This document shows positions 1-64,000 of a stretch of DNA of 64,000 bases, one piece after another. The DNA lies in NCBI GenBank assembly GCA_026770025.1, contig JAMXDE010000017.1, positions 744,001-808,000 of the forward strand, read 5' to 3'. The position numbers and the translations under genes are program-made. This DNA comes from Craspedostauros australis. Lineage: Eukaryota; Bacillariophyta; Bacillariophyceae; Mastogloiales; Achnanthaceae. The notes below the pieces were generated by a model. It was given only the letters and a program-made list of their open reading frames with translations, was not told the origin of the DNA and made no database searches. Within the stretch, counting starts at the first letter, position 1. Every line of letters starts with the position of its first letter.

Positions 1-1083
1 GCAGACCATTGGATTGTACCATGCTCCGCTCGGATGTATCAGATGTGTTCCTGTTCCAATTTCGATCCCGACTCTCCTCTTTTTCTCTGTTTCTCGGCGA
101 TCGGGCGCCGAGAGACCACATTGGTCGTGTTCTATTCGGAGAAGTTGCTCGGCTCTGTCATCCGCCCAGCGTCGCTTTGGCATTCCTCTCTTGATGGATT
201 GGAAGGTGTGACTTGGCGCTCTCGCAGTCTTGCGGGTGTTGCCATCCCAAATGGAATTGTCTGTTGATTCGTCTTAGCTTGTGGCATCTTGGATAGTGAC
301 ACACCAACACCCACATCCAACGTTAACTTCGGATCGCAACGTCGGCACATGGTTGATGGCTTTCGCTTGGATTGTCGGTGTGAAATTTTGTATCACACTT
401 TGCTCATTTGAGAGTTGGGCGTGAAAGCACGGTCTGTTGGTTCGTGGTCACACGCAACCAGAAAGATCGTTCCGCATCACGATTGAAACGAACGGAAACC
501 AATCACAAGATTTGGCGAAAAATTGGGATCAGGAAATAGTACTACATCCCACAAGAGAACAAAACAGCAAAGCCACCCATGGGTGAGAAAGTGACAGGAG
601 CATCAGCATCCCCGTTGAGGAGGCTCGATGCGGTGACAACGGAGATCATTGCTCGCGGGCAGCACAAGAAGCACGTGATGGGTCATCCTCGGCCAAGACG
701 GCGCAACGCCCGGAGCATCACACACCGCGATTGTCGTTCTGCGTTTCATTCGGAACGGCGCACATCGCAGCATTTGGCCACGGTCATTGATTGATTGATC
801 CATCGGCTGCCTGATCGCCTGGATTGTGGCGTGTCATCCACTCAGCGGGGCTCATTCGCTTTCATTGCAACAGTCCCACACCACGCACTTGCGGAGACAA
901 CCAATCTACCCCTCAGCATCGCACCAACACTTACTCTGCTCATCTTCACTCCAATTTGCTCCACCGACCTGCAGGCACCGTGAGAAAGCACGAACTCAGC
1001 AATCGTCGCTGCAGAAAAGAGAGCCATCTCAATTACAAGGCACTCTGACAGTCGAGTAGTCTCCGTGCCTATGCACCAACAAC
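1..1083. other. Intergenic, no supported gene
   Basis: Short overlapping open frames occur on both strands, but none has a recognisable domain, leader or compositional bias. The last few hundred bases are probably the promoter and 5' UTR of the secreted protein gene at 1084. A gene reaching in from beyond the left edge cannot be excluded. Confidence 0.5.
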
Positions 1084-1842
1084 ATGAGATCATCCGTGAT
1101 AAGCATGTATCCAACGTTGGCTTTCGCGACGATCGGCATTGTGGCAACTGCTTGGAGCGGTTCTGCCGAACTGGTACAATCCCATCCCATCGTGACAGAG
1201 GCAGCAGATGCACAATCAATATCCGCACTGCCACCATCAACACGTGCTCTGCATGAACAGGGCTATCAGCATCAGCAGGATAATCACCAGCATCAGCAAC
1301 AGCAGCACACTCAGCGACATACTCAACGCACAGCTGACCATGGAAATGACAGCCAACTTCACCGCCGCACCGACCGATTGAAGCAAAGGGCAGCACGCAA
1401 GGGTGGCAAAGAACATGATAGCGCAAGTGCGCTCCATTCGCCGCAACGATCACTGCGGGCCAATGCAGGCATCGTCACCAACGCCAACCGATACTCCACA
1501 ATCACGGCAGTCGATGAAGCATCGCAAATAAATCCAGCCTTGTCGAAAGGCCCATCTGGAATAGTCGCCGTCCCTGAGCCACCAACGCATGCGCCAACGA
1601 GGGTGGACGACAACCGTGCCAATTCGAGAGCTGGTGCCTTCGGAAATTTCCCCAAGTCACCAAAACAGCATGCTGACGGTGACACCGGCCATCAGCTAAA
1701 ACCGACCAAGTCACCAAAGAAAATGAAAGGCGTCAACCAAGAAAATCACAAGAAAGCAAAGTACAAGAAAGCAATTAATAAGAAAGCGACCGTTCCGTAC
1801 CAGCTAGCAAAGCAGGCAAAGAAGGACGTGGTCACACCCTGA
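1084..1842 (+). CDS. Secreted Gln/His- and Lys-rich silaffin-like protein
   Basis: Single-exon protein of 252 residues. Residues about 8-29 form a hydrophobic signal peptide ending in a small-residue S-G-S-A context. An R-A-L tripeptide at 54-56 matches the RXL processing motif known in diatom biosilica protein precursors. Residues about 60-85 are rich in Gln and His. The C-terminal 50 residues are very basic, with K206, K209, K212 and K215 at three-residue spacing (KxxKxxKxxK) followed by KKAKYKKAINKKA. Lysine arrays of this type occur in silaffins, where modified lysines promote silica precipitation and help target proteins to the silica deposition vesicle. No conserved fold is visible. Two other loci here (4084, 50933) share leader, RXL and lysine clusters. 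The silaffin-like role is inference from composition; an extracellular matrix protein is the alternative. The ATG at 1084 is chosen because it places the hydrophobic segment near the N-terminus. Confidence 0.6.
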   Translation: MRSSVISMYPTLAFATIGIVATAWSGSAELVQSHPIVTEAADAQSISALPPSTRALHEQGYQHQQDNHQHQQQQHTQRHTQRTADHGNDSQLHRRTDRLKQRAARKGGKEHDSASALHSPQRSLRANAGIVTNANRYSTITAVDEASQINPALSKGPSGIVAVPEPPTHAPTRVDDNRANSRAGAFGNFPKSPKQHADGDTGHQLKPTKSPKKMKGVNQENHKKAKYKKAINKKATVPYQLAKQAKKDVVTP

Positions 1843-4083
1843 GGCGTGGTGAAATTACGAATCTGAGTCGAGACATCAGCAATGGCAGCGTTCTGAGGAG
1901 TAGTGACGGTGCTGCTGAGACTAACCGTTGGACCAATGCGGTTGCACCATTGTCTACATTGCGAACAAGCTTGACGGAGAGCCATTCACGAAGAGACTCT
2001 TTGCTCTCAAGTTCCGTTCGAGCACATTCAGAGCAATTCACAGCACAACTCAAACGGCGACGAACGTTGGACGGATGAAGAACTGAATGCAACTGTTCGC
2101 ACGACCAAGGCTTGGGCAGACCTGGCTACGCCGAACGGATACTACTCTGAAGAGTATACCGGGCACAGTGGCCGATGCCGATGCCGTTCGCTGAAGAGTC
2201 CTTGATCGATCGGTTGAATGCAGTAACTCCATCATGCGTTGAGATGCTCCACTCCGTGTTTTTGTTCAGCGCATGGGATCTTTCATAACATTGTCATTAG
2301 TGGTCCGGAATCACAGAGACCAAACGCGCATCTGCACAAGTACGACTATTCATCGAACCTATCCTCGCATGAGCAGGCCTCGTGTGTTCCGTAGACATAC
2401 AAATAATACTCGTAGTCATAGGTTTCGACCGTCACTTTCGCTCATGAATCTGTCTTTGTAGGTTCGTCTCCCCGCTCGCCTGCTTCTCGCTGTCGCCGTC
2501 ACCGTCGCAAGCGCACGGCTCTGCTCTGCCCTCTTTGTGGTTCTCTTTTCTTGTTTGAACGGCAAAGTATGATCGACCCTGACCAAGACGGAGATACACA
2601 TCAACAGCAGGGGAATCCTGTCAACATTCGAGATGCTGAAGGCGAGACGAAGAGAAAGAGGCAGAGAAAAATGAAAGAACAGGAACTGAAGCGAAAGTGG
2701 CTTTCTTCCTCCGATCCGTGTTCGCGTCATGGGATGTCCGGACCTTGGCTTGTGTCTTTCCCATTCGTGTCACACGCTTTCAGTATGGATCTATTGGAGA
2801 AAGTTCCCAAGAAAGTATCCACGACAACCTGATGTCTTGCGTAATCGTCAACGATTCAATCTTGTGAGACATCAAAATGTGAGGAAAGCCACATCGCAAA
2901 TCCCGTGGTTTTACACCGGCGTGCTCTTGTCGGTTTGGAAAAACGTTATATTGTCTTTGTAACTATGATGTGCGACATGTCGTAGTCACAAGTTGGTGTG
3001 TTGTTGGATGAACACTAAAATACGCGGGCAAGTTGATTATGAAGTTCAAGGTTTTGGCGCCACATTTTGAGCGGTCACATGGATTTGAAGTCATAAAATC
3101 GCGCCAACCCCACAATTCAAATTGGATACAAGAGTGATCACGAGACAACTTACATCATGAGATTTTGCGTAAACCGGACCAAGCAAACGATTTGCGCAAG
3201 TCTGAGAGAGGGTGATAGAGAAGCCAGCATGAACGGGAACGGGAACAACGACACCAAAGGAGAAGAGTGCTGATGTGAGAAAACAAGACGGAAACAATGC
3301 GAATACAAAGCGCGCGGAGAACAACGCCAAACAACATCGGCAATTGGAGCAGGATGTCACAGATCATGTGTGTGTGTGTGTTGCTGTTTCATCCACACCG
3401 CATTTGTGCGGTGGGTTGGGCATCATCATCATCACATCTCAGCAATCATCCCTTCTTACACATAAAACCAACTTCGAGACCAATCTCATCCCACACACAG
3501 GCACACACAACCAACCAACCAACCAACGCACACATTAAACCGCCGACCGTAAGTGAAGCTCTACATCAGTCTCAACTTCTGCACCGCCATGAACATGACA
3601 CCCGCGTCCACCATGGCGTCCAACCAACGAGGCTTCGTCTTGCTCTGCTGCCGATGCTGCCGCTGCATGTGAGCCATTTCGCACAGTTGTGCACATCCCG
3701 CGCAAACCAAGGACGGCATTTCCACGATTCCAGCACGCGTTCATGCAGAGACCTTTTGCCACGACCTCACCAAAACGGGGCACCGCGGCATACGGAAGCA
3801 GTGGAAAAGACTGCTGTTCGTTGTTGCATCGCCCCAAGAGTGCAGGAATAGCCAACAACTAAACGGGATTTGCTGCCTGTGAACCGCATCACCGCCACCG
3901 ACCAGATCTCTCACCTCTTCACCTTGCATCCCTGCTCTTCCATTTGATCAAATCCCACAATTGCCGTCACAACCAATTCATCCCACACTTCCTGAACTCA
4001 TCAACGCCAGCAGACATCAAGCAATCGCATCCAATCTCCAATCAATCCAACAAACTCCACGCACTCCAAACACATAATTCATC
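1843..4083. other. Intergenic, no supported gene
   Basis: About 2.2 kb between two secreted-protein genes. Open frames here are short, overlap each other and lack recognisable domains. The stretch from about 3480 to 4083 is rich in CA, CCA and CAAC, like the pyrimidine-poor leaders upstream of other genes in this window, and probably holds the 5' UTR of the 4084 gene. Short GT (3367-3381) and CCAA (3510-3530) microsatellites are present. Confidence 0.5.
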
Positions 4084-4944
4084 ATGTTCTTCGCCAAGAA
4101 AACCATCCAGCTCTTCCTCACAGTCGCTGTGCTCGCCACAGACACCAATGCCAATTACTATAGATTCGACCGCACCCTCGCATCCCCAAAGACAGAGAGC
4201 CCAGTTCCATTGACGGGAGCCAGCGCAAGCAGCAAGGGATCGAAGGCCCCAGCCGATGAAAAGAGTTCCAAGGGATCCAAGTCTCCATCCTATATGGGCA
4301 AGGGCAAGGGCAAGGGATCCAAGTCCCCATCCGATATGGGCAAGGGAACCAAGTCCCCATCTGATATGGGCAAGGGAACCAAGTCCCCATCTGATATGGG
4401 CAAGGGCAAGGGAACCAAGTCTCCATCCGATATGGGCAAGGGCAAGGGAACCAAGTCCCCATCCGATATGGGCAAGGGCAAGGGAACCAAGTCCCCATCC
4501 GATATGGGCAAGGGCAAGGGAACCAAGTCCCCATCCGATATGGGCAAGGGCAAGGGAACCAAGTCCCCATCCGATATGGGCAAGGGCAAGGGAACCAAGT
4601 CTCCATCCGATATGGGCAAGGGCAAGGGGACCAAGTCCCCATCCGATATGGGCAAGGGCAAGGGAACCAAGTCCCCATCCGATATGGGCAAGGGCAAGGG
4701 CAAGGGAACCAAATCTCCATCCGATATGGGAGGCAGCCACAAGATGGCGTCAGACGATATGGTGCCGGATACAGGAATGTCTGGCGACATGATCACCAAG
4801 TCTTCCAAAACCATCAAGATGACAAAGAAGCCACAGGACAAGACAGAGAAGGCCGTAAAGAAGGAAGCCAAGAGACTTCGACGCAGCGAGATGACCGACT
4901 ACGAGCCACACGTCCCAGACACCAAGAACAGCAGAAGGCAGTAA
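4084..4944 (+). CDS. Secreted Lys/Gly/Ser repeat protein, silaffin-like
   Basis: Protein of 286 residues encoded by one exon. Residues 1-23 are a signal peptide (hydrophobic core QLFLTVAVLA). An RXL site (R-T-L) lies at 30-32, where diatom biosilica precursors are typically cut. Residues about 68-215 consist of roughly a dozen copies of a 12-residue unit, K-S-P-S-D-M-G-K-G-K-G-T, with shorter variants. The tail is basic: K239, K242, K245 and K248 are spaced every three residues (KSSKTIKMTK), followed by more Lys/Arg. Silaffins combine signal peptide, RXL, phosphorylatable Ser next to Lys, and KxxK clusters; all are seen here. No enzymatic domain is present. Biosilica function is inferred, not shown. 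Long open frames on the opposite strand across the repeat are artefacts of its 36-bp periodicity. Confidence 0.7.
   Translation: MFFAKKTIQLFLTVAVLATDTNANYYRFDRTLASPKTESPVPLTGASASSKGSKAPADEKSSKGSKSPSYMGKGKGKGSKSPSDMGKGTKSPSDMGKGTKSPSDMGKGKGTKSPSDMGKGKGTKSPSDMGKGKGTKSPSDMGKGKGTKSPSDMGKGKGTKSPSDMGKGKGTKSPSDMGKGKGTKSPSDMGKGKGTKSPSDMGKGKGKGTKSPSDMGGSHKMASDDMVPDTGMSGDMITKSSKTIKMTKKPQDKTEKAVKKEAKRLRRSEMTDYEPHVPDTKNSRRQ
4290..4732 (+). repeat. 36-bp tandem coding repeat
   Basis: About a dozen in-frame copies of a 36-bp unit encoding K-S-P-S-D-M-G-K-G-K-G-T, with some 24-bp and 42-bp variants. Copies are almost identical at the nucleotide level, differing mainly at a few third positions (tcc/tct, gga/ggg), which suggests recent expansion or homogenisation. 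Confidence 0.9.
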
Positions 4945-6299
4945 AGGCTCGTCATCGTGCCACATGGCAAAGCGACTGCATCCGGTTGGCAGATGGATGA
5001 TCCACGATGATACATAGTATCTCACAAAATGGATCACCACCCATCTGATCAGCTTGCGACCTCCACGCAATATCTTCTCATCGGCAAAGCCTAACTCATC
5101 CCAAATGGACCAACGACCAACGAGCAACAAGAACTCAGGCAAACAGCAATAGTCTTCTGAGCGCACGCACAAAAACGTGTAAGCAAATGTGAACAGAAGA
5201 CAACCTTTACTCCGGCGCGGTGCGTGAGCACGGACAATCTCCAAAGATGGACCCCATTCCATCAACCACGTCACCGCCAAAGCCAAAATTGCACAAGGAT
5301 TGCTGTGAATCCTTTGGTCTCTTTCTCACCTCTCGGCACACCATCGCACCCATGCAAGCTGCCGGGAGAGCAAGTTCTCGTTGATCATTTTCATAACACA
5401 ACACCAACCGAAGGAGCGTCGCTCGCGCGATCCTCTCCTTCTTTTCGTCGCATCCTGTCGCCCCCCGAAAGCCCCCTGATGCGTCGGCGCACGTCCGACC
5501 AATCTATGGCTTTCTGTTGAACAGGAAGGACACAAATGTGAATATGCGCGTTAATGTACGTATGTAATTCTAAAGAAATGAAACCCAGCGTAATCAAGTC
5601 ATCCGGTGAACTACGCTTGTATGGCATACGGATACTCGTGCGTGCGCGCACGTCGATACTTTGCCATCGGTGCCACCACGATGACATTCAAACTCCACAC
5701 ACTCATCCTCGTACAAGCATTTCGCATCAATGGCGATCACGATCCTCGAGATGCTTTGGGACCACCAGTGCGATGGTCGCCCAGCTCTCTTGCATGTCGT
5801 TGGATTGAACAATCCAATCATCGGTTTGGGATCATGGCCTGGCATATAGCTACCAGTACATCATCGTTGGATGGAACCGTTATTTCGTGTTGCGAGGGGA
5901 GTGCTTCGTATGTATGAGTACGTTGGTACTTACATGCTCGTTCGTGTGCAACAGCATCTCACGAAACTCACACGAAGACAACATCACAACTTGCACAGTA
6001 CTATACGGGCGCCCGCACGAGCACGGTACACGCTTGTGCATGGTGCTGTTCTGCAAGACTCCGCCAGAACGGGTCGGCATCGTATCGGCACGTCGTCGGC
6101 ATGCGAGTGGATACTGCAGAGTTATACCGGATCTCTCCGGGTATCTGCACACGGTTGGATGGCGACTTGCGCGTCATTTCGACGAACTGCTCCTGCTACC
6201 AACACTCTCACGTACGAGTGCTCGCACCTAACTACGAACAATGTCTCGATTCAATTCTCTTGTCGCGGGTCATGTCTCCCCAAACTTCTAATTCTGTGT
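4945..6299. other. Intergenic between convergent genes
   Basis: Lies between the 3' end of the repeat protein gene (plus) and the 3' end of the prolyl hydroxylase gene (minus). Open frames are short and unrecognised. Several copies of GTACG/CTCGTAC-type words occur (for example near 5634 and 5915), as in other intergenic parts of the window. Confidence 0.5.
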
Positions 6300-8540
6300 T
6301 TAGTCGATGATGGGGTCCCACACCCAGAGATTGGCCAGCCACTTTTCTTCCCTCTCATTCGTCGGACTGGATCCATGCTGCGAGAGTTCATCCACGTTAC
6401 CGTCGGGAAGCATGTTGTAGAACAGGACCGCGCGGCCTTGCTTTGGGCGCACCGAAATACCCTCCGCCTTATCCTTCGTCATGGCGCGTGGAAAGATCGT
6501 CTCCGCGCCTTCCCCTTCCACGGTGTTCAGGTACAGCAGCAGCGTTGCAAAACGAGTCGGCTGGTAGCGGTGAGCAACCGGAGGAACGACAAAATCATGA
6601 TGGGGCTGGTACTCTTCCCCACCAGCGTTGTAATGCACCACCTGCAATGCCTCGGCGATCGAATGCTGACGTGGGTTCTCGTCATGGCGCTTCGCGAGCA
6701 GCGTTGGATCGAGTCTCATCACGCTGGCTGCGCGTTCGTAAATGGCTTCCGTCGTCACTGACAGCTCGCGTGGTAGCCATGCATTCGTTGAGGAACGAGT
6801 GGAGGTGTCCTGCGTCTTGCGCTGGGCTATCGTGCCACCGCCACCGCCACCGAACAAGGTCGACGGGTGCAAGCCTTCCTGCTGGGCGGACTGGATGATC
6901 TGCTCGCATTCCTCACTGGATAGGAAGTCGTCGATCTGCAAAACGCGCGGCGCAACGGACAGGACCTCCATTCTGTACGATCGGCCTTCGTGGTCGACGA
7001 TGTCTTGCGTCTGGCCGATGTAGTCGGCATCATGCATGGGCAGGATGGATGGCCTTCTTGGGAAGTTAGCGAGCCACGTGCGTCGGGACACGACCATGTA
7101 ATCATTCGCGTACACCTGATTTAGCAACTGCAGATCGTAGAGCATTCGGAGACGTCGCTTGGCTGCGATCATGGCTGTGTCGGAATCGGAACCATCCACG
7201 CCATCGCTGATGTCACCATGGTCGTTGCCAGTGCCAAAATGTTGGTCATGGTCAAATTCTGGCTGGTAAAAAACCAGCGCGGTATCCTGCGTGAGCACCC
7301 AGCGCTCCAATGCATGGGTTGAATCGTACACGGGGCTGACGTAGAAGGAATGTCCAGGCTGGGTGGCCGTACCGATAGCCTCGAACGGAGCAATCTCACC
7401 CACGAGCTTGGCGCTGTCATCATGGCCCCCGTGACCATCCCAGTGCAGCAAGACAGGATCGGGACCTAGGTTGACGAATTTTGCCGCAAAGCCAGTGAAG
7501 ATGAGATGCGGTTGCACCAGCTTGCGGCGTCGCTGGCTAGCGCCCATGACGCCGCCCTGGCGAGGGTCGGGGATGGAGGCCATTTCGCCCTTGTCGCCGC
7601 TGGCCTCGTGCTCCTCCATGTTGTACATACTCTCCAACGATGGCGTTTGGTAGTACATGGACGTGCCCCGGATCTTCTTCTTGTTGCTGCTGCTCGCGCT
7701 GAAACTCGAGTGTGCCCATCCGCCAGAGTTCTGTTGCTGCTGCTGTTGCATCTGAAGAATGGCGTCCTGTTGCATTTGCAGGCACCGGATTCTGGTGTTG
7801 GTGTCATCCCCTTCACGTTCGTTCTGCATACTATCAATGTCTGCATCCCACGCATGATGATTGTCATACTGCCCCACCAGCTGGTAGAAGTCATCCTGGA
7901 CTGCATCTGCCTGGTAGAGCATCTTGAGCGTGCCGAAGAGAGTTGGTGGGACGTAGAATTCCACGCGCTTCAAGTTTTCCGCAGAGTATGGCGTCACCGC
8001 ATCATTGCAAAAGGACACGTTGGCCATCCGATCGTACCCCTCCAAGTGTTGGTGCTTCATCAAGCCACGAGCAGCATAGCTGGCCACACCATCTTGGTGC
8101 ATTCCATGCATTCCATGAGTTTTGTGAAAGTGGTTGGTGGGCGCGGACAAGCCAGACGACTCATCTTGTATGGTGGACGTTGCGCCCGTCGCAAACCGCA
8201 GAACGTTGGGGTTGCGGTAGCAATGATGCGCCGCGGCCGCCACGAACGCAATGATGATAGCCAGCAGGTGCTGCCGCCATGCTCCGACTATGATTTCGGT
8301 CAGAGATGGTTCTTCATCATCTTCTTCATCGTGATCGTAATCGTCGTCGTCTGCGGCATCGTCATCATCGTAATCCATATCATCCGCCATGCCACCGTCG
8401 CCTTCGCTGTCCTGAGTCGAGTAGGAGTCGACGGGCTGTGGCAGCGGCTGATCTTCGCGTTCGCCCTCTACGTGCGCAGAGCCGGCACTCGCGCTGGAGA
8501 TGTTGGGGTCAGAGGACATGGGAGGATGCTGTGATGGCAT
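6300..8540 (-). CDS. Membrane-anchored prolyl 4-hydroxylase (2OG-Fe(II) oxygenase)
   Basis: Protein of 746 residues from the ATG at 8540; an in-frame ATG at 8831 would add 97 residues but has weaker start context and lies in A/T-richer DNA. The N-terminus is acidic (D/E runs at about 45-75), followed by one hydrophobic segment at about 92-106, so a type II membrane anchor with the enzyme in the ER/Golgi lumen is likely. The C-terminal ~150 residues are the catalytic domain: the iron ligands are the HxD pair H647/D649 and H722, and K733 follows in the E-E-K-W-L-A-N-L-W motif typical of P4H, where a Lys binds 2-oxoglutarate. Residues about 345-410 form a separate beta-rich block with F-V-N-L-G-P, H-W-D-G and P-G-H-S-F motifs, which resembles a VHL-beta type fold. 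Substrate is unknown; hydroxyproline-rich secreted proteins are plausible. A poly-Gln run lies near residue 260. Confidence 0.9.
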   Translation of the reverse strand: MPSQHPPMSSDPNISSASAGSAHVEGEREDQPLPQPVDSYSTQDSEGDGGMADDMDYDDDDAADDDDYDHDEEDDEEPSLTEIIVGAWRQHLLAIIIAFVAAAAHHCYRNPNVLRFATGATSTIQDESSGLSAPTNHFHKTHGMHGMHQDGVASYAARGLMKHQHLEGYDRMANVSFCNDAVTPYSAENLKRVEFYVPPTLFGTLKMLYQADAVQDDFYQLVGQYDNHHAWDADIDSMQNEREGDDTNTRIRCLQMQQDAILQMQQQQQQNSGGWAHSSFSASSSNKKKIRGTSMYYQTPSLESMYNMEEHEASGDKGEMASIPDPRQGGVMGASQRRRKLVQPHLIFTGFAAKFVNLGPDPVLLHWDGHGGHDDSAKLVGEIAPFEAIGTATQPGHSFYVSPVYDSTHALERWVLTQDTALVFYQPEFDHDQHFGTGNDHGDISDGVDGSDSDTAMIAAKRRLRMLYDLQLLNQVYANDYMVVSRRTWLANFPRRPSILPMHDADYIGQTQDIVDHEGRSYRMEVLSVAPRVLQIDDFLSSEECEQIIQSAQQEGLHPSTLFGGGGGGTIAQRKTQDTSTRSSTNAWLPRELSVTTEAIYERAASVMRLDPTLLAKRHDENPRQHSIAEALQVVHYNAGGEEYQPHHDFVVPPVAHRYQPTRFATLLLYLNTVEGEGAETIFPRAMTKDKAEGISVRPKQGRAVLFYNMLPDGNVDELSQHGSSPTNEREEKWLANLWVWDPIID

Positions 8541-9268
8541 TGCTCTTGCCAGTACGACTGATGAAGATCTTTGAGTTGGCGATGGCTTCGTCGCGTTGTC
8601 GTCTTTGTGGGCGAGCTGACCGTCGGCAACGTTTACTAATCCTCGTAGGTAGGTTGTGGTGCAATGTGTTGATCTGTTGGTTGGTCCTTCGTTTTCTGTT
8701 CCGTCGATGTTGCACAAAACTGCGAGCTGTTCGTGGCATTGCTCATCGTTTCGCCACACAAATTGTTCCGAGGACAAAAATGATAGATTTTTGAATTTGA
8801 AGATGATTCGATCGATCGAATCCAGACTCATCGGAGCACATTCGACGGATCCTGAAATCAATCAGCCCATTGATATTCCATGCAGTCGTGGTTATCAAGT
8901 CACGAACGCATAGCCGTTCACTTTTTACGTGCGACTGCAAGACTGACTACGGGATGAGTGAATCTGTGCGAACCGTACAAGCGGCCAGATCGCAATAGGA
9001 CAGAAACAAGAAGCGAATCCAGACAGACAAATGAAATACGGACAGCCAACTTCATATCGTTACATTCTTCGATAGACAGACAGATATGAGACGATGAAAA
9101 TGGACTGAATTCGGACTCACTTCTTGCCGCACTTTGTTGGCCGGAGACACGTTGAGGTATGATAGATGATTGTACTTGTTAGATTTAGCTTTTCGTGAGA
9201 ACATCATCTTCCTCGTAAGTCACGTACTTCAGAGTGGAGCAATAACTGCCTTGGAACATTCGGTGTTC
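8541..9268. other. Intergenic, P4H 5' UTR and PPR gene 3' region
   Basis: Holds the upstream region of the prolyl hydroxylase gene, including an in-frame extension with ATG at 8831, and the 3' flank of the PPR gene. No additional gene is seen. Confidence 0.5.
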
Positions 9269-12200
9269 CTAAACGGCTGCAGCACGGTGGGTTGTGACAG
9301 CGACGGAAAATTCCAGATCCTCTTCGACTTGGCTTGTCGCCGACACGTGGTCCTCTTCGACACTCATCGCCTTGGTCTCCAGCTCCTGAGTCTTCTGGGC
9401 GTTCTCCGTGCGCTCAAACTCCACGATGGCGCGCAGGGATGTTCGGACTGTGGTCTTGGCCAGCGCTCTGTCGATGTCACCGTCCACCCAGTTCTGCTTC
9501 AGCTGCTTCATGAGCTGTCGTGCCAGCGTCTTCGTGTAAAAGTTGGGCGCAACCCGTGTGTATTGGTCGGTCACCGGATTGTTCTCCGAGTCGACGTCTT
9601 CGCCCGACTCCTCCAGCTGAGCCAGCTGCATCTGCACATCTGCAAGCATCTGTGCCGCCAGACGGCTTCCACGCTGCGTTCCCTCCAGCGTTCCGTCGAG
9701 GCAAGCCGCGAGCGCTGTGTTGTACGTGATGACATTGGGAGCAACACGGCGTGACCTCATTCGTTTGATCCATTCTTCTGCTACTTCCGAATTCTTCTCA
9801 CCTGCCACGCAGCTGGCGATGGCCGTGGTGTAGGAGACCACGGATGGCTCGATGTTGCTCTGGAGCATACCCACGATGATACCCTCGCAGGCAAAGATGT
9901 TGCCCTGCTTCGCAAGACGCTTGAGGGCGATGTTGAATGTGATGAGGTTGCCATCTGTGTTGTGGGTTTCCTTCATGGAGTCAAGCACGTCAACGGTGAG
10001 GTCCTCCTCACCGCAGATCTCGCATGCGTTGATAACAGTGTTGAACACACGCAGCGGTGGTTGCTCGGCGCGGCCGGATTTCCACAGTTGAACCTTTTGA
10101 GTTTAACGTATCATCGGTGTGGAAATTGGTACAGGATACGGATGATGGTGATCGTGCGTGGAATATGTCCGCCATAGTGTTTCGTTCAAAAATTAATGGG
10201 GAGGAAAGAAGGACGAGCTTGTTTGAGTGAGGTTGGTGTTTTTGATGCTGTCCGTTGTTGCGGCATCTTCACACGAATGCAAATGGCACGTTGGTCAATT
10301 GACCGATGCCATGCCTGGCTGCGGAACACCTGGAGCAGCACAGACAATACATCCGATGCAACACCAATGTTCCGTTCATTCCATCTATTTCATCCATCGC
10401 ATTCGCTTCATTCATCTCGCACGCAGCATTTCCGGCTTTTGTTTGACTTTTGGGAACACCAGTATAACACCCACAGATCAGGTACACACTCGTGCCGTAT
10501 CAACAGCATGGCCTTGACTTACCCAGTCGAAGAGCAGGCTCGCGGCCTTTCGGCTCTTCTCCGCCTTGGCACAGCACGTGACGACATTTCGCCAAACACT
10601 GGGAGATGGACGCAGCGAGCGGTTGAGCATGAGCTCAATGAGCTTGACAGCGAGCTTCCACGATTCCTCCTGCACGGCCTTGTTGACGGCGCGTCGGTGG
10701 ATGATGGTGGAGGCTCTCTGCGCGGCGGACGACGAACTGGCAACCAGATCGTCCCCGCGGTCCGGTGCGCAGCCTTCCGCCTTGCTGGCGGCGGCGAGTA
10801 ATCGCAGTCCGAGAGGCACGTTGTCCATGATTTCGGATGCGATGACGGCGCTTGCCAGCACGCTGCGGCCTTCGACGGTGGATGCGATGTTATCCAAATC
10901 GTAGCCGGCGGCCTTGGCGTACGCGAGGATCGTGAGCACGTGCTCCGCGTTCTCCTTGGTTTTGGTGCGGACGGCGCCGGCGGCGACCTTGGCAAAGACT
11001 GACAGGGTGGGCGTTTCGGACTTTTCAACCACCAGGGAACGCAGCATCGCGAGCGAGTCTTCGATGGCACCGGATCTGGCGAGTGCGGCGATGAGCTTTT
11101 CGTATGTCAGCGATTCGACGGCCGGGGGTTCTGCGGCAGTCTCGGCAGTTGCAAGGATGGCGAGGGCTGTGTCGATTCCACCAAATCCTTGATGGGTGCC
11201 GTTGGGGCCGTCTCCCAGGCTGTTCTTGACGCAATAGTTGACGGCCTTGCTGGTGATCTGGTATCCTTGCTCCACCATCTGATCGAGGATTTTGCGTGTT
11301 GGCTCGGCAGCACGTGCTCCGTGCAATCGATCATCCATGCATGCTGCGAGGGTGGCGTCGTAGATCTCCTGTGGCACACCGCGTGGCTCAGAGGAGTTCT
11401 TTCCAAACTTTCGTGAGAGACGCTTGAGCTTACGGGTGGCAGCCTTCCAGTGTCCCATCTCCGCCTTTTCGAGTGTCTCCCGGATGAGGTCGTTGAATTC
11501 AAAGTCTGGATCGGATTCATCAGAGAAGTCGATGCCTCCCTTTGCGAATGCCTGCGTAGTTTGATTGGGTGTAGAGCGCCGAATACAAGTGAATGAGTGA
11601 ATGAATGGATGAGTGCATGGATTCGTGACAGGTGAGTGACGACAGAATAATTCACGTCCTCAAGAAAATGTTCTATCGGCGCAGATATTTTGATTCCGAA
11701 ATGCAAAGAGGAGGAACTCATGGCAGCAGTGACAAGAATTGTATCCTTAGCAGCAACAAAGTGCAGTGGGCGAAAGCGAAGTGAGAGGCACAAGCCATTC
11801 CCTCAACACACAACACACAACACAGGCAGAAGCATGACGCTGTCGCTGACATGTGCAGCAATGCGAAGGTTGACCACCCACCTCATCGATGTCTTGTGTG
11901 GTGACGGTGAGGTCGTCGTGATTCCTCTGGTTGTACCCGTCTGCTCCAGCACCACCGTTGACCTGCTCGCGTAGCCGATCCTTCATCTGGGAAAGCGTCC
12001 CGGACGTTTCCAAATTCATTCCCTCCAGTTGGCGCTTGGCTTCGCGGTACGGCAACTTGGAGACGAGACCCAAGGTCAATGGTTCGTTGGTGGATGCCTC
12101 GCTGTCTGTGTCTTCCTCGACAACGCTCCGCAGGGAAGTTGTGGACTGCGCCTGCGAGAGGATGGTGCTTGGCACACTAATAGTCTGCGGGCTGGCAGAC

Positions 12201-12286
12201 AACGACGCGGGTCGCATGAAGGCGTCGACGGCCACGCCGGATGAAAGCAGAAGCGCCGCCGTGATTGTGGGTGATGAGAACTTCAT
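9269..12286 (-). CDS. Plastid-targeted SAP-domain PPR protein, three exons
   Basis: I read three exons on the minus strand: 12286-11882, 11551-10523 and 10093-9269, all joined in phase 0 with GT-AG introns (donors GTGGGT and GTAAGT), giving 752 residues. Residues 1-22 are a signal peptide ending V-D-A/F-M, the 'ASAFAP'-like junction that directs diatom proteins into the secondary plastid, followed by a Ser-rich transit stretch. Residues about 75-115 (L-P-Y-R-E-A-K-R-Q-L ... L-S-Q-M-K-D-R-L) look like a SAP nucleic-acid binding motif. The remainder is helical and contains pentatricopeptide repeats, clearest in exon 3 (P-N-V-I-T-Y-N-T-A-L-A-A-C; P-S-V-V-S-Y-T-T-A). PPR proteins bind organellar RNA and act in stability, processing or translation, so a plastid gene-expression role is likely. 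The exact target cannot be read from sequence. Confidence 0.85.
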
Positions 12287-12970
12287 GGTCGATTGATTGT
12301 CGTGTTGATTGTCGTGTCGATCTTGGATTGTTGATGAAGTTTCGGTTCAAAGATCTTGTGATCTTGATCGATGGACTCTGATCAGTTGGCTGGATTTGGA
12401 ATCCCGATGAAACAAATGCGCTGTTGTTGTTGCTGTTCTTTGTGGACACAAGTTTGCACACACGATGATAAGATACTTGTAGAGTTCTAGTTGGTGGCAG
12501 GGGTACGTGTTCTGGAATGATTGTGAAGTGGAGAGTCAGAGATGTTGGTATCGTTCTAACACTCTTGTGTCCAGTGGACGAGGATCCAGTATCAAATCAA
12601 TGCGTCGAATAGCGAGCAGCGTTGTCTGCTGGGTCGATGGTCGCCTGCCCACGCGAGCACTTGTGTGATCGTCAGCACAGCAGTCAGCGAACGATGATGT
12701 TGTGGACGTTAACCCCTCCACCAGCTATTCCGCATTGTAGTCAGAACGCAAAAGTGCAACACATCATCATCCTGTTGTCATCGCCATTGTTGTGGTTGTT
12801 GTCGTCACTTTTTGGTCGTTTGCGTTTGATCATCGTCTCTCACTGACGTGTTCAGCTGCGTTTTGGGTCATCGAAACGCAAAAGCGATCGCTGGGGTCAC
12901 GTGAGTCCACTGTACGTACCCATTCACCAATCAGAACGGAACGTCCTGTCCACGTTTTACGACGTCATAT
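12287..12970. other. Intergenic, PPR gene promoter side up to the transposon
   Basis: No gene is supported. The segment runs from the start codon of the PPR gene to the left end of the transposon. CATATG at 12966-12971 spans the junction and recurs at the right end. Confidence 0.5.
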
Positions 12971-13122
12971 GAGCCCGATCAGTGAGTCGACCTGCATTCC
13001 GTTATTGGCGTCTATAAAATTTATCTTGAATATCCCAACCAAGCACATATTCGTAATCCTTGTAGATCTAATACAAATAATTAACCGATGGATTTTTTAG
13101 TTAGATCCTATTTTAAGTTTTA
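12971..13122 (+). repeat. Left terminal inverted repeat of transposon
   Basis: Starts GAGCCCGATCAGTGAGTCGA and ends TTTTAAGTTTTA. It contains a TATAAAA word near 13013, which might serve as a promoter for the transposase, although the ATG is over 600 bases downstream. Confidence 0.9.
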
Positions 13123-13645
13123 TGAATATTCAAAGGTGTTGTGAAGTCGTATGGGTCGACCCCCGTGAACTTCCTAGTTGTTTCGCAGAAAGTTCGATTA
13201 TGTTCTCGTGCATTTACCCTATGTCGTCCAGTCACGGAATAGACGCCGGGATTGTCGTTCGTTTGGTACGCGTTAAATACACGTTAGCATCTGCGACATG
13301 ATCTCACATTTTGCTCGTCACAACACACATGACACAAAACACATCACACAAAACACATCACACATCCAACATCATCGCCATCCGCTCACAACTTCGGAAA
13401 TCATCGCCACTCTTTCGCTCCATTTCACAACTTTCCTCGCCAATGCCATGCGCACTCGCTGTTGTGTTCCATGCTTGTGCTCGCTCTAGTAGTGTAGTAG
13501 TAGTAGTAGTAGTAGTAGCAGTTGTTGTTGTTGTTGTCAACAAATGGTCGACCTTCATCCCATGCTCTCCTTTCCTCACTTCGTCTCAGACCAGTTCAAC
13601 ACATCCAACTAGCGAACAACTATACTCTCCAGAAACAACTACATC

Positions 13646-16600
13646 ATGCCTCTCTCCACCACCACCAAGGCCCTCTCCAAGGATGCCAACCCCTCCCCCA
13701 GTAAGAAACCGCGTTCTACTTACCCTGTATCTGCTCCTCCTGTTGACTCCAAGGGAAACTTGCTCCCTACCGCGGAGCAACTGTTGCCTGACAAGTCATC
13801 CGCTGTGTTGAGGAAGCCAACCACCATCACGCAAGTGATCGATGTGAAGCCGATGCATGCAGCGGATGGCGGCCTCGTCCCGAACAGTACGCATGCGCAT
13901 GCTCGCGAGCTGCACGTGTTCGTACACATCCTCGATGATAACGGAGGTGTCTACGACAACTCCAACGTCAGGGTGCGCTCGGAAGGACGAGGTGTCGGGG
14001 ATGGCACGTTGGTGAGCGTTATTGTGAACGCGCCACCCCCTGCTGTGCCTGATGTTGCTCCGCCTGTCGAGCCTACCCCGCCAGCGAGGCTTCCCCGGCG
14101 CTGCAATACTGTTGTTGCTGGTGGCTATGCAGATGCCTCTGGCGATAGCGACAGCACATACAACGACAACGGCAAGAAGGAACGAGCGCGTGTCAGCAGG
14201 AACAGGAGAAGAGGTCAGTTCGGGTACGATCTGGAAGAGGCGGGAAACTGGAGGCGGCCTGCTGTGATTCGTGTGATGGAGGAGCTCACGGATCACTTCG
14301 ATGTCAACACGTTTACTTCCATGCCTCCCAAGGGATTCGTGCTTGGCTGCAATTGCGACAGGCACACATGGTGGAATGTAACACGTGTGTGGGTCAACGT
14401 GGCTTCCGCGCTCTGGGGTGTGTTGCTCCCTCAGGAGGCTCTGCCAACTCGCCAGATGGAACAGGTCGTGGCGTTTGTTCGTGCTCGCGTGGACCTGCCA
14501 CCGCCTAGCCTGGGTCCGAATCTATACACCCTATGTGTGAGGGGAGAAAAGACACTGGCCAACGCTGCTCGAGCTGTGCTCGCTACATCTACGTCATTCG
14601 CTAATAGCTCTGCAATCCTGTCTCGTCACATGGACAGTTTGCTGGAGGAACAGCGTATTCGTGTCGAGCCCGGACGCGCTACAATGACCCGGAGTCAACT
14701 AACAACCTTGCGCCACGCCTTTGATATGTTCAGCTGTGGCAGACTCATCCCACCACGAGTTCTCCAATACCGTGTGCGTGCTTGCGACCTGTCTGGCGTG
14801 GTGTCCTTCCTCATGACAACAACAACATATAAGGCAGGGTTGAGTCACACAGTACAGTATGGCGGTGTCAATTTTGAAAATGTTCCGGTGTTCGATCGTG
14901 GAAGCACCACCATCCGAGACTTATTCGGCATGTACTTGTCCACTACCAGCAAGCCAGTGGGAAGGCCCGCCTTCACCACCATTACTAACCTACTCACACG
15001 CAAAAGCAAGATCAAGACGGGCCTTTCTTCCTTCGAGAGTTACTTCTGGATGGCCACGGAGAAACTCAAACAGGCAATTTCGCGCCTAGTAGACCTGCTG
15101 AAGGCTAAGTATGAAGCAGACAAGGAGGAACAAAACAATGCCAATGACGAGAGCGACAGCGACAGCGACAACGACGAGCCAGATGACGTCATCTCTCCAC
15201 ATGTGCGCACAGCCGATTCTCTCTTGCATGCACTCGAACTGCTTGTTGTGTTCCTCAAATGGGAGTTCACCGCCTCCCACATGCAGCTTCAGTGTGGCGA
15301 TCCAATGCACTCGGCCGCGTTCGCTCTCACCACCAAAAAGGAGAAGAAGAAGGCAACATCCACACCAACCAACCAACACAAACCACGCACCAACAAGCAC
15401 AAACGCAAGAAGAACACTCTCAAAAGCGACACGCCAACCATCACAATTGACATTCCTCCCACCACCACAACCGAACAACCACGTAAAGTATGCAACCGTT
15501 GTGGATCAGCAATGCGATTTGTGAATGATCGTTTCGTTCCTTTTGTCACAATGCTTAAGGACAACGAACTCGCAGAACACAAGGACGAATTGCAATCAAT
15601 GCTCGCGGCGGCGCCGGGATTCGCCAACGAAATTGTTAACTACATGGCTCACAAAGTGCGTGCAAAAGTTCAATTCGGACAAATCGCCTTTTATCAATCC
15701 GAACTCAACAATAAGCCTGAAAGAGCCTATGTGGTACTCGACCATAAGCAAAAAATTCTACCAACAGGCCAAGGCGAAGCCCAACAAGAATATTGGGGGA
15801 AAAAGGGAATGTCACTGCTTGGGGCAATGGTCATCACATGTCGCAATGACATTTTTACTTATCGGTTCATCGACATTGTGGTCGATGGAAGACCGACGCA
15901 AGACACTCTTCAAGTTGGTGGACTGCTTGACATCGTGCAAAAAAAGGTCAAAGACATTCTCCCATCCGTGACTGAAATCATCCTACAGAGCGATAATGCG
16001 TGTTGCTTTGCCAGTCACGAGCACATCGCGCTCATCACATCGGTACTCAACAAGAATCTTGCGACACGAAAAGCAGCTAAAATCATCGCGTGGATCTACA
16101 CGGAGGCCCAAACCGGTAAGAGCATGCTGGACACCCACTTCGCGTACATCACACGTGTACTGCGAAAATACGTGCAAAGTGGCAAGGACATCAAGACCCC
16201 TTTCCAAGTCTTCCTCGCGCTCCAAGCCGGTAGCATCGCAGGTACGACAACGGTACTGGTCAACGCAGAGACCCTCGAAGGCAACATCACGACGCTTCCT
16301 GGCGCACCAAAACGACGATTCCGCGCGAACGGGCAACAGGTACGTCAGACTCACGAGGTGAAGTATGACGATGACCAGGCGCGGTTGGTGGCTGCATCTG
16401 GCATCACCGAAGACGTCGTGGTGAAGAGCGCTGAATGGGAAGGGTGGATCATCAACCAGCTGGGCGTTGCCGATGTTCACACACACAAGTCCGACAAGCT
16501 GCCGATCACGTCCGAATCGTTCAGGAAGACGGACAAGACGCGAAAACTCGGGCGCACCGCGGCAGAGAGCAAGGCGCTGGTGTTCGACAAGGCCATCCAA

Positions 16601-17173
16601 GACGGACAACAACACCTGCCATCCGATCACACCGCGAAGTTACACGACCAGACCGCAGAAACCGAACACCCACCACTCGCAGTCCAAGGCTGGGCGAGCA
16701 AAACAACGCGCAAACCAGCGGATCTGCCAGACTACATCACGGACAAATTGAAAGGCATCTGCGAAGCGTCCGCGAAGGACCCAAAAAACAGACCGTCCGA
16801 ACATGAAGCACACGAACAATTGATGGCGGACGAAAAAGCAAAAACTGACTGGTACGTGCAACTGCACGCAAATCCCATGCGTGTCAAAGCGTCGCTGTCT
16901 GCAGCGTACAACGCCAAGCAACGCAAACAAAAGAAGGAGGCTGCCCTCATCAAGACAGACACCAACACAACAAGCAAAGCAACAGCAACAGCACCTGCAC
17001 CTGCAATCGTGGCGACCCACAATACGCCAGCTGCAACAGAGGAGGAACGAAGAGAAGAAGAGTTGCAGAGAGAGGAAGAGGAATGGGAGAATCAGAGGTG
17101 GTGTGATGCTCACACAATGAAGGTCCATGCAGAAAGTGAGGCTGTGTTGGGTGATGAGACGGAAATCTTGTGA
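13646..17173 (+). CDS. DDE-type transposase-like protein
   Basis: Uninterrupted 1175-residue reading frame in the centre of an element with terminal inverted repeats. The N-terminal half has a Cys/His pair group near residue 236 (C-N-C-D-R-H) and a long basic/acidic linker at about 480-610. A C-x2-C finger lies at C616/C619. The following domain has conserved-looking acidic positions: D699 in V-V-L-D-H-K, D783 in L-Q-S-D-N-A, and E820/D829 in T-E-A-Q-T-G-K-S-M-L-D-T-H-F-A. I read these as the catalytic triad of an RNase H-fold transposase, similar in layout to large eukaryotic families with an '(x)QTGKxxxDxxFA' motif. The C-terminus (about 1100-1160) is Lys/Glu-rich. It would bind the element's ends and catalyse excision and integration in the nucleus. 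Triad assignment and superfamily are inference. Confidence 0.75.
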   Translation: MPLSTTTKALSKDANPSPSKKPRSTYPVSAPPVDSKGNLLPTAEQLLPDKSSAVLRKPTTITQVIDVKPMHAADGGLVPNSTHAHARELHVFVHILDDNGGVYDNSNVRVRSEGRGVGDGTLVSVIVNAPPPAVPDVAPPVEPTPPARLPRRCNTVVAGGYADASGDSDSTYNDNGKKERARVSRNRRRGQFGYDLEEAGNWRRPAVIRVMEELTDHFDVNTFTSMPPKGFVLGCNCDRHTWWNVTRVWVNVASALWGVLLPQEALPTRQMEQVVAFVRARVDLPPPSLGPNLYTLCVRGEKTLANAARAVLATSTSFANSSAILSRHMDSLLEEQRIRVEPGRATMTRSQLTTLRHAFDMFSCGRLIPPRVLQYRVRACDLSGVVSFLMTTTTYKAGLSHTVQYGGVNFENVPVFDRGSTTIRDLFGMYLSTTSKPVGRPAFTTITNLLTRKSKIKTGLSSFESYFWMATEKLKQAISRLVDLLKAKYEADKEEQNNANDESDSDSDNDEPDDVISPHVRTADSLLHALELLVVFLKWEFTASHMQLQCGDPMHSAAFALTTKKEKKKATSTPTNQHKPRTNKHKRKKNTLKSDTPTITIDIPPTTTTEQPRKVCNRCGSAMRFVNDRFVPFVTMLKDNELAEHKDELQSMLAAAPGFANEIVNYMAHKVRAKVQFGQIAFYQSELNNKPERAYVVLDHKQKILPTGQGEAQQEYWGKKGMSLLGAMVITCRNDIFTYRFIDIVVDGRPTQDTLQVGGLLDIVQKKVKDILPSVTEIILQSDNACCFASHEHIALITSVLNKNLATRKAAKIIAWIYTEAQTGKSMLDTHFAYITRVLRKYVQSGKDIKTPFQVFLALQAGSIAGTTTVLVNAETLEGNITTLPGAPKRRFRANGQQVRQTHEVKYDDDQARLVAASGITEDVVVKSAEWEGWIINQLGVADVHTHKSDKLPITSESFRKTDKTRKLGRTAAESKALVFDKAIQDGQQHLPSDHTAKLHDQTAETEHPPLAVQGWASKTTRKPADLPDYITDKLKGICEASAKDPKNRPSEHEAHEQLMADEKAKTDWYVQLHANPMRVKASLSAAYNAKQRKQKKEAALIKTDTNTTSKATATAPAPAIVATHNTPAATEEERREEELQREEEEWENQRWCDAHTMKVHAESEAVLGDETEIL

Positions 17174-17409
17174 GGGGTGTGCTTCGCCGCGATAACACGA
17201 GTTGTGGAGTTTTGTGGGTGCCTGGTCATGCTACTTAATCGAGTCTAGAGTCCATCCAAAAACACACATAAAAAATCTGCTTACCATGCTATATCTCAAC
17301 AACACATCACTTAAAATTGAAGCTAAACATTGAGTTCAGACGCCTGACTATCTGTTAATCAGAATATTGAAGTTGAATTGATATTGAAGCTGTTTTTATT
17401 TTCATGTTG

Positions 17410-17435
17410 ATCCACCACACAATTGTGTGGTGGAT
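17410..17435. repeat. Perfect 26-bp palindrome inside the transposon
   Basis: Two 13-base arms (ATCCACCACACAA and its exact complement) abut with no loop. It lies about 240 bases past the transposase stop codon and may act as a transcription end signal or a protein site. Confidence 0.8.
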
Positions 17436-17471
17436 TCAAAAAATTCTCGATCAAGCAATGTTGCCCTCCTC

Positions 17472-18437
17472 TCAGCACCCATGATCATCATCATCCTCCT
17501 GGTATTTTGATAAACTGCGCACCACAATGGCTTGGTATAATCCCCATCTATCCACTCCATGAAGCTGGGCCACAGATACCCACATGACATGGCCCAAAGT
17601 GTCCCTGCAGTGAAAAAGAACGTTGTCAAAAAACCGATTGCAATCCGGATGCGGTATGGATACGGATCCATACCGCGTCCTTACGATCCTTGCAGCCCAT
17701 CCACATGGTCCTCGTGCATTCTCACACTCCCTGGAGACACGCTGAAGCATCCAGAATGGGCTGGGAATGTGTGCACCCAAAGATACAGCTCCATTTGGTG
17801 ATGCCATTGGTTTTTGGGGGGCACCCACCAACAACGACCATTCGTCGGATATGGTAGGATGCCGCCTCTTGTAGGCCGTCTCCGCGGCGCAAACTTCGCG
17901 AGGTGAATCTTCCATTGATTTCGCACGCATCTTGTATGGGTGGCTTGGCAATTGTGTGAGTTGGCGGTGGTGCCCTCCACAGCCAAAGCCACATGATGGA
18001 AACCCCCACGACACACCGCGAAAATTGTTTGCCCTCCACCTTTTCCTCCGCGCGGACGGCTTCCCAGTCCTCCCCGAGCCTGAAACTTCGTGGGTATCTT
18101 GGTTGTGGCCTCCCGGAGCCATCCTGCGAATCCATAGGCGTTGGCGTGGGCTGTGGATGGAGTACACTGGCCATATGCAGCGAGGCAATCTGGTGCGAAA
18201 TTGTGACGTTTGATCTGGGGACTGCGACGGCCCCAAATCAAGCACACTCGCGGCCCCCTCTCGTCCACCCACCAACGGTTGCATTGCGGTGACGGTGATG
18301 CGATTGGATTTGTCATTGGACTGCTGGTTGGTGCGGCGCATTGATTGCCGTTGGACGGCCATTGTGGCGTTTTTTGGTGTTTTGCCATTGTCATGTTGTT
18401 GGTTTTTGGAGTTTGGCACTCTCAACCAGTCGGACAT
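17472..18437 (-). CDS. Unassigned open frame in transposon 3' part (doubtful)
   Basis: A 321-codon frame from the ATG at 18437 runs antisense to the transposase. Two other minus-strand frames over the same bases are also long (237 and 150 codons), so openness here may simply reflect base composition. The translation is rich in Arg, Pro, Trp and Cys and shows no domain I recognise. It could be an accessory transposon gene, part of a spliced gene, or non-coding. Listed because it fills most of the 1.7 kb between the transposase and the right terminal repeat. Confidence 0.2.
   Translation of the reverse strand: MSDWLRVPNSKNQQHDNGKTPKNATMAVQRQSMRRTNQQSNDKSNRITVTAMQPLVGGREGAASVLDLGPSQSPDQTSQFRTRLPRCIWPVYSIHSPRQRLWIRRMAPGGHNQDTHEVSGSGRTGKPSARRKRWRANNFRGVSWGFPSCGFGCGGHHRQLTQLPSHPYKMRAKSMEDSPREVCAAETAYKRRHPTISDEWSLLVGAPQKPMASPNGAVSLGAHIPSPFWMLQRVSRECENARGPCGWAARIVRTRYGSVSIPHPDCNRFFDNVLFHCRDTLGHVMWVSVAQLHGVDRWGLYQAIVVRSLSKYQEDDDDHGC
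17647..17680. repeat. 14-bp stem hairpin inside the transposon
   Basis: Arms GGATGCGGTATGGA and TCCATACCGCGTCC pair with one mismatch around a six-base loop TACGGA. Confidence 0.75.
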
Positions 18438-18874
18438 ACTGGGGGATAAGGTAATTGCAAACACCTAACCAAATGCACGAAAGAAGCATGACACAAAACA
18501 CTTCCGGAGTACCAATGCAACTTGACCATTCTGTCACGACGAAACGTCGCTGATGCTGCTTCACATCGTGCTGTGATTGGTGGCTCATGACGCAGCAGCC
18601 AGTCTGGTGACGTAGATGACGGATCAGACAAGCACAGGGTAGAATGGATGCAAATGCGCACTCGCCGCTTCTCCCAAAACTCTACAACTAGCGCTATCGT
18701 GGACGGGGTGTTGGATGGTCTGATCGGGACACCTGAAAAAGAGACTAAACAATTCAAAATGGGAACAACCTTGCTGAAACGAAGAACAGCAAAGGGTTAA
18801 GTTTGATCGATGTAGTCGTAGGCGAAAGGCTGAAACCCGAGAGAGATCGAAAATTGCGCATATCCATCGGTCCG

Positions 18875-19026
18875 TAAAACTTAAAATAGGATCTAACTCA
18901 AAAATGTAATGGTTAATTATTTGTATTAGACCTACAGGGATTACGAATATGTGCTTGGTTGGGATATCCAAGCTAAAATTTCTGGAGGCCAATAACGGAG
19001 TGCAGGTCGACTCACTGATCGGGCTC
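18875..19026 (-). repeat. Right terminal inverted repeat of transposon
   Basis: Reverse complement of the left repeat, ending TCACTGATCGGGCTC. Differences from the left copy cluster in two short patches, about 40-60 and 115-130 bases from the tip. Confidence 0.9.
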
Positions 19027-20140
19027 ATATGCAATCATTGTCTGTTTGTCTGTGTTCAGAGACAGGTATCAGTTCTGGTTTCCATCCTGAACAGACAGAC
19101 ACAACACCATCTGTCTGTTGTGGGAAGGCTCAAAGACACGGATCGACGGCGTGTGTTCTGTGCCAGAAAGGTATCTTTGGCTGTTCGCGTTCTCCAATGC
19201 TGCAAACCGTGTTGGTGACACTGTTCGTGCGTCTCGGAAAAAAAGATGGCGCTGGGCACAATCTACCCGTGTGTTGTGTTGCTACTGGCACGTCACAGTC
19301 AGTGCTTTCCAGAGTATCGTATCCACACGAGCGGAGTGCCGCGGATTCTGCGGTATCGATGGTCGTAGCAGCAGTCACGAGCGCGTGGCCCATGGTCACA
19401 ATGTGTTGCTCTTTTTGGAGAAAGATTGAGGGGGGCAAAGTGGCGGAATGGCGGAATGGCCCTTTCCCGACGTGGGTGTGTGTCTCTTGGCGTTGGTTGG
19501 CCATTCGCGAATTCTTGTATTCGTGTATCTGCAGATCCGTGTGCATGCGTACAATAGTACGCATACTTGCACACGACGAGATTTGGATACAGTTTGGTTG
19601 AAGAGGGCAGGATCCATGAACTGGAGATGGAGGCGAACACCCTCAGACACCAGGAGCGAAGGATTCCGGCTGATTTGTGCCGCAGAGATGACATGACATG
19701 ACACGCAACGACGCATCCTCTCACCAACTGCTGCACCAGCTGGCTGCTTTCTACTCGTACAAGGCAGCCCTCTGATGCCCCAGAGTAGCTCGCACTCTCT
19801 TCCATCGGTGTGCGTGTTGCCCTCCATCATGAGAGTACTGTACACCCTGCGTGTGCACCTACCGCTGCCAGTACCAAGAAGAGGAGCACAGCGGGCACGA
19901 CACGCGGCAATCGTGTGCTCTTGATTGTGCAGCTGCCCATACACATAGGTTGTACGAGTGCCATGCGCGCACGAATACGAATGTACATGCACACGCCCTG
20001 GTAGTTTGGGCATCTCTGGCTCTGGCGCCCATGCAACAGAGACGAGGACACAAAAAGGAATCTAACAGGAAGCCGAATTCAATCAACAGCATCCAACACA
20101 GGACACCCAGCCAAGCAGACAACTCATCACAGCTATCACA
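19027..20140. other. Intergenic, no supported gene
   Basis: Open frames are short and mutually overlapping. The final ~100 bases, rich in CA and CAA, are probably the 5' UTR of the small gene at 20141. Confidence 0.5.
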
Positions 20141-20437
20141 ATGATCCGCATCACATCCATCCTCGTTGTCATCGTGGCCATCATGGCCACATGCAATGCC
20201 TTCGTCGTCAAGCCATCTGGCATCTCCGCCAACACTGCAGGTGCCACATCGACCGAGCTCTCCTTCGGATTCCTCAAGGAGCTGGGGATTGAGAAACCGG
20301 ACTGGTTGCCAGATTTCGGTGGCAAGAAGGACGACGCCAAGGAGGCTCCCGCCGCCGACGCCCCCGCCGAGGACGCCTCTGCCCCTGTCGAGGATGAATC
20401 CGAACCTGCTTCCGAACCTGCTTCCGACGACAAGTAG
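20141..20437 (+). CDS. Small acidic protein with plastid-type leader
   Basis: Protein of 98 residues. Residues 1-19 form a signal peptide ending C-N-A/F-V-V, where Phe after the cleavage site is the hallmark of import into complex plastids of red-algal origin. The next ~20 residues are Ser/Thr-rich, like a transit peptide. The mature part contains F-L-K-E-L-G-I-E-K-P-D-W-L-P-D-F-G-G and then an Ala/Glu/Asp/Pro-rich disordered tail of about 40 residues. No domain is recognised. The W-L-P-D-F-G-G stretch looks conserved rather than random and may be a docking segment. Plastid stroma is the likely location. The GC-rich, codon-regular sequence and well-formed leader support a real gene. Confidence 0.65.
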   Translation: MIRITSILVVIVAIMATCNAFVVKPSGISANTAGATSTELSFGFLKELGIEKPDWLPDFGGKKDDAKEAPAADAPAEDASAPVEDESEPASEPASDDK

Positions 20438-20917
20438 ACCACAGTCTATCTAATCTGCTTCGACGTGGGCTGGCCGCACACAGGAGAACGCAGCCGGCCC
20501 TCGCACAACGAACGAATTCTTGTGAGGGTTGGGGTGCGGCGTCGGCACCGTTCTCCGCGACATGGCCGGATATCAATCGCAACAAATCGACGCCCTGGTG
20601 GTTGAGAACATCCATTGCCGACGCACTTGCGCTGCGCGCCAATCCAATGGCACAATATAACTCCGCCTGCGTCCTCGTGGACCGTGGGAGTATCATTGAA
20701 ACGCACACTGTAGAGTAAAATCACATATATATATGCACACTCTACCAATAATACAGTACTTATACATACGATATGCTCTGTCAAGTATCATGCGAGTACT
20801 CGTCGAGCAGAGTGATGTTCATTCGATATCCAATCATTTCTGGCTTCTGCTGTGGAGAAAGGTGCCACGACGCTACGAGTCGAGCACTCTGCTCTCCTTG
20901 CTCGTGTTGCGCGTCAG
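20438..20917. other. Short convergent intergenic region
   Basis: Lies between the small acidic protein gene and the 3' end of the CRAL-TRIO gene on the opposite strand. A TATATATATG stretch occurs at about 20726. No gene is seen. Confidence 0.5.
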
Positions 20918-22799
20918 TCAATGTCCCGATGTCGTGGTCCGGCGGTTCAAGAGGTTTTCAACTTTGGCCCAGATCTTCGGGAATGGCGCGAGCACCCAGA
21001 AGTTCGTCTCCCACCCTCGGGTGTTCCTGTCTTCGTTTGGAATCCAGAACTCGAAGCGCTCAGCTTCCCGGCTGTTGTCCAGTTCCTTGCGAATGTTGCT
21101 GCCTAGGTGTTGGTGGCACATCAGAAACTCCTTGAAGCGCTTGTTGGCGGGGTTGTTTTGGAAGAGGTTGCCTTTCGCAACCAACACATCGGTTGGCCCA
21201 ACGCCCGCCATCTTCGCAATGCTGGTCTCTTTCCTTTTCCTGCCCGTGAGCTGCTTTCGAAAAGAACGGCAGTTCAACCCCCCTTCACTGTCGATGGGAA
21301 ATTTATCCATCGGCATGCCAAGTTGATCCAACGCCGATCGAACGGCCTCGTGATTTCCTGTGGGAGAGATATACAAGGAGCACGCCAAGTGGATTGGCCA
21401 TGCAACCGTGCGTTTAGTCAGTACGAAAGAATGGCATGGAGGTTAGGGCATTGAGGTTAGGGCATTGAGGTGGTGATAGTCGTGCCATGTCGCTTGGAAC
21501 ACGCGCAAGTGACTACATCGCGTTGCGTCGTCTGTATCGACGATGGCGGCTGAGCCAACACATCAGGTCAGGTCAGGTCAGGTACGAGTACAAGCGCACT
21601 TCCCTCGATTCGCAGAGCACAGTCAAATACACACATAATATGAGAGTGCCATGCCATGCCATGCCATGCTCAACCGCAGTCTTCGTACTCGTGCCAGTAC
21701 GTACCGACAATCTCTCTCAGCTGGAAGCCAGCTTGTCGTGACAGCGTCATGACGTAGGGGTGGGAGCTGTCAACCGGAAGAGATCCAGTGGCTGAGCAAC
21801 AGACGTAAATGCCCACGATGTACAGCGGGGACGCCTTGGCGATCTCCAAGAAGTTGGCAAGCAGGCTTGCTCCGCGTCCCTTATCATTGTCGGAAGGCCC
21901 AACGCCGTAGATAACGAGGATGGTATCATCGTGCGCTACGGATGCGGAAGGAAAGTTCAGCTCGTACCACAAAACGCGCTGTTGGGACTTGGGCGTCAAC
22001 TGGAGATCGGTATGGTCGCATGGTAATCAGATCGAATCGACGTCGTGTGAACACGTGACGTAGTTGTAGAGTGGGGTGGAATAGACGTCTCCGGTTTGGA
22101 CGACGCAAAGGGAATCAAGGAATGGAGTGTCAGCGGTACAGACAATGGCAGCGCACGACAGAGAGGCCACATACCATTCAGCAATCATCACGCGATCGTA
22201 GCATACGAGGCATCAAAGAGTATAGATCAACAGTGCTCGAGAAAGTAAGAATATGTCACACTTGTATTGTACCACGCACGTACTTTCTTGAGCGCATCAT
22301 CGCGCCAATCGAAGAGGAAGACGCGGCGTCCGCTGTTGTCTTTCCGCGGTAGAACTTGGATGGCTGAAGAGTTGAGGCACTTCCTCTCATCTGGGGTGAG
22401 ATCGTATCGAGTGATCGTCTTGGTCAACTTGTGAGGTGCCCACAGATCATTCTTGACCTTGAAATGCGTCACGAGTAGATGTGCTGCATCAGATGGGCGG
22501 CGTCCCACGCCACTGACATATAGTTTGTGATGCTCTTCCACGTGGACGGGGTCTTGTTCCCGTGCTCTGCTGTAGTCTGGCTTGTCTCGAATGCCATGGA
22601 GCTCATGTCGAAGCTCCTCCAGCTCGAATTGAATCACTTCTTCAGCAGCACACATTTCCTGCTCTTGTTCAGGAAGCTCTCCTGGGCATGATTCTAAGTC
22701 CTCCCGAGTGGCAAAGACTCCATGGCGATTGCTTTCCGCCATCACAGCCTCTGGCTCCCGGTGAGCACTCTCGTTTGGGTGTTTGCCGCAGTCTTGCAT
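20918..22799 (-). CDS. CRAL-TRIO protein with C-terminal DUF6824-like domain (paralogue 1)
   Basis: Three exons on the minus strand, 22799-22284, 21999-21705 and 21357-20918, give 416 residues; both donors read GTACGT and phases are 0 and 1. Exon 1 ends in a CRAL-TRIO N-terminal-like helical region (L-T-P-D-E-R-K-C-L). Exon 2 carries the lipid-binding core (I-L-V-I-Y-G-V-G-P-S-D ... Y-V-M-T-L-S-R-Q-A-G-F). Exon 3 has G-N-H-E-A-V-R-S-A-L and, from about residue 320, V-G-P-T-D-V-L-V-A-K-G-N followed by N-P-A-N-K-R-F-K-E-F-L, which matches the pattern I associate with DUF6824, a domain common in diatoms. Sec14-type proteins bind and move lipids between membranes; the C-terminal domain has no known function. 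A second gene of the same design lies at 26966-29033. An acidic Glu-rich linker precedes the first domain. Confidence 0.8.
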
Positions 22800-23559
22800 C
22801 CTCAGCTTCGTCTTGTTCTGCCTCTCTTATCTATGAGGAGTATGATTTGTCTCATTCAATCTGAATGATTCTAAAATGAGCATCAGATTCGCCGCGCTCG
22901 TTTGTGTCATCTGCGATGTCAAGGTCGATGCGCGCATTTGTTCTGCGGAAGCCACCCATCGAGTCGTGATTTTCATCGCACTGCTCCGAGGCTTGTGTTG
23001 GTGTTGCCTCCATCACTTGCGTCACAGTTGTTCTGAGGAAGAGAACAAACGGCGATGCCCTGCCGCGGATGAGAACAGCTGGAAGAGGACGTGGCGGAGG
23101 CGAGACAAGATGGTGGGCCCAAGCACCGCGTCGCACCTTCATTGTTGTAAAACATGATGGGACATACAGTAGTAAAATAGACCTCTAACACATTACTCTC
23201 ATCCGTTCCAATCCAAGCCCATCTCATTCCAGTCCTGGCCGTCGTTGTTCTGTTGCCGAACTGGCGCTGTGCGCAGCGCGCATGGAATACGCAAGCAGGG
23301 AATACCCTGTTGCTGATGATACCATTCATGACGAAACACAATGGAATGGAGTACTATTCTCTACGGTATGATGTGTATGTCATTCCTACTCACGCATGGT
23401 AGTCGTGCCATACGTATGGATACGGATGCGGGTAAGGGTGTGGTTGACCATCGCCATACCATCACCGCCACTGTACATTGACTGTTCAACATGCCAATAG
23501 TGTGATATAATACGTTGGTGGAATAACGTGTTCGCACATGGATTGGGTTCGGACGGTGC
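22800..23559. other. Intergenic, no supported gene
   Basis: Contains the upstream region of CRAL-TRIO paralogue 1 and the 3' flank of the transglutaminase-like gene. Nothing else is seen. Confidence 0.5.
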
Positions 23560-25410
23560 TCAGCATGGCTTCAGAGTGATACTCTTGATGGCCAAGCCGA
23601 AACAATCATCCGCCTTCTTGCGCTTGAACTTGAGCACTGCGAGGCCGCTGACAGACACTTTTATTGGATCCGTCGTCTTCCATTCGCCTTGCGTGTATGG
23701 AATGGGGATGCTGTACTTCTCGTCGTCGTCGATGGTCAACTTCAAGGGCTGCTGCTGCAGATGGACGGTGCAAACCTTGATCGAGAGCATGTAATCCTTG
23801 TCCTCCTGGGTTGGGATGTTGGATGGGATCTCATACGTCATCCAACCGCTGCCATCCATGAGATGGAGCTGGGTGCCGCTGGAAAAGCTGGGGTGGCGCT
23901 TGACCAGCTTGTCGCCGTTGGACTCCGCGAAGCTGGCGGCCGGGATGACGATGGTGCCGTCCTTTTCGACTTCGATGGGTAGTGGTTCCGCGTTGGCGCT
24001 GTTGTCAAGCTCCTCGCAGTACTTTTCAATTTTGGTCACGGCCAGGGAGGGTCCGGTGCGCTCAAACGTTTCCTCCTTGCACCGCAACGAAAAGAGCCTG
24101 CGCTGCATGAGGGCCAAACTGCGCCACACCTTGGCCGGGTGGACGAAACCGGCCTCCTCGATTTTCTTGTTCTTCTCCTTGCAGGCATCCGCCAGGCACT
24201 CCAGCAGCAGGATGCGTTCGAAATAATCCTGCTCGGTGAATGCAGTGCGCGCACGCGCCTCGTCGTAAAAGTCAAGTCCGGACCGGCCGTTGTCCCAGCT
24301 CGACAGTCCCCAGGAATGTTCGTGGCCTGGCGGGGGCGTGAGACCGAAGTTGATGAACCATCCCTTGGGAGTCCAGCGGGACATGGCGACATTGCCCGTC
24401 TGCTTGATTCCCCACACAGGCACGCCGAAGGCCTGGCAGATGAAGCGGCCGAACCACGCCCGGGGTCCTTCGCGGCCGCCTCCGCTGAGGACCTGCGGGT
24501 AGGTGCGCGGCGAGCTGGTCCAGTTGGGCGCGCGATATCCCACGTCCGTCTTGACGATGTAGTTGTACCTCCACTGCTCGTTGTAGATGGAGGCGATGTG
24601 GGGCGCGTAGTTCATGAGCATGTCCCGTCCCCACTGGAGCTGCAGGTGCGGAGCGTCCGAGTTGATGGCCATGCGGTATTCCCAGGTCTTGAGGTGGGTG
24701 AAGCAGGGGTCGAGCTCGCCCTTGCGATGCGCCTTCTCGTAGTGCTGGAAGCGTTCGAGGGCGTTGATCTCGACGGAGGTGTCGAACTCGGTCTGCGGCA
24801 CGGCGAATTCCAGGGCGCAGGCCATGGCGAGCCTCTTGTTGACCTTCTGGAATCGGTCCTTGGGCATGGAGGCCATGATCTGCGTGTATAGCTTCATGGC
24901 GTTGCCGAACTCGTTGCCCTTGGCGCCTCCGCCCATGAGCATCTCCTTCATGATCTTCTTGTTGTTGAGGAGGGTCTCGACGAGCTGGCCGTGCAGATCG
25001 GACTCGTTGGCGAACTTGGCCAGGCCCTTGGGCGTGTTGCGCGTGATGATGGACGTGCGCAGCAGCGACATCTCCAGATCGTAGTCGGTGAGGGTAATGG
25101 TGCCCAGGATGGGCTTGGCCGCCTTGAGGCACATGGTGTCCGCGTCCTGCATGGCCTGGTTCCAGACGTTGAGCATCTCCTCGGCCTCGTCCTTGGCGTC
25201 TTCGTCGATGCTCTGCTGCTTCTTGGACTGCTTGACGAGCTCATGGTAGTCGCTCTCCGCCGCGTCCTTGGCATCCTTGGCGTCCTGGAACTGCTGGCAG
25301 CTCTCCACGAAGGCCTCGTGGAGCTCCAGGTCGATGCCTGGGCCCTTCAGGCATTCCTCGCGCTCCTCTTTCAGAAGCTGCTTGAAGAATGACTCGTCGA
25401 AGTTGGACAT
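23560..25410 (-). CDS. Transglutaminase-like fold protein, unassigned
   Basis: Single-exon protein of 616 residues from the ATG at 25410. The frame stays open 40 codons further up, but that part is an Ile/His repeat made by ATGTATGATATG-type DNA and looks like 5' UTR. Residues about 15-75 are charged and helical, probably coiled coil. Residues about 315-365 contain F-I-C-Q-A-F-G-V-P-V-W-G, then A-M-S-R-W-T-P-K-G-W, a layout seen in algal proteins with a transglutaminase/protease-like core where Cys is followed by G-H-A-A-M. Here the putative nucleophile is C325, but the expected His position is N340, so activity is doubtful. Residues about 480-616 look like a beta-sandwich (possibly carbohydrate binding). 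No signal peptide is seen, so the cytosol is likely. Strong G/C third-position bias supports coding. Confidence 0.75.
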   Translation of the reverse strand: MSNFDESFFKQLLKEEREECLKGPGIDLELHEAFVESCQQFQDAKDAKDAAESDYHELVKQSKKQQSIDEDAKDEAEEMLNVWNQAMQDADTMCLKAAKPILGTITLTDYDLEMSLLRTSIITRNTPKGLAKFANESDLHGQLVETLLNNKKIMKEMLMGGGAKGNEFGNAMKLYTQIMASMPKDRFQKVNKRLAMACALEFAVPQTEFDTSVEINALERFQHYEKAHRKGELDPCFTHLKTWEYRMAINSDAPHLQLQWGRDMLMNYAPHIASIYNEQWRYNYIVKTDVGYRAPNWTSSPRTYPQVLSGGGREGPRAWFGRFICQAFGVPVWGIKQTGNVAMSRWTPKGWFINFGLTPPPGHEHSWGLSSWDNGRSGLDFYDEARARTAFTEQDYFERILLLECLADACKEKNKKIEEAGFVHPAKVWRSLALMQRRLFSLRCKEETFERTGPSLAVTKIEKYCEELDNSANAEPLPIEVEKDGTIVIPAASFAESNGDKLVKRHPSFSSGTQLHLMDGSGWMTYEIPSNIPTQEDKDYMLSIKVCTVHLQQQPLKLTIDDDEKYSIPIPYTQGEWKTTDPIKVSVSGLAVLKFKRKKADDCFGLAIKSITLKPC

Positions 25411-26965
25411 GTTGTTGCCTGTTTGCTTGTGCGCCTGGTTGCTGTTGCTTGGGACAGGGGCGTTGGTGCTATGTATGCTATGTGCTTTATGTACGATATG
25501 TGTCTTATGTATGATATGTATGATGTGCATGCACAGTCCTCCCGATTACTGCAGAGCAAAGATCGAAGAGCGAAGGATACACGTCCAATGAGCACAATGA
25601 TGGATGGATCGATGGATGGATCGATGGATGGATCCACTGCCTCTGGCCGACTATCCGTACTCTAGTCGACCGATCAGGTGGTGACTATGGGTACTTGCAC
25701 GAGCTATCCTCTTGAGTGCTATTGCTTGCTCTGTCTGCTTCGGTCTTGAAGTCTTTGTCGTGATGAACTGGGATGATGCGGATGGCACTCGCAGCTCGCA
25801 CTAGAATGGAGGGGTACGGGAGGAGTGTTGCTACGGTTGTCGCAAGAGAGCCTCTCTGGATGGAGCCGAGCGGATCATGTCTGGTTGCCGCTCTTGACTA
25901 CGACAAGAAATCAACAGAGAGGAGGGACTGTTGTGCATGTCCATGTACGAGTACGAACACGCACTAGTGATTGCGGTGGCGAACACGAGAAGAGTGCCAG
26001 CCACAAAGCACGCAGAACGGCGATTTGGCCGCGATTGGGTTCTTTGTCCGGAGTGATCCTCAAGCCCACGACGAAAATGACTGTCGTCTTGGTCATCGTC
26101 ACAACGTGGGGATCCGGAGCGATGACCCAATCGATTCCTTCGACCACTGAGGAATCCTTGTTTCTTGTTTGTTCCAGTGGCGTCGTGTCTCATGGTGACG
26201 ACATCGATCAGTCGACAGAACATCTGTCGTGTTCCATCCACGACTACAATCATAACGCTTTTAACGTCTTCAAAGATTCTGTCACTAGTTGTATGTTGCA
26301 CCTTGCGCGCAGGCACCTCTCACATTTTCAGGCTTTGGCAGCTGACTCCATTCGCGGGACGTTCGACTCCGAGGAAAGCGTCGTGAAACGACACTCGCGT
26401 GTGTTTGTGTGGGCGTCGTGCTTTGTTCTTGCTCCTGTTCTTGCTCTTGCTTTTGTGCCAGGTTGGTGAGTGGGAGGGCCAGGTGCTTGGTTGACACCGT
26501 GTCAATCGTCGCCTCGCTGTTGTTGGAAGTTCGAGAAGGGCCGTCTCCCACCATCTCCTGTCAGCACTGTTCTCGAAATCCAAACCCGCGCCATGTCTGC
26601 GCAGTATCACGAGAATTCCCATACTCTTCTCATACATCATCACCGTCACGAACAACATCATACTCTCTCTCTCTCGTTACATACATTTACATACTCGTAC
26701 ACCATCAAGGCCTGGCTGTGGAGACCATCCGCAATCGCGACACCAGAAAGAACAGGTGAGAACTACGCCGTTTGTTCCTGACGCTGCGCCAATTCTATAC
26801 GTTGATCATCTCACACAAATGCCCTCAATTCATGCAACAACCAATCTCTTCTTTTGCGGGAGCAAAGTGATCAAACCAAGATCCACGCTGGCGGATCGCC
26901 ATCGTTATCTCATCGTTATCTCATCGCCGGTGAGGTATCACCAGTGAGCTATCCACGAGCTGCCC
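25411..26965. other. Intergenic between divergent genes
   Basis: Separates the transglutaminase-like gene (minus) from CRAL-TRIO paralogue 2 (plus). Holds an imperfect ATGTATGAT repeat at about 25470-25530 and a perfect 3 x 12-bp repeat at 25599-25634. A possible splice donor, GTGAGA, at about 26756 hints that paralogue 2 may have a 5' UTR intron. Confidence 0.5.
25599..25634 (+). repeat. Three perfect copies of a 12-bp unit
   Basis: GATGGATGGATC repeated exactly three times in the shared upstream region of two divergent genes. Confidence 0.9.
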
Positions 26966-29033
26966 ATGGCGAGCTGGCAATACAGGGCCATGCAGGCTCA
27001 CATGCAATTTGCCAATGTTGGTTCCATTCGCGACAATGACAGAGGCGGAGTCCAAGTCCACCATACCACGGACACCACGACCGCCAACGTTGCGGCGTCA
27101 ACTGGCCTTCGTGGACAGATTGCAGAACGTGCTGCGCTGCCTCCGACCGAACGGGTCCTTTGCGCATCAACCAAATCGCTGCCACCCAACGAAGCACTGT
27201 TGCATGATGATGCTGTGCTTGACAGGGAAGTCGAAAGGCTCACAGATCCCCAATGGCTGCGCAGAGAATTGAGCTTGAGCGGATTCAGCCAGCCGCTCGT
27301 TGAAGATCCCGGGATGGTGCATCTGCGTGTCCAAGAATTGATCAGCATCCTCGAACGGAGCCGACAGAGTGAGGCTTACCTGGTTGCAGTCAGGCAACGT
27401 CCAGCCTTCATTTTCAACAACGCCTTCCTCATCATGTTCCTACGCGCTGAGAAGTATAATCCGCAAAGAGCTGCTAAGAGGATATTTCTTCATTTCGAAT
27501 TGAAGAGGGAATTCTTCGGCGATCATCTGCTTACCACAAGGATCAGATGGGATCACCTCGATCCGATGGAGCAACATGTTCTACGAACGAATGCAACTAT
27601 CCAGCTGCTACCACGACGCGATCAAGCCGGTCGCGCTGTCTTCTTCTCATTCGAACGTGGGCACAGAGACAACTTTCCACCGCTGAATTCGAGATACGAC
27701 CCACGGATTTTCAATGTACGTATGTTGACCCACGGGTGGTCGCTGTGGCATATGATGACAACCCTGTAGCATTACGTAGTCAGGCAATGCTGCAATGTAT
27801 TGCAGTACCGCGAACTCGACTGGACTCGCCAAAACGAATGCCGTTTGGTGCGCCACTGACCTGACTGTCCTCACCACGCGCTGTCTCTGCCATCGTCATC
27901 TTTTTCTTTGCTTTTCGTGCACTTCCTTGCATTTCGCTACCATATCAAATCTGCTCCGCCATCGCACCGGCACAGTGTCGTCTCATCTGGTTCCTCATGA
28001 TGTCTGTCATTGAGAATGATCCTGAGACACAGCTGCGAGGTATCGTGTACATTGGATGGGGATTGGGCTACGTTCCGGTCGGAGACAGGGTGGAACGCAG
28101 CGTGTGGTGGGGTGGGTGCAAAGTCGCCAATGCGATTCCTGTCCGCTTGGAAAGCTTCCACTATCTGTACGACGACGTCAGAGTGAGGCCTGTCCTCAAC
28201 TTGCTCACGTTCGGTTTGAACTTCTTGTCGCGGTGCAGATTCGAAAAGCTATTTGGTACGTTCGATTGTTTCTGTGTGTCAATGTGTGACGCGCAAGCAC
28301 GGCGCAGCGCTCACGCCCTTGCATCTGAGTATGGATGGTACAGACTGGCTTGTTTTGCAGTGCACGGCAACACGGATGCCTGAGCCGGACAGTGGGGATG
28401 CAATACTCACTTGAGTACTCCACTCACTTCACTCCACTCTACTCTGTGTCCCCAAACATTCTGACTTGCTTGACTGCCTTGCGATTCGTCTCTCCCTGGA
28501 CAGTTGGTCCACAGCGCGATGACCTGGCAAATGACGAAGAGACGACACGAAGGTCCAGGATGGCGACCGCTCTCCATCGGCTGGAGATGTCTGGAATTCC
28601 AACGGGAGGAGTACTCCCACTCACCGAGAACGGGGAGCTGCGCACTAGACACTCCAAACGCTTATGCGTGATATGGAGAAGAACCGAACACCTCGATTTC
28701 ACAATACTACCTTCGAATGAGGATGTCATTTGCGCAACAGGGCAAGGCTTCCAGAACCGACCAGCCAATATCAGATTTCGTGAGCTTGTCCAAGAACACA
28801 GAGATGAAAGCCGACGATTGACGGGGCGTACCAGAAGCACAGCGGATGAGGTAGTTTCCTCGTGGATCGCCTTGATGCAAATGAGCTCGCTACGATTCAT
28901 CGAGCCTCGTGGAAAAGCAAAGGAGTTCTTTGGTCTGTGGGTCCCTGCAACCCCAGAAAGGATTGCGGAGAAAATCAGTAACCTTCTATCAAGACGGGCG
29001 GATAGTATGCGTGCTACTGAGGAAGAGGATTGA
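26966..29033 (+). CDS. CRAL-TRIO protein with C-terminal DUF6824-like domain (paralogue 2)
   Basis: Exons 26966-27715, 27976-28255 and 28504-29033 (phases 0 and 1, both donors GTACGT, acceptors CACAG and GACAG) give 519 residues. Residues about 145-185 form a CRAL-TRIO N-terminal helical domain (F-L-I-M-F-L-R-A-E-K-Y-N-P). Exon 2 holds the lipid-binding core with P-E-T-Q-L-R-G-I-V-Y-I and Y-D-D-V-R-V-R-P-V-L-N-L-L. Exon 3 carries the C-terminal domain: N-E-D-V-I-C-A-T-G-Q-G-F, then N-R-P-A-N-I-R-F-R-E-L-V and a C-terminal W-V-P-A-T-P-E-R-I. Domain order and intron positions match the gene at 20918-22799, so the two are paralogues pointing away from each other. The third exon start is set by reading frame; using an acceptor at 28360 instead leads to an immediate stop. 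Expected role is lipid binding at membranes, with an unknown added function. Confidence 0.8.
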
Positions 29034-31809
29034 GCGAATCAGACCCAGCCGATCGAATCCATCTGCTGCAATCCGCAAAAGTCAAACGCCAAGCCAAGCC
29101 CCGCTTGACCTCCCTGTCGCCATGGGATTTGAGGCGCGTGGCAGGCAGCACGCTCGGTTCTGGAGGTCAGCAATGGCGGGCAAAGAAGCAGACGTTGTGC
29201 TCCAGGATCACACCAGATAAGCTACTTCCGCCAACCGGCTTTCATTTGGGATTGGGAGAGGCGGTTGGCAGTACGTGCTGTGCGTGATCACAGCGCAAGA
29301 GTAGCCTGGTGCCGTCATCTGGGCTGGGCAGAGCATTGCTGGTGGGACTACGGCCACGTCCTTGCCTATGCGAGGACATGATCTTGGCAACGTGACAACG
29401 GGCATCAACGGCTCTGTCTGTGGAGTTCCACCATCCGCGTCGAGCGTGCCAACTATGGTTTGCTGCGGATACAAACGCGAACTAGAGCACTAGAGCATGG
29501 ATGGCTAGCATCAACGTCCACATTGAAGTAATATTATATAATAGAATAGATGGTGGAATACATAGAGCAATGCATAATGCACGCAACGAGGGGGCAGAGA
29601 ATGCTGCTCCGTAAGTACACTCTTTTGAATATCATTCTTAAATGGATGCACTCTATTGCTCGTTCTCGTCAACACAGATTCTTTGGAACGCCGTGCTGTC
29701 GACACACTGCATTGCACTTACCCCATTCTATTCTGATAGATTCTGCTTTGCATGTGTGCGAAGCTATACCACACGAGTATGAAGTTAATGGGGCCTGGAA
29801 GACAGGGTCCACCAACATGCGGAAGGAACGGGATCTCCGTCACGTCACCCCCTGATGTTGCATGATATCGTATGTTTGCAGTGGAGCAGCGGTGCCAGTA
29901 CAAGTACCAGTACGACGGATTTGGCGGAGCCAGGGACACTCGGCAGAAAGTCGGGATTTGCTACAACCGGAAACGTGTTAAGTATTATAATATCATGATA
30001 TTATGAATGGGTCATACATCATTGCCGCTTATTGCGTCAATTACTCCCTTGAGAGAACCTTGATTCGTAACAGATAAACTCCCGACATTCCCGACAAAGC
30101 GCCCGACATTCCCGACAATGACACATGACAGCATGAGTTTATCAATTTTGTTGTGATGACCTGAAGAATATCAAATGACGCCGAAGCTATTTATTTGGTT
30201 TAAGGCAAGCGATTTTTTGATCGTGCCAGACATTTTGCCGCGTGTCCCAGCTCACTGGGTGTTGATCGCCGAATCGATGCAATCGGCGCCGCCCAATTCT
30301 TCACACCACCCAAAACAACGAATCTTCGATTTTGCACCATGATCCTTGAAACAACATCAACACAACGAGAGCGAGAGAGAGAGAGAGAGAGCAAGAAAGA
30401 TGAAGTGGTATGACTATGTTTGCATTGATGGAGGTATCAACCAACACTGAGACATTGTCTGTCAAGCAACAAAGCAATGAAGCAATGAAGTAATCAAGCA
30501 AGCAGCGGCTGCGCAAAAGATGGCACGCTAACCAGAATCAACGAAGGCGGTCATGGCAAGAGACGATGATGATGCCGATGATGATGCTGCTGCTGCTGAT
30601 GATGATGATGATGAATGACGCTGATGATGAATGACGAGCCGTGACGAACAGCGATATCAAACATGTCGCATCGCTCAGCGACATCAGAAAGGAAGATATC
30701 ACACAAACTTCTCCGGAGTAGAGGAGAGCTTGGGACATGGGCAATGGCAGCGCCAACAACAGAACCAACAGCCATGGCCCATGGTGCGGTCTGGATTCAA
30801 GTCATCAGCAGCGGCGCCCACCCACATAAACGTCCGATGCGTTGTCTGAAACGGAGATTCAGCACATATTGGATGGATGCATCTGTGACATCGGATGCAG
30901 CGACTTCTCCCAAGACCTGCAGAGCCATCAGTTTGGAGATGTTCCTCAGTCCCCACAACACGCACCACAACCAGCCACGCCTGTTCATACCGATGCTCGA
31001 AGCGATACGTCGCTAACGCAAACCGCAAACGATGAGACAGAGGCACTGTCTCCTTGGATCCACCATTATTGAAATCGTGTGCAATGACGTTGGCAACTTC
31101 TCCCATTGCTCGTCATCTTTGTCGGCCATACCTATCGAAAACCATGCAGCTGCTGGCATACGCTTGTGCCTTGTGCGACATCGTGCACAAACTGCAGCAG
31201 CACCACCACCACCACCACCAACAACAACAACAAGCTAACTGTCGCAATACGCTCCACCTCGTCAAGTTGGATTCCAGTCCAACAAGCCATGCATGACGCC
31301 CGCAGGGTCCACCATAGCTTCCCACACAACTCCTTCCACACCCACGAAACCAACGAATGTGGAAACCATATGATCGGCAACGACGATCACGGCGATGACA
31401 GCGGTGGCTGAACCATCTTCTTCCTGTCGCATTGGCCAATGACGCTGCACACCAACGTGCCTTACGCCAACCAGGATCATCTGCAATTCATTCACAGAAG
31501 ATCATGCGTATCTCGCGGCCCAGCCAAACCGTGCTGCGAACGATACGGGACTGCATGGAGCAGCATGCTGTGCACATCACCAAAGGCGACGGTGAAGGCA
31601 TGCCGGACGCACCATTGAATGAATGAATCACTAATTGCTCCAGCTCCTTTCACACAGATTCTATCCTAATGACTATTCTGACGACTAGTTTTATCCATCG
31701 ACTCAATTCTGTCATGCGTCCACTTCTTGAAGACTTCTGTTATGATTTGGTATGGTCTGACACTTCACTCCTCTTCCTCGGCAGCGCCATCCACCACAAT
31801 CACTTCGGA
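29034..31809. other. Long intergenic region
   Basis: About 2.8 kb without a supported gene. Contains an 18-bp palindrome (29987-30004), a small CCCGACATT repeat bounded by inverted arms (30073-30143), a GA microsatellite (30369-30392) and a GAT/GCT trinucleotide tract (30565-30615). Open frames from 30650 to 31420 are Gln/His-rich artefacts of trinucleotide tracts. Confidence 0.5.
30073..30143. repeat. Inverted arms around a direct repeat
   Basis: GATAAACTC at 30073 and its complement GAGTTTATC at 30135 bracket two copies of CCCGACATTCCCGACAA. It could fold into a hairpin or be a remnant of a small element. Confidence 0.6.
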
Positions 31810-33786
31810 TCAATTGGTTCTCGTGGAGCTGGTTCTCATGGAACGGACGAGGTCCACCAATGCCACCCGATCCATGTACGAATCCACTTGTGCTGTACCC
31901 TCATCCTGATCCGTAACCTTGTACAGCTCCACCATGGACATGTGGCTGTACTCGTCATCAATACCATCACTCTCCGCTCCCCCACTGCGGAGGACATGAA
32001 TGTCTCTCATCAGTTGGGGCTGTGGAACCAACTTGCCGAAATCTGGATGAGTGAACATATCTTTCTCACTTTCACCAACCATTCTCATTGCTGCATCTTT
32101 CAACACCACACAGTTGTGTTGATGAGCGAATATCAACACATCTATCATGGTGTCTTCTGTGAGATGCTTGCGGGCCAACTCTGCTTCAAGAACAAGCTTG
32201 AGTCGCCAGAAGCCGAATTCGTTGGCCACAAGGATCAGCTGTTGCAGATCATCCTGTCCATTGAGGATGGGAGTTGGCTGGTTTGCGTCATCATCGCCAG
32301 CGTAGTCATGAGTGTTGTTGTTGAAGGATATCTCACCTCTGTAGATGCATTGGAGGACGTATCGGACGTGTTTTGGTTGAAAGTTGGGAAGAGGGACGGT
32401 TGTTTGGATGGGTTCAGTTGTATCTTGAGCGCCATCATGGGCACCATCGTGAGCGCATTGATGTTGGATTCCAGAGTTGATCAGTGTCTGAATGGATGGG
32501 ACAGTGATCATGAGGACTGTGGAGTTTGCCTTGATTGATTGTTGTTCGTCCCCTTGTCCGCACAGAAAGGAAACGTCTGCGATGGCCTCGGTACGAAAAG
32601 CAGCATGGCGATCTTGGTCGATGCTGATCTTGAGATGTTGTTTCAACTTCCGTTTCAGTTGTTCGTTCTCCTGTTGACTTTTCGAGAGCAAGCGATGCAT
32701 TTCTTCCTTCTCCTGTTTCAACTGTTGTTCCAACTGCTGTTTCAATTGTTCGTTCTCCTGCTCCTTCTGGGTCTTCTCTTGCTCCTTCTGTTCCAACTGT
32801 TGTTTCAGTTGTTCATTCTCTTCCTCCTTCTGCTTCTTCTCTTGCTCCTCTCGTCCCAACTGCTGTTTCAGTTGTTCATTCTCTTGCTCCTTCCGTTCCA
32901 ACTGTTGTTTCAGTTGTTCATTCTCTTGCTCCTTCTGTGTCTTCTCTTGCTCCTTCTGTTCCAACTGCTGTTCCAGTTGTTCATTCTCTTGCTCCTTCTG
33001 TGTCTTCTCTTCCTTCTCACGTTTCAGCTGCTGTTCCAGGTGTTCGTTCTCCTCCTGCAGTTGTGAGTTGCAGCGACTCAGATGTGTGAGACGTTTTAGC
33101 ATCTTGATTTGAAGTGTTGCATCGATCAAATTGAGGGGGGTTTTGTTGTTGATGTTTTGAATATCGGTATCGGCATTGGCTGATGCAACGAGGTACGCAA
33201 CACACTCCAGGTAGCCGTTGGAGCATGCCCGATGAAGGGGAGTGTCACCAGAGATGTCTTTGCAGCTGATGTCCGCCTCACATGATTCGATGAGGTACTT
33301 GACACACTCCAGGTGGCCGTTGGAGCATGCCTGATGAAGGGGATTCCAACCACCACTGTCTTTGCAGTTGATGTTCGCCTGACATGATTCGATGAGGTAC
33401 TTGACACACTCCAGCTGGCCGTTGTAGCATGCATCATGAAGGGGAGTGCAACCATTGTTGTCTTTGCAGTTGATGTCCGCCTCACATGATTCGATGAGGT
33501 ACTTGACACACTCCAGGTGGCCCTTGTTGCATGCATCATGAAGGGGAGTGCGACCACGGTTGTCTTTGCAGTTGATGTCCGCCTCACATGATTCGATGAG
33601 GTACTTGACACACTCCAGGTGGCCGAAGAGGCATGCCAGATGAAGGGGAGTCCACATATCGTAGATTTTGCAGTTGACACCATCTCCTTCATTCTGCGTC
33701 TTGCTCTGCTTCTTCCATTCCTTCAACACTGACAAGTCACCTGCAGAGGCAGCATCAATGAGTTGTTGGTTGGTAACACTCGGCAT
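31810..33786 (-). CDS. Ankyrin repeat - coiled coil - BTB/POZ protein
   Basis: Single-exon protein of 658 residues from the ATG at 33786. Residues about 40-225 are five to six ankyrin repeats of ~35 residues (T-P-L-H-D-A-C, L-E-C-V-K-Y-L-I-E-S-C). Residues about 250-390 are an uninterrupted coiled coil of Gln/Glu/Lys heptads (E-N-E-Q-L-K-Q-Q-L repeated). A BTB/POZ-like domain follows (D-V-S-F-L-C-G ... K-A-N-S-T-V-L-M), with a downstream helical region typical of BTB proteins. BTB proteins often bind Cullin-3 as substrate receptors for ubiquitination, with the ankyrin repeats recognising the target; that role is inference. Ankyrin repeats are nearly identical in DNA, and so are the coiled-coil segments, suggesting recent internal duplication. 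Short GTTGGACGAT repeats lie just upstream. Confidence 0.88.
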   Translation of the reverse strand: MPSVTNQQLIDAASAGDLSVLKEWKKQSKTQNEGDGVNCKIYDMWTPLHLACLFGHLECVKYLIESCEADINCKDNRGRTPLHDACNKGHLECVKYLIESCEADINCKDNNGCTPLHDACYNGQLECVKYLIESCQANINCKDSGGWNPLHQACSNGHLECVKYLIESCEADISCKDISGDTPLHRACSNGYLECVAYLVASANADTDIQNINNKTPLNLIDATLQIKMLKRLTHLSRCNSQLQEENEHLEQQLKREKEEKTQKEQENEQLEQQLEQKEQEKTQKEQENEQLKQQLERKEQENEQLKQQLGREEQEKKQKEEENEQLKQQLEQKEQEKTQKEQENEQLKQQLEQQLKQEKEEMHRLLSKSQQENEQLKRKLKQHLKISIDQDRHAAFRTEAIADVSFLCGQGDEQQSIKANSTVLMITVPSIQTLINSGIQHQCAHDGAHDGAQDTTEPIQTTVPLPNFQPKHVRYVLQCIYRGEISFNNNTHDYAGDDDANQPTPILNGQDDLQQLILVANEFGFWRLKLVLEAELARKHLTEDTMIDVLIFAHQHNCVVLKDAAMRMVGESEKDMFTHPDFGKLVPQPQLMRDIHVLRSGGAESDGIDDEYSHMSMVELYKVTDQDEGTAQVDSYMDRVALVDLVRSMRTSSTRTN

Positions 33787-35843
33787 TTTGAGAGTGTGGT
33801 GGATGGTCAATGGTTGCTGGACGATAGACGTTGGACGATTAGCGTTGGACGTTGGACGATATACGTTGGATTGGCTGTCGAAGATGTCTGTGGTCGGAGC
33901 TGCCTATGGAAGAGATATCGATGTTTGTGTATGCAACAGCTTGTATTAGTATGAGTATGAGTACAATACGCTGTGTGATGAATATGAGTGGCAATTCGAT
34001 GTCTGTTGTTCACGCGGTTGAGTATGGGGTTGGGTGGTGTGTATGTTGTTGTCTTGTTCGCATGGTCTCCTCCTTCTCTCTTTGTGTTTGCCTGTGTTTG
34101 TCTCCTTTTGATCAAACGCGTCTGGTTCGCGCGGATTGGATCTTTCTGTTCCCATCCATCACGAAAATGCGTGCGACCAACAACAAGAAAGAAGCACCAC
34201 AACAGAGTTCTCGTTTGGCCACAATCAACGCAACACCAATCCGAAGCAAACAACGTCAAAGTCTTCGGAAACACAGAGAGCTGTCATCGTCGCCACCACC
34301 GTCGCCACCACCATGTGCACCATGGCCCACGCTTGCTTGCGTCATCGTGGCATCTGCAAGACCGCTGACCCTTGTCCGCCTGCCATCGCAAGCACCAACT
34401 TGAGGTGTGAACCAATGCCTTGAACAACCATGAAGCCACCGATGAAGCCACCGATATGACTGCCTTTGTTGATTGCCTGTGTTGGTTGCGACCCATCTCA
34501 TTTGGATTTGGCTGGTTACCATCCCACCGCATTGCAACCATCACCATCCGCGCGGGCAACAAGAGTCCCCAACATCAAACCAACACCACATTGCGTATTG
34601 GGATGGGTTGACACGTCCAGCAAGCATCAGGCGGAGTGATACTGTGCCGCCTCCGCTGTTCCTGCCACACGGACCACCAACACACAACACCATGCGCATT
34701 CTATCAATAGGCATGAGTGCCGCCGTCTTGGCTCGTGACTTCCAGAGCATCGATGCTCAACAGAGGCGATCGACAGGAACATCCACCTCACGAATGAAGT
34801 TGGGAGCACCACAAAGGAGGATATGTGGGTGTACGGTGCGAATGGGCCATGGATTGCTGACCAAGTGCTTCTTGTGCTGTATGGAACTCTGTGTCAACCA
34901 TGATCCGCAATACAGTACTCGCACTCTGCATGGGGTTGCTCGTTGGTTGGTTGATTCGTTGGTTTCTTCTCTTGCTCGTCAAGCTCTCTGGATGCTTGGA
35001 CTGCGCTACCTCGTCGGTTCTTGTCTTTCCGCCACGCTGGCACTGGTCGCTTCGAAGATTGGAATGGATGGTGACCCTGGCAATTGTTGCCGTAACCGCG
35101 AGTGATCGCTCCTCCTGAGACTTGGTGAGGGTCTCAACTGCAGTTCTGGCGCAATGGCAGGAGTGCAACTCATGGTGAGATGAGGTCGATTGCGTGACAC
35201 AGGACGGTCGATGGAACTGCGCAGCAACCATGCTCCTCGCGGCTTCCCATCATTTCCCTCTGCCTTGTTCGCCATGTGCTCTTCGTAGATCGTCTCTCCC
35301 AGCAACTTGGATCGACTGGCATCGGCACTGTTGCTTTGCATCTGCCTGGTAGTGTAACTTGGAGTAGATTGCTCTGTGTGTGAATCCGGTGGCACAGGGA
35401 CGACCTCCCAGTGACGATCGCACAGCTTGTGATAATGCTGCTGCCATTCGTCCTTTGTCTGAGCAACGAACCAACAACGATGCTCATGGCGGAGTGTGGA
35501 TGGAACCACAGATGTCCAATCCGTTCATGAATGACATCGGCAACATCCCTGTGTGGGTATGTATCGCAGAGAGCGGACCAGACAAGTTGCAGACAAGACA
35601 GAGGCAGCGCGGGAGCAGTATCCAGCCCTTCAATCTTTTGAAACATCCCGTGACTTCATCACAGTGTTCTATTGCACGAGCAGATATAGTGCATGCGGTA
35701 CTGTTCCAAGCATACGTAGAGAAGTACAGTTTATTCGTAGGTGTACTACATTACAGGGATGTGGATCTACCATACCTCTATGAGTATGATACAAATACGG
35801 AGCGGCCCATCCATCTCATTCCATCCCATCGTGTCGTGATGCA
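33787..35843. other. Intergenic, no supported gene
   Basis: Starts with tandem GTTGGACGAT-type repeats (about 33828-33872) in the likely 5' UTR of the ankyrin-BTB gene. The rest holds overlapping open frames without recognisable domains. A minus-strand frame around 35170-35509 has somewhat protein-like composition but could not be assigned. Confidence 0.45.
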
Positions 35844-37206
35844 TCACAGGGTGGGAGTTTTGGTACCATTCATCAAGGGATGGCGGCACTGAGACGCGCT
35901 CTTGTTCCTGACCACTTTCTTTGGTGTGAGTTGCAGTGGTTTTGTGCCGGACAGCTTCTCATGGTAGACAGCATCGCGAGTTGACGATCTGCTTCGTCCA
36001 CAACGATTTGATTGAAGGGCCTCGTGTGATGACGAACGTGTGTTGCCATGTTGTTCTTTGCAATGCTGTTCCTTGCCATGTCGTCCATCTTCATCTCTCT
36101 CATCGCTGTGCTGTTCGACACTGCAATTTCGATATCCTCTTGATCTGTTTCGTTGTCGCGCCGATGGTGATCGTTCATCGGAGGACTTCCTTCGCTGATC
36201 TTCGCCACATGGTATCAATTGGCTATGGCCACGTTGATTTGGTGTTCGCGAACTTCCTCGGACATGATTTCTGGAAGGTGAGCCCTTGCGCCGTTGCAAA
36301 CCAGTACCGGTGGAGTGCGCATTTGAGTTGGTTTCGCGTGAACGCGAGGCTGCGTTCATATCATCCGAACTGCCAGATGCTCGTTGTCGCCGTGATGATG
36401 GCGATGAGTCCATCGATACTTGCGCAGTCTTCTGCGGCCGCGGTCGGACGGGCTTCGAAGACTCCGCGCCGATGGCGAGCCGCGGCTTCTTCCAGAGGAG
36501 CAAGTGTGAATTGCTCCGTCACGATGATGGCGCAATGATGTCGAACGCTCCACACTCTTTGATCTTGACGATGTTGAATGCAGCTTGCCACTGGTGTGCT
36601 GTGTGCTTCTCCGCCAATGCCGTGGCGATGGTGATATGGATGGTAATATCGATGGTAATATCAATGGTGATGACACGTCTCTTGTTTTGCTGGAGTGGTG
36701 ATGTCGGGGCCCATTGCCAAGCACCTTGGAGATCCTTTCCTTCATCCCATCGCGCAGAGCATCCGTGCTTCATTCGCGTGAACGTCGTTGCTTTGAGTCT
36801 TCACTTGGGCGCAACGAACTGCATGCAGATCTGTTGTGAGAAGGAGCCCCTCGTTCCTTCTTGCTCGATTGCAATTCGATTCCCAAACTCAAGGCTCCAG
36901 GACTGGATGGGGCTTGGGGTTGTGGCCGAGACACCTCCATGTTCGTGGTTGCGTTCGAACTGTTGAAGATTGAGTTTGGATTTGGACTGTGATGATGATG
37001 ACGGTGGCGACGGCGATGATGATGGCGATGATGGCGCCTTTGCGGATGCTTCAGTCAAGGCAAGATCGGCCAATTGCGATGATCGGGATTCGAGAGATGG
37101 TCGTTGCTTCGATTTGGGAGGATTGGTCAACGACACTTCACGTAATGATGATGATTTGATCTTGAGGATGCTTTCCAACGTCGACCTGCGCTTGTTCAAC
37201 GACCAA
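35844..37206 (-). CDS. Ser/Arg-rich reading-frame segments, probable 3' part of a spliced or decayed gene
   Basis: Minus-strand segments at about 37206-36801, 36745-36356 and 36503-35844 each have long stretches rich in Ser, Arg, Lys and Pro, with phosphosite-like R-x-x-S motifs (R-R-S-T-L-E-S, R-S-K-S-V-E-R-S, R-R-K-S-S-D-E-R-S). The same R-x-K-S-L-E flavour is found in the open segment at 37218-38018, so these may be exons of one gene. Frames shift between segments and I could not find a consistent GT-AG path; segments 2 and 3 overlap in different frames, so a frameshift or decayed gene is possible. No domain is recognised. Coordinates mark the whole group, not a single CDS. Confidence 0.3.
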
Positions 37207-37217
37207 GACTGTTGTCT

Positions 37218-38018
37218 CTATTCATGTATGTGGCTGAAGGGAAAGGGGGCTGGTGTAGATGCCGCGCTCCGACCTCCAGGCGTGACAGGGGCCACAGAGC
37301 TTCTCCCACCGTTCGTTGCAGCAGCACTTGTCGCAACGCCCGCGCTGCCGTCATCGTCGTCGTAGAGACTTGGCAGATTCGACAGTGACTCCAGGCTCTT
37401 GCTGCGAGACTTTTTCGTTGTCGCAACTCGAGGTAGAGCCGGGATGCTGGCTGTACTCATTGCGCCTGATGTCTCTGATGTGTCTGGTGTGACTGGCATG
37501 TTGCGTCCGTCCTTCGAAAATTCCAAACTCTTGCTCCTCGATTCGGCGCTGCTGGTCGTTCCGTTGGAATTCGTTTGTGTCCTTGGCCTGCGTCTCCGAC
37601 TCTGGGCAAGCATCATCTTGTCTTGGTTGATCCGTTCGCGGGTTGCGCCGAGTGCTGGGGCTGTGGCGAAGCTGAGTCCACCTGGGGTGTTTGGCGTCTG
37701 TATGGATTTGTTGTCGTTGAACTTGCTGGGATCAAGGGAGCCGAATGACATCTCGTGATCTTGCATGTCGAGCATGTCCAGACTCTTCGCACGTGATGAT
37801 TTCACAGCTGAAGCTTTTGCATCTTTGGCTGTACTTCTATTGGCCCTGCTTGGTGTATCTGTGCTGACACTCGCACGACGACCTGATTTTGCAGCTGTTT
37901 TGGCCTCTTTGGCGACGCTTGTGGGCTTGCGCGCCTTCAATTTCGTGTCAGTCTGTTGCGATTGCTTGGTCTCCGTTTGTTTCTCTGCTATCAGTCTGAC
38001 ACCGTCCTCTTCCAGCAA
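37218..38018 (-). CDS. Ser/Lys-rich protein segment with repeated RxKSLE motifs
   Basis: A 266-codon open segment without a start ATG at its upstream end (it begins within L-L-E-E-D-G-V-R-L-I-A-E-K-Q), so the true 5' exon lies above 38018. The motif R-[SA]-K-S-L-[ED] occurs three times (S-R-A-K-S-L-D; S-R-S-K-S-L-E twice), in each case followed within about 10 residues by acidic or Pro-rich sequence. Such sites fit basophilic kinase targets or 14-3-3 binding. Otherwise the protein is low-complexity and probably disordered. Composition and motif repetition support coding; function is unknown. Confidence 0.45.
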   Translation of the reverse strand: MLEEDGVRLIAEKQTETKQSQQTDTKLKARKPTSVAKEAKTAAKSGRRASVSTDTPSRANRSTAKDAKASAVKSSRAKSLDMLDMQDHEMSFGSLDPSKFNDNKSIQTPNTPGGLSFATAPALGATRERINQDKMMLAQSRRRRPRTQTNSNGTTSSAESRSKSLEFSKDGRNMPVTPDTSETSGAMSTASIPALPRVATTKKSRSKSLESLSNLPSLYDDDDGSAGVATSAAATNGGRSSVAPVTPGGRSAASTPAPFPFSHIHE

Positions 38019-40159
38019 CTTCGATGGTCATGACCGCACGGGCTGGACGAAGGTTCGAACAGAGTACCTATCAGGCTGGACGCTTTGTTGTGGCAACTCC
38101 CAGAGTAGATCATACTCATGGGAGGTTCCATACTCATAGTTGTACAACGGGTGGGTCAAGATGCGGAGCAACTGGCGAGCCTTCCCACAGTTCCTCTTGG
38201 ATGTCGATGCTTTGTCATCTTGTCCGATGGTTGGTGTTTGTGTCGGTGGTACCAATGAAGGGATGTGGTGCCGTTGGAGGGGTCGCCATCCCCATCACCA
38301 TCGTCGAACAGAGTTGCGTCGAATGAAGACAACACAGAGGTGATGTTCGTCGTGAGTGTTTGTGTGCGTCATTGGTTGAATGAACGACGGATGGCAGACA
38401 GACGAGTACTCAACAAACGCGACAACAATTCTCTTGGTCTCGTTCCATACGAATTAGCACGCTTGCAGAATTCCCGATTCGATGAGCGCCGCAAAGAACA
38501 ACCAGCATTGATAGAGGTTCGCAGTCTGCCGCTGCTATTGCTGCTGTCGGCGGGCTGTGATCTTGGCGAGAGCTGTGCCATACCTGGCATCAGTGGATCC
38601 CTTGTTGTGATGGCGAGCGCGGACGACCAAGCGCAACCGATTGCCGTACGAGTATGGTAGGAATGGGCACCGCATCGAGAGATGGCGAGACAGGTTCTGG
38701 CCTGCTCTTCACGCTTTCGCGTCGTCATGTCCTCGCCAAGGTCGAGTACAATCATAGCCCGTACGCGTATGAATGCGAAGGCGAGTGTGCCGTACTCGCA
38801 CCCACTATACTCGTACGTATGGTAGGTAAGCGTGGTGTGATCCACTCTCTCTGGAGAGATGGCAACTCTGGACTCTTCATTCGCCGGTTGTTGATGGGAT
38901 TAGTGAGATGCTTCCTGGGACCTGTCCCAGTGGCACGGTGTGTACCGGTGCCATGTTCATCGAGTGTTTGAGTACTGGTGCCTTCGGAGTATGCTTATAC
39001 TGGTTTGTGCTGGTGTGAGAGAACGGCTGGGATGCCGTTTCGTTCATGGATACTGGTTGCCTGGTTGCTCTTCTCCCTTCGTCACACTTGGGCAACCATT
39101 TGCATGCTCGGACCAGCACAGGTTGGCGCCTTCTGACTCTTCCTATCTCTCTCTTTCTCTCTCTCTCTCGCTTGCTTTGGCTGTTTGCCCCATGTTGCTT
39201 CCGTCTCTTGGCCGATTTCGCAACTTCCTTGGTGTGCACCAAACAGTGGCCTCGACACATCCAGCGTCCAACTACTCGTGCCACCTTCACGCGGAGTGGC
39301 AAAGACCATCGCTGTCGCCATGGATAATAGCTCGTGCTCGTAGTCGTACCGATGCGCTGTGTCATTCCGCACTCCTGATTGCATTTTGGCACCCACGAAC
39401 CTGCAACATCGCAGCCCTCCATCGGCGAAACAAGAACAAGTCACGGAGGAAGAAGTACCACAATGTCCCATCGACACAACGGATACTCCCACCACGAGTG
39501 CGAAAGGACACCATCATCACCCACGCGGTTTTCCGCAGAGCCGGACACAACGCAACCCGTTTCGATCGTGTTTCTCGATGTTGCCGTTGTGGTTGGTTGA
39601 TTGATTTCGCCTCCCCCAATCACGATTCGTCGGACGTTCCGTCCCGTTCACCGCAGAAAGGACATTGGCACGACCGCAGGTTTTTCCGTCCTGTGTCCGC
39701 ATTCCGTGACGTCACGAAGGGCAGCTCTGTGACCAATCAAAGTGTCGCTGCGAAACATGGGCTTGTGGTGGAATCGTTCGTGTTCTCCTTTTGTGCTACT
39801 TTGCTCGTAAGCAGGAAAGGGTCCGTTGGGGTGGGAAGGCGTTCGTGGTACACAAAAACTCACTCGTTTTTGGTCAGCGGGAGTAACAACATCGCGCGAT
39901 GACAACCAGCGCCCTCATAAAATGTTCTCTGCTCTTCCTTTTGTCCCGTTTCCCACCGCTTCCTTCCATCATCGTGCCACTCCACTTGAGTCTTCCGTGT
40001 TCCTTGCCAAGAGCATCTGTGCCCATCTCGTCTGGTTCCCACCAACGTCGCACAAAAATACCACCACCACCACCAACAACAACAACGCCAATCGCCAGAA
40101 ACAACCTCGCCCTCAGCAACCTCCACACACACAGCTCGCACTCGACACAACTCTTCCTC
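38019..40159. other. Intergenic, no supported gene
   Basis: Open frames are short or antisense to one another. A CT-rich tract lies at about 39142-39172. The last ~250 bases (CCA/CAA-rich) are probably the 5' UTR of the 40160 gene; that frame also stays open upstream to 39899. Confidence 0.5.
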
Positions 40160-40978
40160 ATGCTGGTCGTCACACCAAGAACTCCCACCGTGGTCGTCTC
40201 ATCTCCGTCGCGGGCGGACCATCCCATTCTGTTGCTGGCAACCACGGAAGCCCAATCGGCACTTCACAAGTTCAGCGACCTGAAGGCCTTGCCGCAACAA
40301 CCCTTCCTCGAACTGGAGGCACCATCGGCGCAAGAGTGCTGCGACGATCGTAACGCCGAACACGGCCAACCCCAAGATGCCGTTGACACGGATAGCGACT
40401 GTGAGAGCGATAATGATGGCGATAGCGATTCTTGCACGTCCACAATCAGTGTCGGAAGGCTAAATGGCACCAAGAAGGCAATCGCCTCTTCAGCCTCCAC
40501 GCCGCAAACTCCAGCCCGGAAGCAGGTGCGGTTCATGCAGCTCGACGAGCTGTATCCAATCCCAAACCGCGAGGAGTACACGCTGCATGAAGTGAAATCA
40601 TCGTACTACGCGAGGGAGGACTATCACCGCATGCGCCAGGAATGCTACTGGACTCTGGTCCGCGCCAAGGAGCACGAGCCCTTGGATGAGGCATCCACGT
40701 TGCGTGGCCTGGAGGCATTGCTGCCGGACAGCCACGAACGACGATCCCAACGCATCGAACGATCTCAGCAGGCGGTCCTTCGCATGCAACTTGCGCAAGG
40801 CCAATGCAGGTTTGCGGCAGCCGCATCCACAAACGCCACCTTCATCGCCCAGGTGTACCGGAGCACTACCACGATCGCCAGCAAGTTGGCACATCAACGC
40901 GCGTTGGCCGATCAGCAAGCCGTGTCCGTGGTTGGCGAGATGGGCATCCCACCACGACAACAGGTCATCGTCAGATGA
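40160..40978 (+). CDS. Diatom-type conserved protein of unknown function, 'V-R-F ... Y-P-I-P' family (member 1)
   Basis: Protein of 272 residues from the ATG at 40160. An upstream in-frame ATG (39899) would add 87 residues, but these derive from CA/CCA-rich DNA that looks untranslated. After an acidic Asp/Ser linker (about residues 75-100) comes K-Q-V-R-F, then L-Y-P-I-P-N-R-E-E-Y-T, an S-S-Y-Y-x-R-E-D-Y motif, R-G-L-E-A-L-L-P and a helical C-terminus rich in Gln/Ala. The gene at 54480-55223 has the same order: V-H-F, R-P-I-P-S-R-A-D-M, L-S-E-D-D-M-R-R, R-G-L-E-R-C-I-P. I know this pattern from many diatom genes but no function. No leader or membrane segment is seen; nucleus or cytosol is likely. 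Confidence 0.7.
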   Translation: MLVVTPRTPTVVVSSPSRADHPILLLATTEAQSALHKFSDLKALPQQPFLELEAPSAQECCDDRNAEHGQPQDAVDTDSDCESDNDGDSDSCTSTISVGRLNGTKKAIASSASTPQTPARKQVRFMQLDELYPIPNREEYTLHEVKSSYYAREDYHRMRQECYWTLVRAKEHEPLDEASTLRGLEALLPDSHERRSQRIERSQQAVLRMQLAQGQCRFAAAASTNATFIAQVYRSTTTIASKLAHQRALADQQAVSVVGEMGIPPRQQVIVR

Positions 40979-41374
40979 TGGCAACGTCTGCCATCATCGT
41001 CATTATCATCGTCGTCGTTAGACGTATCGGAGGCAGCGAAAGAGGTAATGCTCTGTCTGCGGAAGCCGATACACTTTCAACGTTAAACAATCAATAGAAA
41101 ACAAGATAGAATAGAATACGTGTACGTGAACGAGTACGCACTGAAAGTTGACGGAACAGCGATGATGGCCATGATGATGATGATGCGGAACGCCCAAACC
41201 AAGAAATCGCTACCATCTCTGCCGCTGATGTCACTGTTGTTGACGTCGTCCTTCCTGACGTTATCACCATGTTTGGCGACACCGATCGGCGGTCGCCAGG
41301 TTCCGATTTTGGTTCCTGTGCACTCTTCGCTTTTTCGGTTTCCATCATCCGTGATTGACTCCGAACACAACCCT
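40979..41374. other. Short intergenic region before the repeat element
   Basis: No gene is supported. It includes an ATG-rich tract (about 41160-41190) and the left flank of the 41375 element. Confidence 0.45.
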
Positions 41375-41640
41375 GGGACACCCGGCAAAAAGGGTCGAAT
41401 TAGTCGATATTGGAGATGACTGGCCCAGCCAATTAAAACTTGTTGTAATGGCGATGACAAATATTCCCGCGAAAAGAATGCTCTCGACTCATATTTTCGT
41501 TCTCAGGAACTCTTCGTGGGTCATAGCTTCGAGTTTCACTGTTGGGAGAATCATGGAGAAACTCCGAAAATGACCCTGAAGCACAGCCTCGTGATTTAAT
41601 CCCGAGAAGTCGTGCAACAACCAAACCCATGATTTTAATA

Positions 41641-41840
41641 GCCGTCGTTCGACTCAAATAGCCGTCACTCGACTCAAATAGCCGTCATTAGATTTAAATA
41701 GCCGTCATTCGACTCAAATAGCCGTCATTTGATTTAAATAGCCGTCATTCGACTCAAATAGCCGTCATTTGATTTAAATAGCCGTCACTCGACTCAAATA
41801 GCCGTCATTAGATTTTAATAGCCGTCATTCGACTTATTTA
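41641..41840 (+). repeat. Array A: ten 20-bp units
   Basis: Consensus GCCGTCATTCGACTCAAATA. Ten contiguous units with no spacing change. After the first two units, CGACTC-type and GATTT-type units alternate strictly. The last unit ends TTATTTA instead of TCAAATA. Confidence 0.95.
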
Positions 41841-42304
41841 GTTAGTCATCTGTTGTCTTCACGGGATACGTCTCCACCACTATTTTAGTAATTAGATCAC
41901 TCCCTCACACCCCACAAAACGCAACAGCCGGCCATCAACCACCGCTCACCCACACCAAGCAACACAGGAAGCTCAACCTTGGCAATCGGTCAACGCTGAT
42001 CAACACTCATGCGAAGTTCAACGCTGCGATGAAGGTGTCTAGTCCATCTTGCATTGGCTTCCCTAACAGTCAATTTTTCGACTTGGCAAGGCTTCACATT
42101 TATAAGATAGCAATGAAATTTGAACGGTGACGACAACACTCCAAACGCACACCCGTCTCTGTTGTGATTCTTTGAGAGCAGAACAGAGCAGCGAAGAGCC
42201 ATCAATTTGTGGGTTCGTTGGGAGACCAGGCGCATTTACCTGGTTTGATCAATTTCCAAACTTGTCAACTTGGATCACGAGTAGAAAGCACTGCGAATAA
42301 AATA

Positions 42305-42504
42305 GCCGTCGTTCGACTCAAATAGCCGTCACTCGATTCAAATAGCCGCGACTCGACTTAAATAGCCGTCATTTGATTTAAATAGCCGTCATTCGATTCA
42401 AATAGCCGCGACTCGACTTAAATAGCCGTCATTAGATTTAAATAGCCCTCACTCGATTCAAATAGCCGTTATTAGATTTAAATAGCCGTCATTCGAATTA
42501 TTTA
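42305..42504 (+). repeat. Array B: ten 20-bp units, same orientation
   Basis: Ten units of the same 20-bp family as array A, 464 bp downstream. The first unit is identical to the first unit of array A and the last also ends TTATTTA. Internal units differ more, with GCCGCGACTCGACTTAAATA variants at positions 3 and 6. Confidence 0.95.
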
Positions 42505-42998
42505 GAATGTCGAACTGTATGGTTTCTTAACTGACGGGACTCGATCAAGCCGGCGAGCTGCATCGTTGCCTCGCTGTGTTTATCCGAAGTAGGACCAACA
42601 GGATGCCTCCATAAGTTCTTCGAAGGAAGACTTGTTCTTCATCGATGTCAAAACGTCGCATTTGGCTTTCTCGTGTCTGGGTGACAAAATCGTTCTTGGG
42701 TGTCGAATTAGTCGTACTAGTCGATTTTCGTTTCCGTTGCTTTTTGCCGGGTGTCCCTGGACTGTTATTCCAAAGAAGAACCCTTGTGACGTCATCGGCA
42801 TCACATCAGACCAGCGCTTCGGATCTGTCTGTATTGATACCAGCGCAGCAGAGATAGCTCGGCATCAGTACACGTATGCATTGTGTGGTACTTCCATCGC
42901 ACCAAGTACCATAGGTTATAGTCGTATGCAAAGCACAGCCACCGGAGCAGCCCGCAGTCCGACAACGCAGCACTGGATTGCAATCAGTGACGAGAGAG

Positions 42999-43988
42999 AT
43001 GGCGGGGAGCAGACTACTTCCGTCATTGCGTGCGATGAAGGTAGTCGCACTCTTTCTTGTGCTCGTCTGCGGCCACACTGATGCATTGCTGTCCTCTCGC
43101 TTCAACGTCCACAGCCACCAAGGGTTGTCATGGTCGGCACTATCTGTCCATGGTCACAGCGGTACGCGCGTAGCCCTTGAGCCAACCCCATCCGATGAGG
43201 CCGATGATCACTTGCGGCTGCGGTCACACCCACATGCTCAGCCACGGGATCCAGAACAGCAGCAGCGATGCTCCAGCCTAGTCAAGAACCGACGCCACGC
43301 AATCGGTGACATGATGGCGGCGCCCTCGCTCGCTGCTGCCGCGATGTTGTCTTCGCCTGCTTCTTCGAATGCTGCACCATTGGCAGCCGCAGCGCCGGCA
43401 TCGACGCCCGCATACACGGCAGGGCCGTTCACGTTCGAGGTCCCCACCAATTGGAAGATCATCATCCAGCCCAACCAAAAGAGCTTCTGGTTTGGCCAAC
43501 TCGCAGGCGACAGCGCCAAGTTCACCCTCTTCTCCGCCATTGATCTTCAATCCGGCGCGGTCATAACCATCAACGAAGAACGCGCTTGCAAGTCCGCAGC
43601 TGACTTTGCACGACAGGATGTCTGCGACTTTGTCCTCGACGTAGGCAACGGCTCGGCAGACAGGTCTAAGTTCGTCACCAAGCTCCTCATCCGCCACGAT
43701 GATCGGGACAACGTATCTTTGCGAGGCACGACGGAGCTGCAATCCTACGAGGAGACTTCCTTCGACAAGCTTGATATTTTCGCCACCACCACCATACCCA
43801 CCGGAGGCACGTACCGCGATACGATGGGATTGGATCGTCCGAACACGATCTCTCGCACGGTGCGCGCAAAGGCCATCATCGCTGATGACCTCGTCTACAG
43901 CCTGTGGTTGACTGCCCCATCCGACGAATGGAGGAAGCCTGTGGTTGGTACCAAGCTCCTGCAACTCTGGAGTTCGATCGGATCATAA
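42999..43988 (+). CDS. PsbP-family thylakoid lumen protein
   Basis: Protein of 329 residues from the ATG at 42999 (an ATG at 43035 is equally possible and starts nearer the hydrophobic core). It has tripartite targeting: a signal peptide (V-V-A-L-F-L-V-L-V ... T-D-A/L), a transit region of ~70 residues, and a lumen signal with twin arginines (K-N-R-R-H, residues 98-99), a hydrophobic Ala/Leu stretch and an S-N-A/A-P cleavage site. The mature part from about residue 143 starts G-P-F-T-F-E-V-P-T-N-W-K, the usual opening of PsbP/PPD domains, and runs to the C-terminus (R-P-N-T-I-S-R-T-V-R, L-W-L-T-A-P-S-D-E-W). PsbP proteins assist the oxygen-evolving complex; relatives (PPL, PPD) have varied lumen roles. 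I favour a PsbP-like/PPD member over true PsbP. Twin Arg suggests the Tat route. Confidence 0.88.
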   Translation: MAGSRLLPSLRAMKVVALFLVLVCGHTDALLSSRFNVHSHQGLSWSALSVHGHSGTRVALEPTPSDEADDHLRLRSHPHAQPRDPEQQQRCSSLVKNRRHAIGDMMAAPSLAAAAMLSSPASSNAAPLAAAAPASTPAYTAGPFTFEVPTNWKIIIQPNQKSFWFGQLAGDSAKFTLFSAIDLQSGAVITINEERACKSAADFARQDVCDFVLDVGNGSADRSKFVTKLLIRHDDRDNVSLRGTTELQSYEETSFDKLDIFATTTIPTGGTYRDTMGLDRPNTISRTVRAKAIIADDLVYSLWLTAPSDEWRKPVVGTKLLQLWSSIGS

Positions 43989-44853
43989 TCGTGCGGGTAC
44001 GGCAGAACAGAACAGTGCACGCTCCAGAGCAGAACAGAGCGCAGCGAACCAAGGTTGCGGTTGGACCTACCATTGTTTGATCGAGTATGAATTGGCAGTG
44101 GCGACGACGACGACGACGACAAGAACGGCGACTGTGCCACTGTATGCGCGAGTAATCAAAAGGAATGCTCACCGAAAGTATTCCAGCATTATCATGCGAG
44201 CTCTCTCTCTCTCTCTCTCCAAAGAAGCGATGGAGTGGGGAAGCTCTGGACTGCACCAGAATATCTACACAATAGAATCATTGGAGTAACGCTCCTGCTT
44301 TTGACGTATTATACATGCTAACACTTGTGAATTACGATCTATTGGTGACCATGCCAAGTCGTATCTCATCGTATCGAACAAATGCTCACAACACACTGCT
44401 CATGCAAAACCACGTACTCTACAAGAATTGAGATTCTGCTGATATTCGACTCGATCGAATGGAACCTCCCGGACCGCGTGCAGACCGGTGCCAACCAACA
44501 CCAACAAAAACAAGAACCAAGAACAGAACAACCAGAAATGGCGGCTGCCCCAACCAATCACCAGACCAACGGCAACGGCAACGGAGCGGTGGGCCTGATA
44601 CCCGCAGGCACATCGAGATCCTCACGAAGAAGAAAAGGGCCACCACCATTGTCATCAACATTGTCATCAACAGTATCAGCACTGCTTGACGAAGACCATC
44701 ACCTGCTTCCATCCACTCGCAGCAATCTACCGCCAATCCGCAGCTTCCCTTCCTCCTATTTCGCACATCAACGTTTCGAGGCTCCCTCATCCATCCATCC
44801 ATCCATCCACAACCCACTACGCTACAAGCGCAAAGCCCAAATACATTTCCATC
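43989..44853. other. Intergenic, SmE 5' region
   Basis: No supported gene. Contains a CT tract at about 44201-44219 and a CGACGACGA tract near 44103. The CATCCATCCATC repeat near 44795 lies in the likely SmE 5' UTR. Confidence 0.5.
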
Positions 44854-45514
44854 ATGCCGCCCAAGAAGGTCAAGAAGGTGATGACATTGCCCATCAATGT
44901 CATCTTTTCACATTTGCAGGTGCGTCAACGCCTTCGTTTCTTCCTCTTTTATGTCGCTGCTGCAGTGGCGCATACGCGTGTGCATGGATATGTGCGGTGC
45001 CTGCGAGCGAGTGCTCGTGCTCAACTTTTCACACGCTCAACTGTTCACACGCAAGGATTCCATGTGGGAGACGGCTGCTGCGGATGCCCATTCTTGATGA
45101 TCTACTGTTTTCATCTTTCTTATTGTCCATCACATGAGGCGTCCACACTCACACCTTCATCTCATTTCTCATTCGTCCCAATCGCTTCATGGTCACGCAT
45201 GTATCTTGACGGAATCCTCATTATGAATGTTATGATCGGCGCCAATCACAACACGGCCAACGACAAACATGAACGCTGACATTAACACCCATCCATGGCA
45301 GTCCAAAACGAGGGTACGCGTGTGGTTGTACGAAGACGGCAAGACGCAGATTGAGGGACAGATCATTGGCTTCGACGAATACATGAACATGGTGCTGGAT
45401 GATGCCGTTGAGATTGGCAAGGAGCGCACGGAGGTTGGAAGAATTTTGCTGAAGGGGGATGCCATCACGTTACTGCAAGAGGCACAGCCAGGATCACCGA
45501 TGAAGCAGGAGTAA
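44854..45514 (+). CDS. SNRPE: Small nuclear ribonucleoprotein E (Sm core protein)
   Basis: Two exons, 44854-44919 and 45302-45514, with a 382-bp GT-AG intron (donor GTGCGT) in phase 0 give 92 residues, the same length as human SmE. Exon 1 ends ...[10 protein letters not shown]; exon 2 starts [11 protein letters not shown]. The Sm1 motif includes [19 protein letters not shown], and Sm2 is [14 protein letters not shown]. SmE joins the seven-member Sm ring on U1, U2, U4 and U5 snRNAs in the nucleus. An in-frame ATG inside the intron (45269) would give a shorter product lacking the N-terminal helix and is unlikely. Confidence 0.95.
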
Positions 45515-46263
45515 GCACGTCTGCGGCAAGATCAGGCGAGAATTCTCTTGCGCGTACGAGCGCGGGTGGCAGTCCTACGTCAGAGCAGCGATGGCAGGGG
45601 GTGTTGTTGGCGCGAACGGTGCCGAATGAAACAGAGGACCAAATACGGAGCAACTCTACTCTGCGAGCACGTGCGTCAGCGGCAAAAGCGCCGATGGCAA
45701 CGAAGAATCGCAACGCGCCAAGAAAGCTCCGTTGCTCTGACATCCATTTGTCCATCTCTCCCTCCCTTTCTCTCTGGAGAGACTGAGAGAGTTCTCTAGG
45801 GAGTACGTATGTGCCATTACTCGTACACGTAGCACTCACATCACAGTATAGCTCCCGCATTGCCAATGAAACAAGAGCATGTTCCGTTGGGAGCCCAAGG
45901 AATACTGGAGTTTTCTAGTATTCCAAGCAAGCAACTTGCTCCACACACGAGATTACATTCCACTTCGACCAGAGTTCGTGCTCTACTTGAATTCTGTATA
46001 ACTATGGCAAACTGATCTGCGCCCGTACGAATAGAGTATGCTCGTGTGCCAGCACAAAGAGGCGGGCCCGCTGCACGCCACTAACACACGAGTATAAACT
46101 ATTAATACATAATGCAATATATTGCATAATATTTATTAGATGTAATAGGCTAGGTGGAGCGTCACCCTGAGTGCGACTGTCACAAGCAAAAGCACGGGCA
46201 TGGTCAAGGGCATGATCAATGACATGCTCTCTCTCTCTCGTCAGAGAACTGCTTTGGAACTCA
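45515..46263. other. Short convergent intergenic region
   Basis: Between the 3' ends of SmE (plus) and TMCO1 (minus). Contains A/T-rich DNA with ATAATATTTATTA-like words near 46120-46140 and a CTCTCTC tract near 46226. No gene is seen. Confidence 0.55.
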
Positions 46264-46911
46264 TCATGTTTGCTTGTCGTCCATGAACTCATCCGGATCC
46301 AATCCCATGGATTTCAATCCGCTCTTGACACGAGGCGAGTTCATCACCGGCTCCAGCCCTTCCGCGCCCTTCGGTGCCTTCGTGGCGACCAGCTTGTTGA
46401 CGTAGTACTTGACGGAGATGGTGGAAAGCGCGTAGACGAAGAGGAAGGACGCCGCTTGCTTGGGAACGACGTTGGAGTCGGATGTGCCGGCCAGCACATT
46501 CCTGGGGATCGACTTCCAATCCAGTCCTCGCGTCGTGATCTTCGACAGCAGATCGAAGGGCACGAAGGGAACGATGGCCATGACGTTGCCCTTGTGCTCC
46601 GCCCCCAAGATGCGCAGCAGCATGAGGAAGAAGATGGAGATGAAGATGTTCGGTATCATGTGACGTTGCGCCACCAGGCTGCACAGCTCCTCGAAATCAC
46701 GTTTGGCGCGCTCGTGCCGCTTGGCGTGCTTCGTAGCATTCTTCTTGAGGTCGGCCTCGGCGCGATGCAGCGTCCAGCGTGCGCGTTCCATGCGGGAGAC
46801 CACGGTCTTGTAGGAATCTCCGTTGTACACGCTGTATGTGGCGATGATATCGCAGATGGCTTGGACGACGCCCACCGTCATGGCGATGTTAATGATCTCG
46901 CTTCCTGTCAT
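46264..46911 (-). CDS. TMCO1: TMCO1 homologue, ER calcium-leak channel / translocon-associated membrane protein
   Basis: Single-exon protein of 215 residues, somewhat longer than the ~188 of animal TMCO1. It has the family layout: an N-terminal membrane helix (I-I-N-I-A-M-T-V-G-V-V), a charged coiled coil (about 45-80, R-A-E-A-D-L-K-K), a second membrane pair (I-F-I-S-I-F-F-L-M-L-L), the conserved F-V-P-F-D-L-L patch, and a last helix with A-S-F-L-F-V-Y-A-L-S-T-I-S-V. TMCO1 is in the Oxa1/EMC3/GET1 superfamily, resides in the ER, and is described as a calcium load-activated channel and part of a multipass translocon. The C-terminus is charged (D-P-D-E-F-M-D-D-K). The methyltransferase gene begins on the other strand about 0.9 kb away. 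Confidence 0.88.
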   Translation of the reverse strand: MTGSEIINIAMTVGVVQAICDIIATYSVYNGDSYKTVVSRMERARWTLHRAEADLKKNATKHAKRHERAKRDFEELCSLVAQRHMIPNIFISIFFLMLLRILGAEHKGNVMAIVPFVPFDLLSKITTRGLDWKSIPRNVLAGTSDSNVVPKQAASFLFVYALSTISVKYYVNKLVATKAPKGAEGLEPVMNSPRVKSGLKSMGLDPDEFMDDKQT

Positions 46912-47814
46912 GGTCGGTGTTCAATACTGGCAGAGTAGAGTAGAGTAGAGTGGAGTAGATTAGAGTACAGGATACTTGTATGGTGCGGATAGGCCTCGTT
47001 CTCGTTCTTGTGTTCGTGTCTGTACTCTTGGGCTTGCGCTTGCACGAGTATGTATTCGTACTCTCCGGAGAGTAGCTCGTGTTGGTGCGAGTGTCAGGGC
47101 TGCTGCTGCTGAACTTTGCTCTGTGTTGCTGTTGGTTTGGCTGGATGTGGGTGATTGGATTGGCTCTTGTAGAATGGCATCCACTGTGCGTTGCTGCTGC
47201 TGCTCTTCGGCTATCCATCAAAGTTGCGACCACTCAAGATGGATGATGATGGTGCCCTCCCTTCATGGACTGCCACCAGAGAGAGGGCAACAGAACATCA
47301 ACCAACGCAATCACACCCAATCAGCCCATCAACAAACAAGGCAACCAAGATCTTTGCCGGCGACGATCTGTCTGATTGGGTCGAAGGAGTCGTATGCAGG
47401 AAAACTGCACAACAGTTCCAGTGGCGCCAAAACGGGTGCACAAGCAAGATGCATCTGGCAGATTCTTTGTTGGTGCCCTGTCGTAGTAAGCTGTGATCAA
47501 CATCAACGCTGATGGCAGCAACAGCAACAGCAACCGCACGAAGATGAGAGAAGAGGGGAAGCGGGGAACCGGGCAACGACACATCCACAACTCATACATC
47601 GGAGAGAGTGTTCTCAGTACATCGTACACAGCACGGCAGATCAACGCGGCAACGCCACCCATTTTCACCAGTTGAGAGGCAATCCTCACACAACCAGGGC
47701 ACGTTCTCGTTCTCGTCATTGTCTTCATTCGATACAGTGGTTCATCTGCGAGTACTCGATTCGCAGAGAGAGAGAGAGCGAGAGAAGTACTCTGCTTTGC
47801 GCAATAAATAACTC
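46912..47814. other. Intergenic between divergent genes
   Basis: Promoter region shared by TMCO1 (minus) and the methyltransferase (plus). Contains a GAGTA pentamer run (46931-46955), a 16-bp palindrome (47059-47074, TACTCTCC and complement) and a GA tract (47765-47785). No gene is supported. Confidence 0.5.
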
Positions 47815-49848
47815 ATGGATGCTGAAGCCAGAGTCTGCAACAACCTCAGTAGTGGTGGTAGCAGCAGGAGCCATTGCCCAAGCGTTGCTCGTGATGAGCG
47901 AGATGGTGATACCGGTGCCAATGACAGCAGCGGGAATCGCGAGAGTGGCATCGATCCTACCCGTACAACTCAAGTAATGGCATCAAGACCCATGTCGATA
48001 TCCACGCCGATATCAAATGCATCTTCTAGTACACAACCTAGAGGGAAATCCAAGAAGAGGACGAGGAGTCGTATACATGGCGGTGGGACAAGTGACGCGG
48101 GACCCGAAACGGCGGAAGATTCGTCGATCCATGCTTTGTCGGTGCCGCGATCATCGTCACCCTTGCCTCGAGTACTGGCATGTGGGCACTACTGCATATC
48201 GAGCTCAAAGACCAACCTGCAATTCCCCACGTTTCTAATACGTCTACCGACGCATCAGCAGCCTCATGTTCAGAACCAGCGACAGGCGAAGAAAGCAGAG
48301 GAACAGATGCAGTGGCAGAGGCAAATGCTGGGACAAGGTACACAGCGATCGCCGGTGGATGGCGAGAGCGATGCAACTTCCCAACCCGCATCATCGGTCG
48401 CGCCTGGGTCGGTGGCGTGCAAACCTAGCCGCTGGAGATCGAAGCGAGATTTTCTGTTGTTGGGACGCGCGGCTGCGTCCACACTGAATCTCCGTCTCCC
48501 CAAATCGGCTTTATCCAAGCTCAGTGCAAACACTCCATGGATGAGACCTCGTGATAGCGGTAGTGATGGTGTTGCCACTGGTGGTGGTAGTGCTGCCGCT
48601 GCGGCTGCGGCTGTTTCAGCCGATACAGTGGACGAAGTGGAGGATGCATGTGCACAATCACAGGCCACTGATCATTACCACCCATCGATGAAGAAGAGCC
48701 TGTACTTGCTTGAATCGTTCCTCCAAGCCATCCACCACCAACATTCCACATTTGAGCAACTCAAGGAGGCTTGGATGTTGTTTTGCAGACCGACTGACAC
48801 GGAAGGGTGCTTTCCGATAGCAGGTGAGGCCAGCGTTGACCCCTGTGAGCGCATCCAATCTACCTGTGCAAATAGCGATGGCATCGTCGAGGCGGTTCAT
48901 CGTCCGCATTCACATCAAGCACATCATTCGAAATCTGTACATGGAGAAGTGCGAGATGGGCGGAAGTGCGAGGAGATCTCGCCATCGCCGCAACCAACAA
49001 TGGGTGCACCAGCAGGCGCAGCCGCATCTCAGCAATCGATGGCGACGACTACCTACCGATCCTCCAAGTTGGGACAATACTTTGCGGCGCCTGAGAATGC
49101 GGAACGCGTGGTGGAGATCCTGTTTGAGAATCATGTGCAGCCCCATCTCTCAGCCTCGTGCAACTATCCAATTATCTTCCTGGAACCGAGCTGCGGCCAC
49201 GGGGATATCATCCACGCGTTGACGGCGCACCTCGCACGGCTTTCCGTGCCGAATGAGCGGATCGCAATCATCGGAATGGACCTTGATCCCAACGCTATCG
49301 ATACGTGCAGACGAAGGGATTTCGTTGGTGGGTACTCAATTACGTGGAGTCACGGCGACTTTCTCAATTCCAAACACAGCGACGGGTCGCTCGACGTTGC
49401 CACTTGTCACGGAGCTGCTAAACGGGAGCAAAGTCATCAGAAAGTACAACGACCCGGCGGCAACAACGGCAGCAGCAATGGCAGCAACAGCAACAGAGTC
49501 TTGTTCTGCCTGGGAGGGCCGCCGTACTCGGCAGGAGCGGGGAACGGGTCATCCGACATGATGAGGGATTTGCCGGGACGCTTTGTGCGACACTGTGTGG
49601 AGGAATGGGACGCAAAGGCTGTTTGCTTCTTGATGCCAGCGAGGTGTAAACAGAGCCCCAACCCCGTGAGCGCCAACACATGGCATTGCCGAAGCTTTCG
49701 TTTGTCAAATTCCAAGTTTTACTTCCAAGGATCCCAGATCGTCACACAGCCATCCATCATCCAGCTCTTCTTTCCCACGAATGCCACCGCCTCCTTGCTG
49801 CCACCGGCGAGGAGGGCGAAACATGACGATCCCAACGACGAGCCATGA
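47815..49848 (+). CDS. SAM-dependent methyltransferase, N6-adenine-like class
   Basis: Protein of 677 residues in one frame. The first ~410 residues are low-complexity (Ser, Ala, Gln, His) and probably disordered. The catalytic part begins K-L-G-Q-Y-F-A-A-P-E-N-A-E-R-V-V (about 415-430), similar to the G-Q-Y-F-T-P lead-in of N6-adenine methyltransferases. Motif I is F-L-E-P-S-C-G-H-G-D-I-I (about 456), the acidic SAM-ribose contact is G-M-D-L-D-P-N-A-I-D (about 488), and a motif IV-like L-G-G-P-P-Y-S-A-G lies at about 565. Classic N6-adenine enzymes have (D/N/S)PPY there; this one has G-P-P-Y. Targets could be RNA, DNA or a protein glutamine. The disordered N-terminus and lack of leader suggest nucleus or cytosol. 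Confidence 0.7.
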   Translation: MDAEARVCNNLSSGGSSRSHCPSVARDERDGDTGANDSSGNRESGIDPTRTTQVMASRPMSISTPISNASSSTQPRGKSKKRTRSRIHGGGTSDAGPETAEDSSIHALSVPRSSSPLPRVLACGHYCISSSKTNLQFPTFLIRLPTHQQPHVQNQRQAKKAEEQMQWQRQMLGQGTQRSPVDGESDATSQPASSVAPGSVACKPSRWRSKRDFLLLGRAAASTLNLRLPKSALSKLSANTPWMRPRDSGSDGVATGGGSAAAAAAAVSADTVDEVEDACAQSQATDHYHPSMKKSLYLLESFLQAIHHQHSTFEQLKEAWMLFCRPTDTEGCFPIAGEASVDPCERIQSTCANSDGIVEAVHRPHSHQAHHSKSVHGEVRDGRKCEEISPSPQPTMGAPAGAAASQQSMATTTYRSSKLGQYFAAPENAERVVEILFENHVQPHLSASCNYPIIFLEPSCGHGDIIHALTAHLARLSVPNERIAIIGMDLDPNAIDTCRRRDFVGGYSITWSHGDFLNSKHSDGSLDVATCHGAAKREQSHQKVQRPGGNNGSSNGSNSNRVLFCLGGPPYSAGAGNGSSDMMRDLPGRFVRHCVEEWDAKAVCFLMPARCKQSPNPVSANTWHCRSFRLSNSKFYFQGSQIVTQPSIIQLFFPTNATASLLPPARRAKHDDPNDEP

Positions 49849-50932
49849 AGCCAACGGCGATGGCAAGAGAGCCACCAAGGAGAGTTTCGAAGACTTAAAA
49901 TGACCTCTGGAGGATACGCGGACATCAAACACAGAGAGCCGCTTGCGCGTCTGACACGAGACGGTGAATTCAAGTTCAAATTTTGTCCGCAAGCCAGACG
50001 GCAACGCAGAGCGCCGCGTTTCAAAATGCTTTGTTGATCACAATCCAACCCGTGTCGTCAGGTCACAATGCAGTTTCCGTGATAGGCTCCTCGTGCCAAA
50101 CATGAGAACCCAAACAAATCAGCTGCCTTGTCCCGGATTTCCTTGTCAAACAGACGTATTTCCTTCCGTTCACAGAAAGTTACGTCAAGCTGGCTCTTCA
50201 CATTCCCTGTTGATGAGGCGCCCGGCGCGCATCTTTTGGCGCTTCAAGGACTAAATTGGACACGAGGCCACGCACTTGTGACCATGTATCTTTCCGTTCA
50301 GTAGTGTAAAATGGAAAATGATGACGTCACATGCACGCTTCGCTCTCAATCGTGGATTTTCATCGACGATCAAACTCATAGTTTAACGGCTCCTTGCCAA
50401 ACAAATATGAGACGTCCTTGCGCCATCCCCGCCATCGGATGCAAGACCGGAGACGTGTGACTTCGTTTCTGGATGTGCCACATGGTTCAACAGCGCGTGG
50501 CCATCTCTTAAATTTTCGGCCGCATACCCAAGTCACAAAATATTCGGCATTTGCAGTTCAACATCACTGCACTTTCTCGCGTTGCAGTGGCGGCGACAGA
50601 GTGATGGGGTTTTCACATGTCGCGGACAGAGGAGATGTTTGCTTCCTCTATCTGCTGCCGCAGTCGCGGTTGCCGCCATTGCCGCTTGTGTTGGGGCCGC
50701 TGCTGTATCTGCTGTCTCTGCTGTCTCCGTTTGTGTTTGTGTTCAGCGTGTTGGCGGTATGCGTCTAATCTTTTGGTGCTGCGCTTGCTGTGGCTTGCGA
50801 AGTGACATAAAACAGCAACTCTGGCACTCTTCGATCAGTCAACACATCAGCGAGACACCAACACAAGCTACCACCAGCTTCCCCACCGCTCTCTGCACCC
50901 GCATCCAATCAAACAACCATCTCTATCCCATC
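49849..50932. other. Intergenic, no supported gene
   Basis: Follows the methyltransferase stop and precedes the silaffin-like gene. The open frame upstream of 50933 continues back to 50582, but that part lacks protein character. The last ~70 bases (CCA/CAA-rich) look like 5' UTR. Confidence 0.5.
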
Positions 50933-51937
50933 ATGAAGCTCTCCCTCTTTGCCACCACCATCCTGGCCGTTGCCGCCCTCTCCAACGCCGAAGATGTCGC
51001 CAGCAACCGCGTCTTGAAATCCGACAAGTCTGACAAGAGCATGGACATGGATGGAATCTCCAAGAGCACCAAGTCCCCGAAGACTGACAAGGCTGACAAG
51101 GCCGCCAAGGCCAGCACTTCCCCAGACATGACCAAGATGCCCAAGACGTCCACTTCCCCAGACATGACCAAGATGCCAAAGATGTCTGCTTCCCCAGACA
51201 TGACCAAGATGCCAAAGATGTCTACTTCCCCAGACATGACGAAGATGCCAAAGATGTCTACTTCCCCAGACATGACCAAGATGCCAAAGATGTCCGCCGG
51301 CCCAGATATGACGAAGATGCCAAAGATGGGCTCCGACATGACCAAGATGCCCAAGATGTCCGCCGGTCCAGACATGACCAAGATGCCAAAGATGTCCGCC
51401 GGTCCAGATATGACGAAGATGCCAAAGATGGGCTCCGACATGACCAAGATGCCAAAGATGTCAACTTCACCAGACATGACCAAGATGCCAAAGATGTCTA
51501 CTTCGCCTGACATGACCAAGATGCCGAAGATGTCCGCCGGTCCAGACATGACCAAGATGCCGAAGATGTCTGCTTCCCCAGACATGACCAAGATGCCTAA
51601 GATGTCCACTTCCCCAGACATGACCAAGATGCCAAAGTCTGACAAGGCCGACAAGGCTGCCAAGTCCAGCGAGTCTCCAGATATGACGAAATCACCAAAG
51701 TCTGACAAGGCTGACAAGGCTGCCAAGTCGGACAAGTCCAGCGAGTCTCCGGACATGACCAAGATGCCCAAGATGTCTACTTCCCCAGACATGACCAAGA
51801 TGCCCAAGATGTCGACTTCCCCAGACATGACCAAGATGCCAAAGATGTCGGCCGCTCCAGACATGACCAAGATGCCTAAGATGTCGGCCGCCCCAGACAT
51901 GACAAAGGCGCCAAAGATGGGAACGCGCCGAGTCTAA
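50933..51937 (+). CDS. Silaffin-like secreted protein with pentalysine clusters
   Basis: Protein of 334 residues. I chose the ATG at 50933 because it starts a typical signal peptide (M-K-L-S-L-F-A-T-T-I-L-A-V-A-A-L-S-N-A), although the frame is open further up. R-V-L at 26-28 is an RXL processing site. Lysines K44, K47, K50, K53, K56 and K59 follow at exact three-residue steps with Ser, Asp, Thr or Ala between (KxxKxxKxxKxxKxxK); another run is K253-K268 at the same step, and a shorter one K235-K244. Such 'pentalysine clusters' were described in Thalassiosira silaffins as silica-targeting signals. Most of the remainder is a 12-residue repeat S-P-D-M-T-K-M-P-K-M-S-T, variants with A-G or A-S. 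No folded domain is evident. Role in biosilica is a strong inference. Opposite-strand open frames are shadows of the repeat. Confidence 0.8.
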   Translation: MKLSLFATTILAVAALSNAEDVASNRVLKSDKSDKSMDMDGISKSTKSPKTDKADKAAKASTSPDMTKMPKTSTSPDMTKMPKMSASPDMTKMPKMSTSPDMTKMPKMSTSPDMTKMPKMSAGPDMTKMPKMGSDMTKMPKMSAGPDMTKMPKMSAGPDMTKMPKMGSDMTKMPKMSTSPDMTKMPKMSTSPDMTKMPKMSAGPDMTKMPKMSASPDMTKMPKMSTSPDMTKMPKSDKADKAAKSSESPDMTKSPKSDKADKAAKSDKSSESPDMTKMPKMSTSPDMTKMPKMSTSPDMTKMPKMSAAPDMTKMPKMSAAPDMTKAPKMGTRRV

Positions 51938-54479
51938 GCACACCACTCCGGCTAATGCCGACGAGCTCCTATTCTTGCTGGATCTTGTACCGAAATGTGA
52001 GAGAATGATCCCATCGAGAAGCAAAACAACAACCATTTCGAACTCTGTGCATGCGCAGAAACCCTTACCCGTCCACAGTCCGTAATTTAAAGTTTAACAT
52101 AGTATACTGTATCGCAACCCATTCAGCAATGGCCGTCACCTCCCAACTACACCCGCACAGTCAGGACACGATTGCGCCCATGCGGGGATTGAGCATTGTG
52201 GAACATCTGACTGTTTCTTGCGCAGCGGAGCATACCCTACCGCGGCAAACTGGCATTCGCGCCCATGCTCATACGTTGCTCATACGGTACTCATACTCAT
52301 CATCGTAGGCGCAGGAGGAGACGGGCCGTATCCAGCATCAACGATGGCGACACAGCTCTGGAGCATTGGTATACAGAGAGCACAGGGACCGCTCCTCTTG
52401 CGCACGAGCGGCTGGTTTCGTTGTCTCGCCATCATGATTCACCAGATCACTGCATCGGCACTCTACGTGCTATCGGAGAAAGTATCGCGCAGAAACTGCC
52501 ACGACGACACCCCATCGACGTACACAAAAGCGTCCATAGGGCATGGGGTAGCACTGGCTTCATGCCGTGATCATACAACGAGCAAAGTGGAGTCTCCGGA
52601 GTGTTCTTGTTCGCGACAATCGACCACACAGCGGGCAGCGACATGATGGACATCAAACAAAGACCACACGTTGGGCTCACCTCCCCGCAACCCAAGACAA
52701 CAAAACCACCACACTTCGCTCACCGAACCAGGGCAAAACGACCCCTGGCATCCAACCGCCCACCAACCTCTTCAACTCCCGTTTCCATTTTCCCGATCGA
52801 AGTTGGCGATCTTCGAGATTACCACATACGTTTCGCACCGCGGAACGGAAAGAAGTCCTCACCGCAGAACGAAGAAGGAGCGGAGGATCGTCGCCCTTCA
52901 CAAGCGCCGCACCAATTGTGACTATCCATCACGCAGGGCGGTACTGTACCGCACTCGTATGGAGCCGACAGTACAGGCACCATGCGTTGCTGGTACGATG
53001 GTCTCGCAGCAGAGAATACAATCGGGTATCATGGTAGTCGTACTCGTACGATCCACTATACTCGTGCTCCGAAACATCGCAGCACAGCAGAACACACGCA
53101 CAGGACAATAGTATCGTATAGTAGCTCATAGTGCTCGTGCTCTGCGAGAAGGAGGAGCAAGACTTGCACTGGCCGACCTCCGCCAACTGAAACGCAACGG
53201 AGACCAGGAGGGTGCTGTGGGTGGAGTGGCCGGGATTTTGGCGCCGCGAATGTTGGCGGTGCCGATGAGGTGAGTGTCACAAGCGTGACATGCGGTTCCC
53301 AACGTAAATCTTCGTTTCAATCACCAAAAAAGCGAATCGTGCTAGTGTTTAGTCCCGTTTGATGTCACATTCTATCGACTTTGGGTGGTCAGATCATTGT
53401 TTTTTTCGATCGCCCAGAAAACACTCCACGTGCGCTGGATGATTAGACTAGGCCGTAGAGAGAGCGAGAGAGAGAGAAGAGGCAAGCCTGGACCTTGGGT
53501 ATGTGCCATACCATGCACCCTCATCGGCCCATTCCGAGGACAGTGTATGCACAGAGTACAAGTAAGAGTACTTGGACGAGCTATGTGCCGAGCAATAAAA
53601 CATATAATATAATAAGCACGAGTAGTCCCATCTCATTTCAAACAAGAAAGCAATCAATCGATGAAGAAAGGAGGAGCAGGATTGACTTCTTTCCCTCTCT
53701 CTCTCTCTCCCTCTCTCCAGAGACACAGAGAGAGGCGAGGTACCACATGGCACACACGTATCACAGCGCAGCGTCATAGATGTCTGGTTTCGCGTGGCTG
53801 GTCCAGCGAATGCATTATCACGCAGGGTGGAGGTATCGTGAAACGACCATGTGGCGATGTACACCTCTTGGTGCGATGCCATGCATCGCTCTTTGATGGT
53901 GTGCGATTGCTCCATTCGTCATCCAGCAAGGACGATGAGGTACATCCAGCTATCATTTCGGCCGGAATGGAATACATGGTAGCACAATGGATCACGCACA
54001 CGCGGCCCGCTGCCTGCATGGAGTGAAGCATCAAGACTCCATGTGCTGATGGCCACGGTGGACAGGCCAACGATCGTTGCCCTTTCAACCGAGAGATCTC
54101 AGCATCGCTTTTCCAAACGTGGCAGTTTGCTGACCCAAGTGTGTACGTACCACTCAGTTGTACTCGCACTCGTGTGCCTGTGGTCCCTGGACCTGGTGGT
54201 TGCGAAGCGAGCTGTCCAAGGCGAAGATCGCAAAGAGCAGGCAGTCGGCTTGTGACAACAACGATCATGGCACGGTGGGAATGTTTGGTGCTGTTCGTAC
54301 GCTTGACAACAGCAGAGTGCAGCAAAGCGGAGTGTTTTGAAGTATGATACGAGTGCATATGAGTAGCTTTTATTTGGGGATGCTGTATTATGTTTCCACT
54401 GATGCCGTCGATGCAAGTGTGCGCTGCTTCGATGCTCACAGCGTGCGTCCGCAGTGTATGCTCATGGCGTTCCACCGTG
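51938..54479. other. Long intergenic region
   Basis: No gene supported in about 2.5 kb. Includes CTCGTAC-type words around 53030-53060, GA tracts at 53456-53478 and CT tracts at 53692-53720. Antisense and overlapping frames here have no recognisable domains. Confidence 0.5.
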
Positions 54480-55223
54480 TTAGAGCATTCTGGCTTGGTC
54501 CTGTTCGATGGACTTTCTGTACATCGCCATGACGTGGCGCTGGAGGCTCTCGATCTGTTCATTTGATGGGGAGGCACGTCCAATGGCGTCCAGATGATCC
54601 AACGCCCCGCGCATGTAGCCGATGCAAACCGAAGGCCCCGCGCGCTGTTGGTACATTGCCGCCAATCGTTCTGGCGTCGCGGTGGGAAGCTTTTGCAGCT
54701 GAATGACGGCCGCCGTGCACTGGCTCATCCGCCTCGTTCGCTGTGCGCATTGGGAAGGGATGCAGCGTTCCAGGCCGCGGATGCAGTCATCTTCCACTTC
54801 GGCGCAACCCGCCTCGCGGAGCTTTCGCAACGTTTCCATAATACCCTGCTTTGTGCGTCGCATGTCATCTTCGGAGAGGTAAAGCTGGCGGGCCTGAAGC
54901 GGATTCATGTCAGCACGGGAGGGGATGGGGCGGAACTTGGCAAACTCTGCGAAATGCACGGTCTTCCTTCTCTTTTTTGGTTGAGCGGGTGGACCGCAGC
55001 TGTCGCTGTCGCCGTTGCTTGGATCCCCGGTTTCGGTCTCGGCATGAGCGTCGATGGCTCCGCCGTTGCTGTCGTCATTGTCGTCGCTGCGGTCGCAGTC
55101 AAAGAAGCATCGCTTCTTCATTGCCGATGGCTTGTTGAGCAGCGCTTCGTCGGCCAACATTTGGGCGGTCTGGTCAGCTTGGGATTGGATGTAGAGTCGT
55201 TCGTGTGTTGGTGAATGAAACAT
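54480..55223 (-). CDS. Diatom-type conserved protein of unknown function, 'V-H-F ... R-P-I-P' family (member 2)
   Basis: Protein of 247 residues in one exon. The N-terminal part contains an acidic Asp/Asn run (S-D-D-N-D-D-S-N) then a basic K-K-R-R-K patch that could be a nuclear signal. The family core is K-T-V-H-F-A-E-F, R-P-I-P-S-R-A-D-M, Y-L-S-E-D-D-M-R-R, E-V-E-D-D-C-I-R-G-L-E-R-C-I-P and R-R-M-S-Q-C-T-A-A-V-I. It aligns in the same order with the 40160-40978 protein, so the two are distant paralogues. No function is known to me. Compared with member 1, the C-terminal helix ends in M-Y-R-K-S rather than an Ala/Gln-rich tail. Confidence 0.75.
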   Translation of the reverse strand: MFHSPTHERLYIQSQADQTAQMLADEALLNKPSAMKKRCFFDCDRSDDNDDSNGGAIDAHAETETGDPSNGDSDSCGPPAQPKKRRKTVHFAEFAKFRPIPSRADMNPLQARQLYLSEDDMRRTKQGIMETLRKLREAGCAEVEDDCIRGLERCIPSQCAQRTRRMSQCTAAVIQLQKLPTATPERLAAMYQQRAGPSVCIGYMRGALDHLDAIGRASPSNEQIESLQRHVMAMYRKSIEQDQARML

Positions 55224-58200
55224 GCTTTTTTTGCGCGGTATGATCGTACGAGTGTAGGCTGGTATGTTCGCTGGTTGTTGACTTTTGTTTCGTGGGGAGA
55301 CTGTGAGACGTTGTGTTGACTGGTCTTTGGGACTGTCGAAGTTGTGTGTGTTTCGATGTCAAGAGGCGTGGCGCAAGATTGTGATTGGATCTGCCTGTCT
55401 GCCAGCGTGTGCTGAGGGCGAAAGCGAAAGCTAGAACAGGATCCTGTTGCCCGTATTGTCCGTACTGCTAATCGTGCGAGTCCGAGTTCGAGTGCACGTG
55501 CGGATGAGGACACAGGCACGAGTACTTGTGGTGTGAATACGAGGCGCTGTAACGTGAGCAATGCGATGCGTGTCGCTGTTGTCAGTGTGGGCGTGGCGTC
55601 GCGGCAATTCCAGTCGGGGCTTTTTAGTGGTGATGTGTTTGGGATGATGAAAGAGGATGGATGGATGGTATTGTGGTCGGCTCTTCGAGTATAGTATGCT
55701 ACGTGTTTGAGATGGTGGTGGAGTAGAGCAGCAGCGTTGTGGTATCTCGATTGTGTGTTTGGTGTTTGGTGTTTGTCCTTTGTCCTTTGTCCTTTGTTCT
55801 ATTTTGTGCTTCGATGATCCGGAGGGGGTAGGCTCATCCAACAACATCGAAGAAGACCAAAGAAGGTGCCGATGGTGATGGAGTTGATGAAGGCGTTGAA
55901 CGCGCGTTGGTTGAAGAGTGGTGGCGATTTCTTGGAAATTCCTGGAGACGCCCTTTGATGACCACACGTGTTGTCTGTTTCGCTGTTCTCGCCGCGCGTT
56001 GTTTCTCTGCGTTGGCACTTCTTGTGTCTTGGCTTCACCACCACGCCAGTTTTGGCGTTGGATGTGTCACACTTTGACAACACATGCACGATTGGCGCAA
56101 CGAGGCTTCAAGACACGATTGGAAAACGCTCGCTCTGCGGTAACTTGATCAATCGTGACAAGTGGAAGAAACGCCGCCCGGCCAAACAACGACCCAAACG
56201 GTGCCGATCTCATTCTTGTTTGAGAAGGAATGATGTGACAAGCGGCGAAGTCACGGAAACCACGAACTCGGTCCGGTCATGATTCTGCGTCTCTCCGAGG
56301 CCTTCGGATGCCACATGGGTGTTATCACGAGCGGCACATAGGTCGTGCGCGCAGAGCACCACCGCAGTGGGAGTAGCATGGATAGCTCGTAGTCGTACCG
56401 TACGAGGAACGATGCTGCACGAGTAATACTATTCACGGGTCATCTCCACTCCGCCATGCTGCATTCCGCCCATGCTTTGTTCTGCTTTGATCTGCTCTGC
56501 TCTGCTGTGTTGTGTTCGATCCAGAGGTGACGTTGGCAATATACAATATATTATCCCATATGGTGTTGGATAGTAGGGAGATATGATATTATATGTTACA
56601 ATAGGATACAATCCTGACTGCCACCCTCCCTCTCTCAACCCCATGCGTGGACGACTACGAGCTACTTTGTGGTAGTGCCAACTCCTCTTCGTCGCACTCG
56701 AGACTACTACGACTATTGCAGTACGAAGCCCGAAGTGATGCTTTCATTTACGTACTCCACTGTTACGAGCACATCATTGTACATCATCATTGGATAGAGT
56801 ACTCAAATCGAAGCCACCCTGTCGTCCCGATGGATGCCAACTCCGATCCCCCCACAGAGCAGATCCAACTCCAACTCCAAGCGGCTTGCCCAGTGGTCAT
56901 TGTTTCTTGGTGCTGCGAATCAATAGTTCTTTGCTGGATGTTTTAGCTAGTATAGAATTGTCTAGTCTCCCTATACTAACATGGTGGAGATCCACTTTGT
57001 GTTGAGATGTCGCTGGCCGAAGAACACGCGGAACACAACAGAGAAATGCCACTTTTGCATTCCCGAATGGGAAACGAGAAAACAAATCCGTGTTTCATTG
57101 GAACACGAATGGTGCGAGTACGAGTTTTCACACGCGTCCATTCTCTTTCAATAGAGACCTCGCACAAGAACGGTCTCTCGTAAAACCGTGTCGTGCGTTC
57201 TTTCAACCACAACATCTCATGACTCAATTGGATTCATTCGAGTACAACGCGTCCCTTCGCTTCCGTTTTGTTGGTGGTCGTCATTGGCTGCCATCTGGAG
57301 CGAAAGAGAACAACTGACAACGAGAACCCCGCTGCTCGCGAGAAGAAGAATCGCATCACGGCTTCGCTTTGGGAGGTTCGCGATCTTGTTACTGTTCGCA
57401 TCCATGCTCACATTTGTTGTGAGAATGACAATCGTGATTCCGAAAACAGAGCGGAACATGGTCCGCAGGAGAGGACCTTTTCGCTGCTTTGGTTTTCGCG
57501 TGGGACCGCGTGGGGTGGTTGTGGAGAGCACATCGATGAAGGGGCGACTTCTCGGTTTGTCTTCGTGTCCACAGACGTGACAAATCCAGATGCACGACGG
57601 CCGCGCGACCTCACCGCAACGACTTCAACCTCAACCTCAACACCAACATCAACACCAACGTCGCCAATGGAGGTCACGGACTTGGAGAGGAACACAACTG
57701 CAGCTGCGTTCTGCAATTGCAACCACAGCCGGCCGTCCTTTTTGGTGGACTATCAGCTGCGATTGTGGATCTCTGCTCTTCTTCACAACAAAGAGGAAGG
57801 AAGATGAATCAAGCACTGCATTGCTGTTCTCGATCGCGCCTCTAAACAGAAAGGCGAACGCGGAATAGAACAGATTCGATCGTTCTCTTCTGTCTTTCTC
57901 TCTGCTCACTCCATCGCCACTCATTATTCCTCCACGGAACAGATACGACCACCATACGATTACCGTACCACACGAGTACACCTCCACATGTTGGGTTCGG
58001 GTTGCATTTCAAATGCTTGGGTTTGCGCTTTCTCCCTCCCGACGTTCCTCCTTCTCGAATGCATGTTCATTCCCACGGTTCTGTGAGAGAGATACCTACC
58101 TGGCGTACGTATACGACTACGTACACACCAGTGGAGGCACAGATACGCAAAGAGTGAAGAGACAGAGAGACGCAACGTGATGCAACACACATCCCATCGA

Positions 58201-58451
58201 TGTGGATCATTGGCGAGGGCTCTGCCAGAATCCATCTCAATCTCCTCACAAAAACAAAAGCAAGAGCAAAGACAACAGCAACAACACAAACGCAAACACC
58301 AGCAGCAGCAACAGCAACAATCACACACCAAAGCCATCAGCGCTGCCCCAACCAAAGAACCAACTATCAAATCGACCCACCCACCCACCCACCCACCCAA
58401 TAAAAACAAAATAAAAAAAAACACAAACACAAAAGCACCCCGAAACCAAAC
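55224..58451. other. Longest intergenic region in the window
   Basis: About 3.2 kb without a supported gene. Contains TTGTCCTTTG/GTGTTTG repeats near 55762-55798, A/T-rich ATATTATATGTTA-like DNA near 56585, and, before the AdhE start, CAG/CAA tracts (58270-58320) and a CCCA run (58378-58400) in the likely 5' UTR. Large antisense frames over AdhE exon 1 and its leader are shadows. Confidence 0.5.
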
Positions 58452-61400
58452 ATGACGACCAATCCGAAGAAACCAGGAGCAACGGGCACTATGACGCCTC
58501 AGGACATCGACGACCTCGTCGCAGTTTCCAAGGCGGCTGAGAAGAAGTTCATGGAGCTCGACCAGGCTGCTGTGAACAAGATCGTCCATGACATCGCCCA
58601 CGTCGCCGACAAGCATCGCGTCCCGCTGGCAAAGCTTGCCGTCGAGGAGACCAAGATGGGCTTGGTGGAGGACAAGGTGCTCAAGAACGGCCTGGCCGCG
58701 GAGCTCATTCGTCACCGATACAAGGACACCAAGACTGTCGGCGTCATCGAGTCTGACCCCATCCATGGAATCACCAAGATTGCGCACCCTGTCGGAACAG
58801 GTACGTCGTTCGCACTGCACTGCCGCATCATATGTGTGCTCTTGCAGGCTTGCAGCCGCTCCCATTTTCTGCTCTCTCTCGCTCTTCCCCTTGTGCGATT
58901 CTATGGAATCAAAGGCTGCCGCGGATACGAACCAGAAAATGTGGCAGCTAGGATGGGTTCAATGCAAGTATGGAATCTCTTCTGATCCGCACACCCGCGC
59001 GCCCATACACTCACTCACTCACTCACTTACTCGTTTATTCACTCTCGCGTTCATCGAATACCCACTCGCGCACATCCAAATGCTCCCTTCCCCCGCATAC
59101 AAACAGTCGTCTGCATCACGCCATGCACCAACCCCACCGCGACTGCCATCGCCAAATCCCTCTTCATTGCCAAGACCCGCAACGTCGGCATCTTCCTGCC
59201 CCACCCTCGTGCCGCTGCATGCACTGCGGCAGCTGTCAAGGTGTGCCACGACGCCGGTGTCGCAGCAGGAGCACCATTCGGCTGGGTGCAGTGCGTCCCG
59301 AAGCCTACTCTAGCGCTTAGTACCGCCGTGATGAACCACGACTTGGTCAATCTCATCCTAGCCACCGGAGGACCCGCGATGGTCAAGGCATCCTACAGCA
59401 CCGGCCACCCGGCCATTGGTGTTGGATCTGGAAACGCGCCCGTCCTCGTCGACGAGACTGCCAACATCAAGCAGGCCTGTGGATCGATCGTGCTCGGAAA
59501 GACATTCGACAACGGCATGATCTGCGCCGCCGAGCAATCTGTCGTCATCGTGGACAGCGTCTACGACGATCTCAAGACTCGCCTCCAGGCCCGAGGCGTG
59601 CACTTCCTCGAGGGCAACGACAAGAAGAAGCTCGAAAACTTCATGATCCGCGACGGGCGCTTGAATGCTGAGATCGTCGGGCAGGCAGCCAAGAGCATCG
59701 CCAAGCGCATCGGCGTGGTCGTGCCTGACACCACCGTCGTCCTTGCGGCGGAGGAGGACAGGGTCGGCCCCGAGTTCCCGATGAGCCACGAGAAGCTCTC
59801 CCCAGTCCTTGCCGTGTACAAAGCGGCGAACTTCGACGAAGGACTGGAGGTCTGCTACCGCCTTGCCAACCAGGGAGGCATCGGCCATACAGCCGGAATC
59901 TATTGCACCGACCAAGCACGCTTGGAGCGGTACGCGGAGAAGATGCCTGTGGGACGCATCCTGGCCAACATGCCCACGTCCATCGCTGCCATCGGTACCG
60001 AGTTCAACAACGAAATCGATCCGTCCTTCACCCTGGGTGTCGGCACGCACGCCGGTTCCAGCGCCAGCCAAAACGTCGGTCCAATGGACTTGCTCAACAT
60101 CAAGACCTTGGCCACCCGCCAGGACCACATCGAGTGGTACAAGAACCCACCGGACATCTACTTCAACCGAGGATGCCTTGAGGAGGCTCTGTCTGACTGC
60201 GCCAGACCGCTCCGTGACGGCAAGCGTCTCACACGCTGCATCATCGTGACCGACAAGGTCATGGGAGTGCTGGGATACGTCGATAGGTTGAAGGATGCCC
60301 TGGAGACGGAGGGCTTCACCATCACCGTCTTCGACGACGTCAACCCGGACCCAGACATGGCAACCGTGCGCCGTGGTGTCAAGGCCTGCAATCAGTTTCG
60401 CCCTGACCTGATGGTCTGCCTCGGAGGAGGATCGCCGATGGATGCCGGAAAATTCATCCGCGCCATCTACGAGAACCCCGACCTATCCCTCGAGGACGCC
60501 GCGGCACGATTCCTCGAGCTGCGCAAGCGCACGTGCCCATTCCCCACCCTCGGCACCAAGATCCAAAAGATGGTCTGCATCCCAACAACGTCCGGCACAG
60601 CCTCTGAGGTAACTCCCTTTTCTGTGATTACCGATGACGATGGCATGAAGCACCCGCTCTTTTCGTACAAACTGACACCTGACATCGCCATCATTGACTC
60701 CACGTTCTGTGAAAAACTTCCGCCCAAACTCGTGGCGTACGCCGGCATCGATGCCATTACCCATGCAACGGAAGCCTTCGTCTCCATCGCCTCCAACGAG
60801 TTCACAGAAGGGCACGCGCTGAAGGCGCTGGAGCTGCTCGCAGACAACCTCGTCAAGTCCTACAAGTACGGCTCCGACGATGCCCGCCAGAACGTCCATC
60901 ATGGTGCCACGTTGGCAGGGTTGGCATTCTCCAACTCCTTCCTGGGAATTGACCATTCGCTGTCTCACAAGGTGGGCGCAGCGTTCCACTTGCCCCACGG
61001 TCTGTGCTGCGGTATCCTGCTGCCACCTGTGATTCGGTACAACTCCTGCCGCCAGCCAACCCGCATGGGCATCTACCCAGGGTACGACCACCCGCAAGCC
61101 ATGGAGGGCTACGCGCGCATCGCTCGCAGCTTGGGCCTTTCCGGAAAGGACGACGAAGAGCTGATGGAAGCTTACATCGCGAAGCTCCTCTCCATCTACA
61201 AGGAGATGTCCGTCCCGTGCACATTCCAGGAAGCCGGCATCCCCGAGGAGGCGTTCCTCGATGCGATCGACGACATCGCGGAGCAAGCCTTCGACGATCA
61301 ATGCACACCAACCAACCCGCGCTTCCCATTGGTCGACGAGCTTAAGGTGCTTCTGAAGATCGCCTACTACGGCCCCGACAAGGTGGAAACTGACAGCCAC

Positions 61401-61457
61401 GGAAGTTATCATGTGTTGGAGACGCCAAACGCCGACTCCCCACCATCCTCCACCTGA
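58452..61457 (+). CDS. adhE: Bifunctional acetaldehyde-CoA / alcohol dehydrogenase
   Basis: Exons 58452-58800 and 59107-61457 are joined across a 306-bp intron (donor GTACGT, acceptor AACAG, phase 1) to give 899 residues, near the usual 870-890 for AdhE. The N-terminal half is a CoA-dependent aldehyde dehydrogenase: P-C-T-N-P-T-A-T-A-I near residue 122, and the catalytic Cys at C256 in G-M-I-C-A-A-E-Q (E. coli C246). The C-terminal half is an iron-dependent alcohol dehydrogenase, with G-G-G-S-P-M-D-A-G-K for NAD binding and metal-ligand motifs G-I-D-A-I-T-H-A-T-E-A and H-S-L-S-H-K-V-G-A-A-F-H-L-P-H-G. It converts acetyl-CoA to ethanol with two NADH, regenerating NAD under anoxia. No plastid leader is visible; a weak mitochondrial presequence cannot be excluded. 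Codon choice is strongly biased (C/G third base), suggesting high expression. Confidence 0.95.
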
Positions 61458-62038
61458 GCTCCGAAGCGTACCTAGAGAGAGAGAGAGGCATGATTTACCA
61501 TGGTGAGGCATCGAGCATGAGGCGAACGGCAAAGAAGACCTGTTACGTGGAAAAGTCCACGCATGCCGGCGACAATCCAGCAACTTTCGCATCTGTCACC
61601 AAACGCGCGAAGCCGATCAGCTCCGCAAATCTTGCTGCGGCATGCGATGGGCCATACTTGTAACCGCAAGAGAGAGAAAGAAACCAACCGAACGAACAAA
61701 CAAACAAAAATTAGGAATACAACCAATAAGCTGAGTAGAAAAAGGAAATTTGCATGTCAAGATCGCGCAGCTCGTATGGCACGAGTGCGTTGGTACGTGG
61801 TGCTAGCGAAGTCAAGAGAATTTACCCATGATCATATGTGCGCATATCCATTCCAGGGAAGTGTCCATTTGATGGTGTGTGAACGTACGGATGTGCAAAC
61901 ATGCATCATGGACCGGGATGATCGTCTCGGCGTCTGCGTACGAGCTGCTCGTAGTGTGCAGGCACGAGTATGGCACGTCGACAAAACAAACAAACGCTTG
62001 GCTCCGTGGATTACATACCATCAGTCTCAGTCTCAACC
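61458..62038. other. Short convergent intergenic region
   Basis: Between the 3' ends of adhE (plus) and the pyroglutamyl-peptidase gene (minus). A GA tract occurs at 61474-61487. No gene is seen. Confidence 0.55.
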
Positions 62039-63211
62039 TCAATCAGTGTTTGCTTCATTCCGACGTCGAGCTGTCGTCGAGTTGTCATCGAGCATAAGTT
62101 GGCGCTTTATCTCGTACATCAAATCCGCAACGTATTCAAATTGTTTCTGCAAGCCAATCAGAGTCAGCGGCGGAACGTGCAGGAACAATGAGTGGGTCGA
62201 CGGTCCCACTTGCTGTGCAAACTGGGATGGGTGATTGTCACCGCGTTCAGCATTTCTGCCATCGTCATGGTCGTCTTTGTTGCTATCGGCATGGCCATGA
62301 TTGGTCGTCTCTGTTGTGTTCGTCGTCCTGAGCAGTTCGAGGCTGTAATAGTAGGTATAATTGCAAACGAACCTACCCGGATCCTTGCTGGTCTTGATTT
62401 CGAACGGCATCATTGCACCGCCGTTCAAATGATGACTGCTGGGTGCCATCGTCTCTGTCTGCGCACGACTGCTGCTGCTGCTGTTGTTCGAGGAGAATGC
62501 CTTGATTTGCCGACCACAAATCTTGCTCAGTGGCAGCGTGGTGATGCTCTTGTGATTCCAGACGTACTTGGGATCATGCGAGCTTCTTCGCAACAGATCC
62601 GTGGAATTGTTCTTTCCTGTTCTTCCTCCTCCTGCGTCTACTCCTGAGGTTGTTGTTGTTGTTGTTGTTGTTGTTGCTGCTGCTGTGCTTCTCTGGATTG
62701 CACCAAAACCATTCTTGGCGGCTGCATCTATCTCGCAGTGACGAATGATGCATTGCTTCTTCGGTTGGTACCCCTGCTCGTCCTTGATGCGAAAGGATGC
62801 ATCGTTGTACGCGCATTCCTCCAGTTGCATCCCCTTCCCTGCGTAATTGACACCCAGATGCAGCAGCACTAGATGAGATGCGCGTGGTAGATTCGGAATG
62901 ACGTCGCGCTTGATCCGGTCCAGCGTTGTCTGCACATCGGCCACGGAGGTTTCCATCACGATCGTCTCCAATAGATGGCGCTCAGCGAGCTCGCTCTTCC
63001 ATCCAGCATCTCTGTCGGGACGCTCCGAATCCGCATGCGACACCCTGGATGAAGCTGTGTGCACGCCGCATAGATGATCGCGCAGTCCTTTGGCCAACCT
63101 CGTGGTTGGATTATCATTCACTCCACGGAAGGGACCGAACCCAGTCACAATGAACTGCACGTCATCCAAGGAAGAATTCTGGATTGTGTCCTCCATGATA
63201 TCATCACCCAT
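62039..63211 (-). CDS. Pyroglutamyl-peptidase I (C15 cysteine peptidase) with low-complexity insertions
   Basis: Protein of 390 residues from the ATG at 63211. It removes N-terminal pyroglutamate from peptides in the cytosol. Family motifs are in order: V-T-G-F-G-P-F (24-28), V-L-L-H-L-G-V-N, Q-L-E-E-C-A-Y-N-D with the catalytic Glu, G-R-F-V-C-N-Y with the catalytic Cys at about 283, and S-L-F-L-H-V-P with the catalytic His at about 345. The family is normally ~200-220 residues; the extra length comes from insertions, including one before the Cys with a Thr run encoded by ACA repeats (about 62655-62680) and Ser/Asn tracts, and an Asp/His/Asn-rich one before the His. The catalytic triad is intact, so activity is plausible. 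No targeting leader is seen. Confidence 0.88.
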   Translation of the reverse strand: MGDDIMEDTIQNSSLDDVQFIVTGFGPFRGVNDNPTTRLAKGLRDHLCGVHTASSRVSHADSERPDRDAGWKSELAERHLLETIVMETSVADVQTTLDRIKRDVIPNLPRASHLVLLHLGVNYAGKGMQLEECAYNDASFRIKDEQGYQPKKQCIIRHCEIDAAAKNGFGAIQRSTAAATTTTTTTTTSGVDAGGGRTGKNNSTDLLRRSSHDPKYVWNHKSITTLPLSKICGRQIKAFSSNNSSSSSRAQTETMAPSSHHLNGGAMMPFEIKTSKDPGRFVCNYTYYYSLELLRTTNTTETTNHGHADSNKDDHDDGRNAERGDNHPSQFAQQVGPSTHSLFLHVPPLTLIGLQKQFEYVADLMYEIKRQLMLDDNSTTARRRNEANTD

Positions 63212-64000
63212 CCTTGCATGCAATCTTCTGAAGCCGCGCCGCCGCGTGATTCTCTTTGATTGTGTCGTTTCTTCATGTGGGTGATGTTGTTTGTGAGTGT
63301 GGTGGTGATGGTGGTGGTGATGATGTGTTCTTCCAAGATGTTTTCAATTTGTTTTTGCCCAGCCTCGGCGGGAGATTGACACACTTGCGTAGTGCAGGCA
63401 TATATTATGCCAATTAATAAAATGGTAACACTGAGTTAGTATTCCGTGTCTTTTGCACGTTGCCAGGAGGATGGTTTGTCCTTCAACCGGTTTTGACGCC
63501 GTTTGATGTTGAGAACAAAGCTGTATCAGACAATGATGTAACTGTAGTAGACTTGGGAGTAAGCTGGTAAGATTGTTTCTGATTGCTTGTTTTATGTGTT
63601 AAGCTTACTATTGATAGGACGATCGAGTAAAAAGGTGGGGTTCGTGCTGTCGTACTGTAGCCGTTCTTTGTTGCGCAGCAGCATGCCGTGGTGATCCTGC
63701 ACACATACAGTCTTCCAGTATCGTCACCCATAGAGCAGCAGCTGATCCATTCACATGGATATGCTTCAAGATAGATGCATGTTCAACAGAATGACGAGAT
63801 GGACAGATGGCAGGGGTGCATGAGCTGGAGGGCGAGCAACGCATGGATTGCAGTTCAACTACACATCGTGTGTGTGGTAGCCTTTCATCACAGTATCGGT
63901 CTTGGGTACCAAATACTGTGTACGCGGAATGGACAGTCAGGTCCCGAGTCAGTCCCGGAGCTAGTCTGTCCCAACTCACTGTTGGTATCAGAATGGTAGG
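63212..64000. other. Right edge, no supported gene
   Basis: Upstream region of the peptidase gene and window end. GGTGATGGTGGTG-type repeats lie around 63298-63325. No gene is supported; a gene could start beyond the edge. Confidence 0.45.

What the first reader, a model, noticed from the sequence alone, without database searches (positions are those of the whole stretch)
1084..51937. Three separate secreted proteins share signal peptide, RXL site and KxxKxxKxxK clusters
The proteins at 1084-1842, 4084-4944 and 50933-51937 have unrelated body sequences but the same plan: signal peptide, an RXL tripeptide within the first 60 residues, and four to six lysines at exact three-residue spacing. This plan matches diatom silaffin precursors. 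Two lie only 2.2 kb apart, so this may be a small biosilica gene neighbourhood with new silaffin-like members.
Basis: partly seen in the sequence, partly recalled or inferred. Interest (0 to 1): 0.8.

Follow-up and report, generated by a model that had tools for sequence, protein, structure and literature searches.

The report
Local family of silaffin-like secreted proteins
One, and probably two, of the three proteins flagged in this alga's DNA belong to a small family of secreted, lysine-rich repeat proteins that look like the precursors diatoms use to build their glass shells; the third is probably unrelated.

Summary
The three ORFs exist as stated: a plausible signal peptide, an RXL within 60 residues, and 4, 4 and 6 lysines at spacing three. 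C (50933-51937) clearly, and B (4084-4944) weakly, belong to a family found by whole-genome search: signal peptide, R-x-L just behind it, then K-rich 'TK[S/M/A]P' repeats. Five of eight family places lie within 275 kb of one contig (0 of 200,000 random placements; 2 of 200,000 without B, as four of seven). B, C, E and G pass the composition part of the published silaffin-like screen. In 264 kb, 4 of 560 ORFs pass it, three of them family members. A (1084-1842) fails it, has no paralog at E<=0.001 and neutral codon usage. So the 'two within 4 kb' neighbourhood is not supported, but a wider one is. About 28 intact single-domain silicon-transporter genes make a diatom source likely. Best reading: RXL-processed, silaffin-like cell-wall precursors; silica association is inferred, not shown.

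The parts
4084..4944 (+). Family member B (weaker link): 286 aa; signal peptide (about 1-23, by eye), RTL at 30-32, 12-residue repeat SPSDMGKGKGTK, lysine-rich C-terminus
   Evidence: translation; 36-bp tandem array 4302-4700, 11.4 copies; 82 of 187 windows pass the S>=18/K>=10 screen; match to the C32 member E 1.8e-4
50933..51937 (+). Family member C: 334 aa; signal peptide (about 1-19, by eye), RVL at 26-28, 12-residue repeat SPDMTKMPKMST, lysines on a three-residue lattice
   Evidence: translation; 36-bp tandem array 51117-51919, 22.9 copies; 55 of 235 windows pass the screen; related to E and D and to G from residue 2; lattice
1084..1842 (+). ORF A: 252 aa, Q/H-rich body, basic C-terminus; probably not a family member, gene status uncertain
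   Evidence: translation; no other place in the genome at E<=0.001; fails the composition screen; codon score 0.011 bits per codon against 0.127-0.237 for B, C, D, E
4302..4700 (+). 36-bp tandem array coding the repeat of B
   Evidence: differences between neighbouring units by codon position 1, 1, 8 of 101 each
51117..51919 (+). 36-bp tandem array coding the repeat of C
   Evidence: differences by codon position 17, 9, 37 of 186 each

Best explanation
C, and most likely B, are precursors of secreted, probably disordered, lysine-rich repeat proteins of a diatom, members of one small family enriched on this contig, as if by local duplication. Shown: an N-terminus fit for a signal peptide, an R-x-L 3-12 residues behind its likely end, repeats of 6, 11 or 12 residues with K-x-P, net positive charge, and (in B, C, D, E) unit differences concentrated in third codon positions. 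Inferred: the chain enters the ER, an endopeptidase cuts at R-x-L, Ser/Thr become phosphorylated and lysines modified, and the resulting polycation or zwitterion goes to the silica deposition vesicle or the frustule's organic matrix, where it helps silica form or binds it. A is not part of this.
For: R-x-L behind the signal peptide in the five members read in full (B, C, D, E, G), middle residue free: RTL, RVL, RAL, RRL, RAL. Sil1p has an RXL behind its signal sequence, and RXL is typical of biosilica-associated proteins (PMC4557024, PMC5525289, passages). The screen of at least 18% Ser and 10% Lys per 100 residues plus ER signal (Scheffel et al. as described in PMC3478156, passage): composition part passed by B, C, E, G, failed by A, D; 4 of 560 ORFs in 264 kb pass, 3 of them family. 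Pentalysine clusters without adjacent lysines in C (5 windows) and E (14). Family and clustering. Silicifying genome.
Against: No expression, proteome or localisation data. KXXK with X = S or G (criterion of PMC5501833) is absent from C, D and E; only B has one adjacent pair. Pentalysine clusters without adjacent lysines are absent from A, B, D and G, and occur in 8 of 283 ORFs, members included. D has 3.4% Ser and no lysine lattice. B is not matched with C, D or E directly. RXL near the N-terminus is common by chance (31 of 260).
Confidence: 0.5

Rival explanations
1. The family is extracellular but not silica-bound: K/P/S/T-rich repeat proteins of the mucilage, adhesive or other cell coat, with RXL acting as a general secretory processing site.
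For: K-x-P repeats rich in Ser/Thr resemble adhesive and cell-coat repeat proteins in general terms (recalled). The KXXK with S/G of silaffins is largely missing.
Against: No Tyr, Trp or Cys from residue 20 on in C, D, E and G (B has 4 Tyr), so no residues for DOPA or disulfide crosslinks. The silaffin-like composition screen is passed by four of the five members read in full.
Confidence: 0.3
2. Low-complexity proteins with no shared origin: tandem-repeat slippage in an organism that favours K/S/P/T repeats made similar sequences several times, and the family is partly a compositional illusion. B is the most likely case.
For: Repeat similarity of low-complexity proteins inflates scores; B and C repeats differ in register and B is not matched with C, D or E; another K/G/S-rich repeat protein exists (C21).
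Against: Hits of the C32 member begin at residue 1 or 2 in E, F and C, taking in the signal peptide. C-E and C-D stay significant with low-complexity filtering. Five of eight places within 275 kb are not expected of independent origins.
Confidence: 0.14
3. One reading: A, B and C are three independent silaffins and A-B form a biosilica gene pair.
For: A has a signal-peptide-like N-terminus, RAL at 54, a run of 4 K at spacing 3, and 3 windows of 12-14 residues with 5 K if adjacent lysines are allowed.
Against: A fails the composition screen, has no paralog at E<=0.001, no pentalysine window without adjacent lysines and no lysine lattice (0.40 against 0.33, 288 of 2000 shuffles as high); its RAL lies about 25 residues beyond the likely cleavage site.
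Confidence: 0.06

Closest known systems
Silaffins (Cylindrotheca fusiformis Sil1p; Thalassiosira pseudonana Sil1-Sil3)
   Same: Signal peptide, RXL behind it (Sil1p), basic lysine-rich repeats, clustered lysines with KxxK spacing (PMC4557024, passages)
   Different: Here the repeats are K-x-P with Met, Thr or Asp; no RXL at the ends of repeats; lysine modifications, fluoride extraction and silica precipitation unknown; no sequence comparison with a known silaffin was made
Silaffin-like proteins (SFLPs) of Thalassiosira pseudonana
   Same: B, C, E and G pass the Ser/Lys composition screen and have a signal-peptide-like N-terminus
   Different: D fails on Ser and has Asp in its repeat instead; KXXK with X = S/G is rare (five in B, one in G, none in C, D, E)
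Cingulins
   Same: Secreted, repetitive, lysine-enriched regions (PMC9650480, passages)
   Different: No tryptophan/tyrosine-rich regions, which alternate with KXXK stretches in cingulins (PMC4557024)

Membership tests
Silaffin-like proteins (SFLP screen) | At least 18% Ser and 10% Lys per 100 residues | tested here: met
   B 82 of 187, C 55 of 235, E 91 of 217, G 24 of 24 windows pass; A 0 of 153 and D 0 of 193 fail
Silaffin-like proteins (SFLP screen) | ER signal peptide | tested here: inconclusive
   Hydrophobic N-terminus and small-residue cleavage site by a crude filter and by eye; no SignalP
Silaffin-like by KXXK screen (PMC5501833) | Repeated KXXK with X = S or G, 1-6 residues apart | tested here: not met
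   A one motif, B five motifs with one adjacent pair (marginal), G one, none in C, D, E
Silaffins | RXL behind the signal peptide | tested here: met
   B, C, D, E, G, the five members read in full; in A only at residue 54. Chance level 31 of 260
Silaffins | Pentalysine cluster (5 non-consecutive K in 12-14 residues) | tested here: inconclusive
   met by C (5 windows) and E (14); not by A, B, D, G when adjacent lysines are excluded; 8 of 283 ORFs of 150 aa or more have one
Silaffins | Purified from biosilica, modified lysines and phosphoserines, silica precipitation in vitro | not testable with these tools
   needs proteomics and biochemistry
Cingulins | KXXK stretches alternating with Trp/Tyr-rich regions | tested here: not met
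   from residue 20 on: no Trp in B, C, D, E, G; Tyr 4 in B, 0 in the others

The most novel reading that the evidence does not exclude
A so far undescribed diatom class of silica-matrix precursors. After signal peptide and R-x-L, the chain is a K-x-P repeat whose lysines, in its most regular members, sit on a three-residue lattice (92% of near K-K pairs in C, 97% in G), so that in a polyproline-II-like coil (three residues per turn, recalled) positive side chains line one face. Ser/Thr for phosphate in most members, or Asp in D, supply the negative partner. The class grows by local gene duplication, and repeat units turn over quickly while the processing site is kept.
Probability: 0.22. Interest if true: 0.68.

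Novelty: new member of a known kind. Interest (0 to 1): 0.4.

Why it matters
Silaffin-type proteins are hard to recognise across species because their bodies diverge and only composition, processing site and lysine spacing remain. A set of paralogs in one genome shows which features stay (signal peptide, R-x-L with free middle residue, K-x-P) and which drift (repeat length 6, 11 or 12, Ser against Asp, Met content). This makes the role of lysine spacing testable: C and G are on the three-residue lattice, D is not. It also gives concrete candidates for frustule proteomics.

Tried and rejected
A as third silaffin: rejected on composition, lack of paralogs, lysine lattice and codon score. The codon score is weak evidence, since the antisense frame of C also scores 0.12 and it was trained on only five ORFs of the window.

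Lysine lattice as a feature of the whole family: rejected; D is at chance (0.33) and B modestly above it (0.45, 0 of 2000 shuffles).

Recent segmental duplication as source of the family: the contig holds many recent duplicated blocks, but C-D and C-E are only 46% and 41% identical, and B, C and D lie in none of the 40 longest blocks listed (E appears there only by its own internal repeats).

Upstream regions shared between members: 600 bases plus 90 coding bases of A, B, C, D, E and G gave one 22-base match, E-G, inside the coding start.

Solved structures and Pfam: nothing credible for C in the PDB (best E 0.06); nothing over a Pfam cut-off for A, B, C, D, E, G.

A first third-position count used units already chosen for identical protein and is circular; the count, which chooses by DNA similarity only, is the one used. 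A first pentalysine count allowed adjacent lysines (16 of 283 ORFs); the stricter count is.

Rows dropped: matches with E above 0.001 were not counted. Of the matches at E<=0.001, a second frame of B itself (C15:748185) and the C21 and C2 matches of B (E 1.6e-4 and 9.6e-4) were left out of the family of eight: C21 has an acidic stretch, many PT repeats and a KGKGSK block without RXL, and the C2 frame has 1.8% Lys. With both counted the contig holds 5 of 10 (0 of 200,000 random placements). The script missed C in its joint RXL-plus-K count because it took the upstream ATG; its five of 260 are A, B, D, E and a 393-aa ORF with several hydrophobic stretches.

Full report
What was claimed. Three secreted proteins at 1084-1842 (A), 4084-4944 (B) and 50933-51937 (C) with unrelated bodies but one plan (signal peptide, RXL, lysines at spacing three), read as a small silaffin neighbourhood.

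Observation. The ORFs and motifs are as stated. Residue shuffles reach the observed lysine run in 1.1% (A), 25% (B) and 0.6% (C) of 2000 trials. An RXL before residue 60 is found in 58 of 260 signal-peptide-like ORFs of the 264 kb of contig I could read, and a run of four lysines in 9 of 283 ORFs of 150 aa or more, members included. The individual motifs are therefore weak. The signal-peptide filter is my own and crude.

Where the window lies. It is C15:744001-808000 of a 74.8-Mb assembly of 90 contigs. The silicon-transporter family PF03842 gives 88 matches. By my count of that table, 28 cover the domain (from position 11 or before to 504 or beyond) without a stop, and four more are near full length with stops. 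Eight of eight loci read are intact frames of 548-550 aa with one CMLD and two GRQ motifs; GXQ and CMLD motifs are marked on the diatom SIT of PMC10700740 (passages). Parmales have 1-2 SIT genes, many with two domains (PMC10328945, passages), although PMC13403384 (passages) gives one common range, 2-3 to more than 30, for Bacillariophyta and Parmales. A diatom is the likely source; the species is not known.

A family, not three strangers. Searching the genome with C, B, E, D and the C32 member G gives eight places with the same kind of protein at E<=0.001: on C15 at 693.4k (F), 748.1k (B), 794.9k (C), 822.5k (D) and 967.3k (E), and on C32 (G), C4 and C31. F has two stops in the matched stretch, so it may have an intron or be decayed; it and C31 could not be read. 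The C4 frame of 203 aa shows no signal peptide in frame. Five of eight within 275 kb was reached in 0 of 200,000 random placements, and four of seven, leaving B out, in 2 of 200,000. This shows local origin, not function. C-E and C-D stay significant with low-complexity filtering (2e-30, 9e-12). B's link is the weakest: E 1.8e-4 to G, 0.004 the other way, and no match with C, D or E. The counts are lower bounds, as the tool says.

Anatomy. In B, C, D, E and G the R-x-L follows the likely signal-peptide end (by eye) by 3-12 residues: RTL, RVL, RAL, RRL, RAL. R and L stay and the middle residue varies, as expected of a processing site; common descent explains part of the agreement. Behind it come repeats: B SPSDMGKGKGTK, C SPDMTKMPKMST, D TKMPKADGDMG, E and G TK(S/A)P(S/D)(A/M) and variants. 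K-x-P accounts for 15 of 56 lysines in B, 22 of 59 in C, 23 of 50 in D, 46 of 62 in E and 15 of 19 in G. Differences between neighbouring units fall mostly in third codon positions: B 1, 1, 8 of 101; C 17, 9, 37 of 186; D 4, 11, 54 of 169; E 10, 4, 27 of 53 at period 18. So the repeats are kept at protein level. Lysines lie on a three-residue lattice in C (92% of pairs within 30 residues) and G (97%), partly in E (54%) and B (45%), and not in D (33%, chance); among 56 ORFs compared, members included, C is first, E second and B seventh.

Test against published screens. The Scheffel screen as described in PMC3478156 (passage) is passed on composition by B, C, E and G, not by A or D. Of 560 ORFs of 100 aa or more in 264 kb four pass, namely B, C, E and an 1879-aa ORF. 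The KXXK (X = S/G) screen of PMC5501833 (passage) is not met by A, C, D, E or G and is marginal in B. The pentalysine cluster, taken without adjacent lysines, is met by C and E only.

A. It has no other place in the genome at E<=0.001 (next 0.007), fails composition, has ordinary lysine spacing and a codon score near zero. It may be a gene, but nothing ties it to the family.

Mechanism. Most likely these are RXL-processed, disordered, polycationic cell-wall precursors acting like silaffins. Disorder was not computed; it is inferred from composition and repeats. Entry to the ER, cutting at R-x-L, modification and silica association are inferred from silaffins and Sin1 (PMC4557024, PMC5525289, passages). 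D, with Asp where others have Ser/Thr, would carry its negative charge without phosphorylation; this is inference.

Novelty. No paper describing this family turned up, but only narrow searches were made (listings, with passages of some papers) in a library that lacks most subscription journals, and no diatom proteome could be searched. I file B, C, E and G as silaffin-like by composition, not as silaffins.

Noticed in passing
G000 genome-wide (L032-L039 and table): About 28 intact silicon-transporter genes plus many fragments; eight dispersed copies are 94-98% identical in DNA (measured on the longest open frame, antisense to the gene in most of them) and differ mostly at third positions in the nine same-length pairs compared: a large recent expansion under purifying selection, against 3-8 in the diatom genomes of PMC10328945 (up to more than 30 in PMC13403384). 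Part could be uncollapsed haplotypes.
   Followed up: partly
L009 (C21:936332-939910): A protein of more than 1050 aa with hydrophobic N-terminus, acidic stretch, many PT repeats and a GKGKGKGSKSSKS block with 23 K[SG][SG]K motifs and 38 pentalysine windows (adjacent lysines allowed), but no R-x-L; a closer fit to the KXXK screen than A, B or C.
   Followed up: partly
31810-33786 (-): Ankyrin/BTB protein with four close paralogs 50-100 kb downstream on the contig (826k, 834k, 856k, 873k; 86-91% identity over about 293 aa) within or beside segmental duplications.
   Followed up: partly
12966-19029: 6-kb block 96.7% identical in inverted orientation to C15:888332-894416, holding a 1175-aa ORF without Pfam match at E<=0.001; possibly a mobile element or segmental duplication.
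   Followed up: no
41637-41834 and 42300-42500: Two minisatellite arrays of much the same 20-bp unit (AATAGCCGTCATTCGA...), about 10 copies each.
   Followed up: no
59331-61457 (+): Frame with the C-terminal part of an aldehyde-dehydrogenase domain followed by iron alcohol dehydrogenase: a bifunctional AdhE-type protein whose N-terminal part is not in this frame.
   Followed up: no
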